Shown: one piece after another, positions 1 through 52,922 of the stretch
How positions within the stretch are numbered: the stretch's first letter is position 1
How the letters are laid out: the number at the start of each line of letters is the position of its first letter
Source of the DNA: a virus
IMG/VR virus record: IMGVR_UViG_3300047318_000182
Coordinates: 1-52,922 of that record
DNA: 52,922 bases
Direction: 5' to 3' (one strand)
Notes under the pieces: model-generated
What the model was told of the DNA's origin: nothing
Database searches by the model: none
The model's input: only the letters and a program-made list of their open reading frames with translations
Made by a program: the position numbers and the translations under genes

Positions 1-1
1 C

Positions 2-37
2 CCATTTAGACGTGATGAGCAAATCCTAGGAAGTTAA
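2..37 (+). CDS. C-terminal end of an upstream gene (partial, uncertain)
   Basis: One plus-strand frame is open from the window edge and ends in TAA at 35-37, encoding the short tail PFRRDEQILGS, five bases before the next start codon. The other two frames also close within 33 bases, so the assignment is weak. The tight spacing and the AGGAAG ribosome binding site for the next gene, which sits inside this tail, fit an operon. Confidence 0.3.
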   Translation, partial: PFRRDEQILGS

Positions 38-41
38 TAAA

Positions 42-245
42 ATGGTAATTTCATATCCTTTTGGTAAAAAATCTTTTAAAACTGCACCAACAGCAAAAGG
101 CGGTGGTAGGAGTCGCGGCGGATCATGGTCCATTGATCCACCGATTGGTTCACTCCCCGCTGGTTACGCCTATGTCATTGACGATTCCACTCCTCCAAAT
201 TACCTCATCGATGATGAAGGTAATTATGTAATTCAGGAAATTTAA
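42..245 (+). CDS. Small 'YPFGK' protein preceding tailspike 1
   Basis: This 67-residue protein is not recognised as a named family. It starts MVISYPFGKK, followed by a basic, Gly-rich stretch (about residues 10-28) and a C-terminal half rich in Asp, Tyr and Pro. The N-terminus matches that of the small protein at 16280-16450 (MPVTYPFGKL), and both lie directly upstream of a beta-helical tailspike gene. That placement suggests an adaptor, chaperone or head-fibre-like partner of the spike, which is inference. An AGGAAG ribosome binding site lies about 10 bases before the ATG, and the tailspike starts 2 bases after the stop. Confidence 0.7.
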   Translation: MVISYPFGKKSFKTAPTAKGGGRSRGGSWSIDPPIGSLPAGYAYVIDDSTPPNYLIDDEGNYVIQEI

Positions 246-247
246 AC

Positions 248-1954
248 ATGGCCGTAGTTCCAGTTATAAATGCAAAAGACTTGTTAAGTAATTTAACGGG
301 GAAAATTGATTTCTTCAGCGGCGATGATTTATCAGCCGCTTTAGCTGCGATGTCGGCTAAGAAAATCCCACTAGTAATTCAAGACCCCCTAGTTTTATCT
401 AGCGGCTTAAATGTTTCTGGTTGGTGTGACATCAGAACTGAAGGTAAAGGAAGTATTGTATTTACTGGAACAGAGGGCGTCAAAGTTACAAACACTTACC
501 AGCAGATTACTACATTCTCCGCAACTTCGTTAGTTAGGTATCCTACATCCACTGGAGCTTATGTATCTACCATAACTGTGGCTAGTAATTCTAATATAGC
601 TGCTAAGGATGTTTTGTACATTAAGGATAGTACAGCCTTCTATGCCAACGATAGCACTGGCAATCCAGTATACGTGGCAGAATACTTTAGAGTATTAAAA
701 GTATCTGGAACCACGATCTATCTAGAAGGTAGAATTAGAGATGCCATGACGAGTGGCACGGTTTATAAAGTAGATCAAAATAAATGCTCTATTAAAGGAT
801 CGTTTGCTGGGGATCAGATCACCAAAAGGAACGTTATTCAACTTGATTATTGTGTCGATCCAACTGTTGATGTGGTCATTGACGGAAATTGTCACGTCGG
901 TCTCTTCCTCCGCTCCTGCTATCTTGGTAATTACACCGTTAAGACCAAAAACTTGAAGGACGACCCAAACTCCAATCCACAAAATCTAGGATATGGTGTT
1001 GTTGCTTACGGTGCTTGTAAAGGTGGTAGAGTTTTTGTTCACGCCGAAAGTGTTCGTCATGCTTATACTGACGGTATGTGGAACGGTCAAGATCTAAACG
1101 CTGGTGTGGCATTAGATATGACTATCTCTGGTGTAGCTGTTTCTTGCACCGCAGCGGCTTGGGATACTCACCCGTATTCTGATGGAGCTAGATTCGAAAA
1201 CATCCGCGTCATTAATATTCATAATGATGATTTCCAAACCGCTCTTGGTGGCACAGCCTCGGTCCAGATTCGTGGCACTAATGTGACTATCGATGGCCTT
1301 GATACGGATGAAAATATTGGTATCACTTACGATGTATATGCCTATAGAGATAGTGAAACTGTGGTGCAGAATGTCCGTCACCGGAACAGAATTTCTGGTG
1401 CATTAGCTGGTAGTTATGTTAACGAACTGGTAACTTTCAGATTCTTCTCTAAACAAGGTGCGGGAGCCCATAAGTTCCGAGCATTTAATGTAGATGGCTT
1501 CTATATTAAATATGAAACCACTATAGATGATGAGTACATTGGATGCCGTCTAGATTGGGGTAAGACCACAGGCGGATGGCCTTCATCACCTTCTTCAGGA
1601 GGATACCATCAATTCCATAACTGTGTAATCACCAATCCAGTAAATATGAGTCTCGGTGCTAATGATGAGTGGCGGATTTACGATTCCACGATTAAGCCTA
1701 GCACAGCAAAAAGTTTTAACTGTGCCACCGGCACTAAATTAACCGCTATTAGAGCAACCATCGACTGTCTATTGACGGGCGGTAACGTGCCTAATGCCGC
1801 TTTTGCTTATGCCACAGCCGGAGTTACTTCTGTAACCTTAACCTACGCCCATTTATCGGTCTTAGACGGAAGGGCCGAAGGAACCCTAGTAGCTTTTTCT
1901 GATCAAACAGGCGGCGGCTTAACTCTGACTAAAAAGAATATCGCTATAACCTAA
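248..1954 (+). CDS. Tailspike / receptor-binding protein 1 (beta-helix)
   Basis: A 568-residue protein. The N-terminus (about 1-60) looks like a short attachment region. The rest has the repetitive short beta-strand and turn pattern, rich in Asn, Gly, Thr and Val, seen in right-handed beta-helix (pectate-lyase-like) tailspikes, for example around residues 200-440. Such proteins bind and often cleave surface polysaccharide; no catalytic residues can be assigned here. It follows the small YPFGK gene by 2 bases and is followed by a long inverted repeat. A second, divergent spike lies at 16443-17984, so the phage may carry two receptor specificities. The beta-helix call is from pattern only. Confidence 0.7.
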   Translation: MAVVPVINAKDLLSNLTGKIDFFSGDDLSAALAAMSAKKIPLVIQDPLVLSSGLNVSGWCDIRTEGKGSIVFTGTEGVKVTNTYQQITTFSATSLVRYPTSTGAYVSTITVASNSNIAAKDVLYIKDSTAFYANDSTGNPVYVAEYFRVLKVSGTTIYLEGRIRDAMTSGTVYKVDQNKCSIKGSFAGDQITKRNVIQLDYCVDPTVDVVIDGNCHVGLFLRSCYLGNYTVKTKNLKDDPNSNPQNLGYGVVAYGACKGGRVFVHAESVRHAYTDGMWNGQDLNAGVALDMTISGVAVSCTAAAWDTHPYSDGARFENIRVINIHNDDFQTALGGTASVQIRGTNVTIDGLDTDENIGITYDVYAYRDSETVVQNVRHRNRISGALAGSYVNELVTFRFFSKQGAGAHKFRAFNVDGFYIKYETTIDDEYIGCRLDWGKTTGGWPSSPSSGGYHQFHNCVITNPVNMSLGANDEWRIYDSTIKPSTAKSFNCATGTKLTAIRATIDCLLTGGNVPNAAFAYATAGVTSVTLTYAHLSVLDGRAEGTLVAFSDQTGGGLTLTKKNIAIT

Positions 1955-1983
1955 CCTCTATCCTCGCTTATTAAACCGCTTAT

Positions 1984-2036
1984 TTAGTCCAGAATTTTAA
2001 ATCATTTTTATTAAGTGATTTAAAATTCTGGACTAA
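1984..2036. repeat. 21-bp perfect inverted repeat, possible terminator
   Basis: The arms at 1984-2004 and 2016-2036 are perfect reverse complements around an 11-base loop, and are AT-rich apart from a GTCC/GGAC segment. It lies after tailspike 1 and just upstream of the tail tube promoter. A short T-run (2040-2045) follows, so it could end transcription from the left, but the length and perfection of the arms are unusual for a terminator. Confidence 0.6.
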
Positions 2037-2047
2037 TCACTTTTTAC

Positions 2048-2076
2048 TTGACTTTTTTTAATAAATGTAGTATTAT
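2048..2076 (+). promoter_or_regulatory. Sigma70-type promoter for the tail tube gene
   Basis: TTGACT (2048-2053) and TATTAT (2071-2076) are separated by 17 bases of AT-rich spacer. The sequence resembles the promoter at 16215-16242 across the -35, spacer and -10. It would start a transcript about 60 bases before the tail tube start codon. Confidence 0.75.
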
Positions 2077-2142
2077 GCTCAAACACTAAAAGTTAATGGG
2101 CCACTCAAGAAGCCCAATTAAAATAATTTGGAGATTTAACTA

Positions 2143-3990
2143 GTGGCTAACTTTTCTGATAGCAACCGCGCCGGTATTAGACTTATTCAAGAGAATAATC
2201 TAACGTGGGGCGTAAGCCCAACATCCGGTAAGACACGTGAAATTCGTATCACGTCCTCATCCCTAGCAGCTGAAAAAGAAACTGTAGTTTCTGACGAACT
2301 CCGTTCCGACCGTATGGTTAGTTCGGTCGTTGAAGTTGCTGCCTCAACCACTGGCGATATTAATTACGAATTTAGCGCCGGTTCGCATGACATTCTGATG
2401 CAAGCCTTCTTGCTCGGCCTTTGGACCAGACCAATGGAGTTTGATTACTTCAAGGGGACTAACGTTTCATGGGGCACTACGAGTCGCATCGATATTGCTG
2501 GTGGCGATTATCGTGATTACTTCGTCGTGGGTCGCCGCCTCAAGACAACTGGTTTTGCTAACCCGCTAAATAACAAATACGTAGAAGTCGCTTCACTTGC
2601 TTTCGCCAGCGGTGTTACTCAAGTTACTGTAACAACTGCCACTGCTGTAGTTGAAGCAGGTTCCGCTTATACAAAGGTGCAAGATGCCAACGATGTCGTT
2701 ATTCTTAATAACACTACTATTCGGTTCGGAACTGGCAGCGCTGCTACAATCGATTCAAATGGTACAAATGCTTTCGCTTCTGCCATCGCAGCTGGAAACC
2801 TCGTATCGGGTCAGAACATTTATGTAGATAATGCTTCAGGCCGTGAAACAGGCACATTCGGATTTGCGACTAACGCGGCTGACAACGACACGTTCACGGT
2901 ATATGACGGCGTTAATTCTGTAATCTTTGAATTAGATAGCGGTACTGGTGTTACTTTCGGTAATCAGAGTGTTACTCTTGGAGGCTCCGGCACTATCACA
3001 GCTACCAATCTCGCTGCTGCGATCAACGCGGCTCGCGTAGACGGTAGACTTAAAGTTAAAGCTACTTCGTCAACCACAACCGTAACCGTTACCAACCTTC
3101 AGCGTTCCGGTGGAACACTTTCTAAAGTTTCAACGAACGGAACTGTATCTAACTTTGCCGGTGGTATTGCTGGTTCTGGTGGCTTCTTTAAAATCCTCGC
3201 CGTAACTGACGACGTTCTCACAGTTTCGCCCGCTCCTGCAACGGATGCAAACGGTTCTACCCTTGCCGTAACGATTAAGGGCTCAATGCTTCGTAACCCT
3301 GATGGTACAGGCTCATTGCCGCACCAGCAAATCGTGGCTCAGAGCTTTACCGCTGAAACAGCGTTTAACGACGTGAATCAGTTCTTTGTCCACAACGGTC
3401 TCCGTGTCGGTTCATTCTCTATGGATGTTAGCACTGGTGCTATCGTTACAGGAACTTACACGTTCGAAGGTAAAGAAACCAAGCGTCAGATCACTAATAC
3501 GACTAAGCTTGGCGCTTCACCATTTACCCCACTTCGTACCACTGGTACTGAAGTCATGAACTCAACCACTAACGTTGGTTCAATTGAAAAAGACGGTGTT
3601 GAACTCGCTTCAGCGCTTCAGTCAATTTCAATCGAGGGTGATGCTACGCTTCGTCAGCAACCAGCTGTTGGTTCTAAGTTTGCCCGTGGTATCGGTACTG
3701 GACGTTTCAACCTAACCGGAACTGTTACGGCTTACTTCGAAAACGGTACGCTCTATGACGACTTCATCAACCACGAAACTACGTCACTAGCTTTTAAATT
3801 TACAGACATTGATGGCAATACTTACAAGTATACCCTCCCAGCTGTTAAGTTCTCAAGCGACACGATTGCCCCATCTGGTATCGACCAAGACGTTGTTGAA
3901 CCCCTTGAATTCATGGCGTTCCGCGACGGCTCAACCGGCACAATGTTCCAGATCGACCGTTGGAGCGATGTTACTAACGTCTCCGTTTAA
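2143..3990 (+). CDS. Major tail (tail tube) protein
   Basis: A 615-residue protein starting at GTG with a GGAG ribosome binding site about 10 bases upstream. The N-terminal region reads like siphovirus tube proteins of the Phage_tube_2 type: SNRAGIRLIQE, then TWGVSP, SDELRSDRM and a TGDINYEFSAGSHD segment. The C-terminal part (about 400-615) continues the tube fold with TGTYTFEGKE and FTDIDGNTYKY. The middle (about 180-350) contains a Thr/Ala/Gly-rich insert around FTVYDGVNSVIFEL and LAAAINAARVDG that makes the protein larger than usual tube proteins and may decorate the tail surface (inference). It has its own strong promoter and is followed by a terminator, as expected for a highly expressed structural gene. 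Confidence 0.85.
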   Translation: MANFSDSNRAGIRLIQENNLTWGVSPTSGKTREIRITSSSLAAEKETVVSDELRSDRMVSSVVEVAASTTGDINYEFSAGSHDILMQAFLLGLWTRPMEFDYFKGTNVSWGTTSRIDIAGGDYRDYFVVGRRLKTTGFANPLNNKYVEVASLAFASGVTQVTVTTATAVVEAGSAYTKVQDANDVVILNNTTIRFGTGSAATIDSNGTNAFASAIAAGNLVSGQNIYVDNASGRETGTFGFATNAADNDTFTVYDGVNSVIFELDSGTGVTFGNQSVTLGGSGTITATNLAAAINAARVDGRLKVKATSSTTTVTVTNLQRSGGTLSKVSTNGTVSNFAGGIAGSGGFFKILAVTDDVLTVSPAPATDANGSTLAVTIKGSMLRNPDGTGSLPHQQIVAQSFTAETAFNDVNQFFVHNGLRVGSFSMDVSTGAIVTGTYTFEGKETKRQITNTTKLGASPFTPLRTTGTEVMNSTTNVGSIEKDGVELASALQSISIEGDATLRQQPAVGSKFARGIGTGRFNLTGTVTAYFENGTLYDDFINHETTSLAFKFTDIDGNTYKYTLPAVKFSSDTIAPSGIDQDVVEPLEFMAFRDGSTGTMFQIDRWSDVTNVSV

Positions 3991-4022
3991 AAATTTTAAT
4001 CAAGCAATTGATTAAATGATGG

Positions 4023-4052
4023 AATGGCGGTGGTTGTCGGGACGCCGCCATT
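4023..4052 (+). terminator. Rho-independent terminator after the tail tube gene
   Basis: AATGGCGG (4023-4030) pairs with CCGCCATT (4045-4052), followed by TTATTT. It probably reduces read-through from the abundant tube transcript into the chaperone and tape measure genes. Confidence 0.7.
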
Positions 4053-4106
4053 TTATTTCTCACTAACCGTAATCCCGACTTACAAAAAAACAAAAGGTAT
4101 CCCGAT

Positions 4107-4505
4107 ATGAAATTTTCTGAATTTGCTACTGATATTGAATCTGAAGAAGACGGCAAGTGGTTCGAACTTGGCGGCGGCACAAAGATTAAACTGCGCTCGT
4201 TCCAGAGCAAGAAGTCTCAAGACGTTCGCGAAGCTCTAGAAGCCCCCTATCTTGCCCTTAAGCGCAGCGGTAAAGGTATTCCGCAGTCCGATCAAGAAAC
4301 CCTTCTAATTAGGCAGATGGCTCAAGCCATTATTGCTGGCTGGGAAGGCTTTAAGGACGATGACGATAATGACGTTAAGTTCTCTGCCAAAGTTGCGGAA
4401 GAAAAATTAGCTACTTATCGTGAATTCCGTAACCTCGTAGCCAAGCTCGTTACAGATGACGACGCGTTCAAGATTCAGGCCAAGGATGACGCGGTAAAAA
4501 ACTAA
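4107..4505 (+). CDS. Tail assembly chaperone, short form (lambda gpG-like)
   Basis: A 132-residue acidic protein located between tail tube and tape measure, the standard position of the lambda G gene. It begins MKFSEFATDIESEEDGKW and contains a helical segment around KSQDVREALEAPYLALK. Its last codons run through the slippery heptamer A AAA AAC at 4496-4502 and end at the TAA two codons on. In phage tails this short form coats the tape measure during assembly with a minority frameshifted form. Identity is by position and by the frameshift site, since sequence conservation in this family is low. Confidence 0.85.
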   Translation: MKFSEFATDIESEEDGKWFELGGGTKIKLRSFQSKKSQDVREALEAPYLALKRSGKGIPQSDQETLLIRQMAQAIIAGWEGFKDDDDNDVKFSAKVAEEKLATYREFRNLVAKLVTDDDAFKIQAKDDAVKN

Positions 4506-4900
4506 CACAGCGACTCACTTTCTTCTTAACAAAAACGGTCCATCAGCGCTCCAAAGCGGATCGTGAATGGATCAAAAGACTTAAAGAAGAAAAAGGTGAA
4601 GTCGCGGTTGACGAAACACAAGAAGAGGGGCCTCCTTTATTTGAAGATTTAATTTGGGTTTGGGACGGATTTCTAATCCTATCTAATTCAAGACCAGTCG
4701 GAATGAACGGGCCTCTCCATATAACTTTCTCTGAAATAAATCATTACTGTAATATTTATGGAATAGAAAGTTACAATAAAAAAGTTGATTTTGCGGATTA
4801 CGTCAAAACTTTAGATAATCTTTGGATCGAAGATTATTACGAAAAAGAAAAGAAGCGTAAGAAGGCAGAAGAAACGGCCAACAAAAATAAGAAGAAATAA
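4107..4900 (+). CDS. Tail assembly chaperone, -1 frameshifted long form (lambda gpGT-like)
   Basis: A -1 slip on A AAA AAC moves ribosomes into the frame starting with CTA at 4502, which is open to TAA at 4898-4900. The extension adds 132 residues to the 132 of the short form, for about 264 in all. The extension has FEDLIWVWDGFL and ends in a Lys/Glu-rich coiled tail. It has no good start codon of its own near its beginning; the first in-frame ATG is at 4703, well inside conserved-looking sequence. Its stop lies 2 bases before the tape measure start. This is the gpG/gpGT arrangement of siphoviruses and the long form is expected to recruit the tape measure protein. Confidence 0.85.
4496..4502 (+). 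other. Programmed -1 frameshift slippery site
   Basis: AAAAAAC is positioned in the zero frame as A AAA AAC, a heptamer known to be efficient in bacteria. The zero-frame stop follows immediately, and the -1 frame stays open for 132 codons. No clear downstream stimulatory stem was seen by eye. Confidence 0.85.
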
Positions 4901-4902
4901 TA

Positions 4903-7900
4903 ATGGCAGACACATTTAGCCTCCGCTTCGAAATTGACGCCTCCCGCGCCGAAGCGGGGGCTAAAAAGTTTACCACTGCTATTAATAACGTTACTAAGTC
5001 CCTCGACGGTTTAGACGCTAAGGGCGAAGCTGCATTCTCCAAACTTATGGGAGCCAGCACTGGAAACTTTAGTAAACTAGCTAAAGACCTTGGCAAGCTG
5101 AATGATGTTAAAATCAATCCAGCTGCGGTTAAAAATATCAATAGCCTTGGCACTGCTTTCAGAAACTTGAAAGCCCCAAGCCCTGCGCTTATTAAAAATA
5201 TTACAAATTTCGCCACTGTAATCCCGGCCCTGCTAAACAGTTTCAATGTTAGCGGGAACTTTGCCGATTCTGTTAATAAAATTAGCACCGCGTTAAACGG
5301 TCTTAAAATCCCAAGCGCTAAGAAGCTTGAGGGTTTGAGAACGTTTGCTGATGGTTTAAAAGCTATCGCTCCTTCGTTAAAAATCGTAGGCAATTTCGGC
5401 AACATCGAAAAGCTTGGAACGGCTATGGGAGCTTTCAGAGCCCCATCTGAAAAAGCTGTAGCCAATATGAGAGCATTTTTTAATGCTTTAAATAACAGCG
5501 GCGCAAAAGCCTCAATCAGTGGTTCTCTCGTAAGTGGGATTGTTAACCTTAGCTCTGCCATGGGTGGATTAAAAAGCCCAAGCGGCACTGCTGTTAAAAA
5601 CCTACGCGATCTATTTGCTACACTGGCTACGTTCAAGCCAGTTAGTGGCACATCTTCCATTGCTAATATTACAGCGGCGTTTTCAGGCTTCAAAGGCCCA
5701 ACTGCGGCTCAGACCAAAAATCTACGCGACTTCGTTACCATGTTAGGGAGTTTGAAAGTTCCTGCTAATGTGGGTCAAATTGCGTCTTATCTTGAAAGAA
5801 TTGGCCAAGCCGCGACTCGTGCCAACGGCTATCTTCATAATTTTAGAAGCAACTTAAACGGCATTGGTTTTGGTAACGTAAGTCAGGGTGCCCAAGGACT
5901 AACAACGAACCTTCGTGGCCTTGAGAATGCCTTCTCTGGCACGTTCCAAGCCGCGTCGGTGTTCCGCACCCTCATCGGCTCAATCACGCTTGGCACTCTG
6001 TCTAAAGCCCTTTATGACGCTAACACGAATTTTAATGCGTTCAAGTCTACTCTACTCGCTGTCAATAACGGCGACTTAAAAGCTACTGGCGAAGAAATGC
6101 GGTACACCGAAGATATGGCTAATCGCCTTGGCCAGCGTGTGCAGGACATTCAAGAATCCTTCGGTTCATTCTCTATCTCTTCTCGTCTAGCTGGGGTTTC
6201 CACGGAACAGACCCGAAGTGTATTCGAAGCAACTATCACTGCTATGACAGTATTGCATCGTAGTTCTGATAGAACAAAACTTGCTCTACTTGCGCTTGAG
6301 CAGATGATGTCAAAAGGAACCGTAAGTAGTGAAGAGCTTAGACGCCAGCTAGGAGAGCAACTTCCCGGTGCTGTTAACTTAATGGCACGAGGTCTTAAAG
6401 TATCTACTGGTGAACTTCAAGATATGCTTAAGAAAGGCCAAGTATTAGCTGCGGATGCTCTACCTAAGTTTGCTGCTGAAGTTCAAAGAACTTTCGGCGG
6501 AAGCTTGCAATCTGCTTTGAAAAACGCAACGGCACAGTTTAACTTACTTCAGAATGCAGTATATGATCTGTTTATCATTATCGGCCAAAGCGGAACGATG
6601 GACGCTCTGTCCAAAGCTTTCGAAAGAATTAAGAACGCTATTTCTGCACCAGAATTTCTAACCTTCGCATCTCAGTTTGGTGAGAGAACAGCGAGAGTTA
6701 TCGAAGGTATGGGAACCGTTTTTGCTGGATTAATTAAAAACATTGATTTAGTAATCGGTGGGCTTAAAGTTTTATTAGCGTTAAACATCGCAAGATTTTT
6801 CACGTCATTTGGTGCTATGCTTCTTGGTAACATCGCCAACATGACGGCATGGGGTGGAGCCTTAACAAATCTTAGAATTCTTTTCACTGGCTTAGCTCCT
6901 GCCGCCGCTGGTGCAGCCACAGCCGTTGGTTTCTTCGGTAGAGCCGCAGCGGCAGCTAGCCTATTAGCTGGACCTATTGGGCTTGTTGTCACAACGCTTG
7001 GTATTCTAGGCGCGGCTTGGTATGCCAGTTCACAAAAGGGACAAGAATTTACGACAGTAGTTGATACGTCAAAAGAATCTTTAGATAGATATCAGGACTC
7101 CCTCCAAACTTTAACCATGGCTCAGCTAGTGTTGGAGCAAGAGAAGCTAGCTACAACTTTAAAAGATTTACAAACAAAAATTTCTGAAACCAGAACTGAA
7201 TATCAATCGTTGCTAACCAACGCACCATCTGGAAGACGTTGGGTAGAAGTTCAGGAATTAGCTGATCAATTGAAAAATGTTAAGGTTTATCTGGATGATA
7301 CCGGGAAGACCTACGATCAATTTATTAGAGAGTTAGGTGCTAAAAAGTTTGATACAAAGCAAGCTGATCAATTAAGGGATGCTTATCTTCGCGCTCAAAA
7401 CGCTGTGGCGATGTATGGTAAAGAGAGCGCGTATGCTCAGGAGCAAGTACAACGTCTTAATGCTGTAATGAATGGCACCACAGCGGATTCTTTTGCTGGT
7501 GAAATGGCTCAGGCCGGGAACGCGGCGGCTGGTATGGCCGAAGCTGTAGCTAATGCCGCCAATAAAGTGGTAGAAGCTAACGCCAGAATGAACTTATCTA
7601 AGGCGCAGACTTTATTAGCTGATGAATTCATTGGCGCGGCAAAGTCGCGGGTTGATGCGTTGAAAGAAATTGCCGATGAAGAAGGTAGCCTATCTGACAA
7701 AAGAGAATTAAACGCCGATATCAATAAACGTTACGATTTGACTCTGAAGAATTTGAATTCTTCAGCTAATGAGCTTCTTGGAATTAACGACAAAATGGAC
7801 ACCAAGAAGTCGGCGCAAAATTATGTCGAAAAATTCGGTTCAGATGCTGACGAAACGTCACGAAAACTTTCTAAACTTAAAGAAGATATTTCTGGTGTCA

Positions 7901-9174
7901 AGAGCTTAACTGATATAACTGATAGTCAGCGTAATAACACTATTAAAGGACTTCAAGATGAATACGATTCTTGGGTAAAATCTCAAGAGAAGAGTAAAGG
8001 CGGCGGTGGCGGTAGTGGGGGCGCTCTAGGTAAACTCCTAGACTCTGATGGTAAAGCCACGGTCCAATTCCGTAAAGAGCAAGAGCTTCTTGAAAAAGCT
8101 TTATCCAAAGGCAAAATTACACAAGATCAGTATAACGGGGCGATGGAAAACTTGAAGGCCAAGTATGCCGGGACAACGGCTGGGCTTCAAGGATTTAATG
8201 CTGAGTTTGAAGCGTTACGCAATGAACTAATGCCTTCAAATTCCGGCCTAACTGACTTTATCAACAAGCAAGCCTTGCTTCAGCAAGCCCTTGACACTGG
8301 TAAGATCAAACTTTCGGAATATACCGATCTAATGCTTCGTCTTCGTAAAGCTAATGCTGAAGCCGCATCAGGTGGTTCCGGCAATAACTTTATCGATGGT
8401 ATTAATAAAGGTCTACTTGACCTAACCAAAACCGGTGAAGATTTCACCACTGATATTGCTGGCGTGGTCTCAAACGCTTTCGGTGGTCTTGAAGATGCTT
8501 TAACTGAATGGGTCTCAACCGGCAAACTCGACTTCAAGGCACTTACTGAAAGTATCTTGAGCGATATTTCACGCCTTGTTATTCGTTACATGGTAATTCA
8601 GCCCATTATTCAAGCATTGTCTGGCATGATGGGTGGAGGATCAGGTGGAGGTCTTCTTGGCGGACTGTTAGGTGGAGGTAATTCAGGTACAAGTTTCTTC
8701 CCATCTGCACCAACTGGTGGATTATATGCTAATGGTGCTGCATTTAATTCTGGAAAAGTGGTTCCTTTTGCTAAAGGGGGCTTGACAAATAGTTCAAATA
8801 GTGGTATAGTCGCGTCTCCTACCTATTTTGAAATGTCTGGTAACAAAACCGGCTTAATGGGTGAGGCAGGGCCAGAGGCAATTATGCCACTACGGCGTGG
8901 TCCAGATGGTTCTCTTGGCGTTGCAGCAAGCGGTGCGGCTCAAGCCTCAACTAACGTTGTGGTTCAACCAAGAGTTAACGTCAACATTACTGGTGGTTCT
9001 GGTAACGCCGAAGTAGAATCCAAACAGAATCCAGATGGTAGCTTGGATATCAATGTATTGTTGGAACAGGTTAAAAGTGCTGTGGCTTCTGATGTTTCTA
9101 AGGGCGGAACACCGTTAAACAGAGCTTTTGAAACCAGATACGGTGCAAGTGCCGCCGCAGGTAATAAGAGATAA
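4903..9174 (+). CDS. Tape measure protein
   Basis: A 1423-residue protein whose length should set tail length. The N-terminal part (about 80-290) has five degenerate repeats of about 45 residues, each with a K/R-x-P-S/T turn followed by a helix like VKNLRDLF. Residues about 350-590 match the tape-measure N-terminal domain, with SSEELRRQLGEQLPGAVNLM. Hydrophobic segments lie near 610-645 and 685-710 and may enter the host membrane. The C-terminal region (about 1160-1250) resembles the lambda gpH C-terminal domain, including TGKLDFKALTESILSDISR and a Gly-rich stretch, then GEAGPEAIMPL, a common tape-measure signature. It starts 2 bases after the frameshifted chaperone. Confidence 0.95.
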   Translation: MADTFSLRFEIDASRAEAGAKKFTTAINNVTKSLDGLDAKGEAAFSKLMGASTGNFSKLAKDLGKLNDVKINPAAVKNINSLGTAFRNLKAPSPALIKNITNFATVIPALLNSFNVSGNFADSVNKISTALNGLKIPSAKKLEGLRTFADGLKAIAPSLKIVGNFGNIEKLGTAMGAFRAPSEKAVANMRAFFNALNNSGAKASISGSLVSGIVNLSSAMGGLKSPSGTAVKNLRDLFATLATFKPVSGTSSIANITAAFSGFKGPTAAQTKNLRDFVTMLGSLKVPANVGQIASYLERIGQAATRANGYLHNFRSNLNGIGFGNVSQGAQGLTTNLRGLENAFSGTFQAASVFRTLIGSITLGTLSKALYDANTNFNAFKSTLLAVNNGDLKATGEEMRYTEDMANRLGQRVQDIQESFGSFSISSRLAGVSTEQTRSVFEATITAMTVLHRSSDRTKLALLALEQMMSKGTVSSEELRRQLGEQLPGAVNLMARGLKVSTGELQDMLKKGQVLAADALPKFAAEVQRTFGGSLQSALKNATAQFNLLQNAVYDLFIIIGQSGTMDALSKAFERIKNAISAPEFLTFASQFGERTARVIEGMGTVFAGLIKNIDLVIGGLKVLLALNIARFFTSFGAMLLGNIANMTAWGGALTNLRILFTGLAPAAAGAATAVGFFGRAAAAASLLAGPIGLVVTTLGILGAAWYASSQKGQEFTTVVDTSKESLDRYQDSLQTLTMAQLVLEQEKLATTLKDLQTKISETRTEYQSLLTNAPSGRRWVEVQELADQLKNVKVYLDDTGKTYDQFIRELGAKKFDTKQADQLRDAYLRAQNAVAMYGKESAYAQEQVQRLNAVMNGTTADSFAGEMAQAGNAAAGMAEAVANAANKVVEANARMNLSKAQTLLADEFIGAAKSRVDALKEIADEEGSLSDKRELNADINKRYDLTLKNLNSSANELLGINDKMDTKKSAQNYVEKFGSDADETSRKLSKLKEDISGVKSLTDITDSQRNNTIKGLQDEYDSWVKSQEKSKGGGGGSGGALGKLLDSDGKATVQFRKEQELLEKALSKGKITQDQYNGAMENLKAKYAGTTAGLQGFNAEFEALRNELMPSNSGLTDFINKQALLQQALDTGKIKLSEYTDLMLRLRKANAEAASGGSGNNFIDGINKGLLDLTKTGEDFTTDIAGVVSNAFGGLEDALTEWVSTGKLDFKALTESILSDISRLVIRYMVIQPIIQALSGMMGGGSGGGLLGGLLGGGNSGTSFFPSAPTGGLYANGAAFNSGKVVPFAKGGLTNSSNSGIVASPTYFEMSGNKTGLMGEAGPEAIMPLRRGPDGSLGVAASGAAQASTNVVVQPRVNVNITGGSGNAEVESKQNPDGSLDINVLLEQVKSAVASDVSKGGTPLNRAFETRYGASAAAGNKR

Positions 9175-9177
9175 TTG

Positions 9178-9765
9178 ATGGCAGAAATTTGGCCTCCGGC
9201 TTTAAATTATGTACTGGATAGAGGGTCATTTTCAATTGACCCTCACAGTGATATTGCGAGAACTGAATTTGACGATGGCCCTCAATTGGTCAGAGTTAGA
9301 TTCAGTAATCCAACAACGGTATACAACGGCACAATAACTCTAACAAATAATGAATTTATTTTGTTTAGAGGATTTTACATGAACACTTTGAACCAAGGTT
9401 CTAAGTGGTTTGAAATGCCGGTTTGGGACGGGGCAAGTTATGCTAGCCACAAAGCTCGTTTTTCTAAAAAATATGAAATAAGAGATGAAGCGTGGGACCA
9501 ATATACTCTATCAGTTAGTTTAGAAGTCCGCGAATATCCAAGTCTAGATGGTTTTGCACTTTATTTAATCGGGTTATATGGTATTGATTTTGTGCTAAAT
9601 GAAATGGCTGATCCGCTTCAAAAAATAGTAAATATAGATTATCCAGAAGTTATGGCGAACTTACTTACTATTCAGCTTATTTTCACCGATCCAGATGACT
9701 CTAATGATTATATTTTCATTTTTGACGACGTTGATGATAATGAGTATATAGCAATAGCTAGTTAA
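9178..9765 (+). CDS. Minor tail protein
   Basis: A 195-residue protein directly after the tape measure. The ATG at 9178 is preferred over an in-frame TTG one codon upstream. It begins MAEIWPPALNYVLDRGSFS, a pattern seen in phage proteins of this position (WP..LN...), with a beta-rich middle and a Gly/Asp-rich, Tyr-containing C-terminus. By synteny it should sit at the distal tail, linking the tube to the tip, comparable to lambda gpM/gpL-type or distal tail proteins. No enzymatic motif is visible. Confidence 0.7.
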   Translation: MAEIWPPALNYVLDRGSFSIDPHSDIARTEFDDGPQLVRVRFSNPTTVYNGTITLTNNEFILFRGFYMNTLNQGSKWFEMPVWDGASYASHKARFSKKYEIRDEAWDQYTLSVSLEVREYPSLDGFALYLIGLYGIDFVLNEMADPLQKIVNIDYPEVMANLLTIQLIFTDPDDSNDYIFIFDDVDDNEYIAIAS

Positions 9766-9786
9766 AAATTATGGTAAGTTAATTAA

Positions 9787-10362
9787 ATGGCAGATTCCGA
9801 CGACATTTGGGAGCAGGCTCTTCAAGAGGCATATGCATCGGCCCCGGTAGAAGAAATCATTCTGTATACCCTAGAACTACGCCACCCTTCGTTTATTAAT
9901 GAGGATGACGTAGTCAGCCCTATTAGACTGGTAAAAGATTATGGCGTTCTCTTGGAAGAGGGTGATCCAGACGTTTATGGCTGGAACCTATTTCTTGAAA
10001 ATGATGCACCGGCTAACGCGGGAGAAGAAGTCAGATTTTATTCCCTTATGTTTGACTTCGAACTTCCGGCCCAGCAAGAAGGCGCGTTGCCCACAATCGA
10101 AATTACTATCGATAACGTTACGAGAGAATTATCACAATATCTAGACGAAGCCGTTAAATTAGATAGTCCTATTGAATTAACTTATCGTGAGTACCTCCTA
10201 AGCAATAAAGAAGAACCTCAATTTGTCTTGAACGGGATGACAATTCAATCAGTAAAATCCACAGTTTTTCAAGTCACTATTTCAGCCAGCTTTGCCGATT
10301 TAATTAATAGAAACTTTCCCGGAAAAATTTATCGCCCTGAAGAATTTAGAGGCTTGATTTAA
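9787..10362 (+). CDS. DUF1833-type tail-tip protein
   Basis: A 191-residue protein starting MADSDDIWEQALQEAYASAP. The sequence pattern APVEEIILYTLELRHP, then FDFELPAQQEGALPTIEI and TYREYL, is that of DUF1833, a family found between the distal tail protein and the NlpC/P60 peptidase in siphoviruses. Its stop overlaps the next start (TAATG), so translation is coupled. It is a structural part of the tail tip by context; no catalytic function is known for the family. Confidence 0.75.
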   Translation: MADSDDIWEQALQEAYASAPVEEIILYTLELRHPSFINEDDVVSPIRLVKDYGVLLEEGDPDVYGWNLFLENDAPANAGEEVRFYSLMFDFELPAQQEGALPTIEITIDNVTRELSQYLDEAVKLDSPIELTYREYLLSNKEEPQFVLNGMTIQSVKSTVFQVTISASFADLINRNFPGKIYRPEEFRGLI

Positions 10363-10775
10363 TGGATGAGATTGAAATTATTAATGATGTAATCGGCAAG
10401 CGTTACGAATTGGGATCGATGGGGCCTGATACTTTTGATTGCTGGGGCTTGGTCAGATACATCCAGTTAAACGTCTTTCAACGTGAATTGAAAGTCCTTG
10501 AAACTAAAGAATTAACGAATATTAAGGATTTGATTAAATTTATTAAAGATCATCCAGAACATAAAAATTGGACCGCCGTAGATATCCCTGAACATGGTTC
10601 TGTGGTTGAGATGGCTAATTTGATCCATCCCAATCATGTAGGCGTTTATCTAGATATTGATGGAGGTGGCGTGCTGCATTGTGGCATGAACGGCGTAATG
10701 TTCGATACAGTTTTTAATCTAAAAGCTTCTGGCTGGCGTAAGTTTAAATTTTACAGATATAATCATGACAGTTGA
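10362..10775 (+). CDS. NlpC/P60-family tail-tip peptidase
   Basis: A 137-residue protein with the NlpC/P60 cysteine peptidase layout: Cys27 in FDCWGL, His92 in NHVGVYL and a third polar position near His106 in VLHCGMNG. It is about the size of the catalytic domain alone. In lambda-like tails this protein (the gpK C-terminal domain equivalent) sits at the tip and may cut peptide cross-links during DNA entry. It is translationally coupled upstream by TAATG and overlaps the J-like gene by 11 bases. Confidence 0.85.
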   Translation: MDEIEIINDVIGKRYELGSMGPDTFDCWGLVRYIQLNVFQRELKVLETKELTNIKDLIKFIKDHPEHKNWTAVDIPEHGSVVEMANLIHPNHVGVYLDIDGGGVLHCGMNGVMFDTVFNLKASGWRKFKFYRYNHDS

Positions 10776-13700
10776 ATATAATTCACTATTAGGAAAAATT
10801 AAAGGCACTGAATATTCATGTGGCGATAGCTACTTAGATATCGCAGATCGTCTCGGCGTGGCTTATAAAAGTGAGCCAATTATTTGTGTCAGAAACGGGA
10901 CTCCGGTCCTTAGAAAAGATTGGGGCAAGCCTGTAGGCATTGCGACCGACACTATTCAATTTATTATTGTCCCACGCGGGGATGTGTTCAAGAACATTTT
11001 TAAAATTCTAGCTCTTATTGCGTTGACCGTTGTTGCTCCGTACATCAGCGGAACACTGTTAGGATTAACCGGATTCGCCGCTACTCTAGCCAACGCTGCT
11101 ATTGTCATTGGTGGAACGTTCTTGATCAACGCTCTACTTGGCCCAACAGTACCTAATCTCCAAAGCCAGTCATCTCAGCAAGCCAGTCCAACTTACTCGC
11201 TAGAATCTCAGGGAAATAGGGCCCGCCTGCTTAATCCTATTCCTCGACTATATGGAACACATAAACTATTCCCTGACTTTGCGTCACAGCCTTATCAAGG
11301 CTTCGAAAACAATGAACAATATCTTTATCAATTATTTTGTTTAGGTGTTGGTCAGTATCAAGTTGATAAAATCAATATTGCCGATACCGAGCTATGGGAC
11401 AGAACCAGCGGATTAAGCCCGACTTTTCAAGACGTTGAACTTGAAATAATTCCACCGGGAGGAACGATAACTTTGTTCCCTTCAAATGTCAATACGTCTG
11501 TTGAAGTTTCGGGACAAGAACTTAAGAATTATCGCTTTACCGATACTACTACGTTCTCTGGAAATAGAGCTACGTTTAGTGATCCACATCCTGAAATTGA
11601 ATTTTTAGCTCCCGGCGATCTTGTGATTATTACTGGAAGCGGGGCTAATAATGGAACGTTCGTTATCACCGATAAAGATACTTCGGGAGAATTGACTTGG
11701 CTAGAATTTGGGACAACATTCACTTCAGGTACTTTGGCTTCTAAAACGTTTGCTCTGGATGATTGGATCGGTCCTTTCGTTGCAAATCCAAACAACCAAG
11801 CCACAGATAAACTTCAAGTAGATGTTGTGTTGTCGCGTGGTCTCTATTACGCCAATGATAGTGGTGGATTAAGTACAGCCACTTTAACTTATACTTGTCA
11901 GGTTAGAGAAATTGATAATCTAGGTGATCCTATTGGAGCTTGGTCCACCGCGTTTACTCAAACCTTGATTAAACAAACTACCACGGCTCAGCGCATTACT
12001 AAAACAATTAACGTCACAAGAGGACGTTATGAAGTCAGGATGCGAAGAACTACGGAAAAGCTGACCGATAGCCGGTACGGGAACGATATTGCGTGGCAGT
12101 CCCTTAGAGCTTTCATACCAGACGATAATATTTATCCAGAAGTAACACTTCTGGCGATGAAGATTCGCGCCTCGAATCAGTTAAGCAGCCAGAGTTCGAC
12201 GCAGATCAATACTATTCAAAGAGGGAAGATTCCTGTTTGGAACGGAACTACTTGGTCCGCGCCTCAAAATACCAGCAATCCGGCGTGGATCGCGGCAGAC
12301 ATGTTGCGGAACACGGTATACGGCGCTAGTTTACCAGATAGCAGAATTGATCTAGACAAGTTGCTTGAGCTTTCAGCGGTGTATGACGGACGCGGTGATT
12401 CGTTTAACGGGGTATTTGATACAGCCAAAACTTTTTGGGAAGCTTTAGCTTCGGTTCTATCGGTGGTTAGAAGTCAACCAATTCTAGTTGCTGGTATGAT
12501 TACATTTATGCGTGATCAGCCCCGCGCCTTGGCCAAAACTGTTATCACGCCACAAAGCATCTTGAAAAACACTTTTGAAACTACTCACATCATTAAAGGT
12601 GAAGATAGTGCCGATGACGTTATTGTAGAATTTATGGATTCTACAACGTGGGAACAGAGTGAGGTTCAATGTACGCTCCCCGGTTCCACGTCTACGAAAC
12701 CGGCGCGTATCGAGATGTTTGGAATAACGAATAGATCGCAGGCTTGGCGAGAAGGGATGTATTATGCCGCAGCCAATTCCTACAGACGTGTTCTAGCAAG
12801 TGCCACTACCGAAGCGGATGGTCGTTTGCTGTTGAAAGGCGATCCAGTCATCGTTAGCCATGATCTTCTTCAATGGTCTCAGAATGGTTTTATTAATGAG
12901 TACATCAGTGCCGAAACCACGTTGATCTGTGACAGAACCATTAGTTTTGCAACTTCTGGAACAAATTACGTCTCTTTGAGAAGAAAAGATGGAAAAGAAT
13001 TTGGTCCTATCACTGCCCTCTCTAACGGTTATTCTAATGAAATAAAATTAGAGGCAGGATCACTCGCTGCATTGGAAATAGCAGAAGGAATGACCATTGG
13101 TCAAGTCCTATCTATTGATGATGAAGCGAAAAGAACTACTTTTGTTCTATATGATAGTTCTAAATATAAAAAGAAATTTTTAGTCGTCAGCACTTCTAAC
13201 AAAGGCATGGATAGAACTGACATTTCGTTGGTCATTGATGACGATAGAGTTTATGACGCTGATACTGGAACTCCTCCCGATGGTGTGAATTATTTGGGAC
13301 CGGGAGTTGTTCCAAACGGACCAGTCGTTACCGGCGTTATTGTAAATCAGAATCCATTAAGCGGGGCTGATCCAGTCCTACTCGATGTTTCATGGAACGC
13401 CGCGTCTGGTGCTACGAATTACATTGTCCAAATCTCATCTGACGGTGTGACTTGGGAACAGTTATATAGTGGTACAACGGCTGAGACGCAAATAACTGCC
13501 AACGCGGGCGATCTTTATCTCAGAGTAGCAGCTGTTGGAACTGTGTTAGGTCCGTGGGCTTATATGAGCCCAAGTCCAAGCAACTTCGGAACACCGAGCC
13601 TGACGCCGGGAATTGTAAGTAATTTAAATGTTTCAGCTGATATCACCGCTGGGACTTTGGAAGTTTCATACACCGCCGCGCCTAGAGCTAATGAATACCT

Positions 13701-14481
13701 GATTGAAGTTTATTCTGAATCGTCCGTAGGTAGTGGGAATTTTAATGTTCTTGAGCTTACAAAAACAAGTAGTGGAACTTTCGTTTCTTTCAATAGTTCA
13801 GAAGTACTGGCTGCTGGTGGACCATGGGAAAGAATCCAAGTGAATGTGACAGCCTCAAACGATTATGGCTCAGGTAATGTCGTAAGTGAACAAGTACTGG
13901 ATATTACGTTAGGTCCGGTTACAGGATTGTCATTGACTGATCCTTACCATGGCGTAGAAGCTAACATTCAGTGGAACGCAGTTTCTGGCGCGTCTGGATA
14001 CAGAATTAAAATCTATAACGAAGGCTTGGTCTTGGTCCGAGAAACTTTAGTTACCACAAATAATTACAATTACTCTAATTCAAGATTAACTGCTGACGGT
14101 GGTCCTTGGCGTAATTTCTCAGCCCAAGTTCGCGCCGAGTCTTCATCACTTGCTGGATCGTATACCACTCTAAATATATCTGATGTAGCGCCAGCTGTGC
14201 CAGCTAACATTGTCTCCACTTCACCAAGTGCGGGCCAATTGAATATCTCATGGAACGCAGTTGCAGAAGCTGATGTTACTAAGTATCAAGCATTCGTAAG
14301 CACGACAAACGGCTTTACTCCGGGTGTAGGTAATAGAGTACTTGATGCCAACGCACTAAGTGTTTCACTCACAGGGCTTTCATCCGGCACGACATATTAT
14401 TACAGAGTTAGAACAATCGATAGCTATGCCGGTGGCGATGGTTATCTTACATCTTCACAATTTAGTAGAACGGTAACTTAA
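10765..14481 (+). CDS. J-like tail tip / host specificity protein with FnIII repeats
   Basis: A 1238-residue protein. Residues about 1-75 form a small ubiquitin-like N-terminal region, followed by a hydrophobic stretch (about 75-130, FKILALIALTVVAPYISG and IVIGGTFLINALLG) as in lambda gpI/gpJ-type proteins. The central part has RLLNPIPRLYGTHKLFPDF and AWIAADMLRNTVYG, characteristic of the tip-attachment protein family (Phage-tail_3). From about residue 850 there are four fibronectin type III-like repeats, with recurring LDVSWNAASGATNY, ANIQWNAVSGASGY and LNISWNAVAEADVTKY. It closes the tail tip and may contact the receptor together with the tailspikes. Confidence 0.9.
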   Translation: MTVEYNSLLGKIKGTEYSCGDSYLDIADRLGVAYKSEPIICVRNGTPVLRKDWGKPVGIATDTIQFIIVPRGDVFKNIFKILALIALTVVAPYISGTLLGLTGFAATLANAAIVIGGTFLINALLGPTVPNLQSQSSQQASPTYSLESQGNRARLLNPIPRLYGTHKLFPDFASQPYQGFENNEQYLYQLFCLGVGQYQVDKINIADTELWDRTSGLSPTFQDVELEIIPPGGTITLFPSNVNTSVEVSGQELKNYRFTDTTTFSGNRATFSDPHPEIEFLAPGDLVIITGSGANNGTFVITDKDTSGELTWLEFGTTFTSGTLASKTFALDDWIGPFVANPNNQATDKLQVDVVLSRGLYYANDSGGLSTATLTYTCQVREIDNLGDPIGAWSTAFTQTLIKQTTTAQRITKTINVTRGRYEVRMRRTTEKLTDSRYGNDIAWQSLRAFIPDDNIYPEVTLLAMKIRASNQLSSQSSTQINTIQRGKIPVWNGTTWSAPQNTSNPAWIAADMLRNTVYGASLPDSRIDLDKLLELSAVYDGRGDSFNGVFDTAKTFWEALASVLSVVRSQPILVAGMITFMRDQPRALAKTVITPQSILKNTFETTHIIKGEDSADDVIVEFMDSTTWEQSEVQCTLPGSTSTKPARIEMFGITNRSQAWREGMYYAAANSYRRVLASATTEADGRLLLKGDPVIVSHDLLQWSQNGFINEYISAETTLICDRTISFATSGTNYVSLRRKDGKEFGPITALSNGYSNEIKLEAGSLAALEIAEGMTIGQVLSIDDEAKRTTFVLYDSSKYKKKFLVVSTSNKGMDRTDISLVIDDDRVYDADTGTPPDGVNYLGPGVVPNGPVVTGVIVNQNPLSGADPVLLDVSWNAASGATNYIVQISSDGVTWEQLYSGTTAETQITANAGDLYLRVAAVGTVLGPWAYMSPSPSNFGTPSLTPGIVSNLNVSADITAGTLEVSYTAAPRANEYLIEVYSESSVGSGNFNVLELTKTSSGTFVSFNSSEVLAAGGPWERIQVNVTASNDYGSGNVVSEQVLDITLGPVTGLSLTDPYHGVEANIQWNAVSGASGYRIKIYNEGLVLVRETLVTTNNYNYSNSRLTADGGPWRNFSAQVRAESSSLAGSYTTLNISDVAPAVPANIVSTSPSAGQLNISWNAVAEADVTKYQAFVSTTNGFTPGVGNRVLDANALSVSLTGLSSGTTYYYRVRTIDSYAGGDGYLTSSQFSRTVT

Positions 14482-14482
14482 C

Positions 14483-15556
14483 ATGACAAAATTTTATGTA
14501 GGGAAAATTAATAAACTTACACCTAGCGATTTTTCAAGGATCGCTAAGGCATACGATATCCCTGAATCGCGCCTGAGAGCCGTGGCAGAAGTAGAAGCGC
14601 GTGGTTCCGGCTACGATAGCACGGGCAGACTAATCGCGCTGTACGAATGTCATATCGCATATCGCTATACCAAAGGCGCGACACGGGATAAGCTCGTTAA
14701 GGCTGGGATTGCTTATCCGAAATGGAAACGTGATTATCCTAAAACTTCATACGATAGAATTGACCTATGTTCTTCCATCGCTGGTGAAGAAGTCGCAGCA
14801 ATGTCAACCTCGTGGGGCCTTGGTCAATGCATGGGTTTCAATCACTCCATGCTAGGATTTTCTGATGCCTTGGCAATGGTTAAGTGGCTCGCCATTTCCG
14901 AAGCTAATCAGCTTGAAGGGATTATTAAATTCGCTAAAGCCAAAGGTATTCTTCAGGCCCTTAAGGATGGTAAGTGGCGCGTCTTTGCTCAAGGCTATAA
15001 CGGTGATGGCTATGAAGCGAATAACTATCACACTAAGCTTGAAACGGCTGATCGTAAGTGGAGAGCCAAACTAAATGACTCAAAGTTTACGCCAGTATCT
15101 TACACCAATCCAACTCTTGATATTGGGACTAAAGGTGCTGACGTTGTTGCGGTCCAAACCGCGCTACAAACAGCTGGTTATGATGTTGAGGCTGATGGGG
15201 ATTTTGGTGGACATACCGAAGAAGTTATTAAGCAGTTCCAAGAAGAAAATGGTTTGCACGTCGATGGCCAAGCCGGTCCTCTAACTAAACAGAAGTTGGC
15301 TGAAAAGGTTGATGAAAACGGTGGCGATCCTTCTGGAGTTTTAGGCGTCCCGCCTGAAATCAAACAGGGTTTCTTCAGTCGTTTTGGTTACTGGATGTCT
15401 TCACTCCCATTCGCTGGGGGAATGGCATGGTTTTCGGATTGGAGAATTCTACTTGGACTTTTCGTTGGCCTATTGATCATTGCCGCTCTTGGTATTTTTG
15501 CTCAAGATAAAATCATTTCGGCTTACAAGAATTACCGGAAAGCGTTTGAGGAATAA
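14483..15556 (+). CDS. Endolysin: N-acetylmuramidase + peptidoglycan-binding domain + C-terminal membrane segment
   Basis: A 357-residue protein. Residues about 10-195 match the N-acetylmuramidase (DUF3380) family, with AVAEVEARGSGYDSTGRL (likely catalytic Glu38) and ALYECH. A peptidoglycan-binding domain of the PG_binding_1 type covers about 203-270, with GTKGADVVAVQTALQ and ADGDFGGHTEEVIKQFQ. A single membrane segment (about 320-340, WRILLGLFVGLLIIAALGIFA) and a basic tail end the protein. The enzyme would cut the glycan strands at lysis. A C-terminal anchor with the catalytic part N-terminal is unusual for a canonical endolysin, and no separate holin is found in the lysis cassette. The gene starts 1 base after the J-like gene. 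Confidence 0.85.
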   Translation: MTKFYVGKINKLTPSDFSRIAKAYDIPESRLRAVAEVEARGSGYDSTGRLIALYECHIAYRYTKGATRDKLVKAGIAYPKWKRDYPKTSYDRIDLCSSIAGEEVAAMSTSWGLGQCMGFNHSMLGFSDALAMVKWLAISEANQLEGIIKFAKAKGILQALKDGKWRVFAQGYNGDGYEANNYHTKLETADRKWRAKLNDSKFTPVSYTNPTLDIGTKGADVVAVQTALQTAGYDVEADGDFGGHTEEVIKQFQEENGLHVDGQAGPLTKQKLAEKVDENGGDPSGVLGVPPEIKQGFFSRFGYWMSSLPFAGGMAWFSDWRILLGLFVGLLIIAALGIFAQDKIISAYKNYRKAFEE

Positions 15557-15558
15557 TA

Positions 15559-15900
15559 ATGTTTGACAAACTCGCAATTTATGTTATTATAGGGCTCCTA
15601 GTTGCAGGAGCCTTTGGTACTATGTATACCAAAAACCAAGTCCTAAAAAACGAGGTTTTGAAAATAAGCATTGAGAGAGATAATCTCAAATCTGCTTATA
15701 AGGTTAAAGAATTAGAGTTTCAAAACTCTAAAGAAACACAAAAAACTCTACAAAACCTTTTAGCGAAAGAAAAAGAAGCCTCACAAAGATTAGAGGACGA
15801 ATTAGGGATAATTAGAAATGAACCTGAAACTGATAATGGGGACGTGTCTCCTCTCCTCCGTCGCGGTATTAGCAGGCTGCACGACGGTAACAAAGTATGA
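15559..15900 (+). CDS. Rz-like inner-membrane spanin (i-spanin)
   Basis: A 113-residue protein with an N-terminal membrane segment (about 5-22, LAIYVIIGLLVAGAFGTMY) followed by a long Lys/Glu-rich coiled coil. It lies 2 bases after the endolysin and contains the start of the o-spanin gene in another frame within its last third. This is the Rz/Rz1 arrangement. The protein should span the periplasm with the o-spanin and disrupt the outer membrane at the end of infection. Confidence 0.85.
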   Translation: MFDKLAIYVIIGLLVAGAFGTMYTKNQVLKNEVLKISIERDNLKSAYKVKELEFQNSKETQKTLQNLLAKEKEASQRLEDELGIIRNEPETDNGDVSPLLRRGISRLHDGNKV

Positions 15901-16117
15901 ACCACTGATTTACACCGTTGAAGTACCTGAAGCTTTACGTAGCTGTGCTGATCTTCCTAACCGTCCTAGCGGGACATATACTCAGCGTGAAGTTGCGAAT
16001 TTTATTGCTCGCCTCGATAGTGCTAGGAAAGATTGTAAGACAAAGCTTGAAGAACTTATTGGACTTATCGATAACCAAAATAAAAACGCTCTGGCGGCAC
16101 GGGAAGCAAAGAAATGA
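15818..16117 (+). CDS. Rz1-like outer-membrane lipoprotein spanin (o-spanin)
   Basis: A 99-residue protein with a lipoprotein signal: a basic start (MNLKLIMG), a hydrophobic stretch and the lipobox LAGC at residues 18-21. The mature part is unusually charged and has 'EVPEALRSCADLPNRPSGTY', a pattern common in phage Rz1-like proteins. It overlaps the i-spanin gene by 83 bases in a different frame. It would be lipidated at Cys21 and placed in the outer membrane, so the host is Gram-negative. Confidence 0.88.
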   Translation: MNLKLIMGTCLLSSVAVLAGCTTVTKYEPLIYTVEVPEALRSCADLPNRPSGTYTQREVANFIARLDSARKDCKTKLEELIGLIDNQNKNALAAREAKK

Positions 16118-16166
16118 GTAGAGAAACGTTACGGTACAAGTTCTAAACAAGGAATTAGAAGTTAAA

Positions 16167-16194
16167 AATAACCCCGCCACTTGGCGGGGTTATT
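16167..16194 (+). terminator. Rho-independent terminator after the lysis genes
   Basis: AATAACCCCGCCA (16167-16179) pairs with TGGCGGGGTTATT (16182-16194), followed by a T-containing tail. It closes the tail and lysis transcript before the promoter of the second spike cassette. Confidence 0.9.
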
Positions 16195-16214
16195 TTGTAC
16201 CAAGAATGATTATC

Positions 16215-16242
16215 TTGACTTTTAAAATAAATATGGTATACT
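16215..16242 (+). promoter_or_regulatory. Sigma70-type promoter for the tailspike 2 cassette
   Basis: TTGACT (16215-16220) and TATACT (16237-16242) are 16 bases apart, and TG at 16234-16235 gives an extended -10. It shares TTGACTTTT, an AATAAAT spacer and GTAT with the promoter at 2048-2076. Confidence 0.8.
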
Positions 16243-16279
16243 TAGCGCTATTCAAAATTTTTAAATTTAAGAGATAGTT

Positions 16280-16450
16280 ATGCCTGTTACTTATCCATTC
16301 GGAAAGCTGAAAAGTATTTCCAAGAATTCACCATCACGATCATTAAAGAAACGCTCTCCCGTTGGGCCGATGAGAATTATCACTACGCATACCATTATAC
16401 GTGATGGACGCGTTATGCACGACAATTTACGGATGATCGACAATGGTTAA
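16280..16450 (+). CDS. Small 'YPFGK' protein preceding tailspike 2
   Basis: A 56-residue basic protein, MPVTYPFGKLKSISKNSPSR onward, ending RMIDNG. It overlaps the tailspike 2 start by 8 bases, so translation is coupled. The first ten residues match those of the 67-residue protein before tailspike 1 (YPFGK after a short hydrophobic start), while the rest has diverged. The repeated pairing of this motif with a tailspike argues that it is a real gene and that the two products work together. The function is unknown; an adaptor or assembly factor is a guess. Confidence 0.75.
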   Translation: MPVTYPFGKLKSISKNSPSRSLKKRSPVGPMRIITTHTIIRDGRVMHDNLRMIDNG

Positions 16451-17984
16451 TTATATTGGAACTGATGAAACTTGGGGCACTATCCGAGCTAAACTAAATG
16501 CCATTTATGGCGGAGGTGTCATTGATTTAAGCATTAGTGGAAATCGCTACGGCGTTTTACAAGAAGGGTTGGCAGGCGATCCCGACATAAACGCAGCAGT
16601 TTTTCAGAGCGCCCTTGACGACGCTGCTTCCCTTGCAAGTACAATGAAGTCTGTAAGACTTCCACCGGGACGTTATATCACCAGCAGAATTGTTGTGCCA
16701 GAAGGCGTAACTCTATTCAGTATGGGCCACATTGAAACAACTTCAAAAGCTGTTACGAGGCTGATTCAGTCTCCTAGTGGTGGCGACGTGATTCGAGTCA
16801 CTGGTCATATCGATCCTGCCAATGGGCGTAGATTCTTCTATGGGAATATTTTTGGATTTTCAATTTTCGGATATAAAACGGTTGATGCAGGAGCGAGCGT
16901 CACAACGGGCCGTGGTATTGCTTTTTACGATGCCGATGGAAACACAGTTTGTCCTCAAGATACTACCTATATTCATGACATGACGATCAGAGGAATGCCT
17001 GAAGAAGGACTACTGTTCCCCGATGGAGGTATTCCGGTAAAGCTTGCACGTATCAAGACTTGGTATAATGGTGCGGCTGGGCTTCGTATCCTTGGCGGCT
17101 CAAGCGCTCATCAATCAATTGATCTGGATAATATCACCGGAGATCGTAACATCGGCGGCTTGATCGTACTGGAAAATCTGGACGCCAAAGGCAATGTTGT
17201 TATCAGAAATTTTAAAAGTGAAATGGCTATCAACACTCTTTATGGTAACGTTGATGCTCAGTTAAATGCGATAGTGATTAAAAATCCATCTTCTGGCTCA
17301 GTGATTACGGTTCTTGGTGGTACGCACGTGTCTGCCATTCCAGATGGACTATACTTTAAAAAGCCGGGAGATATTATAAAGCTAGAAGGCGGCAGCACCC
17401 CACATATTGATTGGGTCGGATTGCAGGCACGCATATCGACAGTTAATGACACCGGAACAGACCCTAATGTTATCTCTGATGGTGTCAATGTCTCTGTTCC
17501 ATACACCGTAAAAAGTGGCTGCTTATCAAATGCTCCGCTTGCATTTCGCTCCAACAATGGGTCTAAGAAGGTAACACTTGGCAACATCAACTCAGTGATT
17601 GGCGCGAGTGGACTTGACAATGGCCTTCAAATCGCGGGATCGAATCCCTTCAGCGGTTATTACGAAAGTGATGCTAGCGCTGATGATCGACGTTGGCTTG
17701 AGTATGTTAATGGCGCAGCATTGATACGAGCCACAGAAAACAATGCCGGAACGCAAGTACCTTATTGGGTTGAGCGTAGAAGCAGCAACGCCGTGACGCA
17801 GATTGAATCAGTGCCTCCTATTCTGCATAAAGCATTAACCAAAACGGCCTTACTTGCTTTATCACCAGCTACTTACTCCGGTTATTTCACAAAGATTTCA
17901 AATCCAGCTGGTGGTAAAGGATACGGTGTACACTCTAGTGGGTCGGCGTGGCTCTATGATAGCGACGATAGTGCTGTAGTTTGA
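16443..17984 (+). CDS. Tailspike / receptor-binding protein 2 (beta-helix, depolymerase-like)
   Basis: A 513-residue protein. The beginning (about 1-50) has ETWGTIRAKLNAIYGG. Residues about 45-360 have the beta-helix pattern of pectate-lyase-type spikes, including AAVFQSALDDAASL and VRLPPGRYITSRIVVPEG, the usual entry into a Pectate_lyase_3-like helix. The C-terminal region (about 370-513) is likely a trimerisation or carbohydrate-binding part. Polysaccharide cleavage is plausible but no active site can be assigned. It is expressed with its small partner from its own promoter and ends at a bidirectional terminator. Confidence 0.8.
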   Translation: MVNYIGTDETWGTIRAKLNAIYGGGVIDLSISGNRYGVLQEGLAGDPDINAAVFQSALDDAASLASTMKSVRLPPGRYITSRIVVPEGVTLFSMGHIETTSKAVTRLIQSPSGGDVIRVTGHIDPANGRRFFYGNIFGFSIFGYKTVDAGASVTTGRGIAFYDADGNTVCPQDTTYIHDMTIRGMPEEGLLFPDGGIPVKLARIKTWYNGAAGLRILGGSSAHQSIDLDNITGDRNIGGLIVLENLDAKGNVVIRNFKSEMAINTLYGNVDAQLNAIVIKNPSSGSVITVLGGTHVSAIPDGLYFKKPGDIIKLEGGSTPHIDWVGLQARISTVNDTGTDPNVISDGVNVSVPYTVKSGCLSNAPLAFRSNNGSKKVTLGNINSVIGASGLDNGLQIAGSNPFSGYYESDASADDRRWLEYVNGAALIRATENNAGTQVPYWVERRSSNAVTQIESVPPILHKALTKTALLALSPATYSGYFTKISNPAGGKGYGVHSSGSAWLYDSDDSAVV

Positions 17985-17990
17985 TAATTA

Positions 17991-18015
17991 AAAAGCCGCT
18001 CTCAGAGCGGCTTTT
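17991..18015. terminator. Bidirectional terminator between late and early blocks
   Basis: AAAAGCCGCTC pairs with GAGCGGCTTTT around a TCA loop. There is an A-run before and a T-run after, so it can end both the plus-strand spike transcript and the minus-strand nrd/glutaredoxin transcript. The two blocks converge here. Confidence 0.9.
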
Positions 18016-18018
18016 CTT

Positions 18019-18288
18019 TTACTTGTTACCGATTACGTCGGCGGTGTATTTGATTAGCTCCTCATACCCACCAATTAGTTTCCCATTTTTAAAGATTCGA
18101 GGAAAGGTTCGATGACCTTCCCGTTTAAATCTATGCTGTTCCTCTTCCGTAACTACTTTTTCAATGTTCACAGGAACGCTCAAAAGATTAAAAAACGAAA
18201 GAGCCTTTTCGCAATAGCCGCACCCGTCGCGGCTAATCATGTGGTACGTGTTTTTAAATTCTTGTTCTTCAAATAGATCGTCTGACAT
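18019..18288 (-). CDS. Glutaredoxin
   Basis: An 89-residue protein starting MSDDLFEEQEF; this ATG has an AGGAA site 7 bases upstream and avoids overlap with nrdA. It has the glutaredoxin active site CGYC after MISRDG, the TFPRIF cis-proline loop and the GGYEEL helix start. It would reduce the C-terminal cysteines of the adjacent ribonucleotide reductase. It is the last gene of the nrdB-nrdA-glutaredoxin operon, before the bidirectional terminator. Confidence 0.9.
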   Translation of the reverse strand: MSDDLFEEQEFKNTYHMISRDGCGYCEKALSFFNLLSVPVNIEKVVTEEEQHRFKREGHRTFPRIFKNGKLIGGYEELIKYTADVIGNK

Positions 18289-18299
18289 TTTAAATTCCT

Positions 18300-19949
18300 T
18301 TAGGCTTCGCAGCTTACGCAAGCAACTAGATTTCTGTTTAATTCTGCAACGGGAGATGTTGAACGCTGATAGTAAAGGGATTTTAGACCCATGTCGTGAG
18401 CCGCAAGAACTAATGCGTTCACATCTTTTACAGGCATTTTTGGATGAATCATGAGATTGATTGATTGACCCTGATCGATGTAGACTTGTCTTTCTGCGGC
18501 TTGTACAATGATCTCATATTGAGAAATCTCACCAAATGTCTTGAACACGTTTTTATCATGCTCTGAGAGGAAGTCTAGATGTTGAACCGAACCCTCTTGC
18601 ATCAGGATTGAGGTCCAAACTTCTTCAGTATCTCTTCCTAATTCAACGAGCCTCTTCTTAAGATAAGGATTTCGATACGTGAATTTGCCTTTAGCGAGCA
18701 CCTTAACATAATAATTTGATTGTTCTGGCTCAACCGAAGGTGATACTTGACCAAGGATAAACGAACTAGAAGTTGTAGGAGCAATGGCTTGGCGAACTGT
18801 GTTGCGTAAACCGCGACCTATTAGGTATTCAGGCTCACCTAGTACAATAGCCATTTCTTTCGAGGCGATAAGAGATTGTTCATCGATAAACTGCTGAATT
18901 TCAACGTTATATTTTCTAGCTTCCATAGATTCGAAAGCAATATTTTTAGACTGAAGGAAGGAGTGCCAACCTAATCGCCCAAGACCCAACGCCCTGTGGC
19001 GGATCGCAAAATTGTAAGCTGCGTCCATATGGGGACGGCCCCTGACCTTCTCAATGTACTCTGACATAACACCGTCTAGGAACCATGTCATATCTTGAAC
19101 GAATAGAGGATCATTTTTCCATTCATTAAAATGTAGATCATTAAGGCTGAGGAGGTCGCACACGAAAGATTCATCTTCACTTGAAGGCTCCATGATTTCG
19201 GTACAAAGATTTGAGGCCCAAATCGTCATGTCCAAATCTTTATAGACTTGTGGCTTACCGTTATTAGCATTATCATGGAAAAATAGGTAGGGAATGCCAG
19301 TTTCGGCACGATTCTTAAGAACCTTGGCCCATGTCTTGCGCTTGGCCTTATCACCGGCACGCATCTCGGAAAGCCATGACGTAGAAACACTTACACCATA
19401 AAACAGGTTTTGGATCGAACTTCCTTCGTGCCGGAACTCCAAAACTTCTTCAATGTCTTTATGATCGATTGGCCAATAGAAGGCACCAGAGCCGCGACGA
19501 ACCTTGTTCTGCGAAATGAGATCGATAGTACTCTCAAACGCGTAAGCCAAGTGAGCCGAACCATCTGAAGTACCACCAGTTCTAATTGGTTCACCTCTAC
19601 CACGAATCGCACCCATAAAGCCAGAGACACCAGCACCATACTTGGTCATCATGGCAATTTCAGAGACTTTACTATACAACTTAGCTGTGTCATCTGGTAT
19701 AAAAGACCCGTTACAGGAGATGGGTAGATTTTCTCCAAAACCAAAATTTGACCAAATAGGTGATGAGAGGGAACACCAACCATTTAAAATGTAACGTTCA
19801 ACACGAGCCGCCAAGCCTTTACGACCGGTCCAACGTTCTGAGGCTTCTGCTATAACCTTGATTCGATCTTCCGCTGATTGTCCCGGCGCGAGATAATCAC
19901 GGGATAGGAATGTGCGTGCGTCGGCATTTAACCAATATGCTGTAGTCAT
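18300..19949 (-). CDS. nrdA: Ribonucleotide reductase, large (alpha) subunit
   Basis: A 549-residue class I alpha subunit that reduces ribonucleotides to deoxyribonucleotides with NrdB and glutaredoxin. Key cysteines are visible: Cys79 in ISCNGSF, the thiyl cysteine Cys249 in NLCTEI, and the C-terminal relay pair Cys544/Cys547 in ACVSCEA. FMGAIRGRGEPIRTGGTSDG and PSVEPEQSNYYVK are typical of the barrel. It is much shorter than cellular NrdA (about 750): the catalytic domain begins almost at residue 1, so the N-terminal ATP-cone that senses dATP is missing. It lies between nrdB and glutaredoxin. Confidence 0.95.
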   Translation of the reverse strand: MTTAYWLNADARTFLSRDYLAPGQSAEDRIKVIAEASERWTGRKGLAARVERYILNGWCSLSSPIWSNFGFGENLPISCNGSFIPDDTAKLYSKVSEIAMMTKYGAGVSGFMGAIRGRGEPIRTGGTSDGSAHLAYAFESTIDLISQNKVRRGSGAFYWPIDHKDIEEVLEFRHEGSSIQNLFYGVSVSTSWLSEMRAGDKAKRKTWAKVLKNRAETGIPYLFFHDNANNGKPQVYKDLDMTIWASNLCTEIMEPSSEDESFVCDLLSLNDLHFNEWKNDPLFVQDMTWFLDGVMSEYIEKVRGRPHMDAAYNFAIRHRALGLGRLGWHSFLQSKNIAFESMEARKYNVEIQQFIDEQSLIASKEMAIVLGEPEYLIGRGLRNTVRQAIAPTTSSSFILGQVSPSVEPEQSNYYVKVLAKGKFTYRNPYLKKRLVELGRDTEEVWTSILMQEGSVQHLDFLSEHDKNVFKTFGEISQYEIIVQAAERQVYIDQGQSINLMIHPKMPVKDVNALVLAAHDMGLKSLYYQRSTSPVAELNRNLVACVSCEA

Positions 19950-19995
19950 TTTTGTTCTCTTTTATTTTTGTTCTTATTTGATGAGGATAGATGAA

Positions 19996-20976
19996 TTAAT
20001 CATCGAAAAGGTCGTCTTCGTTATATGTTTTGTCGTTTTTAGAATAATAGACCGGCTTATTCACGAAAAAATCTTGGTTATTATAGCCATACTGTTCTTC
20101 GCGAGTCCAATTAGTAAGCTTAATAATTTCTTTATCCACCTCAAATGGAGATTCAAAACCAATGGCTAACAGGGATTCATTCATTCTATCTTTAATATAT
20201 TCTTTCAGAATATCAGCACTTAGGTTGTCATGACTGTAATCGCCAATCATCCAATCAATCAATTTACTTTCGGCTTTGAAAGCTTCTTGGATTTCCTGCG
20301 TGATTTTAGTGATTAGTTCTTCATCAAACATCTCTGGATACTCTTGACGAAGTGTGTTGATAATAGTTATACCAACCTTACTATGACTATCTTCCTCAAG
20401 GCGCGTGTAAGCCACTTGCTGGGCCGTATCTTTGAGGAGATTTTTGAATCTATTGAACCATAAAATGGTATAGAATTGACTAAATAGTGAAACGTTTTCA
20501 ACAAAAAGTGTAAAGAGAATAATAGAATAGATATATTGCTTGCGATTATTACTATAAACTTTTTTATTATGCTTGCGCAGATACTCTACGCGACCCTTAA
20601 CCACGGGCTCCTTTAAATTCTCTTCAAAGACGTGGCCCATTTGCAATACATCTAGTAGCTTTTCGTAGGCAAGATTATGGACTACCTCAGAATTAGCCAT
20701 GGTGTAACCAAGATCGGAAATGGAAGGATGCGGGAGATTGTCACCAAGCTTGGCCCAAAATGTCTTTACCGCGATCTCTACTTGACCGATACAAGACAAA
20801 GTTCTTGCCACAATTTGACGTTCTTGATCCGTCATTTCAGTTTTATATTGACCGTAATCTGCTTTGAAATTGAACTCATTAGGAGTCCATTGTGTTGACC
20901 AAAAAGCGTGAATAAAATCTTTTGCCCACGGATAGTTGTCTGGCTTTCTCGAAATCTGTTCGTCAAAAAGACCCAT
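19996..20976 (-). CDS. nrdB: Ribonucleotide reductase, small (beta) subunit
   Basis: A 326-residue ferritin-like radical-generating subunit. Likely metal ligands are Glu67, Glu97 and His100 in SEVVHNLAY, then Glu in LFVENVSLF and the E-x2-H of RLEEDSHSK. Tyr104, four residues after His100, occupies the place of the E. coli radical tyrosine Tyr122. The C-terminal tail (YNEDDLFDD) is acidic as needed to bind NrdA. It is the first gene of the operon, with a promoter about 115 bases upstream. Confidence 0.95.
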   Translation of the reverse strand: MGLFDEQISRKPDNYPWAKDFIHAFWSTQWTPNEFNFKADYGQYKTEMTDQERQIVARTLSCIGQVEIAVKTFWAKLGDNLPHPSISDLGYTMANSEVVHNLAYEKLLDVLQMGHVFEENLKEPVVKGRVEYLRKHNKKVYSNNRKQYIYSIILFTLFVENVSLFSQFYTILWFNRFKNLLKDTAQQVAYTRLEEDSHSKVGITIINTLRQEYPEMFDEELITKITQEIQEAFKAESKLIDWMIGDYSHDNLSADILKEYIKDRMNESLLAIGFESPFEVDKEIIKLTNWTREEQYGYNNQDFFVNKPVYYSKNDKTYNEDDLFDD

Positions 20977-21089
20977 AATTATTCTCTTATTTTTGTTAAA
21001 GTTTCACCGCCACTAGAATCCATTTTACCTGATCCCAGCGTTACTCTTTCGAATTTATTTAGCCATTTTGAATTGACTGAAAGACTACA

Positions 21090-21118
21090 ATACTAACACA
21101 AAAGTTTTAAAAAGTCAA
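21090..21118 (-). promoter_or_regulatory. Promoter for the nrdB-nrdA-glutaredoxin operon
   Basis: On the minus strand TTGACT (21113-21118) and TAGTAT (21090-21095) are 17 bases apart, with TG one base before the -10. It lies between the stop of the 93-residue gene and nrdB and has the TTGACTTTTTAAAA start shared with the promoter at 32516-32544. Confidence 0.7.
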
Positions 21119-21130
21119 GTTATTTTCTAG

Positions 21131-21412
21131 CTAGTCCAAAAGAAATAACTTAGCTTCTTGCAAAAGTCTTTCACAGGAAACAGGGACGCCATCGAGCAAA
21201 TAACCGACACCCCTTCTTTCCGTCATACGTCGCCCTAGAATGAGTTGGCAGCGTTCCATGAGCGGCAAGCCGTCATAATTCTTTGGGCGCTTCTGTGCCT
21301 TTGGCTTCTCAATCCTAGGTGTCTTGGTATCTCTCTTTTCCATCTGATATTTTTTAAAAAGATCAACAATATCTCGTGGCTTCATGTAAAATTTTTCTTC
21401 ATTTTCTTCCAT
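21131..21412 (-). CDS. Hypothetical basic protein
   Basis: A 93-residue protein not assigned to a family. It has an acidic start, a Lys/Arg-rich middle (about 25-48) and a C-terminal helical part ending EAKLFLLD. The charged, basic centre suggests nucleic acid binding, which is a guess. It stands alone between a terminator upstream and the nrd promoter downstream; no convincing promoter of its own was found. Confidence 0.6.
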   Translation of the reverse strand: MEENEEKFYMKPRDIVDLFKKYQMEKRDTKTPRIEKPKAQKRPKNYDGLPLMERCQLILGRRMTERRGVGYLLDGVPVSCERLLQEAKLFLLD

Positions 21413-21435
21413 AACAAGTTTCTCCCATAAAAAGA

Positions 21436-21453
21436 CCCGCCATTCGCGGCGGG
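21436..21453 (-). terminator. Rho-independent terminator (minus strand)
   Basis: On the minus strand CCCGCC and GGCGGG pair around a 6-base loop and are followed by TCTTTTT. It ends the transcript carrying thyX through the MazG-like gene. Confidence 0.88.
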
Positions 21454-21481
21454 CCAGTATAGTTAACCAAATGGCTAAGTA

Positions 21482-22012
21482 TTAATAATTCTTACCACCG
21501 TGCTTATAACCCCTTGCCTTATTCACGGCCAGCTTCTTCTCAATAATTTCAATGAACGGGATATTGTTATCATTGACATATTCTACAATTTCTTCTAGAA
21601 TAATGAATGAAAAGTCATTAAACTCGGTGCCATACCATTGAGAAATAAGGAGATGAATTTCAGCCGCAAATTCTGAGAAGTCGGTATAATCGATATCAAT
21701 CTCATTACGGAGATCGATATCAACGTCATAGCGGTTCTTATTCGCCCCGTTCCAGTCAAGGATACGGATAACAACGTCGGCTAGTTCAACGTCTCGACCC
21801 AAGTATTCAGGAAGCTTGTCGTCATTCAAATCTTTACGATCAGCTTCAAGAGCCTCACTTACTTCAGAGTGAACCAAGGCAATGTGTTGAGCAAACGAGC
21901 GATTTTCTACACCCATGTCCCAAAAGCCGTTGGCTTTATTAATTTCAAAGATTTCGTCTTGATAAGAGAGAAGATCAGTTACAAGAAGTTCATTGATTTT
22001 AAGTTCAGTCAT
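21482..22012 (-). CDS. MazG-like nucleoside triphosphate pyrophosphohydrolase
   Basis: A 176-residue all-alpha protein. The metal-binding pattern of the MazG superfamily is visible: Glu50 and Glu53 in HSEVSEALE, then Glu76 and Asp79 in VELADVVIRILD. A Lys-rich close (KKLAVNKARGYKHGG) is common in these proteins. It would hydrolyse (d)NTPs to monophosphates plus pyrophosphate, either to balance the nucleotide pool or to lower ppGpp-type signals, as proposed for other phage MazG proteins. It is the last gene before the terminator at 21436-21453. Confidence 0.8.
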   Translation of the reverse strand: MTELKINELLVTDLLSYQDEIFEINKANGFWDMGVENRSFAQHIALVHSEVSEALEADRKDLNDDKLPEYLGRDVELADVVIRILDWNGANKNRYDVDIDLRNEIDIDYTDFSEFAAEIHLLISQWYGTEFNDFSFIILEEIVEYVNDNNIPFIEIIEKKLAVNKARGYKHGGKNY

Positions 22013-22036
22013 TATTATTTTATCTTCCTAATAAAT

Positions 22037-22252
22037 TTATTCGCCACAGCAAGAGCAAACTGAATCTAAAGATTCGATAGCGGCTGGAATGAAATCTTCC
22101 ACAATTCCACGATCCAAAAGATACTTTACTGATTCCCCAAGAAGGATGGCCATTGAGAAAGACTCTCCATCATAATCTTCTGGTTTATAGTGGTACTCAG
22201 CATCGAATTCGTCTTCTGGATCATCGGTGAAAACAATAGTTACCTTGGCCAT
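22037..22252 (-). CDS. Hypothetical acidic protein, paralogue of the next upstream gene
   Basis: A 71-residue acidic protein starting MAKVTIVFTDDPEDE and ending in a Cys-rich CSCCGE. Spaced matches (TIV..D, Y..ED.D, V.YL...G.I.D, I..L.S) align it with the 75-residue product of 22253-22480, so the two are probably tandem duplicates. The starts also share the pattern of a stop codon directly followed by ATG. The CSCC end could bind metal. No function is assigned. Confidence 0.65.
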   Translation of the reverse strand: MAKVTIVFTDDPEDEFDAEYHYKPEDYDGESFSMAILLGESVKYLLDRGIVEDFIPAAIESLDSVCSCCGE

Positions 22253-22480
22253 TTATTCGCTTTCTGTTTCGCTATCGGTCAAGCTGTTTAAATCAGCAAT
22301 AACTTCATCTACATAATCATTAATTTTGCCGGTCTTAAAAAGATAATGAACAAGGTAGCCATAAAGTCCCGCATTTGTCACCGGACCATCTGGATCACTA
22401 TCCTCAAGGTCATAACTAACATTGGTATTAACGAGTTCGGTGCCTTCAACGTCGGAAACTACAATAGTTGCAATAGTCAT
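22253..22480 (-). CDS. Hypothetical acidic protein, tandem paralogue
   Basis: A 75-residue acidic protein beginning MTIATIVVSDVEGTE and ending with an acidic tail. It resembles the 71-residue product of the following gene over most of its length. It is tightly packed in the operon: its start overlaps the end of the 72-residue gene, and its stop abuts the next ATG. Function unknown. Confidence 0.65.
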   Translation of the reverse strand: MTIATIVVSDVEGTELVNTNVSYDLEDSDPDGPVTNAGLYGYLVHYLFKTGKINDYVDEVIADLNSLTDSETESE

Positions 22481-22695
22481 TTATTTGTTTCGCTTTCTAA
22501 GTTTTTGAGATGTTTTCTAATATAACGCATGAACAGCATTGCCTTATCTTCATTCAAAAATGTAGCTGTTCCTACATCTTCAATTGGTACGGGGAAGATA
22601 AAACCTGTTTCAGTTTCGTACCAAAGTTCGTTAGCTCTGAAGTATTTAAAACGGACCAATTTACCGCTAGATACCATTTCTTTAATGTCAGTCAT
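22477..22695 (-). CDS. Hypothetical protein
   Basis: A 72-residue protein with aromatic-rich segments (LVRFKYFRANELWYET, FIFPVPIEDVG) and a basic C-terminal helix (MLFMRYIRKHLKNL). The N-terminal part looks like a small beta domain. It is translationally coupled to thyX upstream (4-base overlap) and to the next gene downstream. Function unknown. Confidence 0.65.
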   Translation of the reverse strand: MTDIKEMVSSGKLVRFKYFRANELWYETETGFIFPVPIEDVGTATFLNEDKAMLFMRYIRKHLKNLESETNK

Positions 22696-23546
22696 ACTTT
22701 TGGCTTCTCACAACGTACCGCTTCAAATCCGTCATCAGCGGTATAGATTTCAAAATCGCTGAAAATCACAGGAGCACGTTGCTTAAGGATTTGAGTCATA
22801 ACAACGGCTAAGGCCCTGATTTCTAGATCAGCACCTTCCCCGCCACGAAGGGCACAGACATGCCTAGCGGCCCGCATATTCATAGTCCAAGTGAGACGGG
22901 TTTCAGCCGCGTTGGGAAGGACGGAACGGGCCGCTTCAAGGATACGCTTCTTACGCATCGTGGATAGTTTGAGACCCAATTCATTATCTTCAGTTGTTGT
23001 TTCGGTTTCCATCAATTGAATTAAGGCTCGATAATAATCTAAACTCTCTAAACAACTGGCTTCAAACGTATCATAAGCCGTGGCATTTGTCAAGCTTTTA
23101 ATTAGTGGAGGAACGACAAAATTCACTTGATCAGCACTTACATAACGCTGAGATTCTTGACTAGGCGCGGCTCCTGCCCTATGACGAATCAGTTCATGCG
23201 TCAGTGATCGACTAACGCCTGAGATGGCGAATGAAATGCTGGCGTGCTCTAACACCGAGCCATGTTCCATCTCAATGATATTGGCGATATACGCGTCCCG
23301 TTCGCGGCCCTTGGCAAAGGAACGGTAGCAGTGACGGCCCGCAAATTCAGGAAGAGCATCTAATGAAACATCAGCCTCTTTGTGAACCAAATCGGTCCAT
23401 AGAATGCCAAGTGGCGTGCCCTGATCACTCATGACTTCTAACAGATCGTGCTCATCGGCCCAAGCCTCAAGACCTTCAGGATTCATAATGGTTTCTGCCA
23501 CGACATGAACCGAAGGTTCAAAAATAAACTTATTTCCCACTTTCAA
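22692..23546 (-). CDS. thyX: Flavin-dependent thymidylate synthase
   Basis: A 284-residue protein that makes dTMP from dUMP using FAD, NADPH and methylene-tetrahydrofolate. HGSVLEHASISFAISGVSR and LTHELIRHRAGAAPSQESQR are diagnostic. The signature RHR is at 121-123 and the conserved Ser at 132; eight residues separate them rather than the usual seven. It is overlapped at its start by the dNMP kinase gene and overlaps the next gene by 4 bases, so the dTMP-producing and phosphorylating steps are made together. Confidence 0.95.
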   Translation of the reverse strand: MKVGNKFIFEPSVHVVAETIMNPEGLEAWADEHDLLEVMSDQGTPLGILWTDLVHKEADVSLDALPEFAGRHCYRSFAKGRERDAYIANIIEMEHGSVLEHASISFAISGVSRSLTHELIRHRAGAAPSQESQRYVSADQVNFVVPPLIKSLTNATAYDTFEASCLESLDYYRALIQLMETETTTEDNELGLKLSTMRKKRILEAARSVLPNAAETRLTWTMNMRAARHVCALRGGEGADLEIRALAVVMTQILKQRAPVIFSDFEIYTADDGFEAVRCEKPKV

Positions 23547-24108
23547 AATGTTCCTTTACAATGTTTCTAACTTTAACTTGGAGAGCGTTTATAGTGTTGT
23601 TTACAACTTCATAATCAGCGGTTAGCTTCATCATGTTGGCTTCAGATTCGTGATCATCGACATTAGCGAAGCTGGGACGAAAGACTCTGATGATAATCCC
23701 ACCTTTGGTACGAATCGCATCAACTTCGTCTGGAAACCTAACATCGCTTACTGTAATCTTGTCGAACATCTGGATTCTTCTGGTCCAAGCATTGATCCAG
23801 AAATCAGAGCCAATCATATTTCGTCCCCATTCCGTCCCAAGAGTTTGCATCGCGTGACGGAATTCTTTGTCGCAAAAATACCTGCTTTTGTGGTTCTTGT
23901 ACCAATCATCGGTATACATCTCAGGATTATCGACACCGTTGTATTCCAAGAAGGCCCGTAACATAGACTTTAGCCCTCCTGAAAATTGCACATCGGTATA
24001 GCCTTCTTCATCCAGACCTTTAGCCGCTACACTTTTACCGACACCTTTATATCCACAAAAGCCGATAATTCTTTTCTTTTTATATTTCTTCCACTCAGGC
24101 TGAGCCAT
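23530..24108 (-). CDS. Deoxynucleoside monophosphate kinase
   Basis: A 192-residue P-loop kinase. The Walker A motif is GYKGVGKS (19-26), followed by YTDVQFSGGLKSML (substrate side), QTLGTEWGR and ITVSDVRFPDE, as in T4 gp1-type dNMP kinases. It would convert dTMP, dGMP or modified dCMP to diphosphates. It sits 1 base after the helicase and overlaps thyX by 17 bases. Confidence 0.85.
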   Translation of the reverse strand: MAQPEWKKYKKKRIIGFCGYKGVGKSVAAKGLDEEGYTDVQFSGGLKSMLRAFLEYNGVDNPEMYTDDWYKNHKSRYFCDKEFRHAMQTLGTEWGRNMIGSDFWINAWTRRIQMFDKITVSDVRFPDEVDAIRTKGGIIIRVFRPSFANVDDHESEANMMKLTADYEVVNNTINALQVKVRNIVKEHFESGK

Positions 24109-24109
24109 A

Positions 24110-25444
24110 TTAAATCACCACTGTTAGTTTTTCTGCGGCACGAGTTACGGCGGTGTAACGCCAACGATCAATATCTTCGCGGAATGAACTACCTTCGTCA
24201 TGCACAACTACTTTATTCCATTGTGAGCCCTGTGACGAATGGCAGGTCAGAGCCCACGCCCAATCCACGAGGTGATGTTTTTTCTTGGCTTCATAGCCAT
24301 CTCTCTTATCAGCGCTTACATAGCCTGACTGCCGTGCAAAATGCTCTTCAAAAAGCGCTTGACAGGTTATGATATTCCTTTGGACTTCATCTTCGTCTGT
24401 AGCTTTTAAAGGAAACGTAGCCTTACCATGAATTAATTCATAATCTTGCTCACAAGTTAATAACATTCCGTTGACTAGTGTCTCGGATGTTCTAGAATTC
24501 TTCCTAACAATTAACGGTTCTCCAGCCATGGGACCTATTAGGTCATAACCAGCTGCTGCCCTAATTTTTTTAGTAAGATTCCAACGTTTCACGTGAGTGC
24601 CACAAAGAACTTGCAAGTCTTGATCAACATCATATGTGTCGGTATCGTTTTTCCTGCTAACGATCTTAACTGTGTCCCCCCAATTCCCTAATTTGAAATC
24701 CCCTCCTTCGCGAATATGGGTAGCAAGCGCGATTATGGGGTTGTCCTTGGCTTGACGGTGAATCTCCGAAAGAAATACATCTGGCTCCCCGACACAGAAT
24801 CCAGCAGAATCTTTTACAGGTGGAAGCTGTCCCGGATCACCAATGGCAAGAATAGGTTTTCCAAAAGACTTCAAATCTTCAGCCATTGAAGCCCCGCACA
24901 TTGAAGACTCGTCAATGATAATTAATGAGACTTCTCTAATAGGACTTTCAGTGTTTAGCTGCCATGTAGGCCCATCGGTGCTAATGTAAGCCTTTTCAAG
25001 ATCAGTATTAAGCATTTTTAGAGTTTGCTGCGCTTGTTTAATATCGTAGCGTTTACCTTCAAAAAACACTTCGTTCGTTTTATATTCAGCTGCGGCCCTT
25101 AAAGCGTTACCAAGATCAGCAATTTTATACTGAATAACCTCAGCCTTCAACGCTTTTGGCCGATAAATCATAGAGTGAATAGTTCTAGGGGTAATATTCA
25201 CCCCAGCGCCCTTTAATTTTTTACCAGCGACTCTCGCTGCTTTACCGGTCGGTGCAAGTACGCAAACCTCATCAGCGTCTAGTCCGCAAGCTTCGATAAT
25301 AAAAGGAAGCACGCTGCTCTTACCACTGCCAGCATACCCGGCTAAGTAGCAATATTTAGGTTCCACAACCTGTGATGCCTCCTTGAACCATCTAACTACT
25401 TTTTTAACAGCGTCATTTTGGTGATTTGTAAGAGAGATTGTCAT
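24110..25444 (-). CDS. RecD/Dda-like SF1 DNA helicase
   Basis: A 444-residue superfamily 1 helicase. Walker A is GYAGSGKSS (36-44), motif Ia is VLAPTGKAA, Walker B is IIIDESSM and motif III is AIGDPGQLPPV. The C-terminal part has LTCHSSQGSQWNKV (motif V/VI area) and YTAVTRA. The size matches Dda-type helicases, which move 5' to 3' and help start replication or remodel forks. Its start codon overlaps the end of the Hint-LAGLIDADG gene (ATGA), whose last codons supply its GGAG ribosome binding site. Confidence 0.9.
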   Translation of the reverse strand: MTISLTNHQNDAVKKVVRWFKEASQVVEPKYCYLAGYAGSGKSSVLPFIIEACGLDADEVCVLAPTGKAARVAGKKLKGAGVNITPRTIHSMIYRPKALKAEVIQYKIADLGNALRAAAEYKTNEVFFEGKRYDIKQAQQTLKMLNTDLEKAYISTDGPTWQLNTESPIREVSLIIIDESSMCGASMAEDLKSFGKPILAIGDPGQLPPVKDSAGFCVGEPDVFLSEIHRQAKDNPIIALATHIREGGDFKLGNWGDTVKIVSRKNDTDTYDVDQDLQVLCGTHVKRWNLTKKIRAAAGYDLIGPMAGEPLIVRKNSRTSETLVNGMLLTCEQDYELIHGKATFPLKATDEDEVQRNIITCQALFEEHFARQSGYVSADKRDGYEAKKKHHLVDWAWALTCHSSQGSQWNKVVVHDEGSSFREDIDRWRYTAVTRAAEKLTVVI

Positions 25445-26496
25445 TGTGCATCTCCTGATACCACTATGAAATTATCAGCCAAAAATGAATTATCTCCGCC
25501 ATTAATATTAAAAGAAATTACTTCTTTTTCACCAATGTATGAAGCTGATATTATTGTTTTATTGATTCGAGTGCGTTTCATAGGCCGCCAATTTTTATTT
25601 TTTGTCGAGAGTTTAAAAGGATTGAAATTCAATCGCAAAACTAACGTAAATTCTGTCGCTGGTTTAACTTTATCCCCTCTTTTTGATTCGTATTTGTAGA
25701 CTATGCCTCCCAGTGAATTAACTAACTCAATTACATCCGTAGCTAGTTTTTCGTTGCTTGTGTAAAATCTAGCTGTCCCATCAATCAACTGAGCATGGCC
25801 GTCAGAATCCATCAACCCTTTCAAAAGTTCAATCCTATTTTCTACACTATTATATTTGTAAATATCAGGAAGAAATTTTTTATCTCCCTTAACGTCTAAT
25901 CCTAATTGCTTAATGGCATCTTTCATTTTATTCTGTTTATGTACAGAAGGTTCTATCAGAGACACCCTCCAACAACCGGGATATTGCTTTAAGCTTAATT
26001 CGATATTTTTAGGTAACTTATCTTCTATAAATGATAATATCTCAGTTTCAGAATTACAAAGGGAGAAATAAGGGCTTGATCCCTTTAAATGACCATCCCC
26101 GAGCAAAATACCTAAAATATAAGGGTGGATGTATACGCTTTTCTCAGGATAGATCACAGCGGAATTCATGACGTTTACATGTTTGAAAGCACCTGACGGC
26201 ATTTTAAATTCTCTTTTAATTATATCTTCTAAGCTTAATAACTTAAAAAATTCTTTTCTAATACCTTCAATTGTGGCTGTGTAGATTCTGACTTTAAATT
26301 TTTGTGATAAATCGGTATCTACGTAAGTGCTATCTGAGAACTTTACTCGATAACAAGGCTTAAAGCCTTCGTTAACTATGCTTAAAACATTGTTTATTTG
26401 TCCGCCGCTATTGAATATATGGTCGCCCATTTTAAGGTCACTAGCCCGCTTTGCTCCATGAGGAGTCTGTAAAACTGCATTACTGCTTAATGACAT
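25441..26496 (-). CDS. Free-standing degenerate intein with LAGLIDADG homing endonuclease
   Basis: A 351-residue protein with intein architecture but as its own gene. Hint-like parts lie at about 5-70 (AVLQTPHGAKRASDLKMGDH) and 320-347 (KEVISFNINGGDNSFLADNF). Between them are two LAGLIDADG motifs, LGILLGDGH (128-136) and LLKGLMDSDG (224-233). The splicing residues are missing: the start is MSLSSN instead of Cys or Ser, the block B His of TxxH is replaced (TDLS), and the C-terminal His-Asn is replaced by SGDAQ. It should therefore not splice but may still cut DNA. A 12-bp hairpin precedes it, and its 3' end overlaps the helicase start. Confidence 0.85.
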   Translation of the reverse strand: MSLSSNAVLQTPHGAKRASDLKMGDHIFNSGGQINNVLSIVNEGFKPCYRVKFSDSTYVDTDLSQKFKVRIYTATIEGIRKEFFKLLSLEDIIKREFKMPSGAFKHVNVMNSAVIYPEKSVYIHPYILGILLGDGHLKGSSPYFSLCNSETEILSFIEDKLPKNIELSLKQYPGCWRVSLIEPSVHKQNKMKDAIKQLGLDVKGDKKFLPDIYKYNSVENRIELLKGLMDSDGHAQLIDGTARFYTSNEKLATDVIELVNSLGGIVYKYESKRGDKVKPATEFTLVLRLNFNPFKLSTKNKNWRPMKRTRINKTIISASYIGEKEVISFNINGGDNSFLADNFIVVSGDAQ

Positions 26497-26511
26497 AAAT
26501 TATTTCCAAAT

Positions 26512-26541
26512 ACTCCGAAGCTAAATCAATAGCTTCGGAGT
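26512..26541 (-). promoter_or_regulatory. Hairpin upstream of the LAGLIDADG gene
   Basis: ACTCCGAAGCTA (26512-26523) and TAGCTTCGGAGT (26530-26541) form a perfect 12-bp stem with a 6-base loop, 15 bases before the start codon of the endonuclease gene. No T-run follows on the minus strand, so control of translation or RNA processing is more likely than termination. Confidence 0.65.
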
Positions 26542-26574
26542 TGTTCAATTACGATTTGACTTTAAATGGGTTTA

Positions 26575-27378
26575 TTAAAACCTACGACGACGGCGACCGC
26601 CTTCAGCAGGAGCTTCCTCGGCAGGGGTTTCAGCTTCTGCCTCTTCGGCTTCAGGCTCAGGAGCGGGCTTTGCAGCCTTCTTCTTGGCGTCGGCCTTTGG
26701 AGCTTCTTCTTCCTCGTAGTTGTCTGGATTGTCTTCACCACCAAACATTTCTTCAAGCTCAGTTTCACTAATCCAATCAATGATTTTGAATGATGGAGCA
26801 TAGGCCCTATCTTTCTTGGATTTGCTATTTTTAGGGGTAAATTCGACAGAGTCGAATTCCACTACAGGATGCAATTCTTCACCATTGTCATCGAGGTTCT
26901 GACCCTTCTGAATTGCGCGACCGTACTGAGACAGGAGATTACCAAAGGCTCGGAGACCGGACTTTGAGCCGTTCTTGAAAAGAAGCTTTTCGCCGCTTTT
27001 CATTTCACCTACTTCAAAGCTAAACTGCTCAGACCAACCGTCGTCTTCATCGTCAAGCGGGCCGGGGTCTTCCAACTGAGACTTGAGCGGCGGATTGCCC
27101 TCAAGAATCTTAACCATTTCTTCGCCTTCTACCGCCCCACTAATCCAGCAAATCCAGCCTCTAGCGGCTGACTGCATATTGACAGCGCCTTTCCAAGGAC
27201 CGTCAAGCTCATCTTTTTCTTGACCATAAGTATAGTCTCCCGTCTTTCCTGAGAATGAAAGATAGGTGAGACCTTCATTGCCGCCGCCTAGTGCGCCAGC
27301 GGCTTGTAGGAACGGATTACCACCAGCGGCGGGAGTTGCTACAGCGTTATTGGTACGTGTTGTTAGTTCATTTGCCAT
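26575..27378 (-). CDS. Putative single-stranded DNA-binding protein
   Basis: A 267-residue protein. After a low-complexity N-terminus (about 1-35) there is a beta-rich core (YLSFSGKTGDYTYGQ, FEVGEMKSGEKLLFKNGSK) and a C-terminal third that is Glu/Ala/Pro/Lys-rich and ends in five Arg and Phe. An acidic tail with a terminal Phe recalls SSB proteins, which recruit partners through such tails, but the five Arg are not typical. Its place between the Cas4-like nuclease and the helicase supports a replication or recombination role. No OB-fold motif is certain. Confidence 0.5.
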   Translation of the reverse strand: MANELTTRTNNAVATPAAGGNPFLQAAGALGGGNEGLTYLSFSGKTGDYTYGQEKDELDGPWKGAVNMQSAARGWICWISGAVEGEEMVKILEGNPPLKSQLEDPGPLDDEDDGWSEQFSFEVGEMKSGEKLLFKNGSKSGLRAFGNLLSQYGRAIQKGQNLDDNGEELHPVVEFDSVEFTPKNSKSKKDRAYAPSFKIIDWISETELEEMFGGEDNPDNYEEEEAPKADAKKKAAKPAPEPEAEEAEAETPAEEAPAEGGRRRRRF

Positions 27379-27424
27379 TTATAGTTTACTCTTTTCGTTT
27401 CTTATGTTTAGGTTTCTTAGTTCG

Positions 27425-27468
27425 TTGTCTCTACAGTCTTTTTATAATGTCAATGAATTTAGAGACAA
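27425..27468. repeat. Inverted repeat in the leader of the putative SSB gene
   Basis: TTGTCTCTA (27425-27433) and TAGAGACAA (27460-27468) are perfect 9-bp complements 26 bases apart, in the 115-base gap between the nuclease gene and the putative SSB gene. A TTGACA lies inside the loop on the minus strand but has no good -10 at normal spacing. It could be an operator or an RNA stem. The rest of the gap shows nothing clear. Confidence 0.45.
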
Positions 27469-27493
27469 TTAACTCATTGATTTTATTGAGAGT

Positions 27494-28615
27494 TTACTTC
27501 ACCGTTACGCGCAGCACCTCAAAACCTTCTCCTTCCACCTGATACTTCGTCAGATCAATGCCATCTTCAATCATGGCTTCTTTGTCTAACGTGGTACGAC
27601 CTTTTTGAGTGGAGTAACTTACGTTCCAAGAACCATCAATTGCTTTCAGGTTCTTCGTGCCAAGCTTCTTCAGGTATTCCTTAATTTCTAGCTTAGCCAC
27701 TTCAACGGCTTGCTCAGCCTTCTTGGATTCTTCTTTAGCCTTAGCCTCAGCAGCGACCAATTTAGCCATTGCGTCACGATCTTTATCTGAAGTCGTTTTG
27801 TCATAGCTTTCTGTTGGCACAGCTGCTAGATTGAGCATGTTACAACGTTTGGCAAATTGACAAAGCTTACAAGCGCCAGTCATTTTGCCTTCAGCGGCTA
27901 GGTCTTCTGGTGTTTTAGCCGCAAATACCTTCTTAGCTCGTTGCTTAGCAGCAGCATAAGTTTTTTCATCGAACCGAACAATGAACGGTTTAATATTATC
28001 AAGGAATGAAGCGTCAACATAAAGAATGACGGCGTAGCGTGGCTTGAAATCGGTCTGATCGCGGATCAAGCCCATTTGGACATTGACCTGACCTCTGTGA
28101 ATCGTCTTTTCTTCAGTTAGATTGACACGAGGATCAATTGATTTCACTTCAACCGTGATACAATCACTTTCGATATCTTCAATACCATAAAGGCTAAGAG
28201 CATTGCTAGGAAGATTGGCAACTAGACCGTCTGGTGTCGCGCTAAGGAAATTTTCTTCATCTAGAAATGTAGTCTGATCACTTTGTCCCGCGCCGATAAG
28301 ATCAACACCTTCAGGAAGACCTACGTCAAGTGCTGGAACGACATAGTAATCTTCGATTAGGTTGCCGCGCTCCATCGCGCCCCAAGACTGATCATAACCC
28401 TCATCGATTTCAAAGCCACGCTTCTTGAAGAATGCCTTGCGGAGACAATCAAAAACTTCAGACGCACCCATGGAAAGGTTACGGTCATACATCCATTTCT
28501 TCTGCTTACCCGCAGAAGACATATAGTTATTGAAGATTTTATCGAAGTCTAGAATTTTAGATTCTTCAACCAGCTTAGCCGCGCCTTTTTTAATGTCCAC
28601 TTTATCTATTGCCAC
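27494..28615 (-). CDS. PD-(D/E)XK nuclease, Cas4/RecB-like, with Fe-S cysteine pattern
   Basis: A 373-residue nuclease. The active site reads Asp129 in ATPDGLV, Glu156 and Lys158 in VEVKS, and Gln in HRGQVNVQ. Four cysteines, Cys57 and Cys249-x2-Cys252-x5-Cys258, match the iron-sulfur 'staple' of Cas4, AddB and related exonucleases. A coiled coil (about 275-330) and a small beta end follow. It likely degrades DNA ends for recombination or host DNA breakdown, acting with the helicase and SSB-like protein. There is no CRISPR context. The start overlaps the DnaQ-like gene by 10 bases. Confidence 0.85.
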   Translation of the reverse strand: MAIDKVDIKKGAAKLVEESKILDFDKIFNNYMSSAGKQKKWMYDRNLSMGASEVFDCLRKAFFKKRGFEIDEGYDQSWGAMERGNLIEDYYVVPALDVGLPEGVDLIGAGQSDQTTFLDEENFLSATPDGLVANLPSNALSLYGIEDIESDCITVEVKSIDPRVNLTEEKTIHRGQVNVQMGLIRDQTDFKPRYAVILYVDASFLDNIKPFIVRFDEKTYAAAKQRAKKVFAAKTPEDLAAEGKMTGACKLCQFAKRCNMLNLAAVPTESYDKTTSDKDRDAMAKLVAAEAKAKEESKKAEQAVEVAKLEIKEYLKKLGTKNLKAIDGSWNVSYSTQKGRTTLDKEAMIEDGIDLTKYQVEGEGFEVLRVTVK

Positions 28616-29199
28616 TTTAACTCTCTCGGTTCAAAATTCTTTGTCAAGCTTTGGTAAACTCTGGCGCAGGCCCTAACATCAACCATTGCATCATGCGCCC
28701 CTTGAATGTCTTCTTTAAAAAAGTAAGTCATACATTCTTGAAGGCTGGGCCACTTATAGCCCTTTTTGCCATTTGGTTTAGGTAGGCGCAGGATGCTTGT
28801 TGTGGCTTCTTTGGTACAGCGAAGCTCTTTTCCTTCGAAGATATCGCCCTTCATCTTCGCATTATGTGCGGCGTGGCGCATAACCAAGGCATCAAATGAC
28901 ATGTTGTGAGCCACGACAACGTCTGCTATATCGACAAAATCACAAAAGATTTCCAAAGCGTTTTCATTCGAGACACCGTATTCTTTAGCGACTTCCATAG
29001 AAATGCCGTGGGTCTCTTCTGCTTTAGCCCCAATCGGAGCTAAAGGGATTACGATAGTTTTTAATGTAGCAATTTCATAATGATTGGTGTCGAATAGGAT
29101 GCAACCAAGTTGGACCAGCTTACAATGTCTTGGGTCAATAGGGGAGGCACCCCACTGGACCAAACCAGTGGTTTCGGTATCAAAAACTAAATATTTCAT
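28606..29199 (-). CDS. DnaQ-like 3'-5' exonuclease (DEDDh)
   Basis: A 197-residue exonuclease. Exo I is FDTETTG (6-12), followed by ETHGIS, Exo II VVAHNMSFDALV and Exo III AHDAMVDVRA, giving a DEDDh set. It would remove nucleotides from 3' ends for proofreading or end processing. The phage PolA has its own exonuclease motif, so this may act in recombination or on RNA. It shares one base with the preceding gene's stop (29199). Confidence 0.9.
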   Translation of the reverse strand: MKYLVFDTETTGLVQWGASPIDPRHCKLVQLGCILFDTNHYEIATLKTIVIPLAPIGAKAEETHGISMEVAKEYGVSNENALEIFCDFVDIADVVVAHNMSFDALVMRHAAHNAKMKGDIFEGKELRCTKEATTSILRLPKPNGKKGYKWPSLQECMTYFFKEDIQGAHDAMVDVRACARVYQSLTKNFEPRELKWQ

Positions 29200-29462
29200 T
29201 ATTTTTCGCCGCGCATATTCTTAAGAATTGTAGCCGCAGCTTCGGAAGAGATTTCGCCATTTTCTTCGGCTTGTAGAACCGTCAACACATCTGGATCAGT
29301 GTCGTCTTCTAGACGCTCAAGCGTTGCTAGATAGAGAGGGAGAAATTCTTGGGCGAAGGTTTCCATTCCGGCTCGTACACCAATCGTCACAGCAGTTGTA
29401 GTGACATAAAAATAGGTGCATAAGAGAAAAACGAAACCGAGAAAGTAAAGTAAAGTTTCCAT
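29199..29462 (-). CDS. Small membrane protein
   Basis: An 87-residue protein with one N-terminal membrane segment (about 4-24, LLYFLGFVFLLCTYFYVTT) and a soluble acidic C-terminal part (EFLPLYLATLERLEDDTDPD). It is the first gene after a strong promoter, so it heads the exonuclease/nuclease/SSB operon. No family is recognised; an inner-membrane protein with a cytoplasmic tail is likely. Confidence 0.65.
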   Translation of the reverse strand: METLLYFLGFVFLLCTYFYVTTTAVTIGVRAGMETFAQEFLPLYLATLERLEDDTDPDVLTVLQAEENGEISSEAAATILKNMRGEK

Positions 29463-29495
29463 TTATTATTTTCTTCTTTTTGATTTAACTTGCGG

Positions 29496-29524
29496 ACTAT
29501 ACCATATTAAGTTTTAAATGTCAA
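29496..29524 (-). promoter_or_regulatory. Strong promoter for the replication/recombination operon
   Basis: On the minus strand TTGACA (29519-29524) and TATAGT (29496-29501) are 17 bases apart, with TG one base before the -10. It lies just upstream of the small membrane protein gene and overlaps no coding region. Confidence 0.85.
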
Positions 29525-29547
29525 GCGAAAAGTTTATTAAATTGAAA

Positions 29548-29823
29548 CTAGTTTTCATTTTCTATGGCCGGATCAATTTCGCCTCTGTCGGCGTGCCATT
29601 TTTCTCTATAGACGCATACCAGCATTTCGTAAGCTCCCCAATCTACAACCACAAAATCATATTTCATGGCCAATTCTCCAAGAAATTCAATCTCAGCAAG
29701 TTTCTTATCTTTTGAATTTTTAGAGACCCAAGTGTCTACGAAGTCTTGGACCGGATCAACGTTTCTAGCCATTTGAATTTTATCCTTTAAAATCAATGCG
29801 TTAATTAGTGCGTCTGGCCCCAA
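29548..29823 (-). CDS. Hypothetical protein overlapping the polymerase end
   Basis: A 91-residue acidic protein whose first 19 bases overlap the 3' end of the polymerase gene. It has a helical N-terminal half (VDPVQDFVDTWVSK) and an aromatic segment (FVVVDWGAYEMLVCVYREKW). A later in-frame ATG (MARNVDPV, residue 18) with less overlap is a possible start. Function unknown. Confidence 0.6.
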   Translation of the reverse strand: MGPDALINALILKDKIQMARNVDPVQDFVDTWVSKNSKDKKLAEIEFLGELAMKYDFVVVDWGAYEMLVCVYREKWHADRGEIDPAIENEN

Positions 29824-32525
29824 TCCAACCCAATTTTATATTCCGCCGCGACGGGGAGTTTGAACCCGAAGAAATCCCCTGCATCAGCCGCAGCTAATTG
29901 AGATGTTTCACCAGCCATTTGAGCCAGAGCTTCCATAACTGAAACCTGAATTTCATCGTGAACAAAAGCCATCATCGCGAAATCTCCGTCCCAGCCATGA
30001 ACATATCCTTCAGCTTCCATGTATTGCTCGAACAGTAGGACCCACTTTTTAGCGATCATAGCACCAGCGTTTTGAAGCAAGGTGTTGAGCGCGGCGTGTT
30101 GCGCCCTGATATAGAGGCGACGACCATCTAGACCAATAATGAAACCACGGCGGGCCTCATTCTTAAGATTCTTCATCAGTTTCTTAAGCGCTGGCATGTT
30201 ACGTAGGAAGCGGTCTAGTAATTCTTTGCCGACGCGAGTCTGTTCCGCTTCAGAAGCAAAAGGTAAAACAATTGAACCAATCTTTTGAGGGCCAGCGCCA
30301 TAAAGCGTGTTACCTGTAATGCCTTGATAGCCAGTAGCGGAACGGCAATAGAATGTATTATTTACAGTCCCGATGCACCAAACAGGAGCTTTTTGTTTCA
30401 AGTCGGTTACAGTGAGAACTCTGGCATAACTAAATTCATCAATTCTAATTTGATCACCGGCAATAAGGTCTTGTGCCTCAATTACTTTACCGTTAATTAG
30501 ATACCAACGATGATTCGGAGTGCAACGAATATTGCCACTATCTGTATTTACGGTCCAAATATCAGCTTCGCCATAACTCACTTTTTCAGTGATAGGACAA
30601 TACTCCATTACTCTATCGATAGAGTTCCACGACCAAACCGCTTCGCCATCAACCAATTTGTCAAAAGATTTCCAACCGCTTGCGGTAAGTACAATTGTGT
30701 CAAAAGTAAGGCAGGCGTAGATGAAGGTCTTGGCCTGATCACGACTTTCAAGCCCCGCCGCGTTCATATTAACGGTGTGAATATCACCTTCAAGCAGTTC
30801 TTTCGCATATTCGCCATTATCAAACTCTGCCATGTAGTGAGCCAAACAACGAAGCTCAATACCGCTCAAGTCACTACCCATCATAACGAATGGAGATGTG
30901 GTGTAGAACAGAGAACGGCACTCAAAACCCCAGCCGCCGTCTCGACCCATCTTAATATTTTTTTCTTTATCCTTTGAAATAGCCGGAACCTGACCAAGGT
31001 TAGGTTTGGCATGGGTACAACGACCTGTCACAGCGCCGCAAGGATTTACATAGTGATGGATTTTATTTTCAGGAGTTACAAGCTTTAGCCAACCATTATC
31101 ACCATCGGCTAACTGACCAAGGGTCTTGTTAACGCCGAAGTAATCTGCTAGAGTTGCGGCGATTGGAAAACGTTCCGCTGCGTTCTTGAGAATAATATCG
31201 TCAATTTTGATATTACCCTTTTCCGTGAAATCAGTAGGTTCCCAACCTTGTTCCATCAACCGTGTAGCGACTTGCTGGCGCGAACCGGGATTAAATTCTT
31301 TGAAATAAACCGGTGTGAAAGGGCATCCAGCGGTTCTATCACCACGAGCCGGGTCTTTGTATCTCAAGGTCTTTTTAGGGATAGTCATTGTGGGGACTGG
31401 TTTGTCTTGATCATGACCTGATAACAGATCGTAAACCATATCCTCTAACTCAGGATTATCAATCTTGTCCCAATCAACAGCGTTAAATTCTTCACGAAGC
31501 TTACCGTATGTCGTCTTCGAAGAAGCCTCTAACCGAGACGGAAAGTTCTTTTCACACTCTGTTACGATAATATCTTTAGAGCCACGTAGGTCAGCTTCTA
31601 GGGCTTGCGCCGCCTCAGTGTTGAACGGGAAGCCGTTAGCTTCTTGCCTTACGCAGTAGTCCGCAAACTCATGCTCGAACACGATAGGAAATTCTGGATA
31701 ATCTTGTTCCAGAAGCATTTTCCACAATTCATCCGTGACTTCAACGTCGTTTTCACAATATTCGCCAAGCTCAGGAGTATAATGTCCCCAAACGTAGTCT
31801 AGCAATTCATCTTCATCAGTTATGCCAAGGGCTTTTGCTTCGGCCCGCTTAATTTTAGAATAATCACCTTTGTACTTACCGATACGATAACCCCAGCTAT
31901 CGAGGCTATGTTTTCCAATAAATTCAGATGGGAGCATACCTTTTTCATAGAGGCGGAAGTCAAGTTCTTTCTGATGCGAGAACATAACACGTGTCATCAC
32001 AAGACTGTCCCGAATCTTCCCATTGATTTCAAAATCTGGATAGAGTTTGAAAAGCGCAGGAATATCAAACCCTAAGCCGTTATGAGCCACTACCATTTCA
32101 GCATCACGAAGAAGCTCAAGCCCTTCTTCGATCTCATGTTCTAAAAACTTAAATTTCTTACCTGTTTCAAATTCTTTGATGCAAAGAACATGAACCTTAG
32201 TGATTCTGTCAAGCAAGCCGTCAGATTCTATGTCAAAAATAGCTGTACGGAGTTTTTTTCTATTTATGGCCAAAGGCAGATTCGCTTTTCTTATTATTGA
32301 GTCACAGTGGCAACGCTTTGGCTTGCAGAAACAAACCAAATCTTTTCCTCGTAACTTTGAAACATCTAAATCAGGGAGGATAAGTTGCTCGAACTTATCA
32401 CAAACTTCATCTCTATCGCCGTCACGTCCGATGACGAAAGGGTTCCCGTATCGAGAACCACGGCCACAATACACAGCGGAGACCGGCGCTGTGCCGTGAT
32501 ATTTATTATGTACGGAAGGTAACAT
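29805..32525 (-). CDS. Family A DNA polymerase with N-terminal DUF4326 domain and a mini-intein
   Basis: A 906-residue precursor. Residues about 15-80 are a DUF4326-type domain (GSRYGNPF, then LVCFCKPKRCHCDSI). A 3'-5' exonuclease follows (FDIESDGL at about 97, VVAHNGLGFDIP). Polymerase motif A is GSDLSGIELR, motif C is FVHDEIQVSV. Motif B (RDQAKTFIYA...TLYGAG) is split by a 135-residue intein at residues 605-739; after splicing the enzyme has about 771 residues. This is the replicative polymerase. A promoter overlaps its start codon region and no clear ribosome binding site precedes the ATG, so translation might start at the GTG of residue 18. Confidence 0.92.
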   Translation of the reverse strand: MLPSVHNKYHGTAPVSAVYCGRGSRYGNPFVIGRDGDRDEVCDKFEQLILPDLDVSKLRGKDLVCFCKPKRCHCDSIIRKANLPLAINRKKLRTAIFDIESDGLLDRITKVHVLCIKEFETGKKFKFLEHEIEEGLELLRDAEMVVAHNGLGFDIPALFKLYPDFEINGKIRDSLVMTRVMFSHQKELDFRLYEKGMLPSEFIGKHSLDSWGYRIGKYKGDYSKIKRAEAKALGITDEDELLDYVWGHYTPELGEYCENDVEVTDELWKMLLEQDYPEFPIVFEHEFADYCVRQEANGFPFNTEAAQALEADLRGSKDIIVTECEKNFPSRLEASSKTTYGKLREEFNAVDWDKIDNPELEDMVYDLLSGHDQDKPVPTMTIPKKTLRYKDPARGDRTAGCPFTPVYFKEFNPGSRQQVATRLMEQGWEPTDFTEKGNIKIDDIILKNAAERFPIAATLADYFGVNKTLGQLADGDNGWLKLVTPENKIHHYVNPCGAVTGRCTHAKPNLGQVPAISKDKEKNIKMGRDGGWGFECRSLFYTTSPFVMMGSDLSGIELRCLAHYMAEFDNGEYAKELLEGDIHTVNMNAAGLESRDQAKTFIYACLTFDTIVLTASGWKSFDKLVDGEAVWSWNSIDRVMEYCPITEKVSYGEADIWTVNTDSGNIRCTPNHRWYLINGKVIEAQDLIAGDQIRIDEFSYARVLTVTDLKQKAPVWCIGTVNNTFYCRSATGYQGITGNTLYGAGPQKIGSIVLPFASEAEQTRVGKELLDRFLRNMPALKKLMKNLKNEARRGFIIGLDGRRLYIRAQHAALNTLLQNAGAMIAKKWVLLFEQYMEAEGYVHGWDGDFAMMAFVHDEIQVSVMEALAQMAGETSQLAAADAGDFFGFKLPVAAEYKIGLDWGQTH
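30309..30713 (-). mobile_element. Mini-intein in DNA polymerase motif B
   Basis: The in-frame insert begins with Cys (CLTFDTIVLTASGW, block A) and has NIRCTPNHRWYL (block B TxxH as TPNH), and VWCIGTVNNTFYC (block F). It ends GITGN followed by Thr. It is 135 residues with no endonuclease domain. The flanking FIYA and TLYGAG join into an intact O-helix motif. The residue before the terminal Asn is Gly rather than His, which is seen in some active inteins, so splicing is likely but not proven. Confidence 0.92.
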
Positions 32526-32544
32526 AAAATTTTTAAAAAGTCAA
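32516..32544 (-). promoter_or_regulatory. Putative promoter overlapping the polymerase start
   Basis: On the minus strand TTGACT (32539-32544) and TACCTT (32516-32521) are 17 bases apart, with TG one base before the -10. The -35 and spacer nearly match those of the nrd promoter. The -10 falls within the first codons of the polymerase frame, so a transcript would start downstream of the ATG at 32525. Confidence 0.5.
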
Positions 32545-32547
32545 TGG

Positions 32548-32829
32548 TTATTCCCAAATTAAGTAATTATTGCTCTCGTCACTGTGGCTTTCACACCACG
32601 AAACCGCCTCAGCCGTATTCTTAAACTTTTGAGTGAAGATATTGGTAACATATTGGTAATAATTACTATATTCGGCAATTTTAAAATTTGATAGAATCGA
32701 CGTGGCCTCAGAGCCGTCTAGAGTTTGTTCCTTAACAGCGATTAACTCACCGAATTCATTATAAGTTTCCGTAAAATACCTAGGCGTGGCAAGGATTTTT
32801 CTGGATAATTCCATGTCATCAGGGAACAA
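32548..32829 (-). CDS. Hypothetical protein
   Basis: A 93-residue protein with an N-terminal ELSRKILATPRYFTET part and a Tyr/Asn-rich centre (AEYSNYYQYVTNIFTQKF). It ends in an acidic region. It lies between the polymerase and other small unknown genes, separated by 22 bases from the polymerase start. No family recognised. Confidence 0.6.
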   Translation of the reverse strand: MFPDDMELSRKILATPRYFTETYNEFGELIAVKEQTLDGSEATSILSNFKIAEYSNYYQYVTNIFTQKFKNTAEAVSWCESHSDESNNYLIWE

Positions 32830-32857
32830 AATGTCGTCTACTTCGACTACTTTGGTT

Positions 32858-33133
32858 TTAAAGATTTGATAAATGACTATCTTCCTCGCGTCCTATATTG
32901 ATATGAAGTGAGAAATTATTTTCTTCAGGAGAACTGATAGCGAAGACAATTTTCCTACGCCAGAAGTTAGGAGATTCATTGACCCAGCCTGTATCAGTCA
33001 TTGTTTCGGATTTTGTTTGTCGAGGCATGACATCAGCAATCTCCATCGCGGTAAGAGCGTCCTGCCCTACGTTTCTGTTCCAGAACGCGATTTGTGATCC
33101 GGCATTTTTAAATAGATATCTAATACTATACAT
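32858..33133 (-). CDS. Hypothetical protein
   Basis: A 91-residue protein with SIRYLFKNAGSQIAFWNRN, a centre that looks like a strand-turn-strand (GWVNESPNFWRRKIVFAI) and an acidic end. The start overlaps the stop of the upstream 149-residue gene by 8 bases. Function unknown. Confidence 0.6.
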   Translation of the reverse strand: MYSIRYLFKNAGSQIAFWNRNVGQDALTAMEIADVMPRQTKSETMTDTGWVNESPNFWRRKIVFAISSPEENNFSLHINIGREEDSHLSNL

Positions 33134-33575
33134 TATTTAACCGAGCCGCCATTACTATATTTTCTACCAGCATGGAATAAAAATCTTCATGAATTTCTTC
33201 ACGCAGGGTTTCGTCCCAATACCCTAGTGTATCTATTCCCAATGACTTCAGTCCAGCATCGTTAGGAAGGCAATCTTCAAGGTAATCAATGAGATAAGCT
33301 CCGCTACGTAAAGGACTATTAAGTGCTCTGTTACGTTCCGAGCGGGTCATATTTTCTTCCGCAACAGCAATTATTTTTTCAATCAAAATAATAAAAAATT
33401 CCGTTTGTGCCAGTTCAAAGGCATGTTCTGGACGTAGCTCGCCCCAACTATTTATTGGAATACCAAGCTCTTCATAGTCCCGATTAATTAGATTAATCTT
33501 AGACAGGTAGAAACCTATCTCATTTCCATCGGGCAGGAGATGAGATAGGATCATATAAAGCTCTAACTCACTCAC
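33126..33575 (-). CDS. Hypothetical helical protein
   Basis: A 149-residue acidic, mostly helical protein (FELAQTEFFIILIEKIIAVA, then SGAYLIDYLEDCLPN and a closing helix FYSMLVENIVMAARL). It overlaps both neighbours by 8 bases, typical of a tightly coupled phage operon. No motif recognised. Confidence 0.6.
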   Translation of the reverse strand: MSELELYMILSHLLPDGNEIGFYLSKINLINRDYEELGIPINSWGELRPEHAFELAQTEFFIILIEKIIAVAEENMTRSERNRALNSPLRSGAYLIDYLEDCLPNDAGLKSLGIDTLGYWDETLREEIHEDFYSMLVENIVMAARLNNV

Positions 33576-33999
33576 TACCGCGACGCTCCCTGAGCCAGAT
33601 TACGAAAGCCCCGGCGTCCAGTTCGTCAGTGAAAATCAGGTTATTCGAAGATAGAGACTCTTCTCCTGTTTCAGACAGGTTCCACCGTTCCGGTTTAAAC
33701 GTGAAGCAGTTTTCGGTCCACTCATCAACAATCTGAGCCAGACAAACCATTTCTTGGTCTGGACCATTTATTTGCTTGAAGTTATAGTCGTACTTAAATG
33801 CATGAGCCTTCAAAATAACTTTTTCTGAGGTTTGAAAGAATTTGTGACTCCCGATTTCATAAATCTCTTTCGTCAAGAACATTGTTCTATAACGAGGCTC
33901 AAACTCATCACCATAGACAAAATAATACTTAGGCCAATTACTAAGTTTCAATTCTTCAAATTTTCTAATCGGCCTAAAATCTTCTAGTAAAATTGTCAT
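33568..33999 (-). CDS. Hypothetical protein
   Basis: A 143-residue protein with aromatic beta-like segments (WPKYYFVYGDEFEPRYRTMF) and a C-terminal DELDAGAFVIWLRERRG. Its start forms an ATGA overlap with the preceding 53-residue gene. No family recognised. Confidence 0.6.
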   Translation of the reverse strand: MTILLEDFRPIRKFEELKLSNWPKYYFVYGDEFEPRYRTMFLTKEIYEIGSHKFFQTSEKVILKAHAFKYDYNFKQINGPDQEMVCLAQIVDEWTENCFTFKPERWNLSETGEESLSSNNLIFTDELDAGAFVIWLRERRGSE

Positions 34000-34157
34000 A
34001 TTTTTAAGTTCCTGATTCTTTTAGCATCCGCAACAGCTATTGGATGGGGAATGCCGGTATTACTGAGATGAAATTCTTCTATAGCACGTGCCGCATATTC
34101 TAAGGCCGTGTTCCATATTTCAATTTCTGTCTCACTTAAATCTTTTTTATTACACAT
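33996..34157 (-). CDS. Small hypothetical protein (53 residues)
   Basis: A short frame beginning MCNKKDLSETEIEIWNTALE and ending AKRIRNLKI fills the gap between the Nudix gene and the 143-residue gene. Its ATG follows the Nudix stop directly (TAAATG) and its stop makes an ATGA overlap with the next start, so its boundaries fit the operon exactly. It has an amphipathic helix (IEIWNTALEYAARAIEEF). Function unknown. Confidence 0.65.
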   Translation of the reverse strand: MCNKKDLSETEIEIWNTALEYAARAIEEFHLSNTGIPHPIAVADAKRIRNLKI

Positions 34158-34625
34158 TTAATGTTCTCTAATCTCTAGGAAACCAGTGGTATGATCTAGC
34201 GCTAGAGGGAGGAGCCATTTAAGGTTCGGTGTAATGATGTCTTCAAAGGAATCTCTGGTTTCATAGTCGCCGTAGGTAAACCAACTAACCACCTCACCAT
34301 CACCCTCAGTATTGTTAATTTCGGTAAAATTACCATCTTCCGGCAAATGGGCCACGAAACAATTTAGCTCATATTCAGGACCGTCCCATGACTTGCCGCG
34401 TTGGGCCGCGAATAGATACCAGAATCCCGAATCGATCCTAACCCCTGTTTCTTCAAAGAATTCCCTCGCCATTGCGTCTGGGCCGGTTTCATCAGCTTCT
34501 ATCTTGCCGCCAATACCGTTCCAAGTCCCAATTACATATTCCGGCCCTTTGGTTTTGAAGATCAGTGCGACTTGCTCCCGCCAGAACGCAAATCCTAACA
34601 CATATCGTTTAGTTTGTAAAGTCAT
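34158..34625 (-). CDS. Nudix hydrolase
   Basis: A 155-residue protein with a complete Nudix box at about 40-62: G-x5-E then REFFEETG, the metal-binding helix. The approach WNGIGGKIE is of the MutT type. The likely role is hydrolysis of a nucleoside diphosphate derivative such as an oxidised or excess (d)NTP, but the substrate cannot be read from sequence. It is the first gene of a minus-strand run that starts beside the divergent promoter at 34656-34684. Confidence 0.88.
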   Translation of the reverse strand: MTLQTKRYVLGFAFWREQVALIFKTKGPEYVIGTWNGIGGKIEADETGPDAMAREFFEETGVRIDSGFWYLFAAQRGKSWDGPEYELNCFVAHLPEDGNFTEINNTEGDGEVVSWFTYGDYETRDSFEDIITPNLKWLLPLALDHTTGFLEIREH

Positions 34626-34655
34626 TTAATTTTCCTTAAAGTGATTCAAAAGTTC

Positions 34656-34684
34656 TTGACAGCGTATTTAGTTCGTCCTAGACT
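34656..34684 (+). promoter_or_regulatory. Plus-strand promoter for the isolated gene at 34720
   Basis: TTGACA (34656-34661) and TAGACT (34679-34684) are 17 bases apart. An AAAGGAG ribosome binding site (34706-34712) follows before the ATG at 34720. The complementary strand of this 94-base gap has only a weak TTGGCA/TACGCT pair. Confidence 0.7.
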
Positions 34685-34719
34685 GCCAAATGTAAGGAAA
34701 GCACCAAAGGAGAATTTGA

Positions 34720-35052
34720 ATGGAAACCTTGACACATGTGATGGCCGTAGGCGCAAACTGCTGGGGAAAGGGCAATTCGACTATTGAAGCCCTTAATAAC
34801 TGGCAAAAGAACTTCGGAAGACTTCGTTATGACAAAATAACTATCCATCTTCGGGCCGTATCCGCTGATGGCTATGTCGATGAAATGGGAACTTTGTTTG
34901 CCAAGCGTTGTGAGCAGCTTCCCGATCTCACCATTTCGAAAAAGGATTTCGAAGCTATTTGGGCCGGGACAGAAATTCTTATGGATTTGATCAATGACGC
35001 AGCAATTTCTGACGCGGTTTATGATCTCAAAGAATCCGATATTGACGATTAA
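34720..35052 (+). CDS. Isolated plus-strand hypothetical protein
   Basis: A 110-residue protein, the only plus-strand gene within 35 kb of minus-strand genes. It has its own promoter and a strong AAAGGAG site. The sequence contains HVMAVGANCWGKGNSTIEAL, a pattern found in small phage proteins of unknown function, and an acidic C-terminus ending SDIDD. Its stop overlaps the stop of the convergent minus-strand gene. Its separate control suggests a role at a different time of infection from the neighbours. Confidence 0.75.
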   Translation: METLTHVMAVGANCWGKGNSTIEALNNWQKNFGRLRYDKITIHLRAVSADGYVDEMGTLFAKRCEQLPDLTISKKDFEAIWAGTEILMDLINDAAISDAVYDLKESDIDD

Positions 35053-35243
35053 TCGAATAGTTGTTCCGACTGTCCTACCCACTCATCCACCATAACCCCA
35101 TCAACATACGCCCGATATACCGGGATGGGAGGGTAGGACAGTAGAGCTAATGGCACGTATTGAATTTCCTTCTCAGGATTTGCCCGAATCATTCTGGCTT
35201 TCCACTCGTTAAATGTTTCTACGATCTCTTCAGCCATTGCCAT
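35049..35243 (-). CDS. Small hypothetical protein
   Basis: A 64-residue protein starting MAMAEEIVETFNEWKARM; this ATG has AAGGA at the right distance and overlaps the end of the upstream gene by only 14 bases. A longer frame begins upstream but runs deep into the neighbour. The centre is Pro/Tyr-rich (LLSYPPIPVYRAYVDG). Function unknown. Confidence 0.6.
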   Translation of the reverse strand: MAMAEEIVETFNEWKARMIRANPEKEIQYVPLALLSYPPIPVYRAYVDGVMVDEWVGQSEQLFD

Positions 35244-35562
35244 TCTTATCCTTTGTTGGAAAGACTTCGATAATCGCACTATGTCTACCCATAATTTCGT
35301 CGGACCATGGACGTTTCTTGATAAAATCAATTTTATGTAGCGGCGGGACACATGTTTCGAATTTAAAAGTGTAACAGATATAGGTATAGCTTCCTCCTAG
35401 TCCAATATCATTAGAAAACGTTTTACGACCGACATAGTTTTTACCAAAGTGCTCCAACGTATCGTGATCCGCGAACCACCGATAACCGCCGACACCCTCA
35501 CCTTTTAGGAGGATATCTAATTCTTTACCCTCCACCACACTGATAAAAGACTCACTCAGCAT
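35230..35562 (-). CDS. Hypothetical protein
   Basis: A 110-residue protein starting MLSESFISVVEGKELDIL; a GTG six codons upstream is the alternative. It has Gly-rich beta segments (GEGVGGYRWFADHDTLEHFG, then GLGGSYTYICYTFKFET) and a basic Lys-rich end. It overlaps the end of the 528-residue gene by 11 bases. Function unknown. Confidence 0.6.
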   Translation of the reverse strand: MLSESFISVVEGKELDILLKGEGVGGYRWFADHDTLEHFGKNYVGRKTFSNDIGLGGSYTYICYTFKFETCVPPLHKIDFIKKRPWSDEIMGRHSAIIEVFPTKDKNGNG

Positions 35563-37138
35563 AAAACTTACCGCTTCCACTCATGGTGAGCATGGCTCGC
35601 TTACCGTTAAGATAGGTAACAATATGTGTCGGACTCCAAGACGATAATCCTTTATTGTAGCCCATGTCTAGAGACCCCATAACACCAGCGGTCCACACTC
35701 CATCGAAGATGGAACAAGAATGAGTATGAGCGGTGTTGGCCTTGGTCCCCATCTTGGAAAAAGAGCGCGGCGAAGGACGCGCCCCATTTGCGCCAAGATG
35801 TCCATGCATCCCTGCCTCAATGTCGCCACATATTTTGTATGATGTGTCCTCGGAAACAAAGACGAGGGAATTGGCGTTATCGGGGCTATACCGTTTGATC
35901 GCTTCCCAAAAAACGTTGTGTTTCTTATCACCGTCGCGGATCGCGACATATTTAGCTAACTGATTTTCTAGGAAGAAGATCGCGTTAACAGGGTCTTGAC
36001 GGTAGTCTCCTGTCTTGAGCCACTTGAGAAGGGCCGTATCATGGTTAGATTCAATAATAACAGAGGTACACCAATCCCGCCGAGTCTGATGAAGGAAATT
36101 AGCAGCATCTCGGAGGTCTTGTTCAACAGATTCAGTTCCGTTAACATACATTTCGAAACGGAAGTGGGGGTCGTTGATGGAATGGTGATTCCTCGAACGA
36201 AAATCAATCGTGTCATGGAAAAACTGCTGGTACGGTCTGAGCGTGTCAAGCAAGCTGCTGGTGGAGACATTCTTCTTCAGTGAGGGTGAGAACCCTAGTG
36301 AAGCTACTGCGGTAGCTTCACACAATTTCTCATAGTGAATGTCTCCATACGTCAATGCCGCAATTCTATTACAAGTTGTAACACCGTCAACGGTGACGTA
36401 CCTATCCAAGTCATAAAAATTCCCGCTATCATCTTCTCCCATTAGATGACGACAGAAAAATTCCCCATCCGCACATACCTCTACCAGAACCGCGCCGTAG
36501 GTGTGGTGAAACTCAGCAAGTAGGCCCGCACGTTTGGGAACATAGTTCGGTTTCGAGATCGTACCAGTCGTCATGACGATCTTAGCTGGATCACCCTTCA
36601 TCATTGGAACTGATTCTAATCGAATTTTCGCGTGAGGGATTACACTCCATTTGCTCCCCGTATAGGTCTTCAATCCTAATAAAGGATCGGCAGCTGTCGG
36701 GAGAATATTCATCTCTCCGCAAAATGCGATTTTTTCGCTGATAAGTACTCTATCATTAGTGAGATAAGGTAGAACTTCAGATTGAAAAGTTACCTTATGT
36801 TTACTATGTTCCTCGAATAAAGATTTATTGTAAGTATAGCCAGAAACCATCAATTCAGCATCCAAATAGTTTGCATAGACCTTGAGAACTTCAAAAAACG
36901 GGTGCAGTTTGGTAGAATCTTGGCAGCTGGTTAAGATGTACCGCTTAACCGTCCCCTTCTTCTTCGGGGCTTTCAGGATCACAGGCTTGACTACTTGACG
37001 CTCTGTGAACTTATGGGTTCTGGCGCGGCGTACCGCATCGCTAAAGGTGGATTTCGGGATGTTTAACGCAGCAGCTGCTTTTCTTGCTGATCCATATTTC
37101 TTAATCGCGGAGAAAATCTCTTTTTCAGATAAGTTCAT
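35552..37138 (-). CDS. HTH protein with metallophosphoesterase-like motifs (possibly T5 A1-like)
   Basis: A 528-residue protein starting MNLSEKEIFSAIKKYGS; a longer start is possible but overlaps the upstream gene. An HTH covers about 5-40 (SARKAAAALNIPKSTFSDAV). The C-terminal half has metal-ligand-type motifs of calcineurin-like phosphoesterases in order: TYGDIHYE, IESNHD, GMHGHLG and AHTHS. The overall plan recalls the T5 A1 DNA-transfer protein family; this link is from memory of the family and is uncertain. It could act on host or phage DNA early in infection. The N-terminal HTH suggests DNA binding. Confidence 0.65.
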   Translation of the reverse strand: MNLSEKEIFSAIKKYGSARKAAAALNIPKSTFSDAVRRARTHKFTERQVVKPVILKAPKKKGTVKRYILTSCQDSTKLHPFFEVLKVYANYLDAELMVSGYTYNKSLFEEHSKHKVTFQSEVLPYLTNDRVLISEKIAFCGEMNILPTAADPLLGLKTYTGSKWSVIPHAKIRLESVPMMKGDPAKIVMTTGTISKPNYVPKRAGLLAEFHHTYGAVLVEVCADGEFFCRHLMGEDDSGNFYDLDRYVTVDGVTTCNRIAALTYGDIHYEKLCEATAVASLGFSPSLKKNVSTSSLLDTLRPYQQFFHDTIDFRSRNHHSINDPHFRFEMYVNGTESVEQDLRDAANFLHQTRRDWCTSVIIESNHDTALLKWLKTGDYRQDPVNAIFFLENQLAKYVAIRDGDKKHNVFWEAIKRYSPDNANSLVFVSEDTSYKICGDIEAGMHGHLGANGARPSPRSFSKMGTKANTAHTHSCSIFDGVWTAGVMGSLDMGYNKGLSSWSPTHIVTYLNGKRAMLTMSGSGKFYAE

Positions 37139-37511
37139 TATTTTTCTTTTCTTCCAGTTTATTCTTTTCAGCCTTAACAGCATCTACCCAAAGTTTAATT
37201 CTATCTTTGCGGCGTGTCTCGGTCTCGAATTGAGTCTCCACTTGAGCAATGATTTTTTCAGCTTCTTGAATACCGGCCCGCAATTTTTGAATTTTATATC
37301 GTTGTACCAATAGCAGAAGTTCGTCAGTTTCCTCTAGTGTTAGACTGAATTGTTTCGCCAGCGTATCTATTTCTTCCCTATTAGCTGCATCAAAGAGTGC
37401 TTGAGCCACTTTTTGAAATAACATTGATTTAATTTCAAACTTTCCAGTAGGGAAACAATCCATTAAGAAAAGTTCCATCAATTCATGTTTATCAAAATTT
37501 ATTTGAGACAT
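37125..37511 (-). CDS. Hypothetical coiled-coil protein
   Basis: A 128-residue protein that is largely helical with a long Lys/Glu coiled coil in the second half (RAGIQEAEKIIAQVETQFET). It is the first gene after a strong promoter and overlaps the HTH/phosphoesterase gene by 14 bases, so the two are co-expressed. Function unknown. Confidence 0.65.
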   Translation of the reverse strand: MSQINFDKHELMELFLMDCFPTGKFEIKSMLFQKVAQALFDAANREEIDTLAKQFSLTLEETDELLLLVQRYKIQKLRAGIQEAEKIIAQVETQFETETRRKDRIKLWVDAVKAEKNKLEEKKNNELI

Positions 37512-37540
37512 ATATTTACCTTTTAAAATGATGAAATGAC

Positions 37541-37569
37541 TTTATATCACATTAAAATTTAAATGTCAA
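37541..37569 (-). promoter_or_regulatory. Strong promoter upstream of the coiled-coil gene
   Basis: On the minus strand TTGACA (37564-37569) and TATAAA (37541-37546) are 17 bases apart. The TTGACATTTAAA start matches the promoter at 29496-29524 apart from one base. The -35 overlaps the last codons of the Thg1-like gene. Confidence 0.85.
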
Positions 37570-38281
37570 TGGATAAATTCATTTCTTTAATTGCTTTCAT
37601 CATTTCACCGCCGTTAGAACGCACGATCTTACTACGTTCCAACTCCTCATTCATTTCCTTGTAAAAATAAACGCCCAACATGGCGTCGTCGCCATATTCC
37701 TTCCAGACATCGATTCCTTTTTCAAGAAGCATGGCCTTAATTTGCTGCACCGAAACACGTTGTAATTGCTTCGGGCTCCACATGCTTTGAGCCACGGACT
37801 GGTACGCATTCGTGGCGCAATCAATCATGCGAAACCGCAGAGAATCAAAAGCATCGAGCTTGTCGCAGCCATAGACACGACAATCAAAGCCATTGTAACT
37901 ACTCTCTTTGTAATGGTGAATGAGTTTATAGAACTCAATAGAGCAATAGCTGGACATTAGGCTGGACAGTTTTACCACTCTTCCTGAGTGAGGATGCTCG
38001 ACCAATGCCTTGCCGCTGCGATCCATACGAGGCTCCCAAATCAGAGTTATTTCATCTGATTGCGTATAACTATACGTAGCATTAAACTTTTTATGCAAAG
38101 CTCTGGTTGTATCCGCCATCGCTTCTCTAAGCGTGGCATCGAACGGTCTCTTTAATCCTTTAGTAAATTTCGAGAAACCATGTCCATCCAAACGGGCCAC
38201 GATATACTGATCACTTGGGATGCGAATCTCGTGTTCTGCTTCCAGCTTCTTGAGCTTATCAAATTCTTGCAAATTTTTCAT
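37559..38281 (-). CDS. Thg1-like 3'-5' nucleotidyltransferase
   Basis: A 240-residue protein starting at ATG 38281; a GTG three codons upstream is possible. It carries the Thg1 signature: RLDGHGFSKFTKG with metal ligand Asp32, and YTQSDEITLIW with Asp76. Thg1 adds a G to the 5' end of tRNA-His; Thg1-like proteins of bacteria and phages repair 5'-truncated tRNAs by templated 3'-5' addition. The phage also encodes an RNA ligase, a kinase and an RlaP-like enzyme, so tRNA repair is the likely role. It overlaps the end of the BCS1-like gene by 23 bases. Confidence 0.9.
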   Translation of the reverse strand: MKNLQEFDKLKKLEAEHEIRIPSDQYIVARLDGHGFSKFTKGLKRPFDATLREAMADTTRALHKKFNATYSYTQSDEITLIWEPRMDRSGKALVEHPHSGRVVKLSSLMSSYCSIEFYKLIHHYKESSYNGFDCRVYGCDKLDAFDSLRFRMIDCATNAYQSVAQSMWSPKQLQRVSVQQIKAMLLEKGIDVWKEYGDDAMLGVYFYKEMNEELERSKIVRSNGGEMMKAIKEMNLSIDI

Positions 38282-39521
38282 TGAGCACACTCACTACTTT
38301 TTCAATTCCGTCGTCAAAATATTGAAGAATAACATCTTGAACCACTGAGCCGGGGGTCGGTTCGTATTCCGCCGCCGTACCATTAATTTCTGTCACACCG
38401 AAGAAATACTTGACCATTCGAACGATCTCTGAAGTCTCCAACGGCATCACTTCGATCACGTCATCAAACCTTCCTTTACGGAACAGCGCAGGATCGAGAC
38501 TACCGAGATGATTAGTCGTGGCCACAAGAATAAAATTCTCAGGGCTATTGATGCCGTCTATAGCGTTCAGCAGATCAGCTAGGGAAACAATGCTGAATTT
38601 TTCTGCCGTCTTCTCTTTATCATCTTGCGTGTCGGTTGGATCGTCGCGGCGAGACGTAATGTTGTCGCAATCGATATCTTCCATAACCCCAAGATAAGCA
38701 TTTCTGTTTGGGTTTTCGTCATAGTTGTGATCATTCAGAGCCACGGCTAGGCCGGGGAGACGCGAAGGACTTACCATCACCACTGATCGATCAGTAATCG
38801 CGGCGATGTACTTGGCCAACGTGGTTTTGCCAGTACCGGGGACGCCGTGAAGAAGAATTGCGTATTTGTAGGGAATGCCGCGATCCTCGTACCACTTTCT
38901 GTTACTAAGAAAGAACTTAACTCTTTTCTCAATATGATCTAGCGTGGCAGGATCAATGAAAACGCTTTCACGTGGACGCTTGGGGATGTCCTTTAGATGC
39001 TCGACCCAATCCTTATTTAGGGTATAAACTTTAGTCTTAGCCTTGTTTACCAGCTTCTTTTCTGCAAAAAAATCTTCAAACAGTTTAATCACCGTGCTTT
39101 TCTTCTTTAGAAAAAACGTAAGCGATAGGTTCTGTTTGAATTCCTTACTATCGCTCTTTTCCTTTTCACGGCTAATTTTAACAAGTTTGCCTCTGAAATA
39201 AGACCAAGACCCGCCGAGCCCAACGCTCATAGATTCTTTGTCAAGCACGTTCTTACGGCTCAGGAGGTTAATCGTGTTCTTATTTAATTCCGTAACAATG
39301 TCTACGAAATTATTATTATCACTAAAAACATCAACCGTGATTGTGGAACGCCGATAAATGGCGTTCCACAACTTACCCGGAATGCTTTTCAGGGCGTACA
39401 TCGCGCCACTGAGAACCACAGTTCCGATACCAGCGATAAGGAAATCGTTACTCATCTGCGCCTGTAGCCACGTATGAAACTGCGATTCTGCTACAGTAGT
39501 GATCGTAGTAATATCAACCAT
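38259..39521 (-). CDS. BCS1-like AAA ATPase with N-terminal membrane segment
   Basis: A 420-residue protein. A membrane helix lies at about 27-46, followed by a BCS1_N-like region (about 55-190) and an AAA module. The approach WYEDRGIPYKYAILLHGVPG with Walker A GVPGTGKT (226-233), Walker B VMEDID (279-284), TTN sensor (335-337) and LDPALFRKGRFD (342-353) match the BCS1 subfamily. Mitochondrial BCS1 moves a folded protein across the membrane. In a phage it might remodel or translocate a protein at the inner membrane; the substrate is unknown. Its start shares a base with the stop of the HD gene. Confidence 0.88.
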   Translation of the reverse strand: MVDITTITTVAESQFHTWLQAQMSNDFLIAGIGTVVLSGAMYALKSIPGKLWNAIYRRSTITVDVFSDNNNFVDIVTELNKNTINLLSRKNVLDKESMSVGLGGSWSYFRGKLVKISREKEKSDSKEFKQNLSLTFFLKKKSTVIKLFEDFFAEKKLVNKAKTKVYTLNKDWVEHLKDIPKRPRESVFIDPATLDHIEKRVKFFLSNRKWYEDRGIPYKYAILLHGVPGTGKTTLAKYIAAITDRSVVMVSPSRLPGLAVALNDHNYDENPNRNAYLGVMEDIDCDNITSRRDDPTDTQDDKEKTAEKFSIVSLADLLNAIDGINSPENFILVATTNHLGSLDPALFRKGRFDDVIEVMPLETSEIVRMVKYFFGVTEINGTAAEYEPTPGSVVQDVILQYFDDGIEKVVSVLNEKFARI

Positions 39522-40039
39522 TAAACCAATTTCCTAAATTCTTTTAAAAACTTTTCTTTAGCTTCTTCTGGATTCCACGGATGGAACCTATCATCTACTT
39601 TTTGAATAATTGAAACGTCGATAGGATTATGCCAATTCTTAATCAATAGCGAGCCCTCAAAATCGAGGAGGAGACGGTCATAAATCTTCAAGTATTCATG
39701 ATCTTCATCTGTTGGGATACCGCCAAGGAATTTCTTGTAGATTTTATTCTGCAACCGATTTTCCATCTTTTGAAAGTCGGGAAGCTTTTCTTTAAACGGT
39801 GTAGGCATGTCAGAGCCATATGCCTCACTGCCGTCGTGTAGGAGGCCATACATCTTCAGCTTTTCCATGAAGCGACTGACATAGACACTGTGCTGGGCCA
39901 CGGAGAAATAAGAAGAACAATGACCGGCCCATCGGCAGTTATTAGAGAGGGCGTGAGCTATGTCAACAATGTCAAAGTCGTCTTCGGTATAACGGTCAAC
40001 GAAAAAATTAATACCAGTAAACGTTGTAATATAACTCAT
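39521..40039 (-). CDS. HD-domain phosphohydrolase
   Basis: A 172-residue protein with the HD ligands: His in SVAQHSVYVS, His-Asp in YGLLHDGSEAYGSD, and a late Asp. The early CRWAGH supports the phage/bacterial HD family related to YfbR-type 5'-deoxynucleotidases. It would release deoxynucleosides from monophosphates, but phage members have not been well defined. It is translationally coupled to the BCS1-like gene. Confidence 0.78.
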   Translation of the reverse strand: MSYITTFTGINFFVDRYTEDDFDIVDIAHALSNNCRWAGHCSSYFSVAQHSVYVSRFMEKLKMYGLLHDGSEAYGSDMPTPFKEKLPDFQKMENRLQNKIYKKFLGGIPTDEDHEYLKIYDRLLLDFEGSLLIKNWHNPIDVSIIQKVDDRFHPWNPEEAKEKFLKEFRKLV

Positions 40040-40072
40040 TTATTAATTCTCAATTTTTCTGATTTACTAATT

Positions 40073-40399
40073 TCACATAAAGCTCTGAAAGATATAACCA
40101 ACACCGAGAGCGATAATAGGCATGGTGTAAGTGAAAACTAAAGAGCCCTTCAATTTTCCGATTTTTGTGGCTGGCTCCTCATCTTCCTCTTGGTCCTTTG
40201 GAAGATATTTTGCCATCATAAATCCTTTGATCAGCATAATTCCCATGGCGTGAACCAGTCCGATGGCTGGTACGCCGAGCGGGACAATGAACCAGAGCCA
40301 GAGGCAAAGAAGTGTATAAGCATTAAGAAACACGCCAATTGGGACTGTAATGAGCGAGATAATAACGAGTGCGGTTAGTGCTTTAAGGTCTTTTTCCAT
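40073..40399 (-). CDS. Multi-pass membrane protein
   Basis: A 108-residue protein with about three hydrophobic segments (ALVIISLITVPIGVFLNAY, LWLWFIVPLGVPAIGLVHA and a C-terminal FTYTMPIIALGVGYIF), with an acidic loop between the second and third (PKDQEEDEE). No family is recognised. It could alter the host membrane or exclude other phages; holin function cannot be excluded but its early-block location argues against it. Confidence 0.7.
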   Translation of the reverse strand: MEKDLKALTALVIISLITVPIGVFLNAYTLLCLWLWFIVPLGVPAIGLVHAMGIMLIKGFMMAKYLPKDQEEDEEPATKIGKLKGSLVFTYTMPIIALGVGYIFQSFM

Positions 40400-40420
40400 T
40401 ATAATTTCCTATTTATTTAT

Positions 40421-41020
40421 TTATAATTTACGTTCTGAAATTTCTTCCACGATAGGGCAGGCGTCTTTCCAGTGGCGACGGCATACCGATTCGTAGCTAC
40501 TATCGCCTACTTCAACCACGTCTGAAGTGATTACAGGCTCACCGTTCTCATTTCGTCTCAGGATTTGAGTGGCTTTAGATCCACAATGGCACACAGTTTT
40601 AATTTCTTTGATTTGATCACTTAGGGCTAACAGCCTGATAATCGCTGGACCGAAGAGTTCACCATTACTATTATTTTTTAATCCAAATGTCAATACCGGA
40701 ATCTTAAAATAATCAACAATGTCTGCTAATTCCTCAACCTGTTTGTCGGTAAAGAATTGAATCTCGTCCACAAAGATTACTGACTTGTCCCAGTCAAACA
40801 TGCTTAAGTGTTTGACAAAGTAATCATCAGGACTGAGGGCAATAGCTTCGCGCCTCAAGCCGACCCGAGATGAAACAAAACCTACGCCGCCGCGATCATC
40901 TGTGGCTGAAGTGAATAGGTAGACTTTCCACCCATTAGATTCATAATTGTGAGCACTTTGAAGTAGATAAGTAGATTTACCAGCGTTCATGACGCTGTAG
41001 AAAAAATGAAGTTTAGCCAT
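40421..41020 (-). CDS. tdk: Thymidine kinase
   Basis: A 199-residue type II thymidine kinase. Walker A is SVMNAGKST (9-17), Walker B is VIFVDEIQFF, and LTFGLKNN and a Cys-x-Cys (CHCGSKA) with a later Cys (ESVCRRHW) form the lasso and Zn site. It salvages thymidine to dTMP, complementing ThyX. It overlaps the 69-residue gene upstream by 8 bases. Confidence 0.95.
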   Translation of the reverse strand: MAKLHFFYSVMNAGKSTYLLQSAHNYESNGWKVYLFTSATDDRGGVGFVSSRVGLRREAIALSPDDYFVKHLSMFDWDKSVIFVDEIQFFTDKQVEELADIVDYFKIPVLTFGLKNNSNGELFGPAIIRLLALSDQIKEIKTVCHCGSKATQILRRNENGEPVITSDVVEVGDSSYESVCRRHWKDACPIVEEISERKL

Positions 41021-41222
41021 TGTTAATTTCTACGAAAATTTCTAACCACAGAATTTTATACCAACGTGAACCGCCGTCCAAGAAAGAATCCCAATCAGTG
41101 AGAGGAAACAGCCTCTTACGCCATTGGTAAATTGGGCGTTGATATTTATCAGAAGTATAAGATTTCCACATTACTTTGAAGAAAGCAGGGACGCCGCCAT
41201 AAGATTTCTTTCTAAAAATCAT
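41013..41222 (-). CDS. Small hypothetical protein
   Basis: A 69-residue basic, aromatic-rich protein (FFKVMWKSYTSDKYQRPIYQ, WYKILWLEIFVEI). It overlaps both neighbours by 8-11 bases. Function unknown. Confidence 0.55.
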   Translation of the reverse strand: MIFRKKSYGGVPAFFKVMWKSYTSDKYQRPIYQWRKRLFPLTDWDSFLDGGSRWYKILWLEIFVEINNG

Positions 41223-41424
41223 TTGGATTACTCACGTCGCCATATTCAAAGGAAATTTTTAAAACTTCTTTTAAAAATGCCTTCAAATTATTTTCACTAT
41301 CATAACTTCGATATTCATATGTCTCACCCTCATAGTGAAACACAGAAACTGTGTCATAATTATCACAACAGCCATCGCCACATTGCCAATAATCTTCGTA
41401 TTCTTCTACCTTAATGCTAGACAT
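41212..41424 (-). CDS. Small hypothetical protein
   Basis: A 70-residue acidic protein with a Cys/Asp-rich start (YEDYWQCGDGCCDNYDTVSV) that could bind metal, and a hydrophobic helix (NLKAFLKEVLKISFEYG). It overlaps both neighbours. Function unknown. Confidence 0.55.
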   Translation of the reverse strand: MSSIKVEEYEDYWQCGDGCCDNYDTVSVFHYEGETYEYRSYDSENNLKAFLKEVLKISFEYGDVSNPNDF

Positions 41425-41686
41425 TTAAATACTCCCTTAAATCATCTGGAAAGCGTGACACAACCGGATCAAATTCTTCACCACGAACAAACGTATCGCC
41501 AACTTTATAACAGTAACCGTATCGACCGTCGCCATCTAATGTGACGACGGCGTGAAGGTTTCGGCCCTGATCGATCCACTCAAAACTAAGTTCTAAATAA
41601 TCTTCGTCCCACCAAATCTCTGGCTTCCATTCGATTTCGATCAGGTTCCAGAGAAATGTTTCTTTGTCTTGATCTAGCGTGGTCAT
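41417..41686 (-). CDS. Small hypothetical acidic protein
   Basis: An 89-residue Trp- and acid-rich protein (WNLIEIEWKPEIWWDEDYLE). It looks like a small beta-domain. It starts right after the stop of the RlaP-like gene and overlaps the next by 8 bases. Function unknown. Confidence 0.6.
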   Translation of the reverse strand: MTTLDQDKETFLWNLIEIEWKPEIWWDEDYLELSFEWIDQGRNLHAVVTLDGDGRYGYCYKVGDTFVRGEEFDPVVSRFPDDLREYLNV

Positions 41687-42685
41687 TTAAGCAAAATATT
41701 CATTTTTGATCTGTTTGAGGTGTAGATCATGAGCGACTTGATCCATAAAATTAGTATCTACCTTCTCAGGTAAATCGGATTTGGTCATGAGCACTTCAAG
41801 CTTATCTAGATTGTCTTCCAGCATTCTCGCTATATCTTTGTAATCGTGCTCACCACGCTTGATAGTCAAAAGCTCTTGAGCGTTCCAGCGGGGGAAAGTG
41901 ATCACACCGTCCTGAAGAAGCTCCATGGCTTGCTCTGAGACGCGAATCGCGTGATACAAGGCTTTCCAGTCCACGCCTTCGTTCTTTTCCGCCGCAAGAG
42001 CCCTTGAACCGAATTCATCGAAGGCTCTCTTATAGATAGAATGAGCTTCCTTGAGCGCGATGGTGTAGCCAACTTTACGGTTTACTACTTCTAGGTAGTT
42101 AACCATTTCCGTGCTGCCCTTAGCCACAGGAAGTTGAATCACCTCGGCGTGTTCGTTGAGTTCACAGAAACACTCAAAAAAGTGCTCGAAATCGGGAACG
42201 TCTTTGATCTTTGTGTTTGCCCCGTACTGTTCGATCCAGAACGCGAACATTTCAGTTGCATTGCGAGCCGCAGCGACACGCGATCCTCGTATACCATATT
42301 TGTTTGCTTGTTGCCTACAGTAGCCTACAAAGCCTTTAACATCTCTAGCAACGAGGCGATTTTTGTTAGGGAGGATAATGTTTTCCCACTCTGGCGACAT
42401 GACAAGAGCCTGTTCAACAGACACATGTAGTAGTTCTTGAGCCACCATGTCGCCCTTCTTCAGCATAGCAAAGAATTTTAGAAGGGAAAAACTCTCATCA
42501 TCAACATCATCCGCAGTATTTTTGACTTTATCACTGCCAGTTGAATTTGAAATGACGCGATCCGCGTTCTGCATCACTAGAGAACGGGCCGAAGGAATAT
42601 GCACGCCTTTGTAGTCCGTATCGCTCGTAGGAGTTTTTGTTCCGTAAAGTGAACTCCCAAATTCAAGTTTAATTAATTGTTTCAC
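41687..42685 (-). CDS. RlaP-like nucleotidyltransferase (RNA-repair DNA polymerase beta family)
   Basis: A 332-residue protein starting at a GTG with AAAGGGTGG 7 bases upstream; an ATG 12 codons further up (42721) is the alternative. It carries the polymerase-beta nucleotidyltransferase motif FGSSLYGT followed by SDTDYKG, in the pattern of RlaP (PF10127), a family tied to RNA-repair operons. The C-terminal half is helical (KEAHSIYKRAFDEFG). It may add or process nucleotides on damaged RNA, acting with the phage ligase and kinase. The start region was split by the GIY-YIG insertion and rebuilt by a duplicated 28-bp segment. Confidence 0.78.
   Translation of the reverse strand: MKQLIKLEFGSSLYGTKTPTSDTDYKGVHIPSARSLVMQNADRVISNSTGSDKVKNTADDVDDESFSLLKFFAMLKKGDMVAQELLHVSVEQALVMSPEWENIILPNKNRLVARDVKGFVGYCRQQANKYGIRGSRVAAARNATEMFAFWIEQYGANTKIKDVPDFEHFFECFCELNEHAEVIQLPVAKGSTEMVNYLEVVNRKVGYTIALKEAHSIYKRAFDEFGSRALAAEKNEGVDWKALYHAIRVSEQAMELLQDGVITFPRWNAQELLTIKRGEHDYKDIARMLEDNLDKLEVLMTKSDLPEKVDTNFMDQVAHDLHLKQIKNEYFA
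42657..42684. repeat. 28-bp direct repeat, 3' copy
   Basis: These bases match 43409-43436 in 27 of 28 positions. On the minus strand this copy encodes KQLIKLEFG of the RlaP-like gene in one frame and the last residues (ETIN) of the GIY-YIG protein in another. Confidence 0.95.
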
Positions 42686-43418
42686 CGAGTTTCCACCCTT
42701 TATGATTACTAGCTCTTCCATTAACTACGTGATACATACAATTAACGGATAAATTATTTATTTTACAAAATTCACTCAGATTAGTTACTACCAATAATTT
42801 GCCGTAAGGAGAAATTAAATTATAAGTTTTGCCTTCTCTAAGATATACTCTTCCGGGGTAAGTTCTTCCTAGAAGAGCTTTTCTAACTTTATCTACATGT
42901 TCAGGAGCTTTTGGGATTCCTTTTAAGGCTTTACTAATTTTTTCACCTACATTAGGATGAGGCCCCCGTGCTTTAGTCCGCTTTGAGTTTGCCTCGTTTT
43001 GCGCAGAGGTTCTCTTTTTACCTTTATTTCCTTTAGAAATCTTTTCACGCCACTCGTCAGTTCTAGGTGCGGCAAATCCCGGCGATCCACCACCTCCTGT
43101 AGTTTGATTTACTAGCAGACCACCAGCTTTCTTCATCCCATACATTTCAAGAATGAACCAAGTTTCCCAATCATAAGCCTCTTGATTTGTCATCCCATCT
43201 TTTAGTATGAGATATTTATCTTCATATCCCTTTGATCTATAAAGATTGATAATGTTAGATTTATGGTTATTCTGTTTTAAGTAGCCGGGTGTGTAATGAT
43301 CCTTAACTCTTTTTCCCTTACCTTTACCGATGTAAAAAGGTTCATCGTTTTTCAAAGGGTTGAGTAATAAATACACATAATATGAATTGTCTAGCAAACG
43401 TCTAATTACCAAAATCAA
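42669..43418 (-). CDS. GIY-YIG homing endonuclease with NUMOD3 and IENR1-like DNA-binding parts
   Basis: A 249-residue protein read from TTG at 43418; a stop in frame just upstream leaves no earlier start and no ATG precedes the domain. The GIY-YIG core is YYVYLLL...FYIGKGKGKR (13-37). NUMOD3-like repeats follow (WREKISKGNKGKKRT and VGEKISKALKGIPKAPEH), then an IENR1/NUMOD1-like end (FCKINNLSVNCMYHVVNGR). It would make a break at its target for homing. It fills almost the whole 752-bp insertion and its last codons lie in the repeat carrying the RlaP-like start. Confidence 0.88.
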   Translation of the reverse strand: MILVIRRLLDNSYYVYLLLNPLKNDEPFYIGKGKGKRVKDHYTPGYLKQNNHKSNIINLYRSKGYEDKYLILKDGMTNQEAYDWETWFILEMYGMKKAGGLLVNQTTGGGGSPGFAAPRTDEWREKISKGNKGKKRTSAQNEANSKRTKARGPHPNVGEKISKALKGIPKAPEHVDKVRKALLGRTYPGRVYLREGKTYNLISPYGKLLVVTNLSEFCKINNLSVNCMYHVVNGRASNHKGWKLGETIN

Positions 43419-43437
43419 GTTTAATTAATTGTTTCAT
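43402..43437 (-). pseudogene. Severed 5' end of the RlaP-like gene
   Basis: ATG then KQLIKLDFGN and a stop: this is the first stretch of the RlaP-like gene (KQLIKLEFGS) left upstream of the GIY-YIG insertion. Its ATG overlaps the stop of the upstream gene (TAATG), which was the original coupled start. It now encodes only 11 residues and may serve as a leader for the endonuclease's TTG. Confidence 0.8.
43409..43436. repeat. 28-bp direct repeat, 5' copy
   Basis: Matches 42657-42684 in 27 of 28 positions. The copies are 752 bp apart and flank the GIY-YIG gene; this one belongs to the original start of the RlaP-like gene. Confidence 0.95.
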
Positions 43438-43640
43438 TAATCTTCCCAAACAACCTCAAAATGATGTACATTTTCTCTAGGAATATAAACCTTATTCGGT
43501 TTACCTCTACCATCTTCTACATAAATTTCGAGATTTGCGCCGCTAAAATCAAACCAAGAGATATTCTTGTATTCAATGCTACCAAAATTGGTGTCCTTGA
43601 AGGTCACATAAGCATTCCTAGTTCTTGTATCTATTGCCAT
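43437..43640 (-). CDS. Small hypothetical protein
   Basis: A 67-residue beta-rich protein (VTFKDTNFGSIEYKNISWFD, LEIYVEDGRGKPNKVYI). Its stop overlaps the remnant start of the RlaP-like gene and its start shares a base with the stop of the upstream gene. Function unknown. Confidence 0.6.
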   Translation of the reverse strand: MAIDTRTRNAYVTFKDTNFGSIEYKNISWFDFSGANLEIYVEDGRGKPNKVYIPRENVHHFEVVWED

Positions 43641-43894
43641 TAATATTCTTCCATAACTCTGAATAAAGTGTTAATTGGATATTTATCTATGAAGGTCTTG
43701 GTTTTGGTAGATTCCGTAGACATGTTGAATTGTTTGGGGATTTGAACTCCATCGTAATACCAAACCATTGGTACGGTTTCTTGGACCTCTACTGTGTATT
43801 GTACACAAAAGAACGAACCTTTTTCGTAACTGGAAATCGCGTTCTGGTAGACCTTTGGAGAATTCATCTTATCTGTTTGAACTGTAATTTTCAT
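43640..43894 (-). CDS. Small hypothetical protein
   Basis: An 84-residue protein with strands rich in Val and Tyr (FFCVQYTVEVQETVPMVWYY) and a Lys/Thr-rich segment. It overlaps the upstream gene by 26 bases and is coupled to the next one. Function unknown. Confidence 0.6.
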   Translation of the reverse strand: MKITVQTDKMNSPKVYQNAISSYEKGSFFCVQYTVEVQETVPMVWYYDGVQIPKQFNMSTESTKTKTFIDKYPINTLFRVMEEY

Positions 43895-44051
43895 TAATTA
43901 TAACCGTTTCGTAAATAGTATAACGGATGATGTGATTTGCATCCGGCCCTGTGAACATAATTCTCGGTCTGATGAAATTCTCAGCCGCCCTGATTATTTG
44001 GTCATGCAGCTGTTCGCGTATTGTTCGTGACTTATCGCACGTTTCAATCAT
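43869..44051 (-). CDS. Small hypothetical protein
   Basis: A 60-residue version starting MIETCDKSRTIREQLHDQ is preferred, because the longer in-frame start at 44159 would place the terminator of the solute-binding gene and a promoter inside the coding region. The ribosome binding site is weak for this ATG. It has a helix (REQLHDQIIRAAENF) and ends in Asn/Ser-rich sequence. Function unknown. Confidence 0.5.
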   Translation of the reverse strand: MIETCDKSRTIREQLHDQIIRAAENFIRPRIMFTGPDANHIIRYTIYETVIINENYSSNR

Positions 44052-44069
44052 TTTGTCAATATCTAAATC

Positions 44070-44099
44070 ACTATATGAGGTAAATAAATTTGGAATCAA
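44070..44099 (-). promoter_or_regulatory. Putative promoter after the solute-binding gene
   Basis: On the minus strand TTGATT (44094-44099) and TATAGT (44070-44075) are 18 bases apart, just after the terminator. It would restart transcription for the small genes leading to the RlaP-like gene. Confidence 0.5.
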
Positions 44100-44126
44100 A
44101 AGAGGGCTCAATGAAGAGCCCTCTTT
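44099..44126 (-). terminator. Terminator of the TAXI solute-binding gene
   Basis: AAAGAGGGCTC and GAGCCCTCTTT form a perfect 11-bp stem with a 6-base loop, 30 bases after the stop of the gene. A short T-run follows on the minus strand. Confidence 0.8.
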
Positions 44127-44155
44127 GTCACCTGTTAATTGTGGAGGAAAGAAAA

Positions 44156-45061
44156 TCAATTGAGCTTCTTTTCGGCGCGGACAATATCACCAACACCTAG
44201 AACAGCGTCACCTAGCTCACCATAAGCCTCAATATTGTTTGACTTCCAAGAACTTGAAACGAGGAACTTGGCCAGCACGCCGATGGTTTCAAGATCAGCG
44301 TTGCCCCACATCGCGCCATCCGGCATGATCTTGCCATAAGAATTAGCGGCGAGAGTGGTAGGATTCCAAACTGAGCTTTCCGTCCCGCTCTTATCCTTAT
44401 AAGTCACGTCATTAAAATCCTTATCCTGAACCGGAACAAGTTCCAGTGTTGCGTTACGCTTTTCAGCGCTTTCCATCAGAGCGTTACCGGGACTACCGAC
44501 GTAAACCATGCACTGAGCCCGATTTCCTTCAGTTAGATCAACCAGCGCAGTCTTATTATCTTCATTGATAATAGCTAAACCATCGTAATCGTTTCCACCA
44601 TATTCCTTGTCAGCCTTGATGAGGCCGCGAATAGTAGAATCTGCACCGCCGCCCTTTGTCCCAGCGAAGACCGAATTACCCTTCTTCAGATCGGAGAAAG
44701 ATTCGACTCCACTTTCCTTGTTACAAAGGAGGTGAACATACTCGGTGTAAAGAGTGGAAATGGAATTGGCGTCGATGGAACCAGCACCCCAAATCGTATC
44801 AGACTGTGCCAGTCCAGCGTCACAAGTACCATTGGCGATCAGCTTGAGATTTTCTTCGCCGCCATTGGTGGAGACGAGTTGCACATCGATAACGCCGCGA
44901 AGCTGGCGCTGAGTCGTTAGACCAACGAATTCATAATTACCACCCTTTGCTCCGGTGCAGAGCTTGAGGACAGGAAGTGCAGCACCTTGAGCCATGACAG
45001 GAGCGGCAAATGCCATACCAGAAATGGCAATAACAGCGGCGAGCATAGTATTCTTAATCAT
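44156..45061 (-). CDS. TAXI-family periplasmic solute-binding protein
   Basis: A 301-residue protein with a Sec signal peptide (about 1-24, a basic start, a hydrophobic core and cleavage after VMA). The mature part matches TAXI-type TRAP transporter binding proteins: LCTGAKGGNYEFVG near the start, LVSTNGGEENLKLIANGTCD and AGLAQSDTIWG, then MVYVGSPGNALME and a late SYGKIMPDGAMW. Such proteins bind small carboxylates for a membrane TRAP transporter; no transporter subunits are in the window, so it would use host parts or act as a decoy. It has its own promoter, a strong AAAGGAG site and its own terminator, as a moron does. Confidence 0.88.
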   Translation of the reverse strand: MIKNTMLAAVIAISGMAFAAPVMAQGAALPVLKLCTGAKGGNYEFVGLTTQRQLRGVIDVQLVSTNGGEENLKLIANGTCDAGLAQSDTIWGAGSIDANSISTLYTEYVHLLCNKESGVESFSDLKKGNSVFAGTKGGGADSTIRGLIKADKEYGGNDYDGLAIINEDNKTALVDLTEGNRAQCMVYVGSPGNALMESAEKRNATLELVPVQDKDFNDVTYKDKSGTESSVWNPTTLAANSYGKIMPDGAMWGNADLETIGVLAKFLVSSSWKSNNIEAYGELGDAVLGVGDIVRAEKKLN

Positions 45062-45068
45062 GTAGTTT

Positions 45069-45075
45069 CTCCTTT
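45069..45075 (-). promoter_or_regulatory. Strong ribosome binding site of the TAXI gene
   Basis: AAAGGAG on the minus strand, 7 bases before the ATG at 45061. It is among the best Shine-Dalgarno matches in the minus-strand block and suggests high expression. Confidence 0.85.
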
Positions 45076-45137
45076 AAAAGTCGCTGATTTCAGTCAGCGG
45101 GTTTGTTTGAGATGTAAGAAAGTTGTTTACGATTGTC

Positions 45138-45166
45138 GATATATCAAACTGATTTATCGGTGTCAA
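45138..45166 (-). promoter_or_regulatory. Promoter of the TAXI gene
   Basis: On the minus strand TTGACA (45161-45166) and TATATC (45138-45143) are 17 bases apart with TG before the -10. Unlike the other minus-strand promoters its spacer is not an A/T run. It leaves a leader of about 70 bases. Confidence 0.75.
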
Positions 45167-45205
45167 TGACTTTTTTCACTAATTCGCGATAATTTGCGTG
45201 CCATA

Positions 45206-45400
45206 TCAATAATACTCCATTAAATCGCTGTGTTCCAAAATTTCCCTAAATTCAAGGATGAGGTTCATTGCTTTTCTCACCCGTTCCGCATCAGGTGCAA
45301 CAAGGTAATCTTCTGGATCGATATAGCCACCGTCAAACATATCGTAGAAAAAGTCTTGTGTTGTTCCAGCCGTTGCGCCATCTCTAATTCTAAGTGTCAT
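45206..45400 (-). CDS. Small hypothetical acidic protein
   Basis: A 64-residue acidic protein (FFYDMFDGGYIDPEDY) with a C-terminal helix (RVRKAMNLILEFREILEHSD). It is the last gene of the SNF2-helicase transcript, and no terminator was seen before the TAXI promoter. Function unknown. Confidence 0.6.
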   Translation of the reverse strand: MTLRIRDGATAGTTQDFFYDMFDGGYIDPEDYLVAPDAERVRKAMNLILEFREILEHSDLMEYY

Positions 45401-45684
45401 TTAGTTCCATAACCTTTCCATTTGTAAATTGTAACGTTATCCATCAAATTTTCCAATTTGATAATATTCTTCCCGGTCAGATCATCGCCTTGACACATCT
45501 GAAGCGCATAACGTTCTACCTTAATCTCACCCATACTAGCAATCATGGCCGCGATTAAAGTTTTTAAATCTGTAATTTCTGATTCTTGACTTCTGATTAT
45601 TTCCGCCGACTTAGCAGTAATCTCTTTCATATCTTCGATGTAGTCACAGATCGAGCCGTAACTATTAATAAATGTCCTATTCAT
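45397..45684 (-). CDS. Hypothetical protein
   Basis: A 95-residue, mostly helical protein with a coiled-coil centre (ITAKSAEIIRSQESEITDLK). It overlaps both the helicase and the next small gene by 4 bases. Function unknown. Confidence 0.6.
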   Translation of the reverse strand: MNRTFINSYGSICDYIEDMKEITAKSAEIIRSQESEITDLKTLIAAMIASMGEIKVERYALQMCQGDDLTGKNIIKLENLMDNVTIYKWKGYGTK

Positions 45685-47411
45685 GACGTTCTTTTCCTGT
45701 TAAGTGCCTCATTAATCATTTCTTGTTTCGTCATAATAATCTCAATCAATCGAGATTCCAGAGAGCCTTCCACGATTAAGTAGTGAATCAGGGCGTGATC
45801 TTCTTGACCAATTCTGTGGATTCTGTCTTCGCCTTGCTCAAGAAGGGCAGGAACGAAACAAAGCTCTGCCATGACAAGATTCCAAGCCGCTGTAAGAGTG
45901 ATCCCCACGCCAGCAGCATTGATGTTCCCAACAAATAAGCGACAATCAGGATCATATTGAAACGCTTCAACGGCTTTGTCCTTTTCTTTGTCGCTCATGC
46001 CTCCCACAAATTTTACCGCGCCGGGGAAGGCTTCAGCTATTTTCGCGGCCACGGCCTTATGAATGCAGAGAATGACGCATTTATCCACTGATTCCAAAAG
46101 ATTCTTGACATACTCAATCACCATCGGCAATTTAGCTAAACCAATTTCTTCTCTGGCATGAGCCACAGCTTCAAAGTGAGTAGCCATGTATTCAGTTAGC
46201 TCAACATCATCAAAATCTTTGGTACGCTCATGAATAGTATCAATTAGAAGTCCTAAGTCTTCATCCGACATGTCTTCATAATCTGCTTCTGTTTTCTCGC
46301 CATTTAATATCATTAATTGTTTGATATTATCGGCAAAAACTGTCATTTCCTTTTTAACAGTTTTACTCAAACCATCTTGAGGAAGAGTAATGACTTGTCT
46401 CCGTTTCGGAGGTAAATCTTTCAATACATCTTCTTTCATGCGCCGGATCATGAAGGTGGAGCGAAGAATCTCTTGAAACTCGTCTAAGTGATCAACGCCT
46501 GACGTGTCCCAATGTCCCCAAGGTGTCATAACAGCGGCGCAATATCGTTTAATGAATCTGATGTAATTTCCAAACTCTTTAATTCCAAAGGCTTCAATCA
46601 TCACAAACATATCAAGTGGATGATTCAAGATAGGCGTACCAGTCAATAAAACGCGTTTCTTCGCCACGATAGCTTTGATTCGTTCTTTGCCTTTAGCTCC
46701 TCCCCCAAAAATTTGAATACACTTTGCTGCTTTCGCGTTCTTTAATACGTGAGCTTCATCACAAATCAGAATGTCCCATGCAGTACCATCGATCTGATCC
46801 CTGTAATTACCTAGGGCTTCGTAATTACAAATGATTACATCTGTGTCGGGCCAAAAATAATCGCGGGCACTTTTCTTCGTCCCTTCTTCATCAATAATAG
46901 TTTTTTGTTTAGGTCTAGCGATATCCACGGTGAGACCACGCATCAACCAACGCTCAGCTTCTTTTCGCCAATTAATTTTTAGTGAAGCAGGGACAACGAT
47001 GAGGATTTTTTTAGCCTCCACAACGTTGTTAATGATACCGAGTGCTTGGATAGTTTTACCTAGGCCGGGGGAATCCCCTATTAAGCAATCTTTTTTACCA
47101 AGAGCATAGGCAATACCAGCACGTTGGAACGGCAGATATTTCCTCCCTTCTGGACATAGCAGATCGCCGTCATAATCTTCTGCGAATGACGCCTCTACCA
47201 GTTCAATCTTAACACGCTCAATGTTATCAAGTCTGACACGTGCGTCGCCTACGGTATAGTCATAAAACGTTTTAGCAATAGCATCATCTGCCGTGATCCA
47301 TCGTTTCAACGTTTTATTAAAAGTAAAACCGGCACGGCTGAGTGCGAGCCTATCTTCATATAGACATCGTGCTACATAAATCCCGTCATGTCTTTCAATA
47401 GTTATTGCCAT
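45681..47411 (-). CDS. SNF2-type (SMARCAL1-like) DNA-dependent ATPase/helicase
   Basis: A 576-residue superfamily 2 protein. A short HARP-like N-terminal part (about 1-85) is followed by Walker A GDSPGLGKT, the DEAH box in CDEAHVLKNAK, motif III LTGTPILN and the C-terminal motif VI EQGEDRIHRIGQ. The order and RIGQ are typical of SNF2 annealing helicases, which rewind DNA or remodel replication forks. It probably acts in replication or recombination of the phage genome. Confidence 0.92.
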   Translation of the reverse strand: MAITIERHDGIYVARCLYEDRLALSRAGFTFNKTLKRWITADDAIAKTFYDYTVGDARVRLDNIERVKIELVEASFAEDYDGDLLCPEGRKYLPFQRAGIAYALGKKDCLIGDSPGLGKTIQALGIINNVVEAKKILIVVPASLKINWRKEAERWLMRGLTVDIARPKQKTIIDEEGTKKSARDYFWPDTDVIICNYEALGNYRDQIDGTAWDILICDEAHVLKNAKAAKCIQIFGGGAKGKERIKAIVAKKRVLLTGTPILNHPLDMFVMIEAFGIKEFGNYIRFIKRYCAAVMTPWGHWDTSGVDHLDEFQEILRSTFMIRRMKEDVLKDLPPKRRQVITLPQDGLSKTVKKEMTVFADNIKQLMILNGEKTEADYEDMSDEDLGLLIDTIHERTKDFDDVELTEYMATHFEAVAHAREEIGLAKLPMVIEYVKNLLESVDKCVILCIHKAVAAKIAEAFPGAVKFVGGMSDKEKDKAVEAFQYDPDCRLFVGNINAAGVGITLTAAWNLVMAELCFVPALLEQGEDRIHRIGQEDHALIHYLIVEGSLESRLIEIIMTKQEMINEALNRKRTS

Positions 47412-47412
47412 G

Positions 47413-47646
47413 TTAAACTTCAGTATAAACCATTTCTATTTCTTCACCACGTTTTGTCGCGGCAATGACAGCGTTTATAATAGCTTCGCAATCGTGAGGA
47501 CTTGTTAAATCTCTATAAAATAAAACATCTTCAGGTTCTATGCCTTCTGATTGGGACATAAAAGTCTTACCGTCAACTTTAACTCTATGAGTTTCCCACG
47601 TGTCCCAAGAGCCTTTGCTTATTTCAGTCTCAAATTCTATCTTCAT
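47413..47646 (-). CDS. Small hypothetical protein
   Basis: A 77-residue acidic protein with a beta-rich start (IEFETEISKGSWDTWETHRV) and a helix (PHDCEAIINAVIAATKRGEE). One base separates it from the SNF2 helicase start. Function unknown. Confidence 0.6.
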   Translation of the reverse strand: MKIEFETEISKGSWDTWETHRVKVDGKTFMSQSEGIEPEDVLFYRDLTSPHDCEAIINAVIAATKRGEEIEMVYTEV

Positions 47647-47669
47647 TAGCTAGCCACCTAGTAAATATT

Positions 47670-47825
47670 TTAATCGACGTGCTTTGTCTTAATAAATTCA
47701 ATGACTTCCAAAGACTCACTCAATTTAGCTAACGCCACGGCATAATCGCCCGCCCTCGTAGCCGTGTCAGCCTCTCGGTGAAGTTTATTTATTTTATAAT
47801 TATTGAGGTATGTAATGTTAGTCAT
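47670..47825 (-). CDS. Small helical protein
   Basis: A 51-residue protein starting MTNITYLNNYKINKLHREAD; this ATG has AAGGTG 5 bases upstream and lies in the stop region of the aminoacyl-tRNA-synthetase-like gene. A longer in-frame start would run far into that gene. It forms two helices (ATRAGDYAVALAKLSESLEV). Function unknown. Confidence 0.55.
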   Translation of the reverse strand: MTNITYLNNYKINKLHREADTATRAGDYAVALAKLSESLEVIEFIKTKHVD

Positions 47826-48360
47826 GTCGCACCTTACTAAATCTTGGTAGCGCCAGTCCTGTGCCACAGGTCCAACTATGGTCCCTAAACTTACGGTAGC
47901 TATAACTACCAATTTCTACACCATTTATTTCTAGATCGAAGCCAGTACTTTGCTGAGACAGGTCAAGTATTTTTCCAGTCTTTGTTCTGAAAAATTTACG
48001 AGCCACACCCATTAAAGAGGCAACGGCATATTCGCCCCAAATGAAAAGTTCGACTTTCATGAAATATTTTTGATGAAAACGATCTAGCTCGTATTCGTTG
48101 CGGAAACAGGGAGTGCAAGTCACGAAAGGAACGTTTGTCTCTAATTTCCCTGCAATCCCCATCTGGATCAGAGATTGTTCCGCCGAGCCGACGAGAAGAC
48201 CGTCTTCAAAAGGATACGCCTTATCTGGACTAGGGCAAGTAATATTTGATACCTCTGTCATGACGTGCCACGGAACTGTGATTTCTGTGAAACCAACGGA
48301 TTTATAAAAATTCATAGCTTCTGAGATCAACTGCCAGTCAATTCTATCATCGTCTTCCAC
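47818..48360 (-). CDS. Minimal class II aminoacyl-tRNA-synthetase-like protein
   Basis: A 180-residue protein read from a GTG. It has class II core motifs: motif 2 as PCFRNE (Phe86-Arg87-x-Glu89) leading into YFMKVELFIWGE, and motif 3 as CGTGLALPR ending in Arg173, which would hold ATP. EINGVEIGSYSYR resembles segments before motif 3 in class II enzymes. There is no anticodon-binding or editing domain. It may be a paralogue that activates an amino acid or adenylates a substrate without tRNA, or it may help RNA repair. Identity of the substrate is unknown. Confidence 0.72.
   Translation of the reverse strand: MEDDDRIDWQLISEAMNFYKSVGFTEITVPWHVMTEVSNITCPSPDKAYPFEDGLLVGSAEQSLIQMGIAGKLETNVPFVTCTPCFRNEYELDRFHQKYFMKVELFIWGEYAVASLMGVARKFFRTKTGKILDLSQQSTGFDLEINGVEIGSYSYRKFRDHSWTCGTGLALPRFSKVRHD
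48347..48359. repeat. 13-bp direct repeat at the 3' junction of the 70-residue gene
   Basis: On the minus strand TGGAAGACGATGA, identical to 48546-48558. It spans the stop of the 70-residue gene and the GTG start of the synthetase-like gene. Confidence 0.85.
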
Positions 48361-48559
48361 TAACTAACCCTTCCTTATTTATACTATATTTAGGAATTCT
48401 AGTACATTCAAGATCAGCCAATAGTTCTAGATATCCTTTAATCTCCGCTTGATATCTCCTTTCAAGCTCCCGAATCCTGCTGATGTATAATTCCTTGAGT
48501 TTTTCATAATCTTCGTTATATTCATAATCATAATATATGAAACCGTCATCGTCTTCCAT
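48347..48559 (-). CDS. Small acidic hypothetical protein flanked by direct repeats
   Basis: A 70-residue protein starting MEDDDGFIYYDYEYNEDYEK, very acidic and Tyr-rich at the start, then coiled-coil (YISRIRELERRYQAEIKGYL). It ends SGRR, as the upstream gene ends NGRR, and the downstream gene also starts MEDDD. Both junctions carry the same 13 bases, so this gene may have been inserted by duplication of the junction. Function unknown. Confidence 0.6.
   Translation of the reverse strand: MEDDDGFIYYDYEYNEDYEKLKELYISRIRELERRYQAEIKGYLELLADLECTRIPKYSINKEGLVSGRR
48546..48558. repeat. 13-bp direct repeat at the 5' junction of the 70-residue gene
   Basis: Identical to 48347-48359; it spans the stop of the MazG-like gene and the ATG of the 70-residue gene. 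Confidence 0.85.
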
Positions 48560-48803
48560 TATCAAAAGCTCTTTTCGTAATGATCGCCATTGTTTCTAGG
48601 TCATACAGATCGATGCTTGGATGATGACGTTCGAGATAATGTTTCACCGCGCCTATAAGATCGGCCAGTTCAACCAGTCCCATGATCTTGCATTCTTGCT
48701 TTTCCGCGTCTTGAAGCTCAAGAAGCTCTTCCATAATTTTCGAAGATTCACCAAGAACGCCTTTCTCAATCATAGCGAGGTGGTATCCGGGTTTATCAGT
48801 CAT
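48546..48803 (-). CDS. Second MazG-like protein
   Basis: An 85-residue protein starting MTDKPGYHLAMIEKGVLGE; upstream in-frame ATGs up to 48824 are possible, but this one fits the overlap with the preceding stop. It has the MazG-like helices KIMEELLELQDAE and VELADLIGAVKHYLE, where the Glu and Asp are expected metal ligands. It is the single-domain type of all-alpha NTP pyrophosphatase. A second, larger MazG-like gene is at 21482-22012. Confidence 0.68.
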   Translation of the reverse strand: MTDKPGYHLAMIEKGVLGESSKIMEELLELQDAEKQECKIMGLVELADLIGAVKHYLERHHPSIDLYDLETMAIITKRAFDNGRR

Positions 48804-49152
48804 GAGGCTCATCTTTACTGACATTAGAAACCCACTCTACCGGAACAACTTCCACCAGTTGGTACATTCCGTGATGCGATTGATAACTATCAATTGCTTC
48901 TTTTTCGCTATCGTAATTGTTGGCGTCAAAGAATAGCGTACCGTCCGACACATCACGCGATACTGTTAGCCAAGTCCTTACCACTGTGTCTTTGGTAAAC
49001 ATATCGAGAAAATCTGATTTGTCATGAATAGATACGGAGCCGTCGTCAAATTTAAACACAACTTCATCAAAGGTGGAAACATAAACTACTTCCACCTCAC
49101 CTCCGTAAGAACCATAATATACGTCACCGACTTGAATTTTCACATCTGACAT
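48796..49152 (-). CDS. Hypothetical beta-rich protein
   Basis: A 118-residue protein. The start (VKIQVGDVYYGSYGGEVEVV) looks like a small SH3-like beta-barrel; the second half (TLFFDANNYDSEKEAIDSYQ) is different in nature. It starts directly upstream of the MazG-like gene and right after the RNA ligase stop. Function unknown. Confidence 0.6.
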   Translation of the reverse strand: MSDVKIQVGDVYYGSYGGEVEVVYVSTFDEVVFKFDDGSVSIHDKSDFLDMFTKDTVVRTWLTVSRDVSDGTLFFDANNYDSEKEAIDSYQSHHGMYQLVEVVPVEWVSNVSKDEPHD

Positions 49153-50136
49153 TTATAACGCCTTTTCAATTTCTAGTAAGAACCATTCTCTTGCATACTG
49201 GTTAACTGCTTTAGATACTTGCTTCCATTCCAGACCAGAAGCCTCTAATTCATTCACTGATTCTTTCTTGACATCGGCTCCGAGCCAAGCCATGAAAGGT
49301 CCAATGTTTTTAGTCGCGGCTACGCCGTCACAAGCCTCTGTTACGCCCTGACTACACCGAGCCTCAGTCACAAACTGAATCGCAAATGCTGTAGCCCCTT
49401 CAAGAACGGCTGGATCGATTTCAATCTTAGCCTTATCACCCTTAGTTCCGGCGTGGCTCTCCCCTTTTGCCTTGAACAAATAATTACTGTAATCAGTGAA
49501 CGGCATTTCATCAACAAACGGAGTGAATACGAACCCTTCGCCAATGCCTTCAATGCCGTAGCGATCCTTGACATAAGGGTCAACTTTATCACAAGCCTCA
49601 ACCCATGCCCCGATCTGTTTCATCGCAGCTTCCATAGAAGATTGAAGTCGGAAGTCAATTTCAACCGTAGCATCTAAGTGCCAAGGAATGATTTCAAAAG
49701 GCAGAATATTAGTGCCTAGCCAAGTCACAATCCTAGTGGGATCAACAGCGATATAGCCAGTTTCTAGATTGAGCATAGCGAAAACAAAAAATGTCTTCTT
49801 CTCAATCAGTGAAACAGCTGCCTTTTTCTGGATACCGGGACCGGCCCATTCACCAAAAAGAACATAATTGAAACCAATTACCGGGATTTCAGTTTTAATT
49901 GTTTCTACGTGACGGGCGAATCCAGCGTTATCACTCTCAATGGTGCAAATATCTGATCGCTTACCACAGGTAATTAATCCATCACTATCGACACGAATCG
50001 AAGCGTTAGTGCCATGGAGCTTACATTTACCACGGTATAAAACCTTTGGGCGGTTCTCAACATCAAAATGTCGCTTTACATGAGCGTTAACGTCACTAAA
50101 TTTTTCAATACTTGGAAACTTTACGAATTTGGTCAT
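49153..50136 (-). CDS. RNA ligase, Rnl2-type
   Basis: A 327-residue ATP-dependent RNA ligase. Motif I is KLHGTNASIRV with nucleotidyl Lys39, motif III area is LFGEWAGPGIQKK, motif IV is GEGFVF and motif V is YLFKAKGE. It would seal 3'-OH/5'-phosphate ends in RNA, as T4 Rnl2 does at nicks in duplex RNA. With the PNK-like kinase and HAD phosphatase nearby, it can complete repair of cut tRNA. It overlaps the preceding gene by 32 bases. Confidence 0.92.
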   Translation of the reverse strand: MTKFVKFPSIEKFSDVNAHVKRHFDVENRPKVLYRGKCKLHGTNASIRVDSDGLITCGKRSDICTIESDNAGFARHVETIKTEIPVIGFNYVLFGEWAGPGIQKKAAVSLIEKKTFFVFAMLNLETGYIAVDPTRIVTWLGTNILPFEIIPWHLDATVEIDFRLQSSMEAAMKQIGAWVEACDKVDPYVKDRYGIEGIGEGFVFTPFVDEMPFTDYSNYLFKAKGESHAGTKGDKAKIEIDPAVLEGATAFAIQFVTEARCSQGVTEACDGVAATKNIGPFMAWLGADVKKESVNELEASGLEWKQVSKAVNQYAREWFLLEIEKAL

Positions 50137-50602
50137 TATCTTCTAAACTCTCAAAAAATCTTCTAATTTCGGCTTCACCCCGTTGTCGCCATGTTTCGCC
50201 AATTTGTTTAATTATTCTTTCTTGGACATATTTTGTAGGACTGCCCATCAAATGCCTAGTATCAATCTCAAATTCTCCGCGCAGAGGTTCCAATTTGATT
50301 CTGAACCGTTCGACCGGAGCAACTAGAAGTGAATATTCTTCGTAGCTATATTTCATCACACCGGACGGAAAGGGCATTATGGACTCGGTGGACCCAAAAT
50401 GATATTCTTCAAATTCTTCCAGATGTCGATAAGACTCATGGAGGGCGTAGGTCTGATTAAAAAATTGCTTCTTTAAAATATCGTAGGTATGCTGACGAAC
50501 AAAAGGCCAAACAATATCAGCGCCTCGATTTAAATGATTTGATAGCCAAATCCCGAACGGTGTTACCAGTTCGGGATCAGTTTTAAAGATTGTGCAAGTC
50601 AT
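50105..50602 (-). CDS. Hypothetical protein
   Basis: A 165-residue protein starting MTCTIFKTDPELVTPFG. It has aromatic and acidic segments (HESYRHLEEFEEYHFGS) and a C-terminal basic helix (QRGEAEIRRFFESLED). It overlaps the RNA ligase by 32 bases and the HAD gene by 20. It is not recognised; its position suggests a link to the RNA-repair genes. Confidence 0.6.
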   Translation of the reverse strand: MTCTIFKTDPELVTPFGIWLSNHLNRGADIVWPFVRQHTYDILKKQFFNQTYALHESYRHLEEFEEYHFGSTESIMPFPSGVMKYSYEEYSLLVAPVERFRIKLEPLRGEFEIDTRHLMGSPTKYVQERIIKQIGETWRQRGEAEIRRFFESLEDNDQIRKVSKY

Positions 50603-50915
50603 TGGCGTGCCTTAGTTTTATTTCTTGAACCTGCTCTTCTACAAATCCTGTATCGATATAAAAAGGATCATTATCGATCCAGATATCTATACTAATACCC
50701 TGTTCTTCACACACTTTTCTTTTGGCTCGCCAAGTACAATAAATGATTGGAACATGCATAGCGACAAAATCTTGAACTAATTCAATAGGAGTATCCATGC
50801 CTCGTGACGTGACTAGATAGACGTTATGATCCGCGAGTTGCATCTGTGGGATCAGTTTACGCCACATTTCAATCGCTGCGGTATAGGTTCCGTCGTAGTC
50901 AATCATGATATTCAT
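50583..50915 (-). CDS. HAD-superfamily phosphatase
   Basis: A 110-residue protein with the HAD motif I DYDGTYT (Asp6 and Asp8), motif II in YLVTSRG, and motif IV-like DIWIDNDPFYI. It is small, with no cap domain. In T4 the 3'-phosphatase of polynucleotide kinase is a HAD domain fused to the kinase; here a kinase-like protein lies 1.2 kb upstream as a separate gene, so this could be the partner phosphatase. Other substrates are possible. Confidence 0.72.
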   Translation of the reverse strand: MNIMIDYDGTYTAAIEMWRKLIPQMQLADHNVYLVTSRGMDTPIELVQDFVAMHVPIIYCTWRAKRKVCEEQGISIDIWIDNDPFYIDTGFVEEQVQEIKLRHANDLHNL

Positions 50916-51091
50916 TTAATGGATTTTTCTTCTTGATACGTGATGCAAAATTCTTCTATTACTTTTTTGAATAAAACAGTGGCGGCGTGGTGAGAAATTT
51001 GACCGTTATGAAGTCGCGCCGCGACAACATTACCTTTTCGAAGCAGTTCAAAATATTTTTGAAGCTCCCCGTAATCAATGTTGGATTTCAT
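50912..51091 (-). CDS. Small hypothetical protein (59 residues)
   Basis: A frame beginning MKSNIDYGELQKYFELLRKG and ending YQEEKSIK fills the gap between the HslV-like and HAD genes. Its start overlaps the upstream stop (TAATG) and its stop overlaps the HAD start (ATGA), so its ends fit the operon exactly. It is helical and basic (VVAARLHNGQISHHAATVLF). Function unknown. Confidence 0.65.
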   Translation of the reverse strand: MKSNIDYGELQKYFELLRKGNVVAARLHNGQISHHAATVLFKKVIEEFCITYQEEKSIK

Positions 51092-51582
51092 TAGTCTTCA
51101 AAGCTCACGATCTGAACCGCACCGCCGCTGCCATTGTCGTGATGAATCGCGGCACGAACAGCTTGTTCCGCCGAAGCTCCGTGATACAACGCTCCATAAG
51201 CAATATCAGCGCCGGAGCCCATGGCGTAATAATCACCGCCGATGTTATGCGATAGTCTGGCACCGCCTCCATAATATTGAATATCGTACCCGCCGTCTTC
51301 AGTCTTTTCAATCGTTAAGATTGAGCATTCTAAATCGTTGTTTGGTTCGCGGCCACCTTCAAAAATATAATCTAAATATTCTTGAATATCTGGGACTGAT
51401 CCTGCCGCGCCTACTAGATATTCTTTTCGTTCAATTGGTTTATGAAGTAGTCTATCAACTAAACTTTGACTCTCTTCCATTGTGACTTTAAATACTTTTT
51501 TAAAATTCCCCGCATAAACACCGCCAAAACTCATTTTTGAATCAGACGCAAGAATCCCGTCACGAAATACAATGGTAGTCAA
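51091..51582 (-). CDS. HslV/proteasome-beta-like Ntn hydrolase
   Basis: A 163-residue protein starting MTTIVFRDGILASDSK. Removal of Met exposes Thr as in HslV (TTIV), with Asp14 (ASDSK) and Lys near GNFKKVF as catalytic partners. LVGAAGSVPDIQEYLDYIF and YAMGSGADIAYGALYHGASA match the HslV/20S core. It may form a ring protease, perhaps with a host unfoldase, or act alone in turnover or head maturation. No phage AAA unfoldase is beside it. Confidence 0.8.
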   Translation of the reverse strand: MTTIVFRDGILASDSKMSFGGVYAGNFKKVFKVTMEESQSLVDRLLHKPIERKEYLVGAAGSVPDIQEYLDYIFEGGREPNNDLECSILTIEKTEDGGYDIQYYGGGARLSHNIGGDYYAMGSGADIAYGALYHGASAEQAVRAAIHHDNGSGGAVQIVSFED

Positions 51583-51583
51583 A

Positions 51584-52111
51584 TTATTCTCCGATTTTCA
51601 TTTTGTTATAATTTTTGATTTCTTCGAACGTAGCTGGGGCAAAATTAAAGTTGTCTACACCTACATCCACTCGGTTTTTAACAATTGGTACTTGTTTAGT
51701 CACGTTCCCATGAACGTGACTGTGCAACATCCATGCTCCTCTAAAATACCCGTTCCATTCCGCGATTGGGTAATGGCAGAGTGTGATTTTTTCGTTATTT
51801 AATTCAATCTCCTGATAGAGGAATGTATCTTCCCAACCATCGGCTGTAATAGTTTTCTGATGGTCATGATTTCCAATGATGAGGAATTTTTTGCCATTTA
51901 ATTGTTTAAGATAGAAATCCGCATCGACTGATGACTTATAGTTGAAATCTCCTAGATGAAATACTACGTCAGAAGTAGTTACTCTGGCGTTCCAATTTTT
52001 GATCAGAGTTTCATCATGCTCTTTCAAGGAAGAAAAGGGTCTCCCATGGCCAAGAGTAAGGATTTTTAAATGGCCGAGATGGGTACATCCAGTGAAAAAT
52101 ACATTTGCCAT
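51584..52111 (-). CDS. Calcineurin-like phosphoesterase
   Basis: A 175-residue single-domain metallophosphoesterase. The motif order is FTGCTHLGH (start), FHLGDFNYK, IIGNHDHQK, LCHYPIAEWNG and HSHVHGN. In the first motif the usual Asp of D-x-H is Cys in this protein (GCTH). It may act on cyclic phosphate or phosphodiester ends in RNA repair, but the substrate is not known. It sits 1 base from both neighbours. Confidence 0.82.
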   Translation of the reverse strand: MANVFFTGCTHLGHLKILTLGHGRPFSSLKEHDETLIKNWNARVTTSDVVFHLGDFNYKSSVDADFYLKQLNGKKFLIIGNHDHQKTITADGWEDTFLYQEIELNNEKITLCHYPIAEWNGYFRGAWMLHSHVHGNVTKQVPIVKNRVDVGVDNFNFAPATFEEIKNYNKMKIGE

Positions 52112-52112
52112 T

Positions 52113-52634
52113 TCAATTACTTACCATTAAATTTTCGAAATACTTAAGGAAAGATTCCGGAGTATGAATCCATGAGAATCCCTCAGATAATCGTGGAGAT
52201 TCAAAACAATCTTGCATACTTCCTAGGACATTATGGGGAATTAACTTACCCTCAACTTCAGCCCGTTTATCTAAACGATTGTACCAATCATTAGGAATTG
52301 GAAAATATACGCATACTTTATCATAATCCTTGAATTTGTCAAGGATTATTTTGCGTTTCTTCACAGTTAAATTAGTTTGATCCCAAACAACGTTCGCGCC
52401 AAGCATTTTAGCTGCTTTCGCATCTGCCTCAATCGCTACGTTTGCCGGTCCAACGGCTTTGTCAAACACTTCGGTGTAGGTTTTACCTTGTAATCTAGCT
52501 TCATGGTCAATGTAATCATCAGAACTAATGGCCATGAAAGAAAAACCGTTCCTTAGCCTCAAAGCTTCTCGGAACGTAGATTTACCTGTCGCCGGGAAGC
52601 CAACCAAAACTATCAAAAGAGGTTTCGTTGTCAT
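52113..52634 (-). CDS. Polynucleotide 5'-kinase-like P-loop protein
   Basis: A 173-residue kinase starting MTTKPLLIVLVGFPATGKST; this ATG has GGAA about 8 bases upstream, and a longer in-frame start exists at 52664. Walker A is GFPATGKST (12-20), followed by ISSDDYID, DQTNLTVKKRK and RAEVEGKLIPHNVLGSM, in the order of the T4 Pnkp kinase domain. It would phosphorylate 5'-OH RNA ends made by anticodon nucleases. The phosphatase half of T4 Pnkp is absent, but a HAD gene is nearby. Confidence 0.78.
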   Translation of the reverse strand: MTTKPLLIVLVGFPATGKSTFREALRLRNGFSFMAISSDDYIDHEARLQGKTYTEVFDKAVGPANVAIEADAKAAKMLGANVVWDQTNLTVKKRKIILDKFKDYDKVCVYFPIPNDWYNRLDKRAEVEGKLIPHNVLGSMQDCFESPRLSEGFSWIHTPESFLKYFENLMVSN

Positions 52635-52806
52635 AATAATTTCCAATATATCTTGTTGGGACACGGATTACATCTGTGGTCCCATATGTCCTTAATTCTG
52701 TATATTCCCAGCCGGGAACATCTTTACCGTCATCCACGGGATAACCAAATTGATCAATTTCGGTCGCCGTTTTTCGTGTAATGGTCCGACATGGTGGAGC
52801 TTTCAT
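52582..52806 (-). CDS. Small hypothetical protein
   Basis: A 74-residue protein starting MKAPPCRTITRKTATEIDQF. This ATG makes an ATGA overlap with the upstream partial gene, supporting the start. The C-terminal part (NYYDNETSFDSFGWLPGD) overlaps the kinase gene by 53 bases. Function unknown. Confidence 0.55.
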   Translation of the reverse strand: MKAPPCRTITRKTATEIDQFGYPVDDGKDVPGWEYTELRTYGTTDVIRVPTRYIGNYYDNETSFDSFGWLPGDR

Positions 52807-52922
52807 GGCTTTGTCCTGTAACGAATGAGACTGTCCCAAAATACACGAGTCTCAAACCCGCGTTCTGCCTTTAGATTTACAGTAATCCCAACATCACCGA
52901 GTGGCGTGCATTGAGTAATTTT
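52803..52922 (-). CDS. C-terminal end of a gene cut by the window edge
   Basis: One minus-strand frame is open from the edge for 39 codons, reading through GDVGITVNLKAERGFETRVF and ending YRTKP. The other two frames hit stops within 45 bases. Its stop overlaps the next start (ATGA), as in many gene pairs here. The product cannot be identified from this piece. Confidence 0.6.
   Translation of the reverse strand, partial: KITQCTPLGDVGITVNLKAERGFETRVFWDSLIRYRTKP

Follow-up and report, generated by a model that had tools for sequence, protein, structure and literature searches.

The need to splice is held to confine inteins to conserved genes, and for yeast HO a step has been postulated in which an intein becomes an independent homing gene. 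A phage record of 52,922 bases (the window, meaning the whole stretch of DNA analyzed here) raises the question of whether this step can be observed in a phage: on its minus strand, between a conserved phage gene and a helicase gene, lies a gene that resembles an intein outside any host protein.

A free-standing gene at an intergenic site

The gene, designated P0001 (25441–26496, minus strand), encodes 351 amino acids, with an ATG start that has in-frame stops just upstream and a TGA stop of its own. Read from its sequence, the open reading frame (ORF) consists of a Met, a complete LAGLIDADG intein and a three-residue tail, and Ser2 aligns with intein residue 1, which is usually Ala. The original prediction had given the interval as 25441–26541; the ORF covers 25441–26496 of this, while the remainder is leader and a 12-bp hairpin. 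P0001 was found in one genome only, has a GC content of 34% compared to 42% for the window and 43–50% for the neighboring genes, and matches Pfam LAGLIDADG_3 above the cut-off and Hom_end below it.

Both neighbors, encoded on the same strand, are complete. The upstream gene (26575–27378) aligns end to end with its relatives, as does the downstream gene (24110–25444), which encodes a RecD/Dda-like helicase of 444 amino acids (PHROG Dda-like, AAA_30). With stops on either side, P0001 is, as originally predicted, not inside a host protein and lacks the in-frame insertion of a functional intein; a fusion with the upstream or downstream protein is ruled out by the in-frame stops and the complete neighbors. 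The description of the gene as lying between two replication genes holds for the helicase, but the upstream gene, earlier called an SSB, is not established as one. Its product matches PHROG 9528, named nucleotidyltransferase, and carries a conserved Arg-rich tail that is often Phe-terminated. The best match of its structural model is the phiC31 recombination directionality factor (Foldseek E = 2.7e-3, a weak match), and the model also matches regions of MCM proteins.

P0001 lies between two elements of the intergenic region. On its upstream side, folding of the 78-nt gap (−21.5 kcal/mol, z = −5.7) revealed the 12-bp hairpin behind the upstream gene (26512–26541, minus strand). On its downstream side, comparison with the leaders of relatives showed that its last codons, S-G-D-A-Q-stop (TCAGGAGATGCACAATGA; 25441–25458, minus strand), stand in place of the His-Asn end of an intein. 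These codons (TCA GGA GAT GCA CAA) contain the helicase ribosome site AGGAG (25452–25456), and the P0001 stop overlaps the helicase start codon (ATGA), in agreement with the earlier reading that they supply the ribosome binding site of the helicase. Because P0001 is joined between the hairpin and the AGGAG leader, loss of the His-Asn end may be a direct result of the joining.

Relatives that share this gene order (for example, Microcystis phage Mwe-JY26) have an empty site. The gap there measures 63–126 bp (L100, L104, L106–L110, L124–L129, L132, L160 and L006) and contains a hairpin at the same place followed by the leader, with a purine-rich ribosome site in most cases. P0001 thus bears one mark of a free-standing homing gene, an ORF of its own at an intergenic position that relatives leave unoccupied. 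The 78-bp gap showed no similarity to the helicase above that of shuffled sequences, and there is no duplicated helicase fragment beside P0001. In one relative (L102, 2716–3933), the corresponding gap between these two neighbors holds a gene for a 405-amino acid protein with a beta-helix-like sequence, indicating that extra genes have been taken up there more than once.

Relatives of P0001 are in-frame inteins

Using tblastn, P0001 matched more than 700 phage records at less than 60% identity, annotated mostly as helicases and terminases. The best match was an intein in a Vibrio phage helicase (34.5% identity over 96% of the length), and the E-value against a phage intein was 9e-50. Scans of viral and cellular contigs yielded ~195 distinct relatives, all of which proved on inspection to be in-frame inteins; these came from alignment queries, as single-sequence scans of viral contigs with P0001 or the helicase were empty. 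No free-standing relative was present among the 195 distinct loci classified, and in the doubtful phage records that we inspected the match always fell within a larger ORF. No DNA-level relatives of the region were found among deposited phages.

One candidate for a free-standing relative, in Serratia phage 2050HW (L342, 1587–4149), was rejected. Its helicase is annotated as two ORFs and the break falls within a Walker A intein, with no free gene present; the break may stem from a frameshift or from faulty sequencing, or the intein may be split.

The relatives are inserted mostly directly after the GK of ATPase Walker A loops (GK↓T; the arrow marks the insertion point) and share a pattern of Ala or Gly at position 1, a block B Trp, a block F Cys and a terminal Thr-His-Asn followed by a +1 Thr. 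Judged by this pattern, they are mostly of the class 3 type (as defined in PMC3196547). For P0001 itself, it is overall homology that points to class 3 ancestry, since all three residues of the diagnostic WCT triad have been lost: Trp B12 (79 of 88 relatives) is Phe, Cys F4 (88/88) is Ser and Thr G5 (84/88) is Val.

The trees, one of which was a quick version, do not place P0001: it sits on a long branch with support below 70 and is not grouped with inteins of RecD helicases, so that a placement beside them is unsupported. Inteins in helicases detectably related to that of the window occupy similarity ranks 1, 2, 4 and 10 of 195 (p = 4e-4), although decay of P0001 itself can distort such ranks. 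As the trees fail to place it, descent of P0001 from an intein of this very helicase gene is only plausible from the sequence comparisons.

The splicing domain has decayed and the endonuclease is conserved

The intein borders and two LAGLIDADG motifs described earlier were borne out by a full-length intein alignment and by an AlphaFold model that is confident along the entire chain (pLDDT 94, pTM 0.92) and matches PI-SceI over its full length. Full-length homology and the PI-SceI-like fold place P0001 in the Hint/LAGLIDADG intein superfamily. On the minus strand, the N-terminal part of the Hint (splicing) domain (residues 2–120, 26137–26493) is followed by the endonuclease domain (residues 121–300, 25597–26136), recognized by its conserved positions and PI-SceI-like fold, and by the C-terminal Hint part (residues 305–346, 25459–25584). 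As expected of a LAGLIDADG homing endonuclease, there are two motifs with a catalytic Asp, YILGILLGDGHL (26086–26121, minus strand) with Asp134 and LKGLMDSDG (25798–25824, minus strand) with Asp232, equivalent to PI-SceI Asp218 and Asp326. Block D (KKFLP, 25867–25881, minus strand) contains Lys207, the counterpart of PI-SceI Lys301 in an alignment whose residues were mapped by hand; Lys403 of PI-SceI had no clear equivalent in the P0001 alignment.

Compared to 88 relatives, P0001 has lost the splicing residues of a functional intein. The block B His, present in 88/88, is Gln (His65), and the adjacent triad residue has changed from Trp67 to Phe. The other two triad changes affect Cys328 in block F and Thr346 in block G, the latter being the first residue of the Thr-His-Asn end, whose His and Asn are found in 85 and 88 of 88 relatives, respectively, and which reads Val-Ser-Gly in P0001. 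The +1 residue is Thr, Ser or Cys in all 88 but Asp here. These comparisons confirm the predicted loss of the block B His and terminal His-Asn but not that of a first nucleophile at residue 1, where relatives mostly begin with Ala or Gly; because most of the parent family is class 3, with no nucleophile at that residue, the nucleophile that was lost is the block F Cys. In contrast, both LAGLIDADG Asp residues (86/88 and 88/88 relatives) are retained.

This difference extends across the two domains. Of the positions that 90% or more of a set of 190 relatives conserve, P0001 retains 23 of 25 in the endonuclease compared to 7 of 15 in the splicing domain (Fisher p = 0.002). Mean identity to the family is 0.224 for the Hint part, the lowest of 89 sequences (0.350 ± 0.030 for the family), and it stays lowest with the six splice positions excluded, whereas for the endonuclease part it is near the normal range (0.349 versus 0.372 ± 0.019). 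Four of the 190 inteins have a lower Hint-to-endonuclease ratio, so the ratio by itself is not unique to P0001. The contrast between domains nonetheless argues for a gene under selection and, at the level of sequence, for a constrained endonuclease as opposed to plain decay.

These data bear directly on whether P0001 is a recently stranded relic, that is, a dead intein left behind by a recombination accident and heading for loss. The nearest prokaryotic precedent, Arth_1007 of Arthrobacter sp. FB24, is such a case: a class 3 intein pseudogene outside a helicase gene that did not splice when tested and was judged to be decaying (PMC3196547). Like P0001, it has lost the His of block B and the Cys of block F, and the occurrence of P0001 in a single genome and the putative status of its endonuclease activity would also suit a relic. 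However, Arth_1007 retains its C-terminal Asn and 66 amino acids of extein remnants, while P0001 has no exteins, has lost the His-Asn as well, adjoins the helicase and has a constrained endonuclease. Neutral decay should strike both domains alike, yet the Hint domain is far diverged in an ORF that remains open, with the endonuclease positions conserved and the complete model of high confidence. In simulations with random substitutions at 0.1 per site, the P0001 frame was still open in 1 of 1,000 trials. We therefore regard a relic as unlikely.

Retention of the nuclease also weighs against a second alternative, in which P0001 has been domesticated, either to control the helicase operon as a regulator or DNA binder, or to act solely as a nuclease that excludes other phages and does not home. 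The translational overlap between P0001 and the helicase would suit the former, and the Seg enzymes of T4, which exclude markers of rival phages (PMC10448857, PMC2988022), are a model for the latter. A mere DNA binder would have no need of both catalytic Asp residues, however, and exclusion can coexist with homing, leaving this explanation improbable to a still greater degree.

The best explanation is that a class 3-type LAGLIDADG intein escaped from its host protein and now stands ahead of the helicase as a separate homing endonuclease gene, which we consider probable on the basis of sequence. It agrees with the original prediction of an intein turned into an intergenic, splicing-dead endonuclease gene: among ~195 relatives that are in-frame inteins, P0001 alone is free, and only its splicing domain has decayed. 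With splicing no longer needed, the residues for it would have been lost, along with some of the Hint core.

An embedded relative and a candidate target in the helicase Walker A

A related intein inside a helicase gene, which the original prediction had proposed to search for, was found in L130 (IMGVR_UViG_3300035034_002548), the one locus with a P0001 relative among 80 helicase loci and three phages. It was located via a search for the helicase and not via the endonuclease. The L130 helicase is orthologous to that of the window (47% identical, same gene order) and carries a 340-amino acid intein in its Walker A (GGYAGTGK↓TTVLP) that shares 33% identity with P0001 over 346 residues (189 bits). 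In contrast to P0001, this intein of the same family and gene neighborhood is in frame inside the helicase, has every splicing residue and looks intact. Helicases close to that of L130 (L102, L105 and L007) are intein-free.

The position of the L130 intein points to a candidate target in the window, the helicase Walker A sequence GYAGSGK↓S (25316–25339, minus strand; junction 25318/25319), ~120 bp from the end of the P0001 gene. Here the carrier reads GSGKSS (AAG↓AGCAGC), the sole Walker A of its kind among 81 helicases. GSGK↓SS would fit a resistant allele, as a single case.

A possible working can be proposed from these observations. An intein would have left its host protein to become its own gene just before the RecD/Dda-like helicase gene, with its C-terminal His-Asn replaced by sequence bearing the helicase ribosome site. 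On co-infection with a related phage that lacks the gene, the P0001 enzyme would cut the DNA of that phage, probably at the kind of target used ancestrally, the helicase Walker A coding sequence. P0001 and its flanks would then be copied during repair templated by the carrier genome, amounting to intronless homing by co-conversion, and the carrier's own Walker A would need to resist cutting. By analogy, the Walker A DNA of the neighboring helicase in rival phages is perhaps the target of P0001.

The enzyme could instead be an active free-standing homing endonuclease with a different target, either the intergenic site or another gene, be it the neighbor upstream or a Walker A gene farther away. 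The catalytic Asp residues and conserved positions would be constrained in this case too, P0001 occupies a defined intergenic location flanked by the hairpin and the ribosome site, LAGLIDADG specificity is able to drift and T4 SegG, located between genes 32 and 59, cuts the upstream gene 32 (PMC2988022). Given that the family is inserted mostly at Walker A sites and that an orthologous helicase is known to host such an intein, we consider a different target rather doubtful.

A further potential target is the phage polA gene (29805–32525, minus strand), 3.8 kb away. It contains a 135-amino acid mini-intein without an endonuclease (30309–30713, minus strand; QAKTFIYA↓CLTF...GITGN↓TLYG), in which the penultimate residue is Gly and not His. 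The N-terminus of its product has a DUF4326 domain (PF14216, E = 1.9e-18) before the exonuclease domain. P0001 might act as a helper that cuts intein-free polA and spreads both elements (collaborative homing), and free-standing helpers of introns are on record (PMC10448857). However, the two Hint domains have no detectable similarity, which rules out kinship between the mini-intein and P0001, and the polA intein has a Cys1 and a site other than Walker A, so a shared target is not to be expected. Of the explanations considered, we give this one scarcely any credence.

Comparison with known systems

The likeness to yeast HO put forward in the original prediction holds in outline: P0001, like HO and WHO (PMC7282813), is an intein-derived stand-alone LAGLIDADG nuclease of the PI-SceI kind without splicing. 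Domestication, however, is not indicated, making WHO the better comparison. WHO elements are intein-derived and non-splicing and cut the neighboring gene FBA1, of which carriers hold resistant alleles (PMC7282813). That P0001 is a phage counterpart, having abandoned splicing and moved ~120 bp upstream of its Walker A target to cut rivals while GSGK↓SS protects the carrier, we put forward tentatively, as a reading somewhat less likely than not. Unlike HO and WHO, P0001 lacks a C-terminal zinc finger and ends at the Hint domain, is phage-borne, lies 5' of a helicase and stems from a class 3-type parent, with a target that we infer; unlike WHO, it has no duplicated target-gene fragment beside it. 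PI-SceI (VDE) shares its Hint and LAGLIDADG architecture and the equivalents of Asp218, Asp326 and Lys301, but splices and resides in VMA1, neither of which P0001 appears from its sequence to do.

Free-standing endonucleases of T4 cut a neighboring gene and are inherited via repair extending into their own gene (PMC2988022). P0001 resembles SegF, SegG and MobE (PMC2988022) as a stand-alone intergenic gene, although its neighboring cut site is a presumed one. These T4 genes lie between replication genes and encode GIY-YIG or HNH enzymes that, unlike P0001, are not intein-derived. Our coverage of the literature, which was incomplete, found no phage case of a free-standing intein-derived endonuclease.

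As read here, P0001 has made the transition from intein to independent homing gene: it is no longer part of a host protein, selection has retained it as a nuclease, and it is in outline a rare phage parallel to the origin of the yeast HO endonuclease. Embedded, empty and free forms all exist at one gene, so that a single protein and a handful of DNA substrates would suffice to test the transition.

What the first reader, a model, noticed from the sequence alone, without database searches (positions are those of the whole stretch)
37559..52634. Dispersed phage RNA-repair toolkit including Thg1-like, RlaP-like, ligase, kinase and phosphatase genes
Within 15 kb the phage encodes a Thg1-like polymerase, an RlaP-like nucleotidyltransferase, an Rnl2-type RNA ligase, a PNK-like 5'-kinase, a HAD phosphatase, a calcineurin-like phosphoesterase and a minimal class II synthetase-like protein. 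Motifs for each are visible in the sequence. T4 is known to repair host-cleaved tRNA with Pnkp and an RNA ligase, and RlaP is a family linked to RNA repair. The inference is that this phage can both rebuild lost nucleotides (Thg1-like, RlaP-like) and reseal RNA, against anticodon nucleases or similar host defences. This combination is broader than the T4 pair.
Basis: partly seen in the sequence, partly recalled or inferred. Interest (0 to 1): 0.85.

Follow-up and report, generated by a model that had tools for sequence, protein, structure and literature searches.

The report
Phage RNA-repair gene set, partly clustered
This stretch of a large, probably alphaproteobacteria-infecting phage encodes enzymes that would trim, refill and re-join broken tRNAs; it is a well-stocked example of a counter-defence toolkit already predicted for big phages, and its last pieces probably lie just past the end of the sequenced fragment.

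Summary
Profiles confirm a Thg1-like 3'-5' polymerase (37559-38290), an RlaP nucleotidyltransferase (41687-42721), a T4-Rnl2-type RNA ligase (49153-50136) and a PNK-type kinase (52113-52664). A small calcineurin-like phosphoesterase (51584-52111) is real. The HAD gene (50583-50915) shows HAD motifs but fits no characterised phosphatase family. The "synthetase" (47818-48360) is a minimal class II core closest to SerRS/PylRS, not HisRS, and belongs to a different gene module.

"Dispersed" is only half true. Kinase-phosphoesterase-HslV and HAD-50105-Rnl2 form two tightly packed blocks in 3.6 kb. Relatives (185 kb, 120 kb, 119.6 kb, 45 kb) keep these genes and carry, just upstream of the kinase where this window ends, a T4-type Rnl1 and (three of four) a separate PNKP-type HAD 3'-phosphatase. 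So the window holds most of a split-gene T4 Pnkp/Rnl1 system plus Rnl2, RlaP and Thg1.

The repair interpretation is supported but not new: it was published for jumbo phages (PMC7824862), and T4 itself carries an RlaP homologue. Thg1 and RlaP show co-presence only, never consistent adjacency, with the ligases. Activity and the nuclease countered are untested.

The parts
52113..52664 (-). PNK-type P-loop kinase (start probably 52634); predicted RNA 5'-OH kinase
   Evidence: AAA_33 3.5e-14 and phrog_505 6e-8. Profile A3 best PDB matches: Pnkp1 of the Pnkp1-Rnl-Hen1 complex 7e-11, PSTK 9e-11, mammalian PNKP 3e-8, 'Metallophosphoesterase' 4gp7 (clostridial Pnkp kinase domain, from memory) 4e-7, T4 PNK 1.6e-6. 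Next to Rnl1 in 6 of 11 panel records that have both.
51584..52111 (-). Small calcineurin-like metallophosphoesterase (phrog_547), 1 bp from the kinase gene
   Evidence: phrog_547 2e-43; 72% identical in G004 and G005, adjacent to the kinase there. Kinase/MPE genes overlap in distant phage G028; MPE-kinase fusion of 359 aa in G038.
51091..51582 (-). HslV-like Ntn-hydrolase/proteasome-type protein, 1 bp from the MPE gene; role unknown
   Evidence: phrog_1040 1.2e-28. Within 2 kb of the kinase in all 5 panel records that have both; Rnl1-kinase-'proteasome beta' is contiguous in Ruegeria phage RpAliso.
50583..50915 (-). Small HAD-like protein, phosphatase function uncertain
   Evidence: DxDGT...K...DNDP motifs by eye; only phrog_4919/4256 (unknown function), no PF25109. 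Directly upstream of Rnl2 in G005; dN/dS 0.06.
50105..50602 (-). Unknown protein overlapping HAD and Rnl2 genes
   Evidence: No Pfam/PHROG match; 41% identical in G004, absent from G005.
49153..50136 (-). Rnl2-family RNA ligase
   Evidence: PF09414 3.6e-9, phrog_548 3e-46; only PDB matches are T4 RNA ligase 2, 6e-7; motifs I, IIIa, IV and V readable.
41687..42721 (-). RlaP family nucleotidyltransferase (start probably GTG at 42685)
   Evidence: PF10127 3.4e-11, phrog_388 3e-79; GS...G..SDTDY and a third acidic cluster invariant; predicted fold matches minimal nucleotidyltransferases HalB 4e-4 and KNT 9e-3.
37559..38290 (-). Thg1-like protein (TLP) 3'-5' polymerase
   Evidence: PF04446 3.2e-27, phrog_4717 5e-46; R33/D35 and D79/E80 invariant; profile closest to bacterial Thg1-like protein 4kgk, 1e-55, versus human Thg1 3e-20.
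47818..48360 (-). Minimal class II aminoacyl-tRNA-synthetase-like protein; probably not part of the repair set
   Evidence: Profile best matches SerRS 2.6e-6; AF2 model pLDDT 94.7; Foldseek best PylRS 4e-11, then SerRS; absent as a block with neighbours in G005.

Best explanation
The region encodes most of a T4-type tRNA healing-and-sealing system in split-gene form, extended by two enzymes that put nucleotides back. Proposed order of action: a host anticodon nuclease cuts a tRNA, leaving a 2',3'-cyclic phosphate and a 5'-OH. The metallophosphoesterase next to the kinase, and/or a PNKP-type HAD that relatives encode just outside the matching interval, clears the 3' end, and the kinase phosphorylates the 5' end. 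RlaP adds back a nucleotide lost at the 3' side of the break (for example after a RloC-type cut that removes the wobble base). The Thg1-like protein rebuilds 5'-truncated ends by templated 3'-5' addition. Rnl1 (expected just outside the fragment) reseals anticodon-loop breaks and Rnl2 reseals breaks in duplex regions. Beneficiaries would be host tRNAs and the phage's own tRNA array, seen in the 185-kb relative. Shown here: family membership, conserved catalytic residues, purifying selection, synteny, kinase-Rnl1, kinase-MPE and kinase-HslV adjacency, MPE-kinase fusions elsewhere. Inferred: every enzymatic activity in this phage, the order of steps, the targets, the anti-nuclease purpose, and that RlaP and the TLP work with the ligases.
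For: Family assignments and motifs. The same genes, order and strand in G005 and G004, with Rnl1 2.2-2.7 kb upstream of the kinase. PF09511 plus T4_Rnl1_C, and HAD_PNKP PF25109 (3e-38), in G005, both also in G042, G043 and roseophages DSS3_MAL1 and RpAliso. Kinase-Rnl1 within 2 kb in 6/11 records (expected 0.35), kinase-MPE 4/9 (0.34), kinase-HslV 5/5 (0.28), Rnl2-MPE 5/14 (0.49). MPE-kinase fusion of 359 aa and kinase-phosphoesterase fusion of 454 aa in other phages. dN/dS 0.06-0.32. 15 tRNAs in G005. Cultured phage DSS3_MAL1 carries Rnl1, kinase, Rnl2, RlaP, MPE, HAD_PNKP and Thg1, plus a CCA-adding enzyme. RloC removes the wobble base and was proposed to defeat simple T4 repair (PMC2610378).
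Against: No biochemical or infection data. Thg1 and RlaP are not preferentially near the ligase, kinase or each other (0-1 of 9-18 records, as expected by chance), so their link is co-presence in big genomes. The region also holds nucleotide-metabolism genes (TK, YfbR-like, NTP-PPase-like), most of them equally conserved. The kinase is about as close to seryl-tRNA(Sec) kinase as to PNK by profile. The MPE's nearest solved relative is an uncharacterised protein, aq_1665.
Confidence: 0.6

Rival explanations
1. There is no single pathway. Large phages collect nucleotide-handling enzymes, and synteny here only reflects shared ancestry of the early gene region. The ligase/kinase/phosphatase blocks may do repair, but Thg1, RlaP, the HAD and the synthetase-like gene have separate jobs.
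For: Non-repair neighbours (A1, AAA, YfbR, TK, SNF2) are conserved just as well. Thg1 and RlaP show no adjacency to repair genes.
Against: The kinase blocks are clearly non-random. RlaP co-distributes with RNA ligases in a published survey of jumbo phages (PMC7824862). In DSS3_MAL1 the MPE lies beside Thg1.
Confidence: 0.25
2. Thg1 here is a tRNA-His maturation enzyme that adds a -1 nucleotide to a phage tRNA-His that lacks it, rather than a repair enzyme.
For: The tRNA-His of relative G005 has U at -1 and U73, so no encoded G-1. Four of seven Thg1-positive records with a tRNA-His in hand lack an encoded G-1.
Against: Three Thg1-positive records encode a normal G-1:C73, and one Thg1-negative fragment lacks it, so there is no association (small sample, read by eye). 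The profile is closest to a bacterial TLP, and characterised bacterial and archaeal TLPs prefer repair of 5'-truncated tRNAs to G-1 addition (PMC6471195). Several alphaproteobacterial groups do without G-1 (same review).
Confidence: 0.12
3. The kinase, phosphoesterase, HAD and HslV proteins act on free nucleotides or signalling nucleotides (nucleotide salvage or counter-signalling), not RNA ends.
For: Proximity of TK, YfbR-like 5'-nucleotidase and NTP-PPase-like genes; MPE superfamily members hydrolyse many phosphodiesters and small HADs are often nucleotidases (general knowledge).
Against: The kinase family sits beside Rnl1 in six records and matches RNA-repair Pnkp1 best; MPE-kinase fusion; HAD lies directly upstream of Rnl2 in G005.
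Confidence: 0.13

Closest known systems
T4 Pnkp-Rnl1 tRNA healing and sealing (with Rnl2)
   Same: PNK-type kinase, Rnl2, and (in syntenic relatives) Rnl1 with T4_Rnl1_C and PNKP-type HAD phosphatase; T4 also has an RlaP homologue.
   Different: Kinase and HAD_PNKP are separate genes; an MPE and HslV-like gene sit next to the kinase; Thg1-like protein added. Rnl1 and HAD_PNKP are not inside this window.
Jumbo-phage RNA-repair complement described by Iyer et al. 2021 (PMC7824862)
   Same: Rnl2, Rnl1, PNK, HAD, calcineurin-like phosphatase, RlaP and sporadic Thg1 in one phage, with the same proposed purpose.
   Different: The nearest long relative is 185 kb, just under jumbo size; synteny, MPE-kinase coupling and the HslV-like neighbour are not mentioned in the passages read.
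Roseophages DSS3_MAL1 and RpAliso (149 kb, cultured)
   Same: Rnl1-kinase-HslV contiguous, Rnl2 near the SNF2-type helicase, RlaP, separate HAD_PNKP; MAL1 also MPE and Thg1.
   Different: Genes are spread over a larger part of the genome; in MAL1 the MPE lies beside Thg1 rather than the kinase; MAL1 has a CCA-adding enzyme.
Bacterial Pnkp/Hen1 RNA-repair system
   Same: PNK-type kinase coupled to a metallophosphoesterase and a ligase (architecture of bacterial Pnkp from general knowledge); the kinase profile's best solved match is Pnkp1 of this system.
   Different: Separate genes here; the MPE belongs to another subfamily (nearest 1xm7); no Hen1 recognised.
Bacterial Thg1-like proteins (BtTLP)
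   Same: Closest solved relative of the phage Thg1 profile (1e-55); catalytic Asp/Glu conserved.
   Different: About 30% identity to other phage Thg1-like proteins; shorter C terminus, shared with G002-G005.

Membership tests
Thg1/TLP 3'-5' polymerase family | PF04446 domain above curated cut-off | tested here: met
   95.5 bits vs 29.2
Thg1/TLP 3'-5' polymerase family | Metal-binding D...DE carboxylates conserved | tested here: met
   D35, D79, E80 invariant
Thg1/TLP 3'-5' polymerase family | TLP (repair-type) rather than eukaryotic Thg1 | tested here: met
   Profile of six phage proteins: bacterial TLP 1e-55 vs human Thg1 3e-20; similarity only, no tree made
Thg1/TLP 3'-5' polymerase family | 3'-5' nucleotide addition activity | not testable with these tools
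   needs enzyme assay
RlaP | PF10127 above cut-off with nucleotidyltransferase motif and fold | tested here: met
   43.8 bits vs 23; GS..G...SDTD invariant; Foldseek HalB/KNT (model pLDDT 78, only moderate)
RlaP | Genomic association with RNA ligases | tested here: inconclusive
   Present in 16 panel records with Rnl2, but within 2 kb in only 1
Rnl2 RNA ligase | PF09414, KxHG lysine and motifs IIIa, IV, V | tested here: met
   37.4 bits vs 27; only solved matches T4 Rnl2
T4-type Pnkp-Rnl1 pathway | PNK-type 5'-kinase | tested here: met
T4-type Pnkp-Rnl1 pathway | Rnl1 ligase | tested here: inconclusive
   None in the window; present at the syntenic place in G005, G042, G043, G004, which corresponds to beyond the window end
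T4-type Pnkp-Rnl1 pathway | PNKP-type HAD 3'-phosphatase | tested here: inconclusive
   Small HAD in the window is not PF25109; a separate PF25109-type gene exists in G005, G042, G043
PNKP HAD phosphatase (PF25109), for the HAD at 50583-50915 | Match to PF25109 | tested here: not met
   no Pfam family at E<=1
Histidyl-tRNA synthetase (PHROG name of 47818-48360) | HisRS closest among synthetases, anticodon-binding domain | tested here: not met
   PDB profile best SerRS, fold best PylRS/SerRS, 180 aa with catalytic core only
Bacterial Pnkp/Hen1 system | Fused kinase-phosphatase-ligase Pnkp | tested here: not met
   Kinase and MPE are separate genes and no ligase is fused to them
Bacterial Pnkp/Hen1 system | Hen1 methyltransferase partner | not tested
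   No profile search for Hen1 was made

The most novel reading that the evidence does not exclude
Alphaproteobacterial phages carry a modular tRNA-rescue operon in which a stand-alone PNK-type kinase works with a metallophosphoesterase (genetically fused in other phages) and a proteasome-like Ntn hydrolase, backed by RlaP and a TLP that can restore nucleotides removed by RloC-type nucleases. The HslV-like protein would add a proteolytic or peptide-clearing step to RNA repair, which I did not find described in the papers read.
Probability: 0.2. Interest if true: 0.7.

Novelty: new member of a known kind. Interest (0 to 1): 0.42.

Why it matters
If RlaP and the Thg1-like protein really restore lost nucleotides, the phage could undo lesions such as the RloC wobble-base excision that was proposed to defeat T4-style repair (PMC2610378). 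The compact kinase-phosphoesterase-HslV and HAD-Rnl2 blocks, together with cultured relatives such as DSS3_MAL1, make a predicted but untested pathway directly testable. They also flag the HslV-like gene as an unexpected partner worth assaying.

Tried and rejected
HisRS-Thg1 as a tRNA-His charging pair: rejected as main reading because the protein is SerRS/PylRS-like, sits in a separate module and is absent from G005, which keeps Thg1 and encodes a tRNA-His.

Thg1 associated with tRNA-His lacking G-1: no association in the small sample.

MPE as the clostridial-Pnkp-type phosphatase: its nearest solved relative is a different MPE, aq_1665, so only a functional analogy remains.

CCA-adding enzyme in close relatives: none in G005, G042, G043. 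Phage tRNAs in the window: none; Rfam: none.

A single-protein locus search for the synthetase found only one near-identical contig; the alignment-based search reached 64. Burroughs and Aravind 2016 (PMC5062991) is not held, so its content is known here only through PMC7824862 and memory. Promoter scans and covariance models were not used.


Full report
WHAT IS THERE. The window is a 52.9-kb virus record with no tRNA or Rfam RNA. All genes in the claimed stretch run on the minus strand. Profiles confirm Thg1, RlaP, Rnl2 and a PNK-like kinase, and support a small calcineurin-like phosphoesterase (PHROG; below the Pfam cut-off). The small HAD is a HAD by its motifs only. The synthetase-like protein is real, but its PHROG name 'histidyl tRNA synthetase' is not upheld: a family profile matches SerRS best, and a high-confidence AlphaFold model (pLDDT 94.7) matches PylRS and then SerRS catalytic cores.

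LAYOUT. Kinase (52664-52113), phosphoesterase (52111-51584) and HslV-like gene (51582-51091) are 1 bp apart. HAD (50915-50583), an unknown protein (50602-50105) and Rnl2 (50136-49153) overlap one another. These look like two co-transcribed blocks in 3.6 kb. RlaP (41.7 kb) and Thg1 (37.6 kb) are separated from them by a SNF2 helicase, an NMT1-like protein, a GIY-YIG endonuclease, thymidine kinase, a YfbR-like phosphatase and an AAA protein.

RELATIVES. Several viral contigs share the region at 75-81% identity in the neighbouring T5-A1-like gene. G005 (184,940 bp) and G004 (44,792 bp) keep Thg1, RlaP, Rnl2, HAD, HslV, phosphoesterase and kinase in the same order and strand. G005 lacks the synthetase-like gene together with its two neighbours (48347-48824), while phage XM05 keeps the synthetase-like gene and the NTPPase-like gene at matching spacing. 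So that gene belongs to a separate module.

WHAT PROBABLY LIES BEYOND THE WINDOW END. In G005 an Rnl1 with a T4_Rnl1_C domain lies about 2 kb upstream of the kinase, and a PNKP-type HAD phosphatase (PF25109, 3e-38) about 5.5 kb upstream. Both are also in G042, G043, DSS3_MAL1 and RpAliso; Rnl1 is cut by the contig end in G004. G005 also encodes 15 tRNAs. The complete system in relatives is thus T4 Pnkp split into two genes, plus Rnl1, Rnl2, RlaP and Thg1, with a tRNA array in G005. That this phage has the same is an inference from synteny.

IS THE CLUSTERING MORE THAN CHANCE. Using profile matches in a panel of 49 records and random placement of one gene, kinase-Rnl1 lie within 2 kb in 6 of 11 records (expected 0.35), kinase-phosphoesterase in 4 of 9 (0.34), kinase-HslV in 5 of 5 (0.28) and Rnl2-phosphoesterase in 5 of 14 (0.49). 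After collapsing the window's clade, kinase-Rnl1 (6/10), kinase-phosphoesterase (2/7, p about 0.01) and Rnl2-phosphoesterase (3/12, p about 0.005) remain. Thg1 and RlaP show no such adjacency. The panel was chosen by A1 and Thg1 searches plus named phages, related records were counted separately, the hit table was transcribed by hand, and contigs may be incomplete, so these numbers are indicative. Independent support: one 318-kb phage overlaps kinase and phosphoesterase genes, another encodes a 359-aa phosphoesterase-kinase fusion, and a third a 454-aa kinase-phosphoesterase fusion.

SELECTION. Between the closest relatives, dN/dS is 0.06 (Thg1), 0.10 (RlaP), 0.15 (Rnl2), 0.08 (phosphoesterase), 0.06 (HAD), 0.11 (HslV) and 0.32 (kinase, the fastest). 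The genes are under purifying selection, but not conserved beyond their neighbours.

THG1. Its profile is closest to a bacterial Thg1-like protein, 4kgk. Bacterial and archaeal TLPs prefer templated repair of 5'-truncated tRNAs (PMC6471195). Such templated addition suits stems and 5' ends, so I infer that Thg1 and RlaP repair different lesions and that RlaP, not Thg1, is the better candidate for a missing anticodon-loop nucleotide. A tRNA-His maturation role is not excluded: G005's tRNA-His has no encoded G-1, but across the eleven tRNA-His genes at hand Thg1 and absence of G-1 are not associated.

KNOWN OR NEW. Iyer et al. 2021 describe the same set with the same purpose in jumbo phages, including RlaP mirroring ligases, sporadic Thg1, and calcineurin-like or HAD phosphatases (PMC7824862). 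Iyer et al. 2010 linked Thg1 to polynucleotide kinase and RNA ligase in bacterial gene neighbourhoods (PMC2904730). T4 itself has an RlaP homologue between nrdC.9 and mobD.2. The cultured roseophage DSS3_MAL1 has a broader set. The window is therefore a good new member of a known kind. The details not found in the papers read are the kinase-phosphoesterase coupling with fusions and the HslV-like neighbour.

HOST. The nearest named relatives infect Sphingobium, Erythrobacter, Caulobacter, Agrobacterium and roseobacters, so an alphaproteobacterial host is likely but inferred.

Noticed in passing
51091-51582; L015:12486-13001; L003:19829-20305: HslV-like Ntn hydrolase sits beside the RNA kinase in all five panel records that have both, including two cultured roseophages. 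A proteasome-like partner of RNA repair is unexplained.
   Followed up: partly
L262:15013-15088 (G005): Phage tRNA-His with U at -1 and U73; other Thg1-positive phages have tRNA-His with A73 or G73 and no G-1, odd for HisRS recognition.
   Followed up: partly
47818-48824; L004:28735-29807: Conserved arrangement of an NTP-pyrophosphohydrolase-like gene, a small unknown and a 180-aa SerRS/PylRS-like minimal class II synthetase core; the latter is widespread in large phages (272 records), function unknown.
   Followed up: partly
44156-45061: Phage-encoded NMT1/TAXI-like periplasmic binding protein with an apparent signal peptide, conserved but fast-diverging (43-44% identity) in relatives.
   Followed up: no
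42669-43418: GIY-YIG/NUMOD3-like homing endonuclease immediately upstream of, and slightly overlapping, RlaP; absent at this place in relatives.
   Followed up: no
29805-32525: Family A DNA polymerase with an N-terminal DUF4326 domain.
   Followed up: no
L188:3806-4885 (G038); L189:4011-5375 (G035): Phosphoesterase-kinase and kinase-phosphoesterase fusion proteins in other Thg1-carrying phages.
   Followed up: yes
52113-52664: The kinase evolves fastest of the toolkit (dN/dS 0.32 between G042 and G043), compatible with an arms race or relaxed constraint.
   Followed up: no
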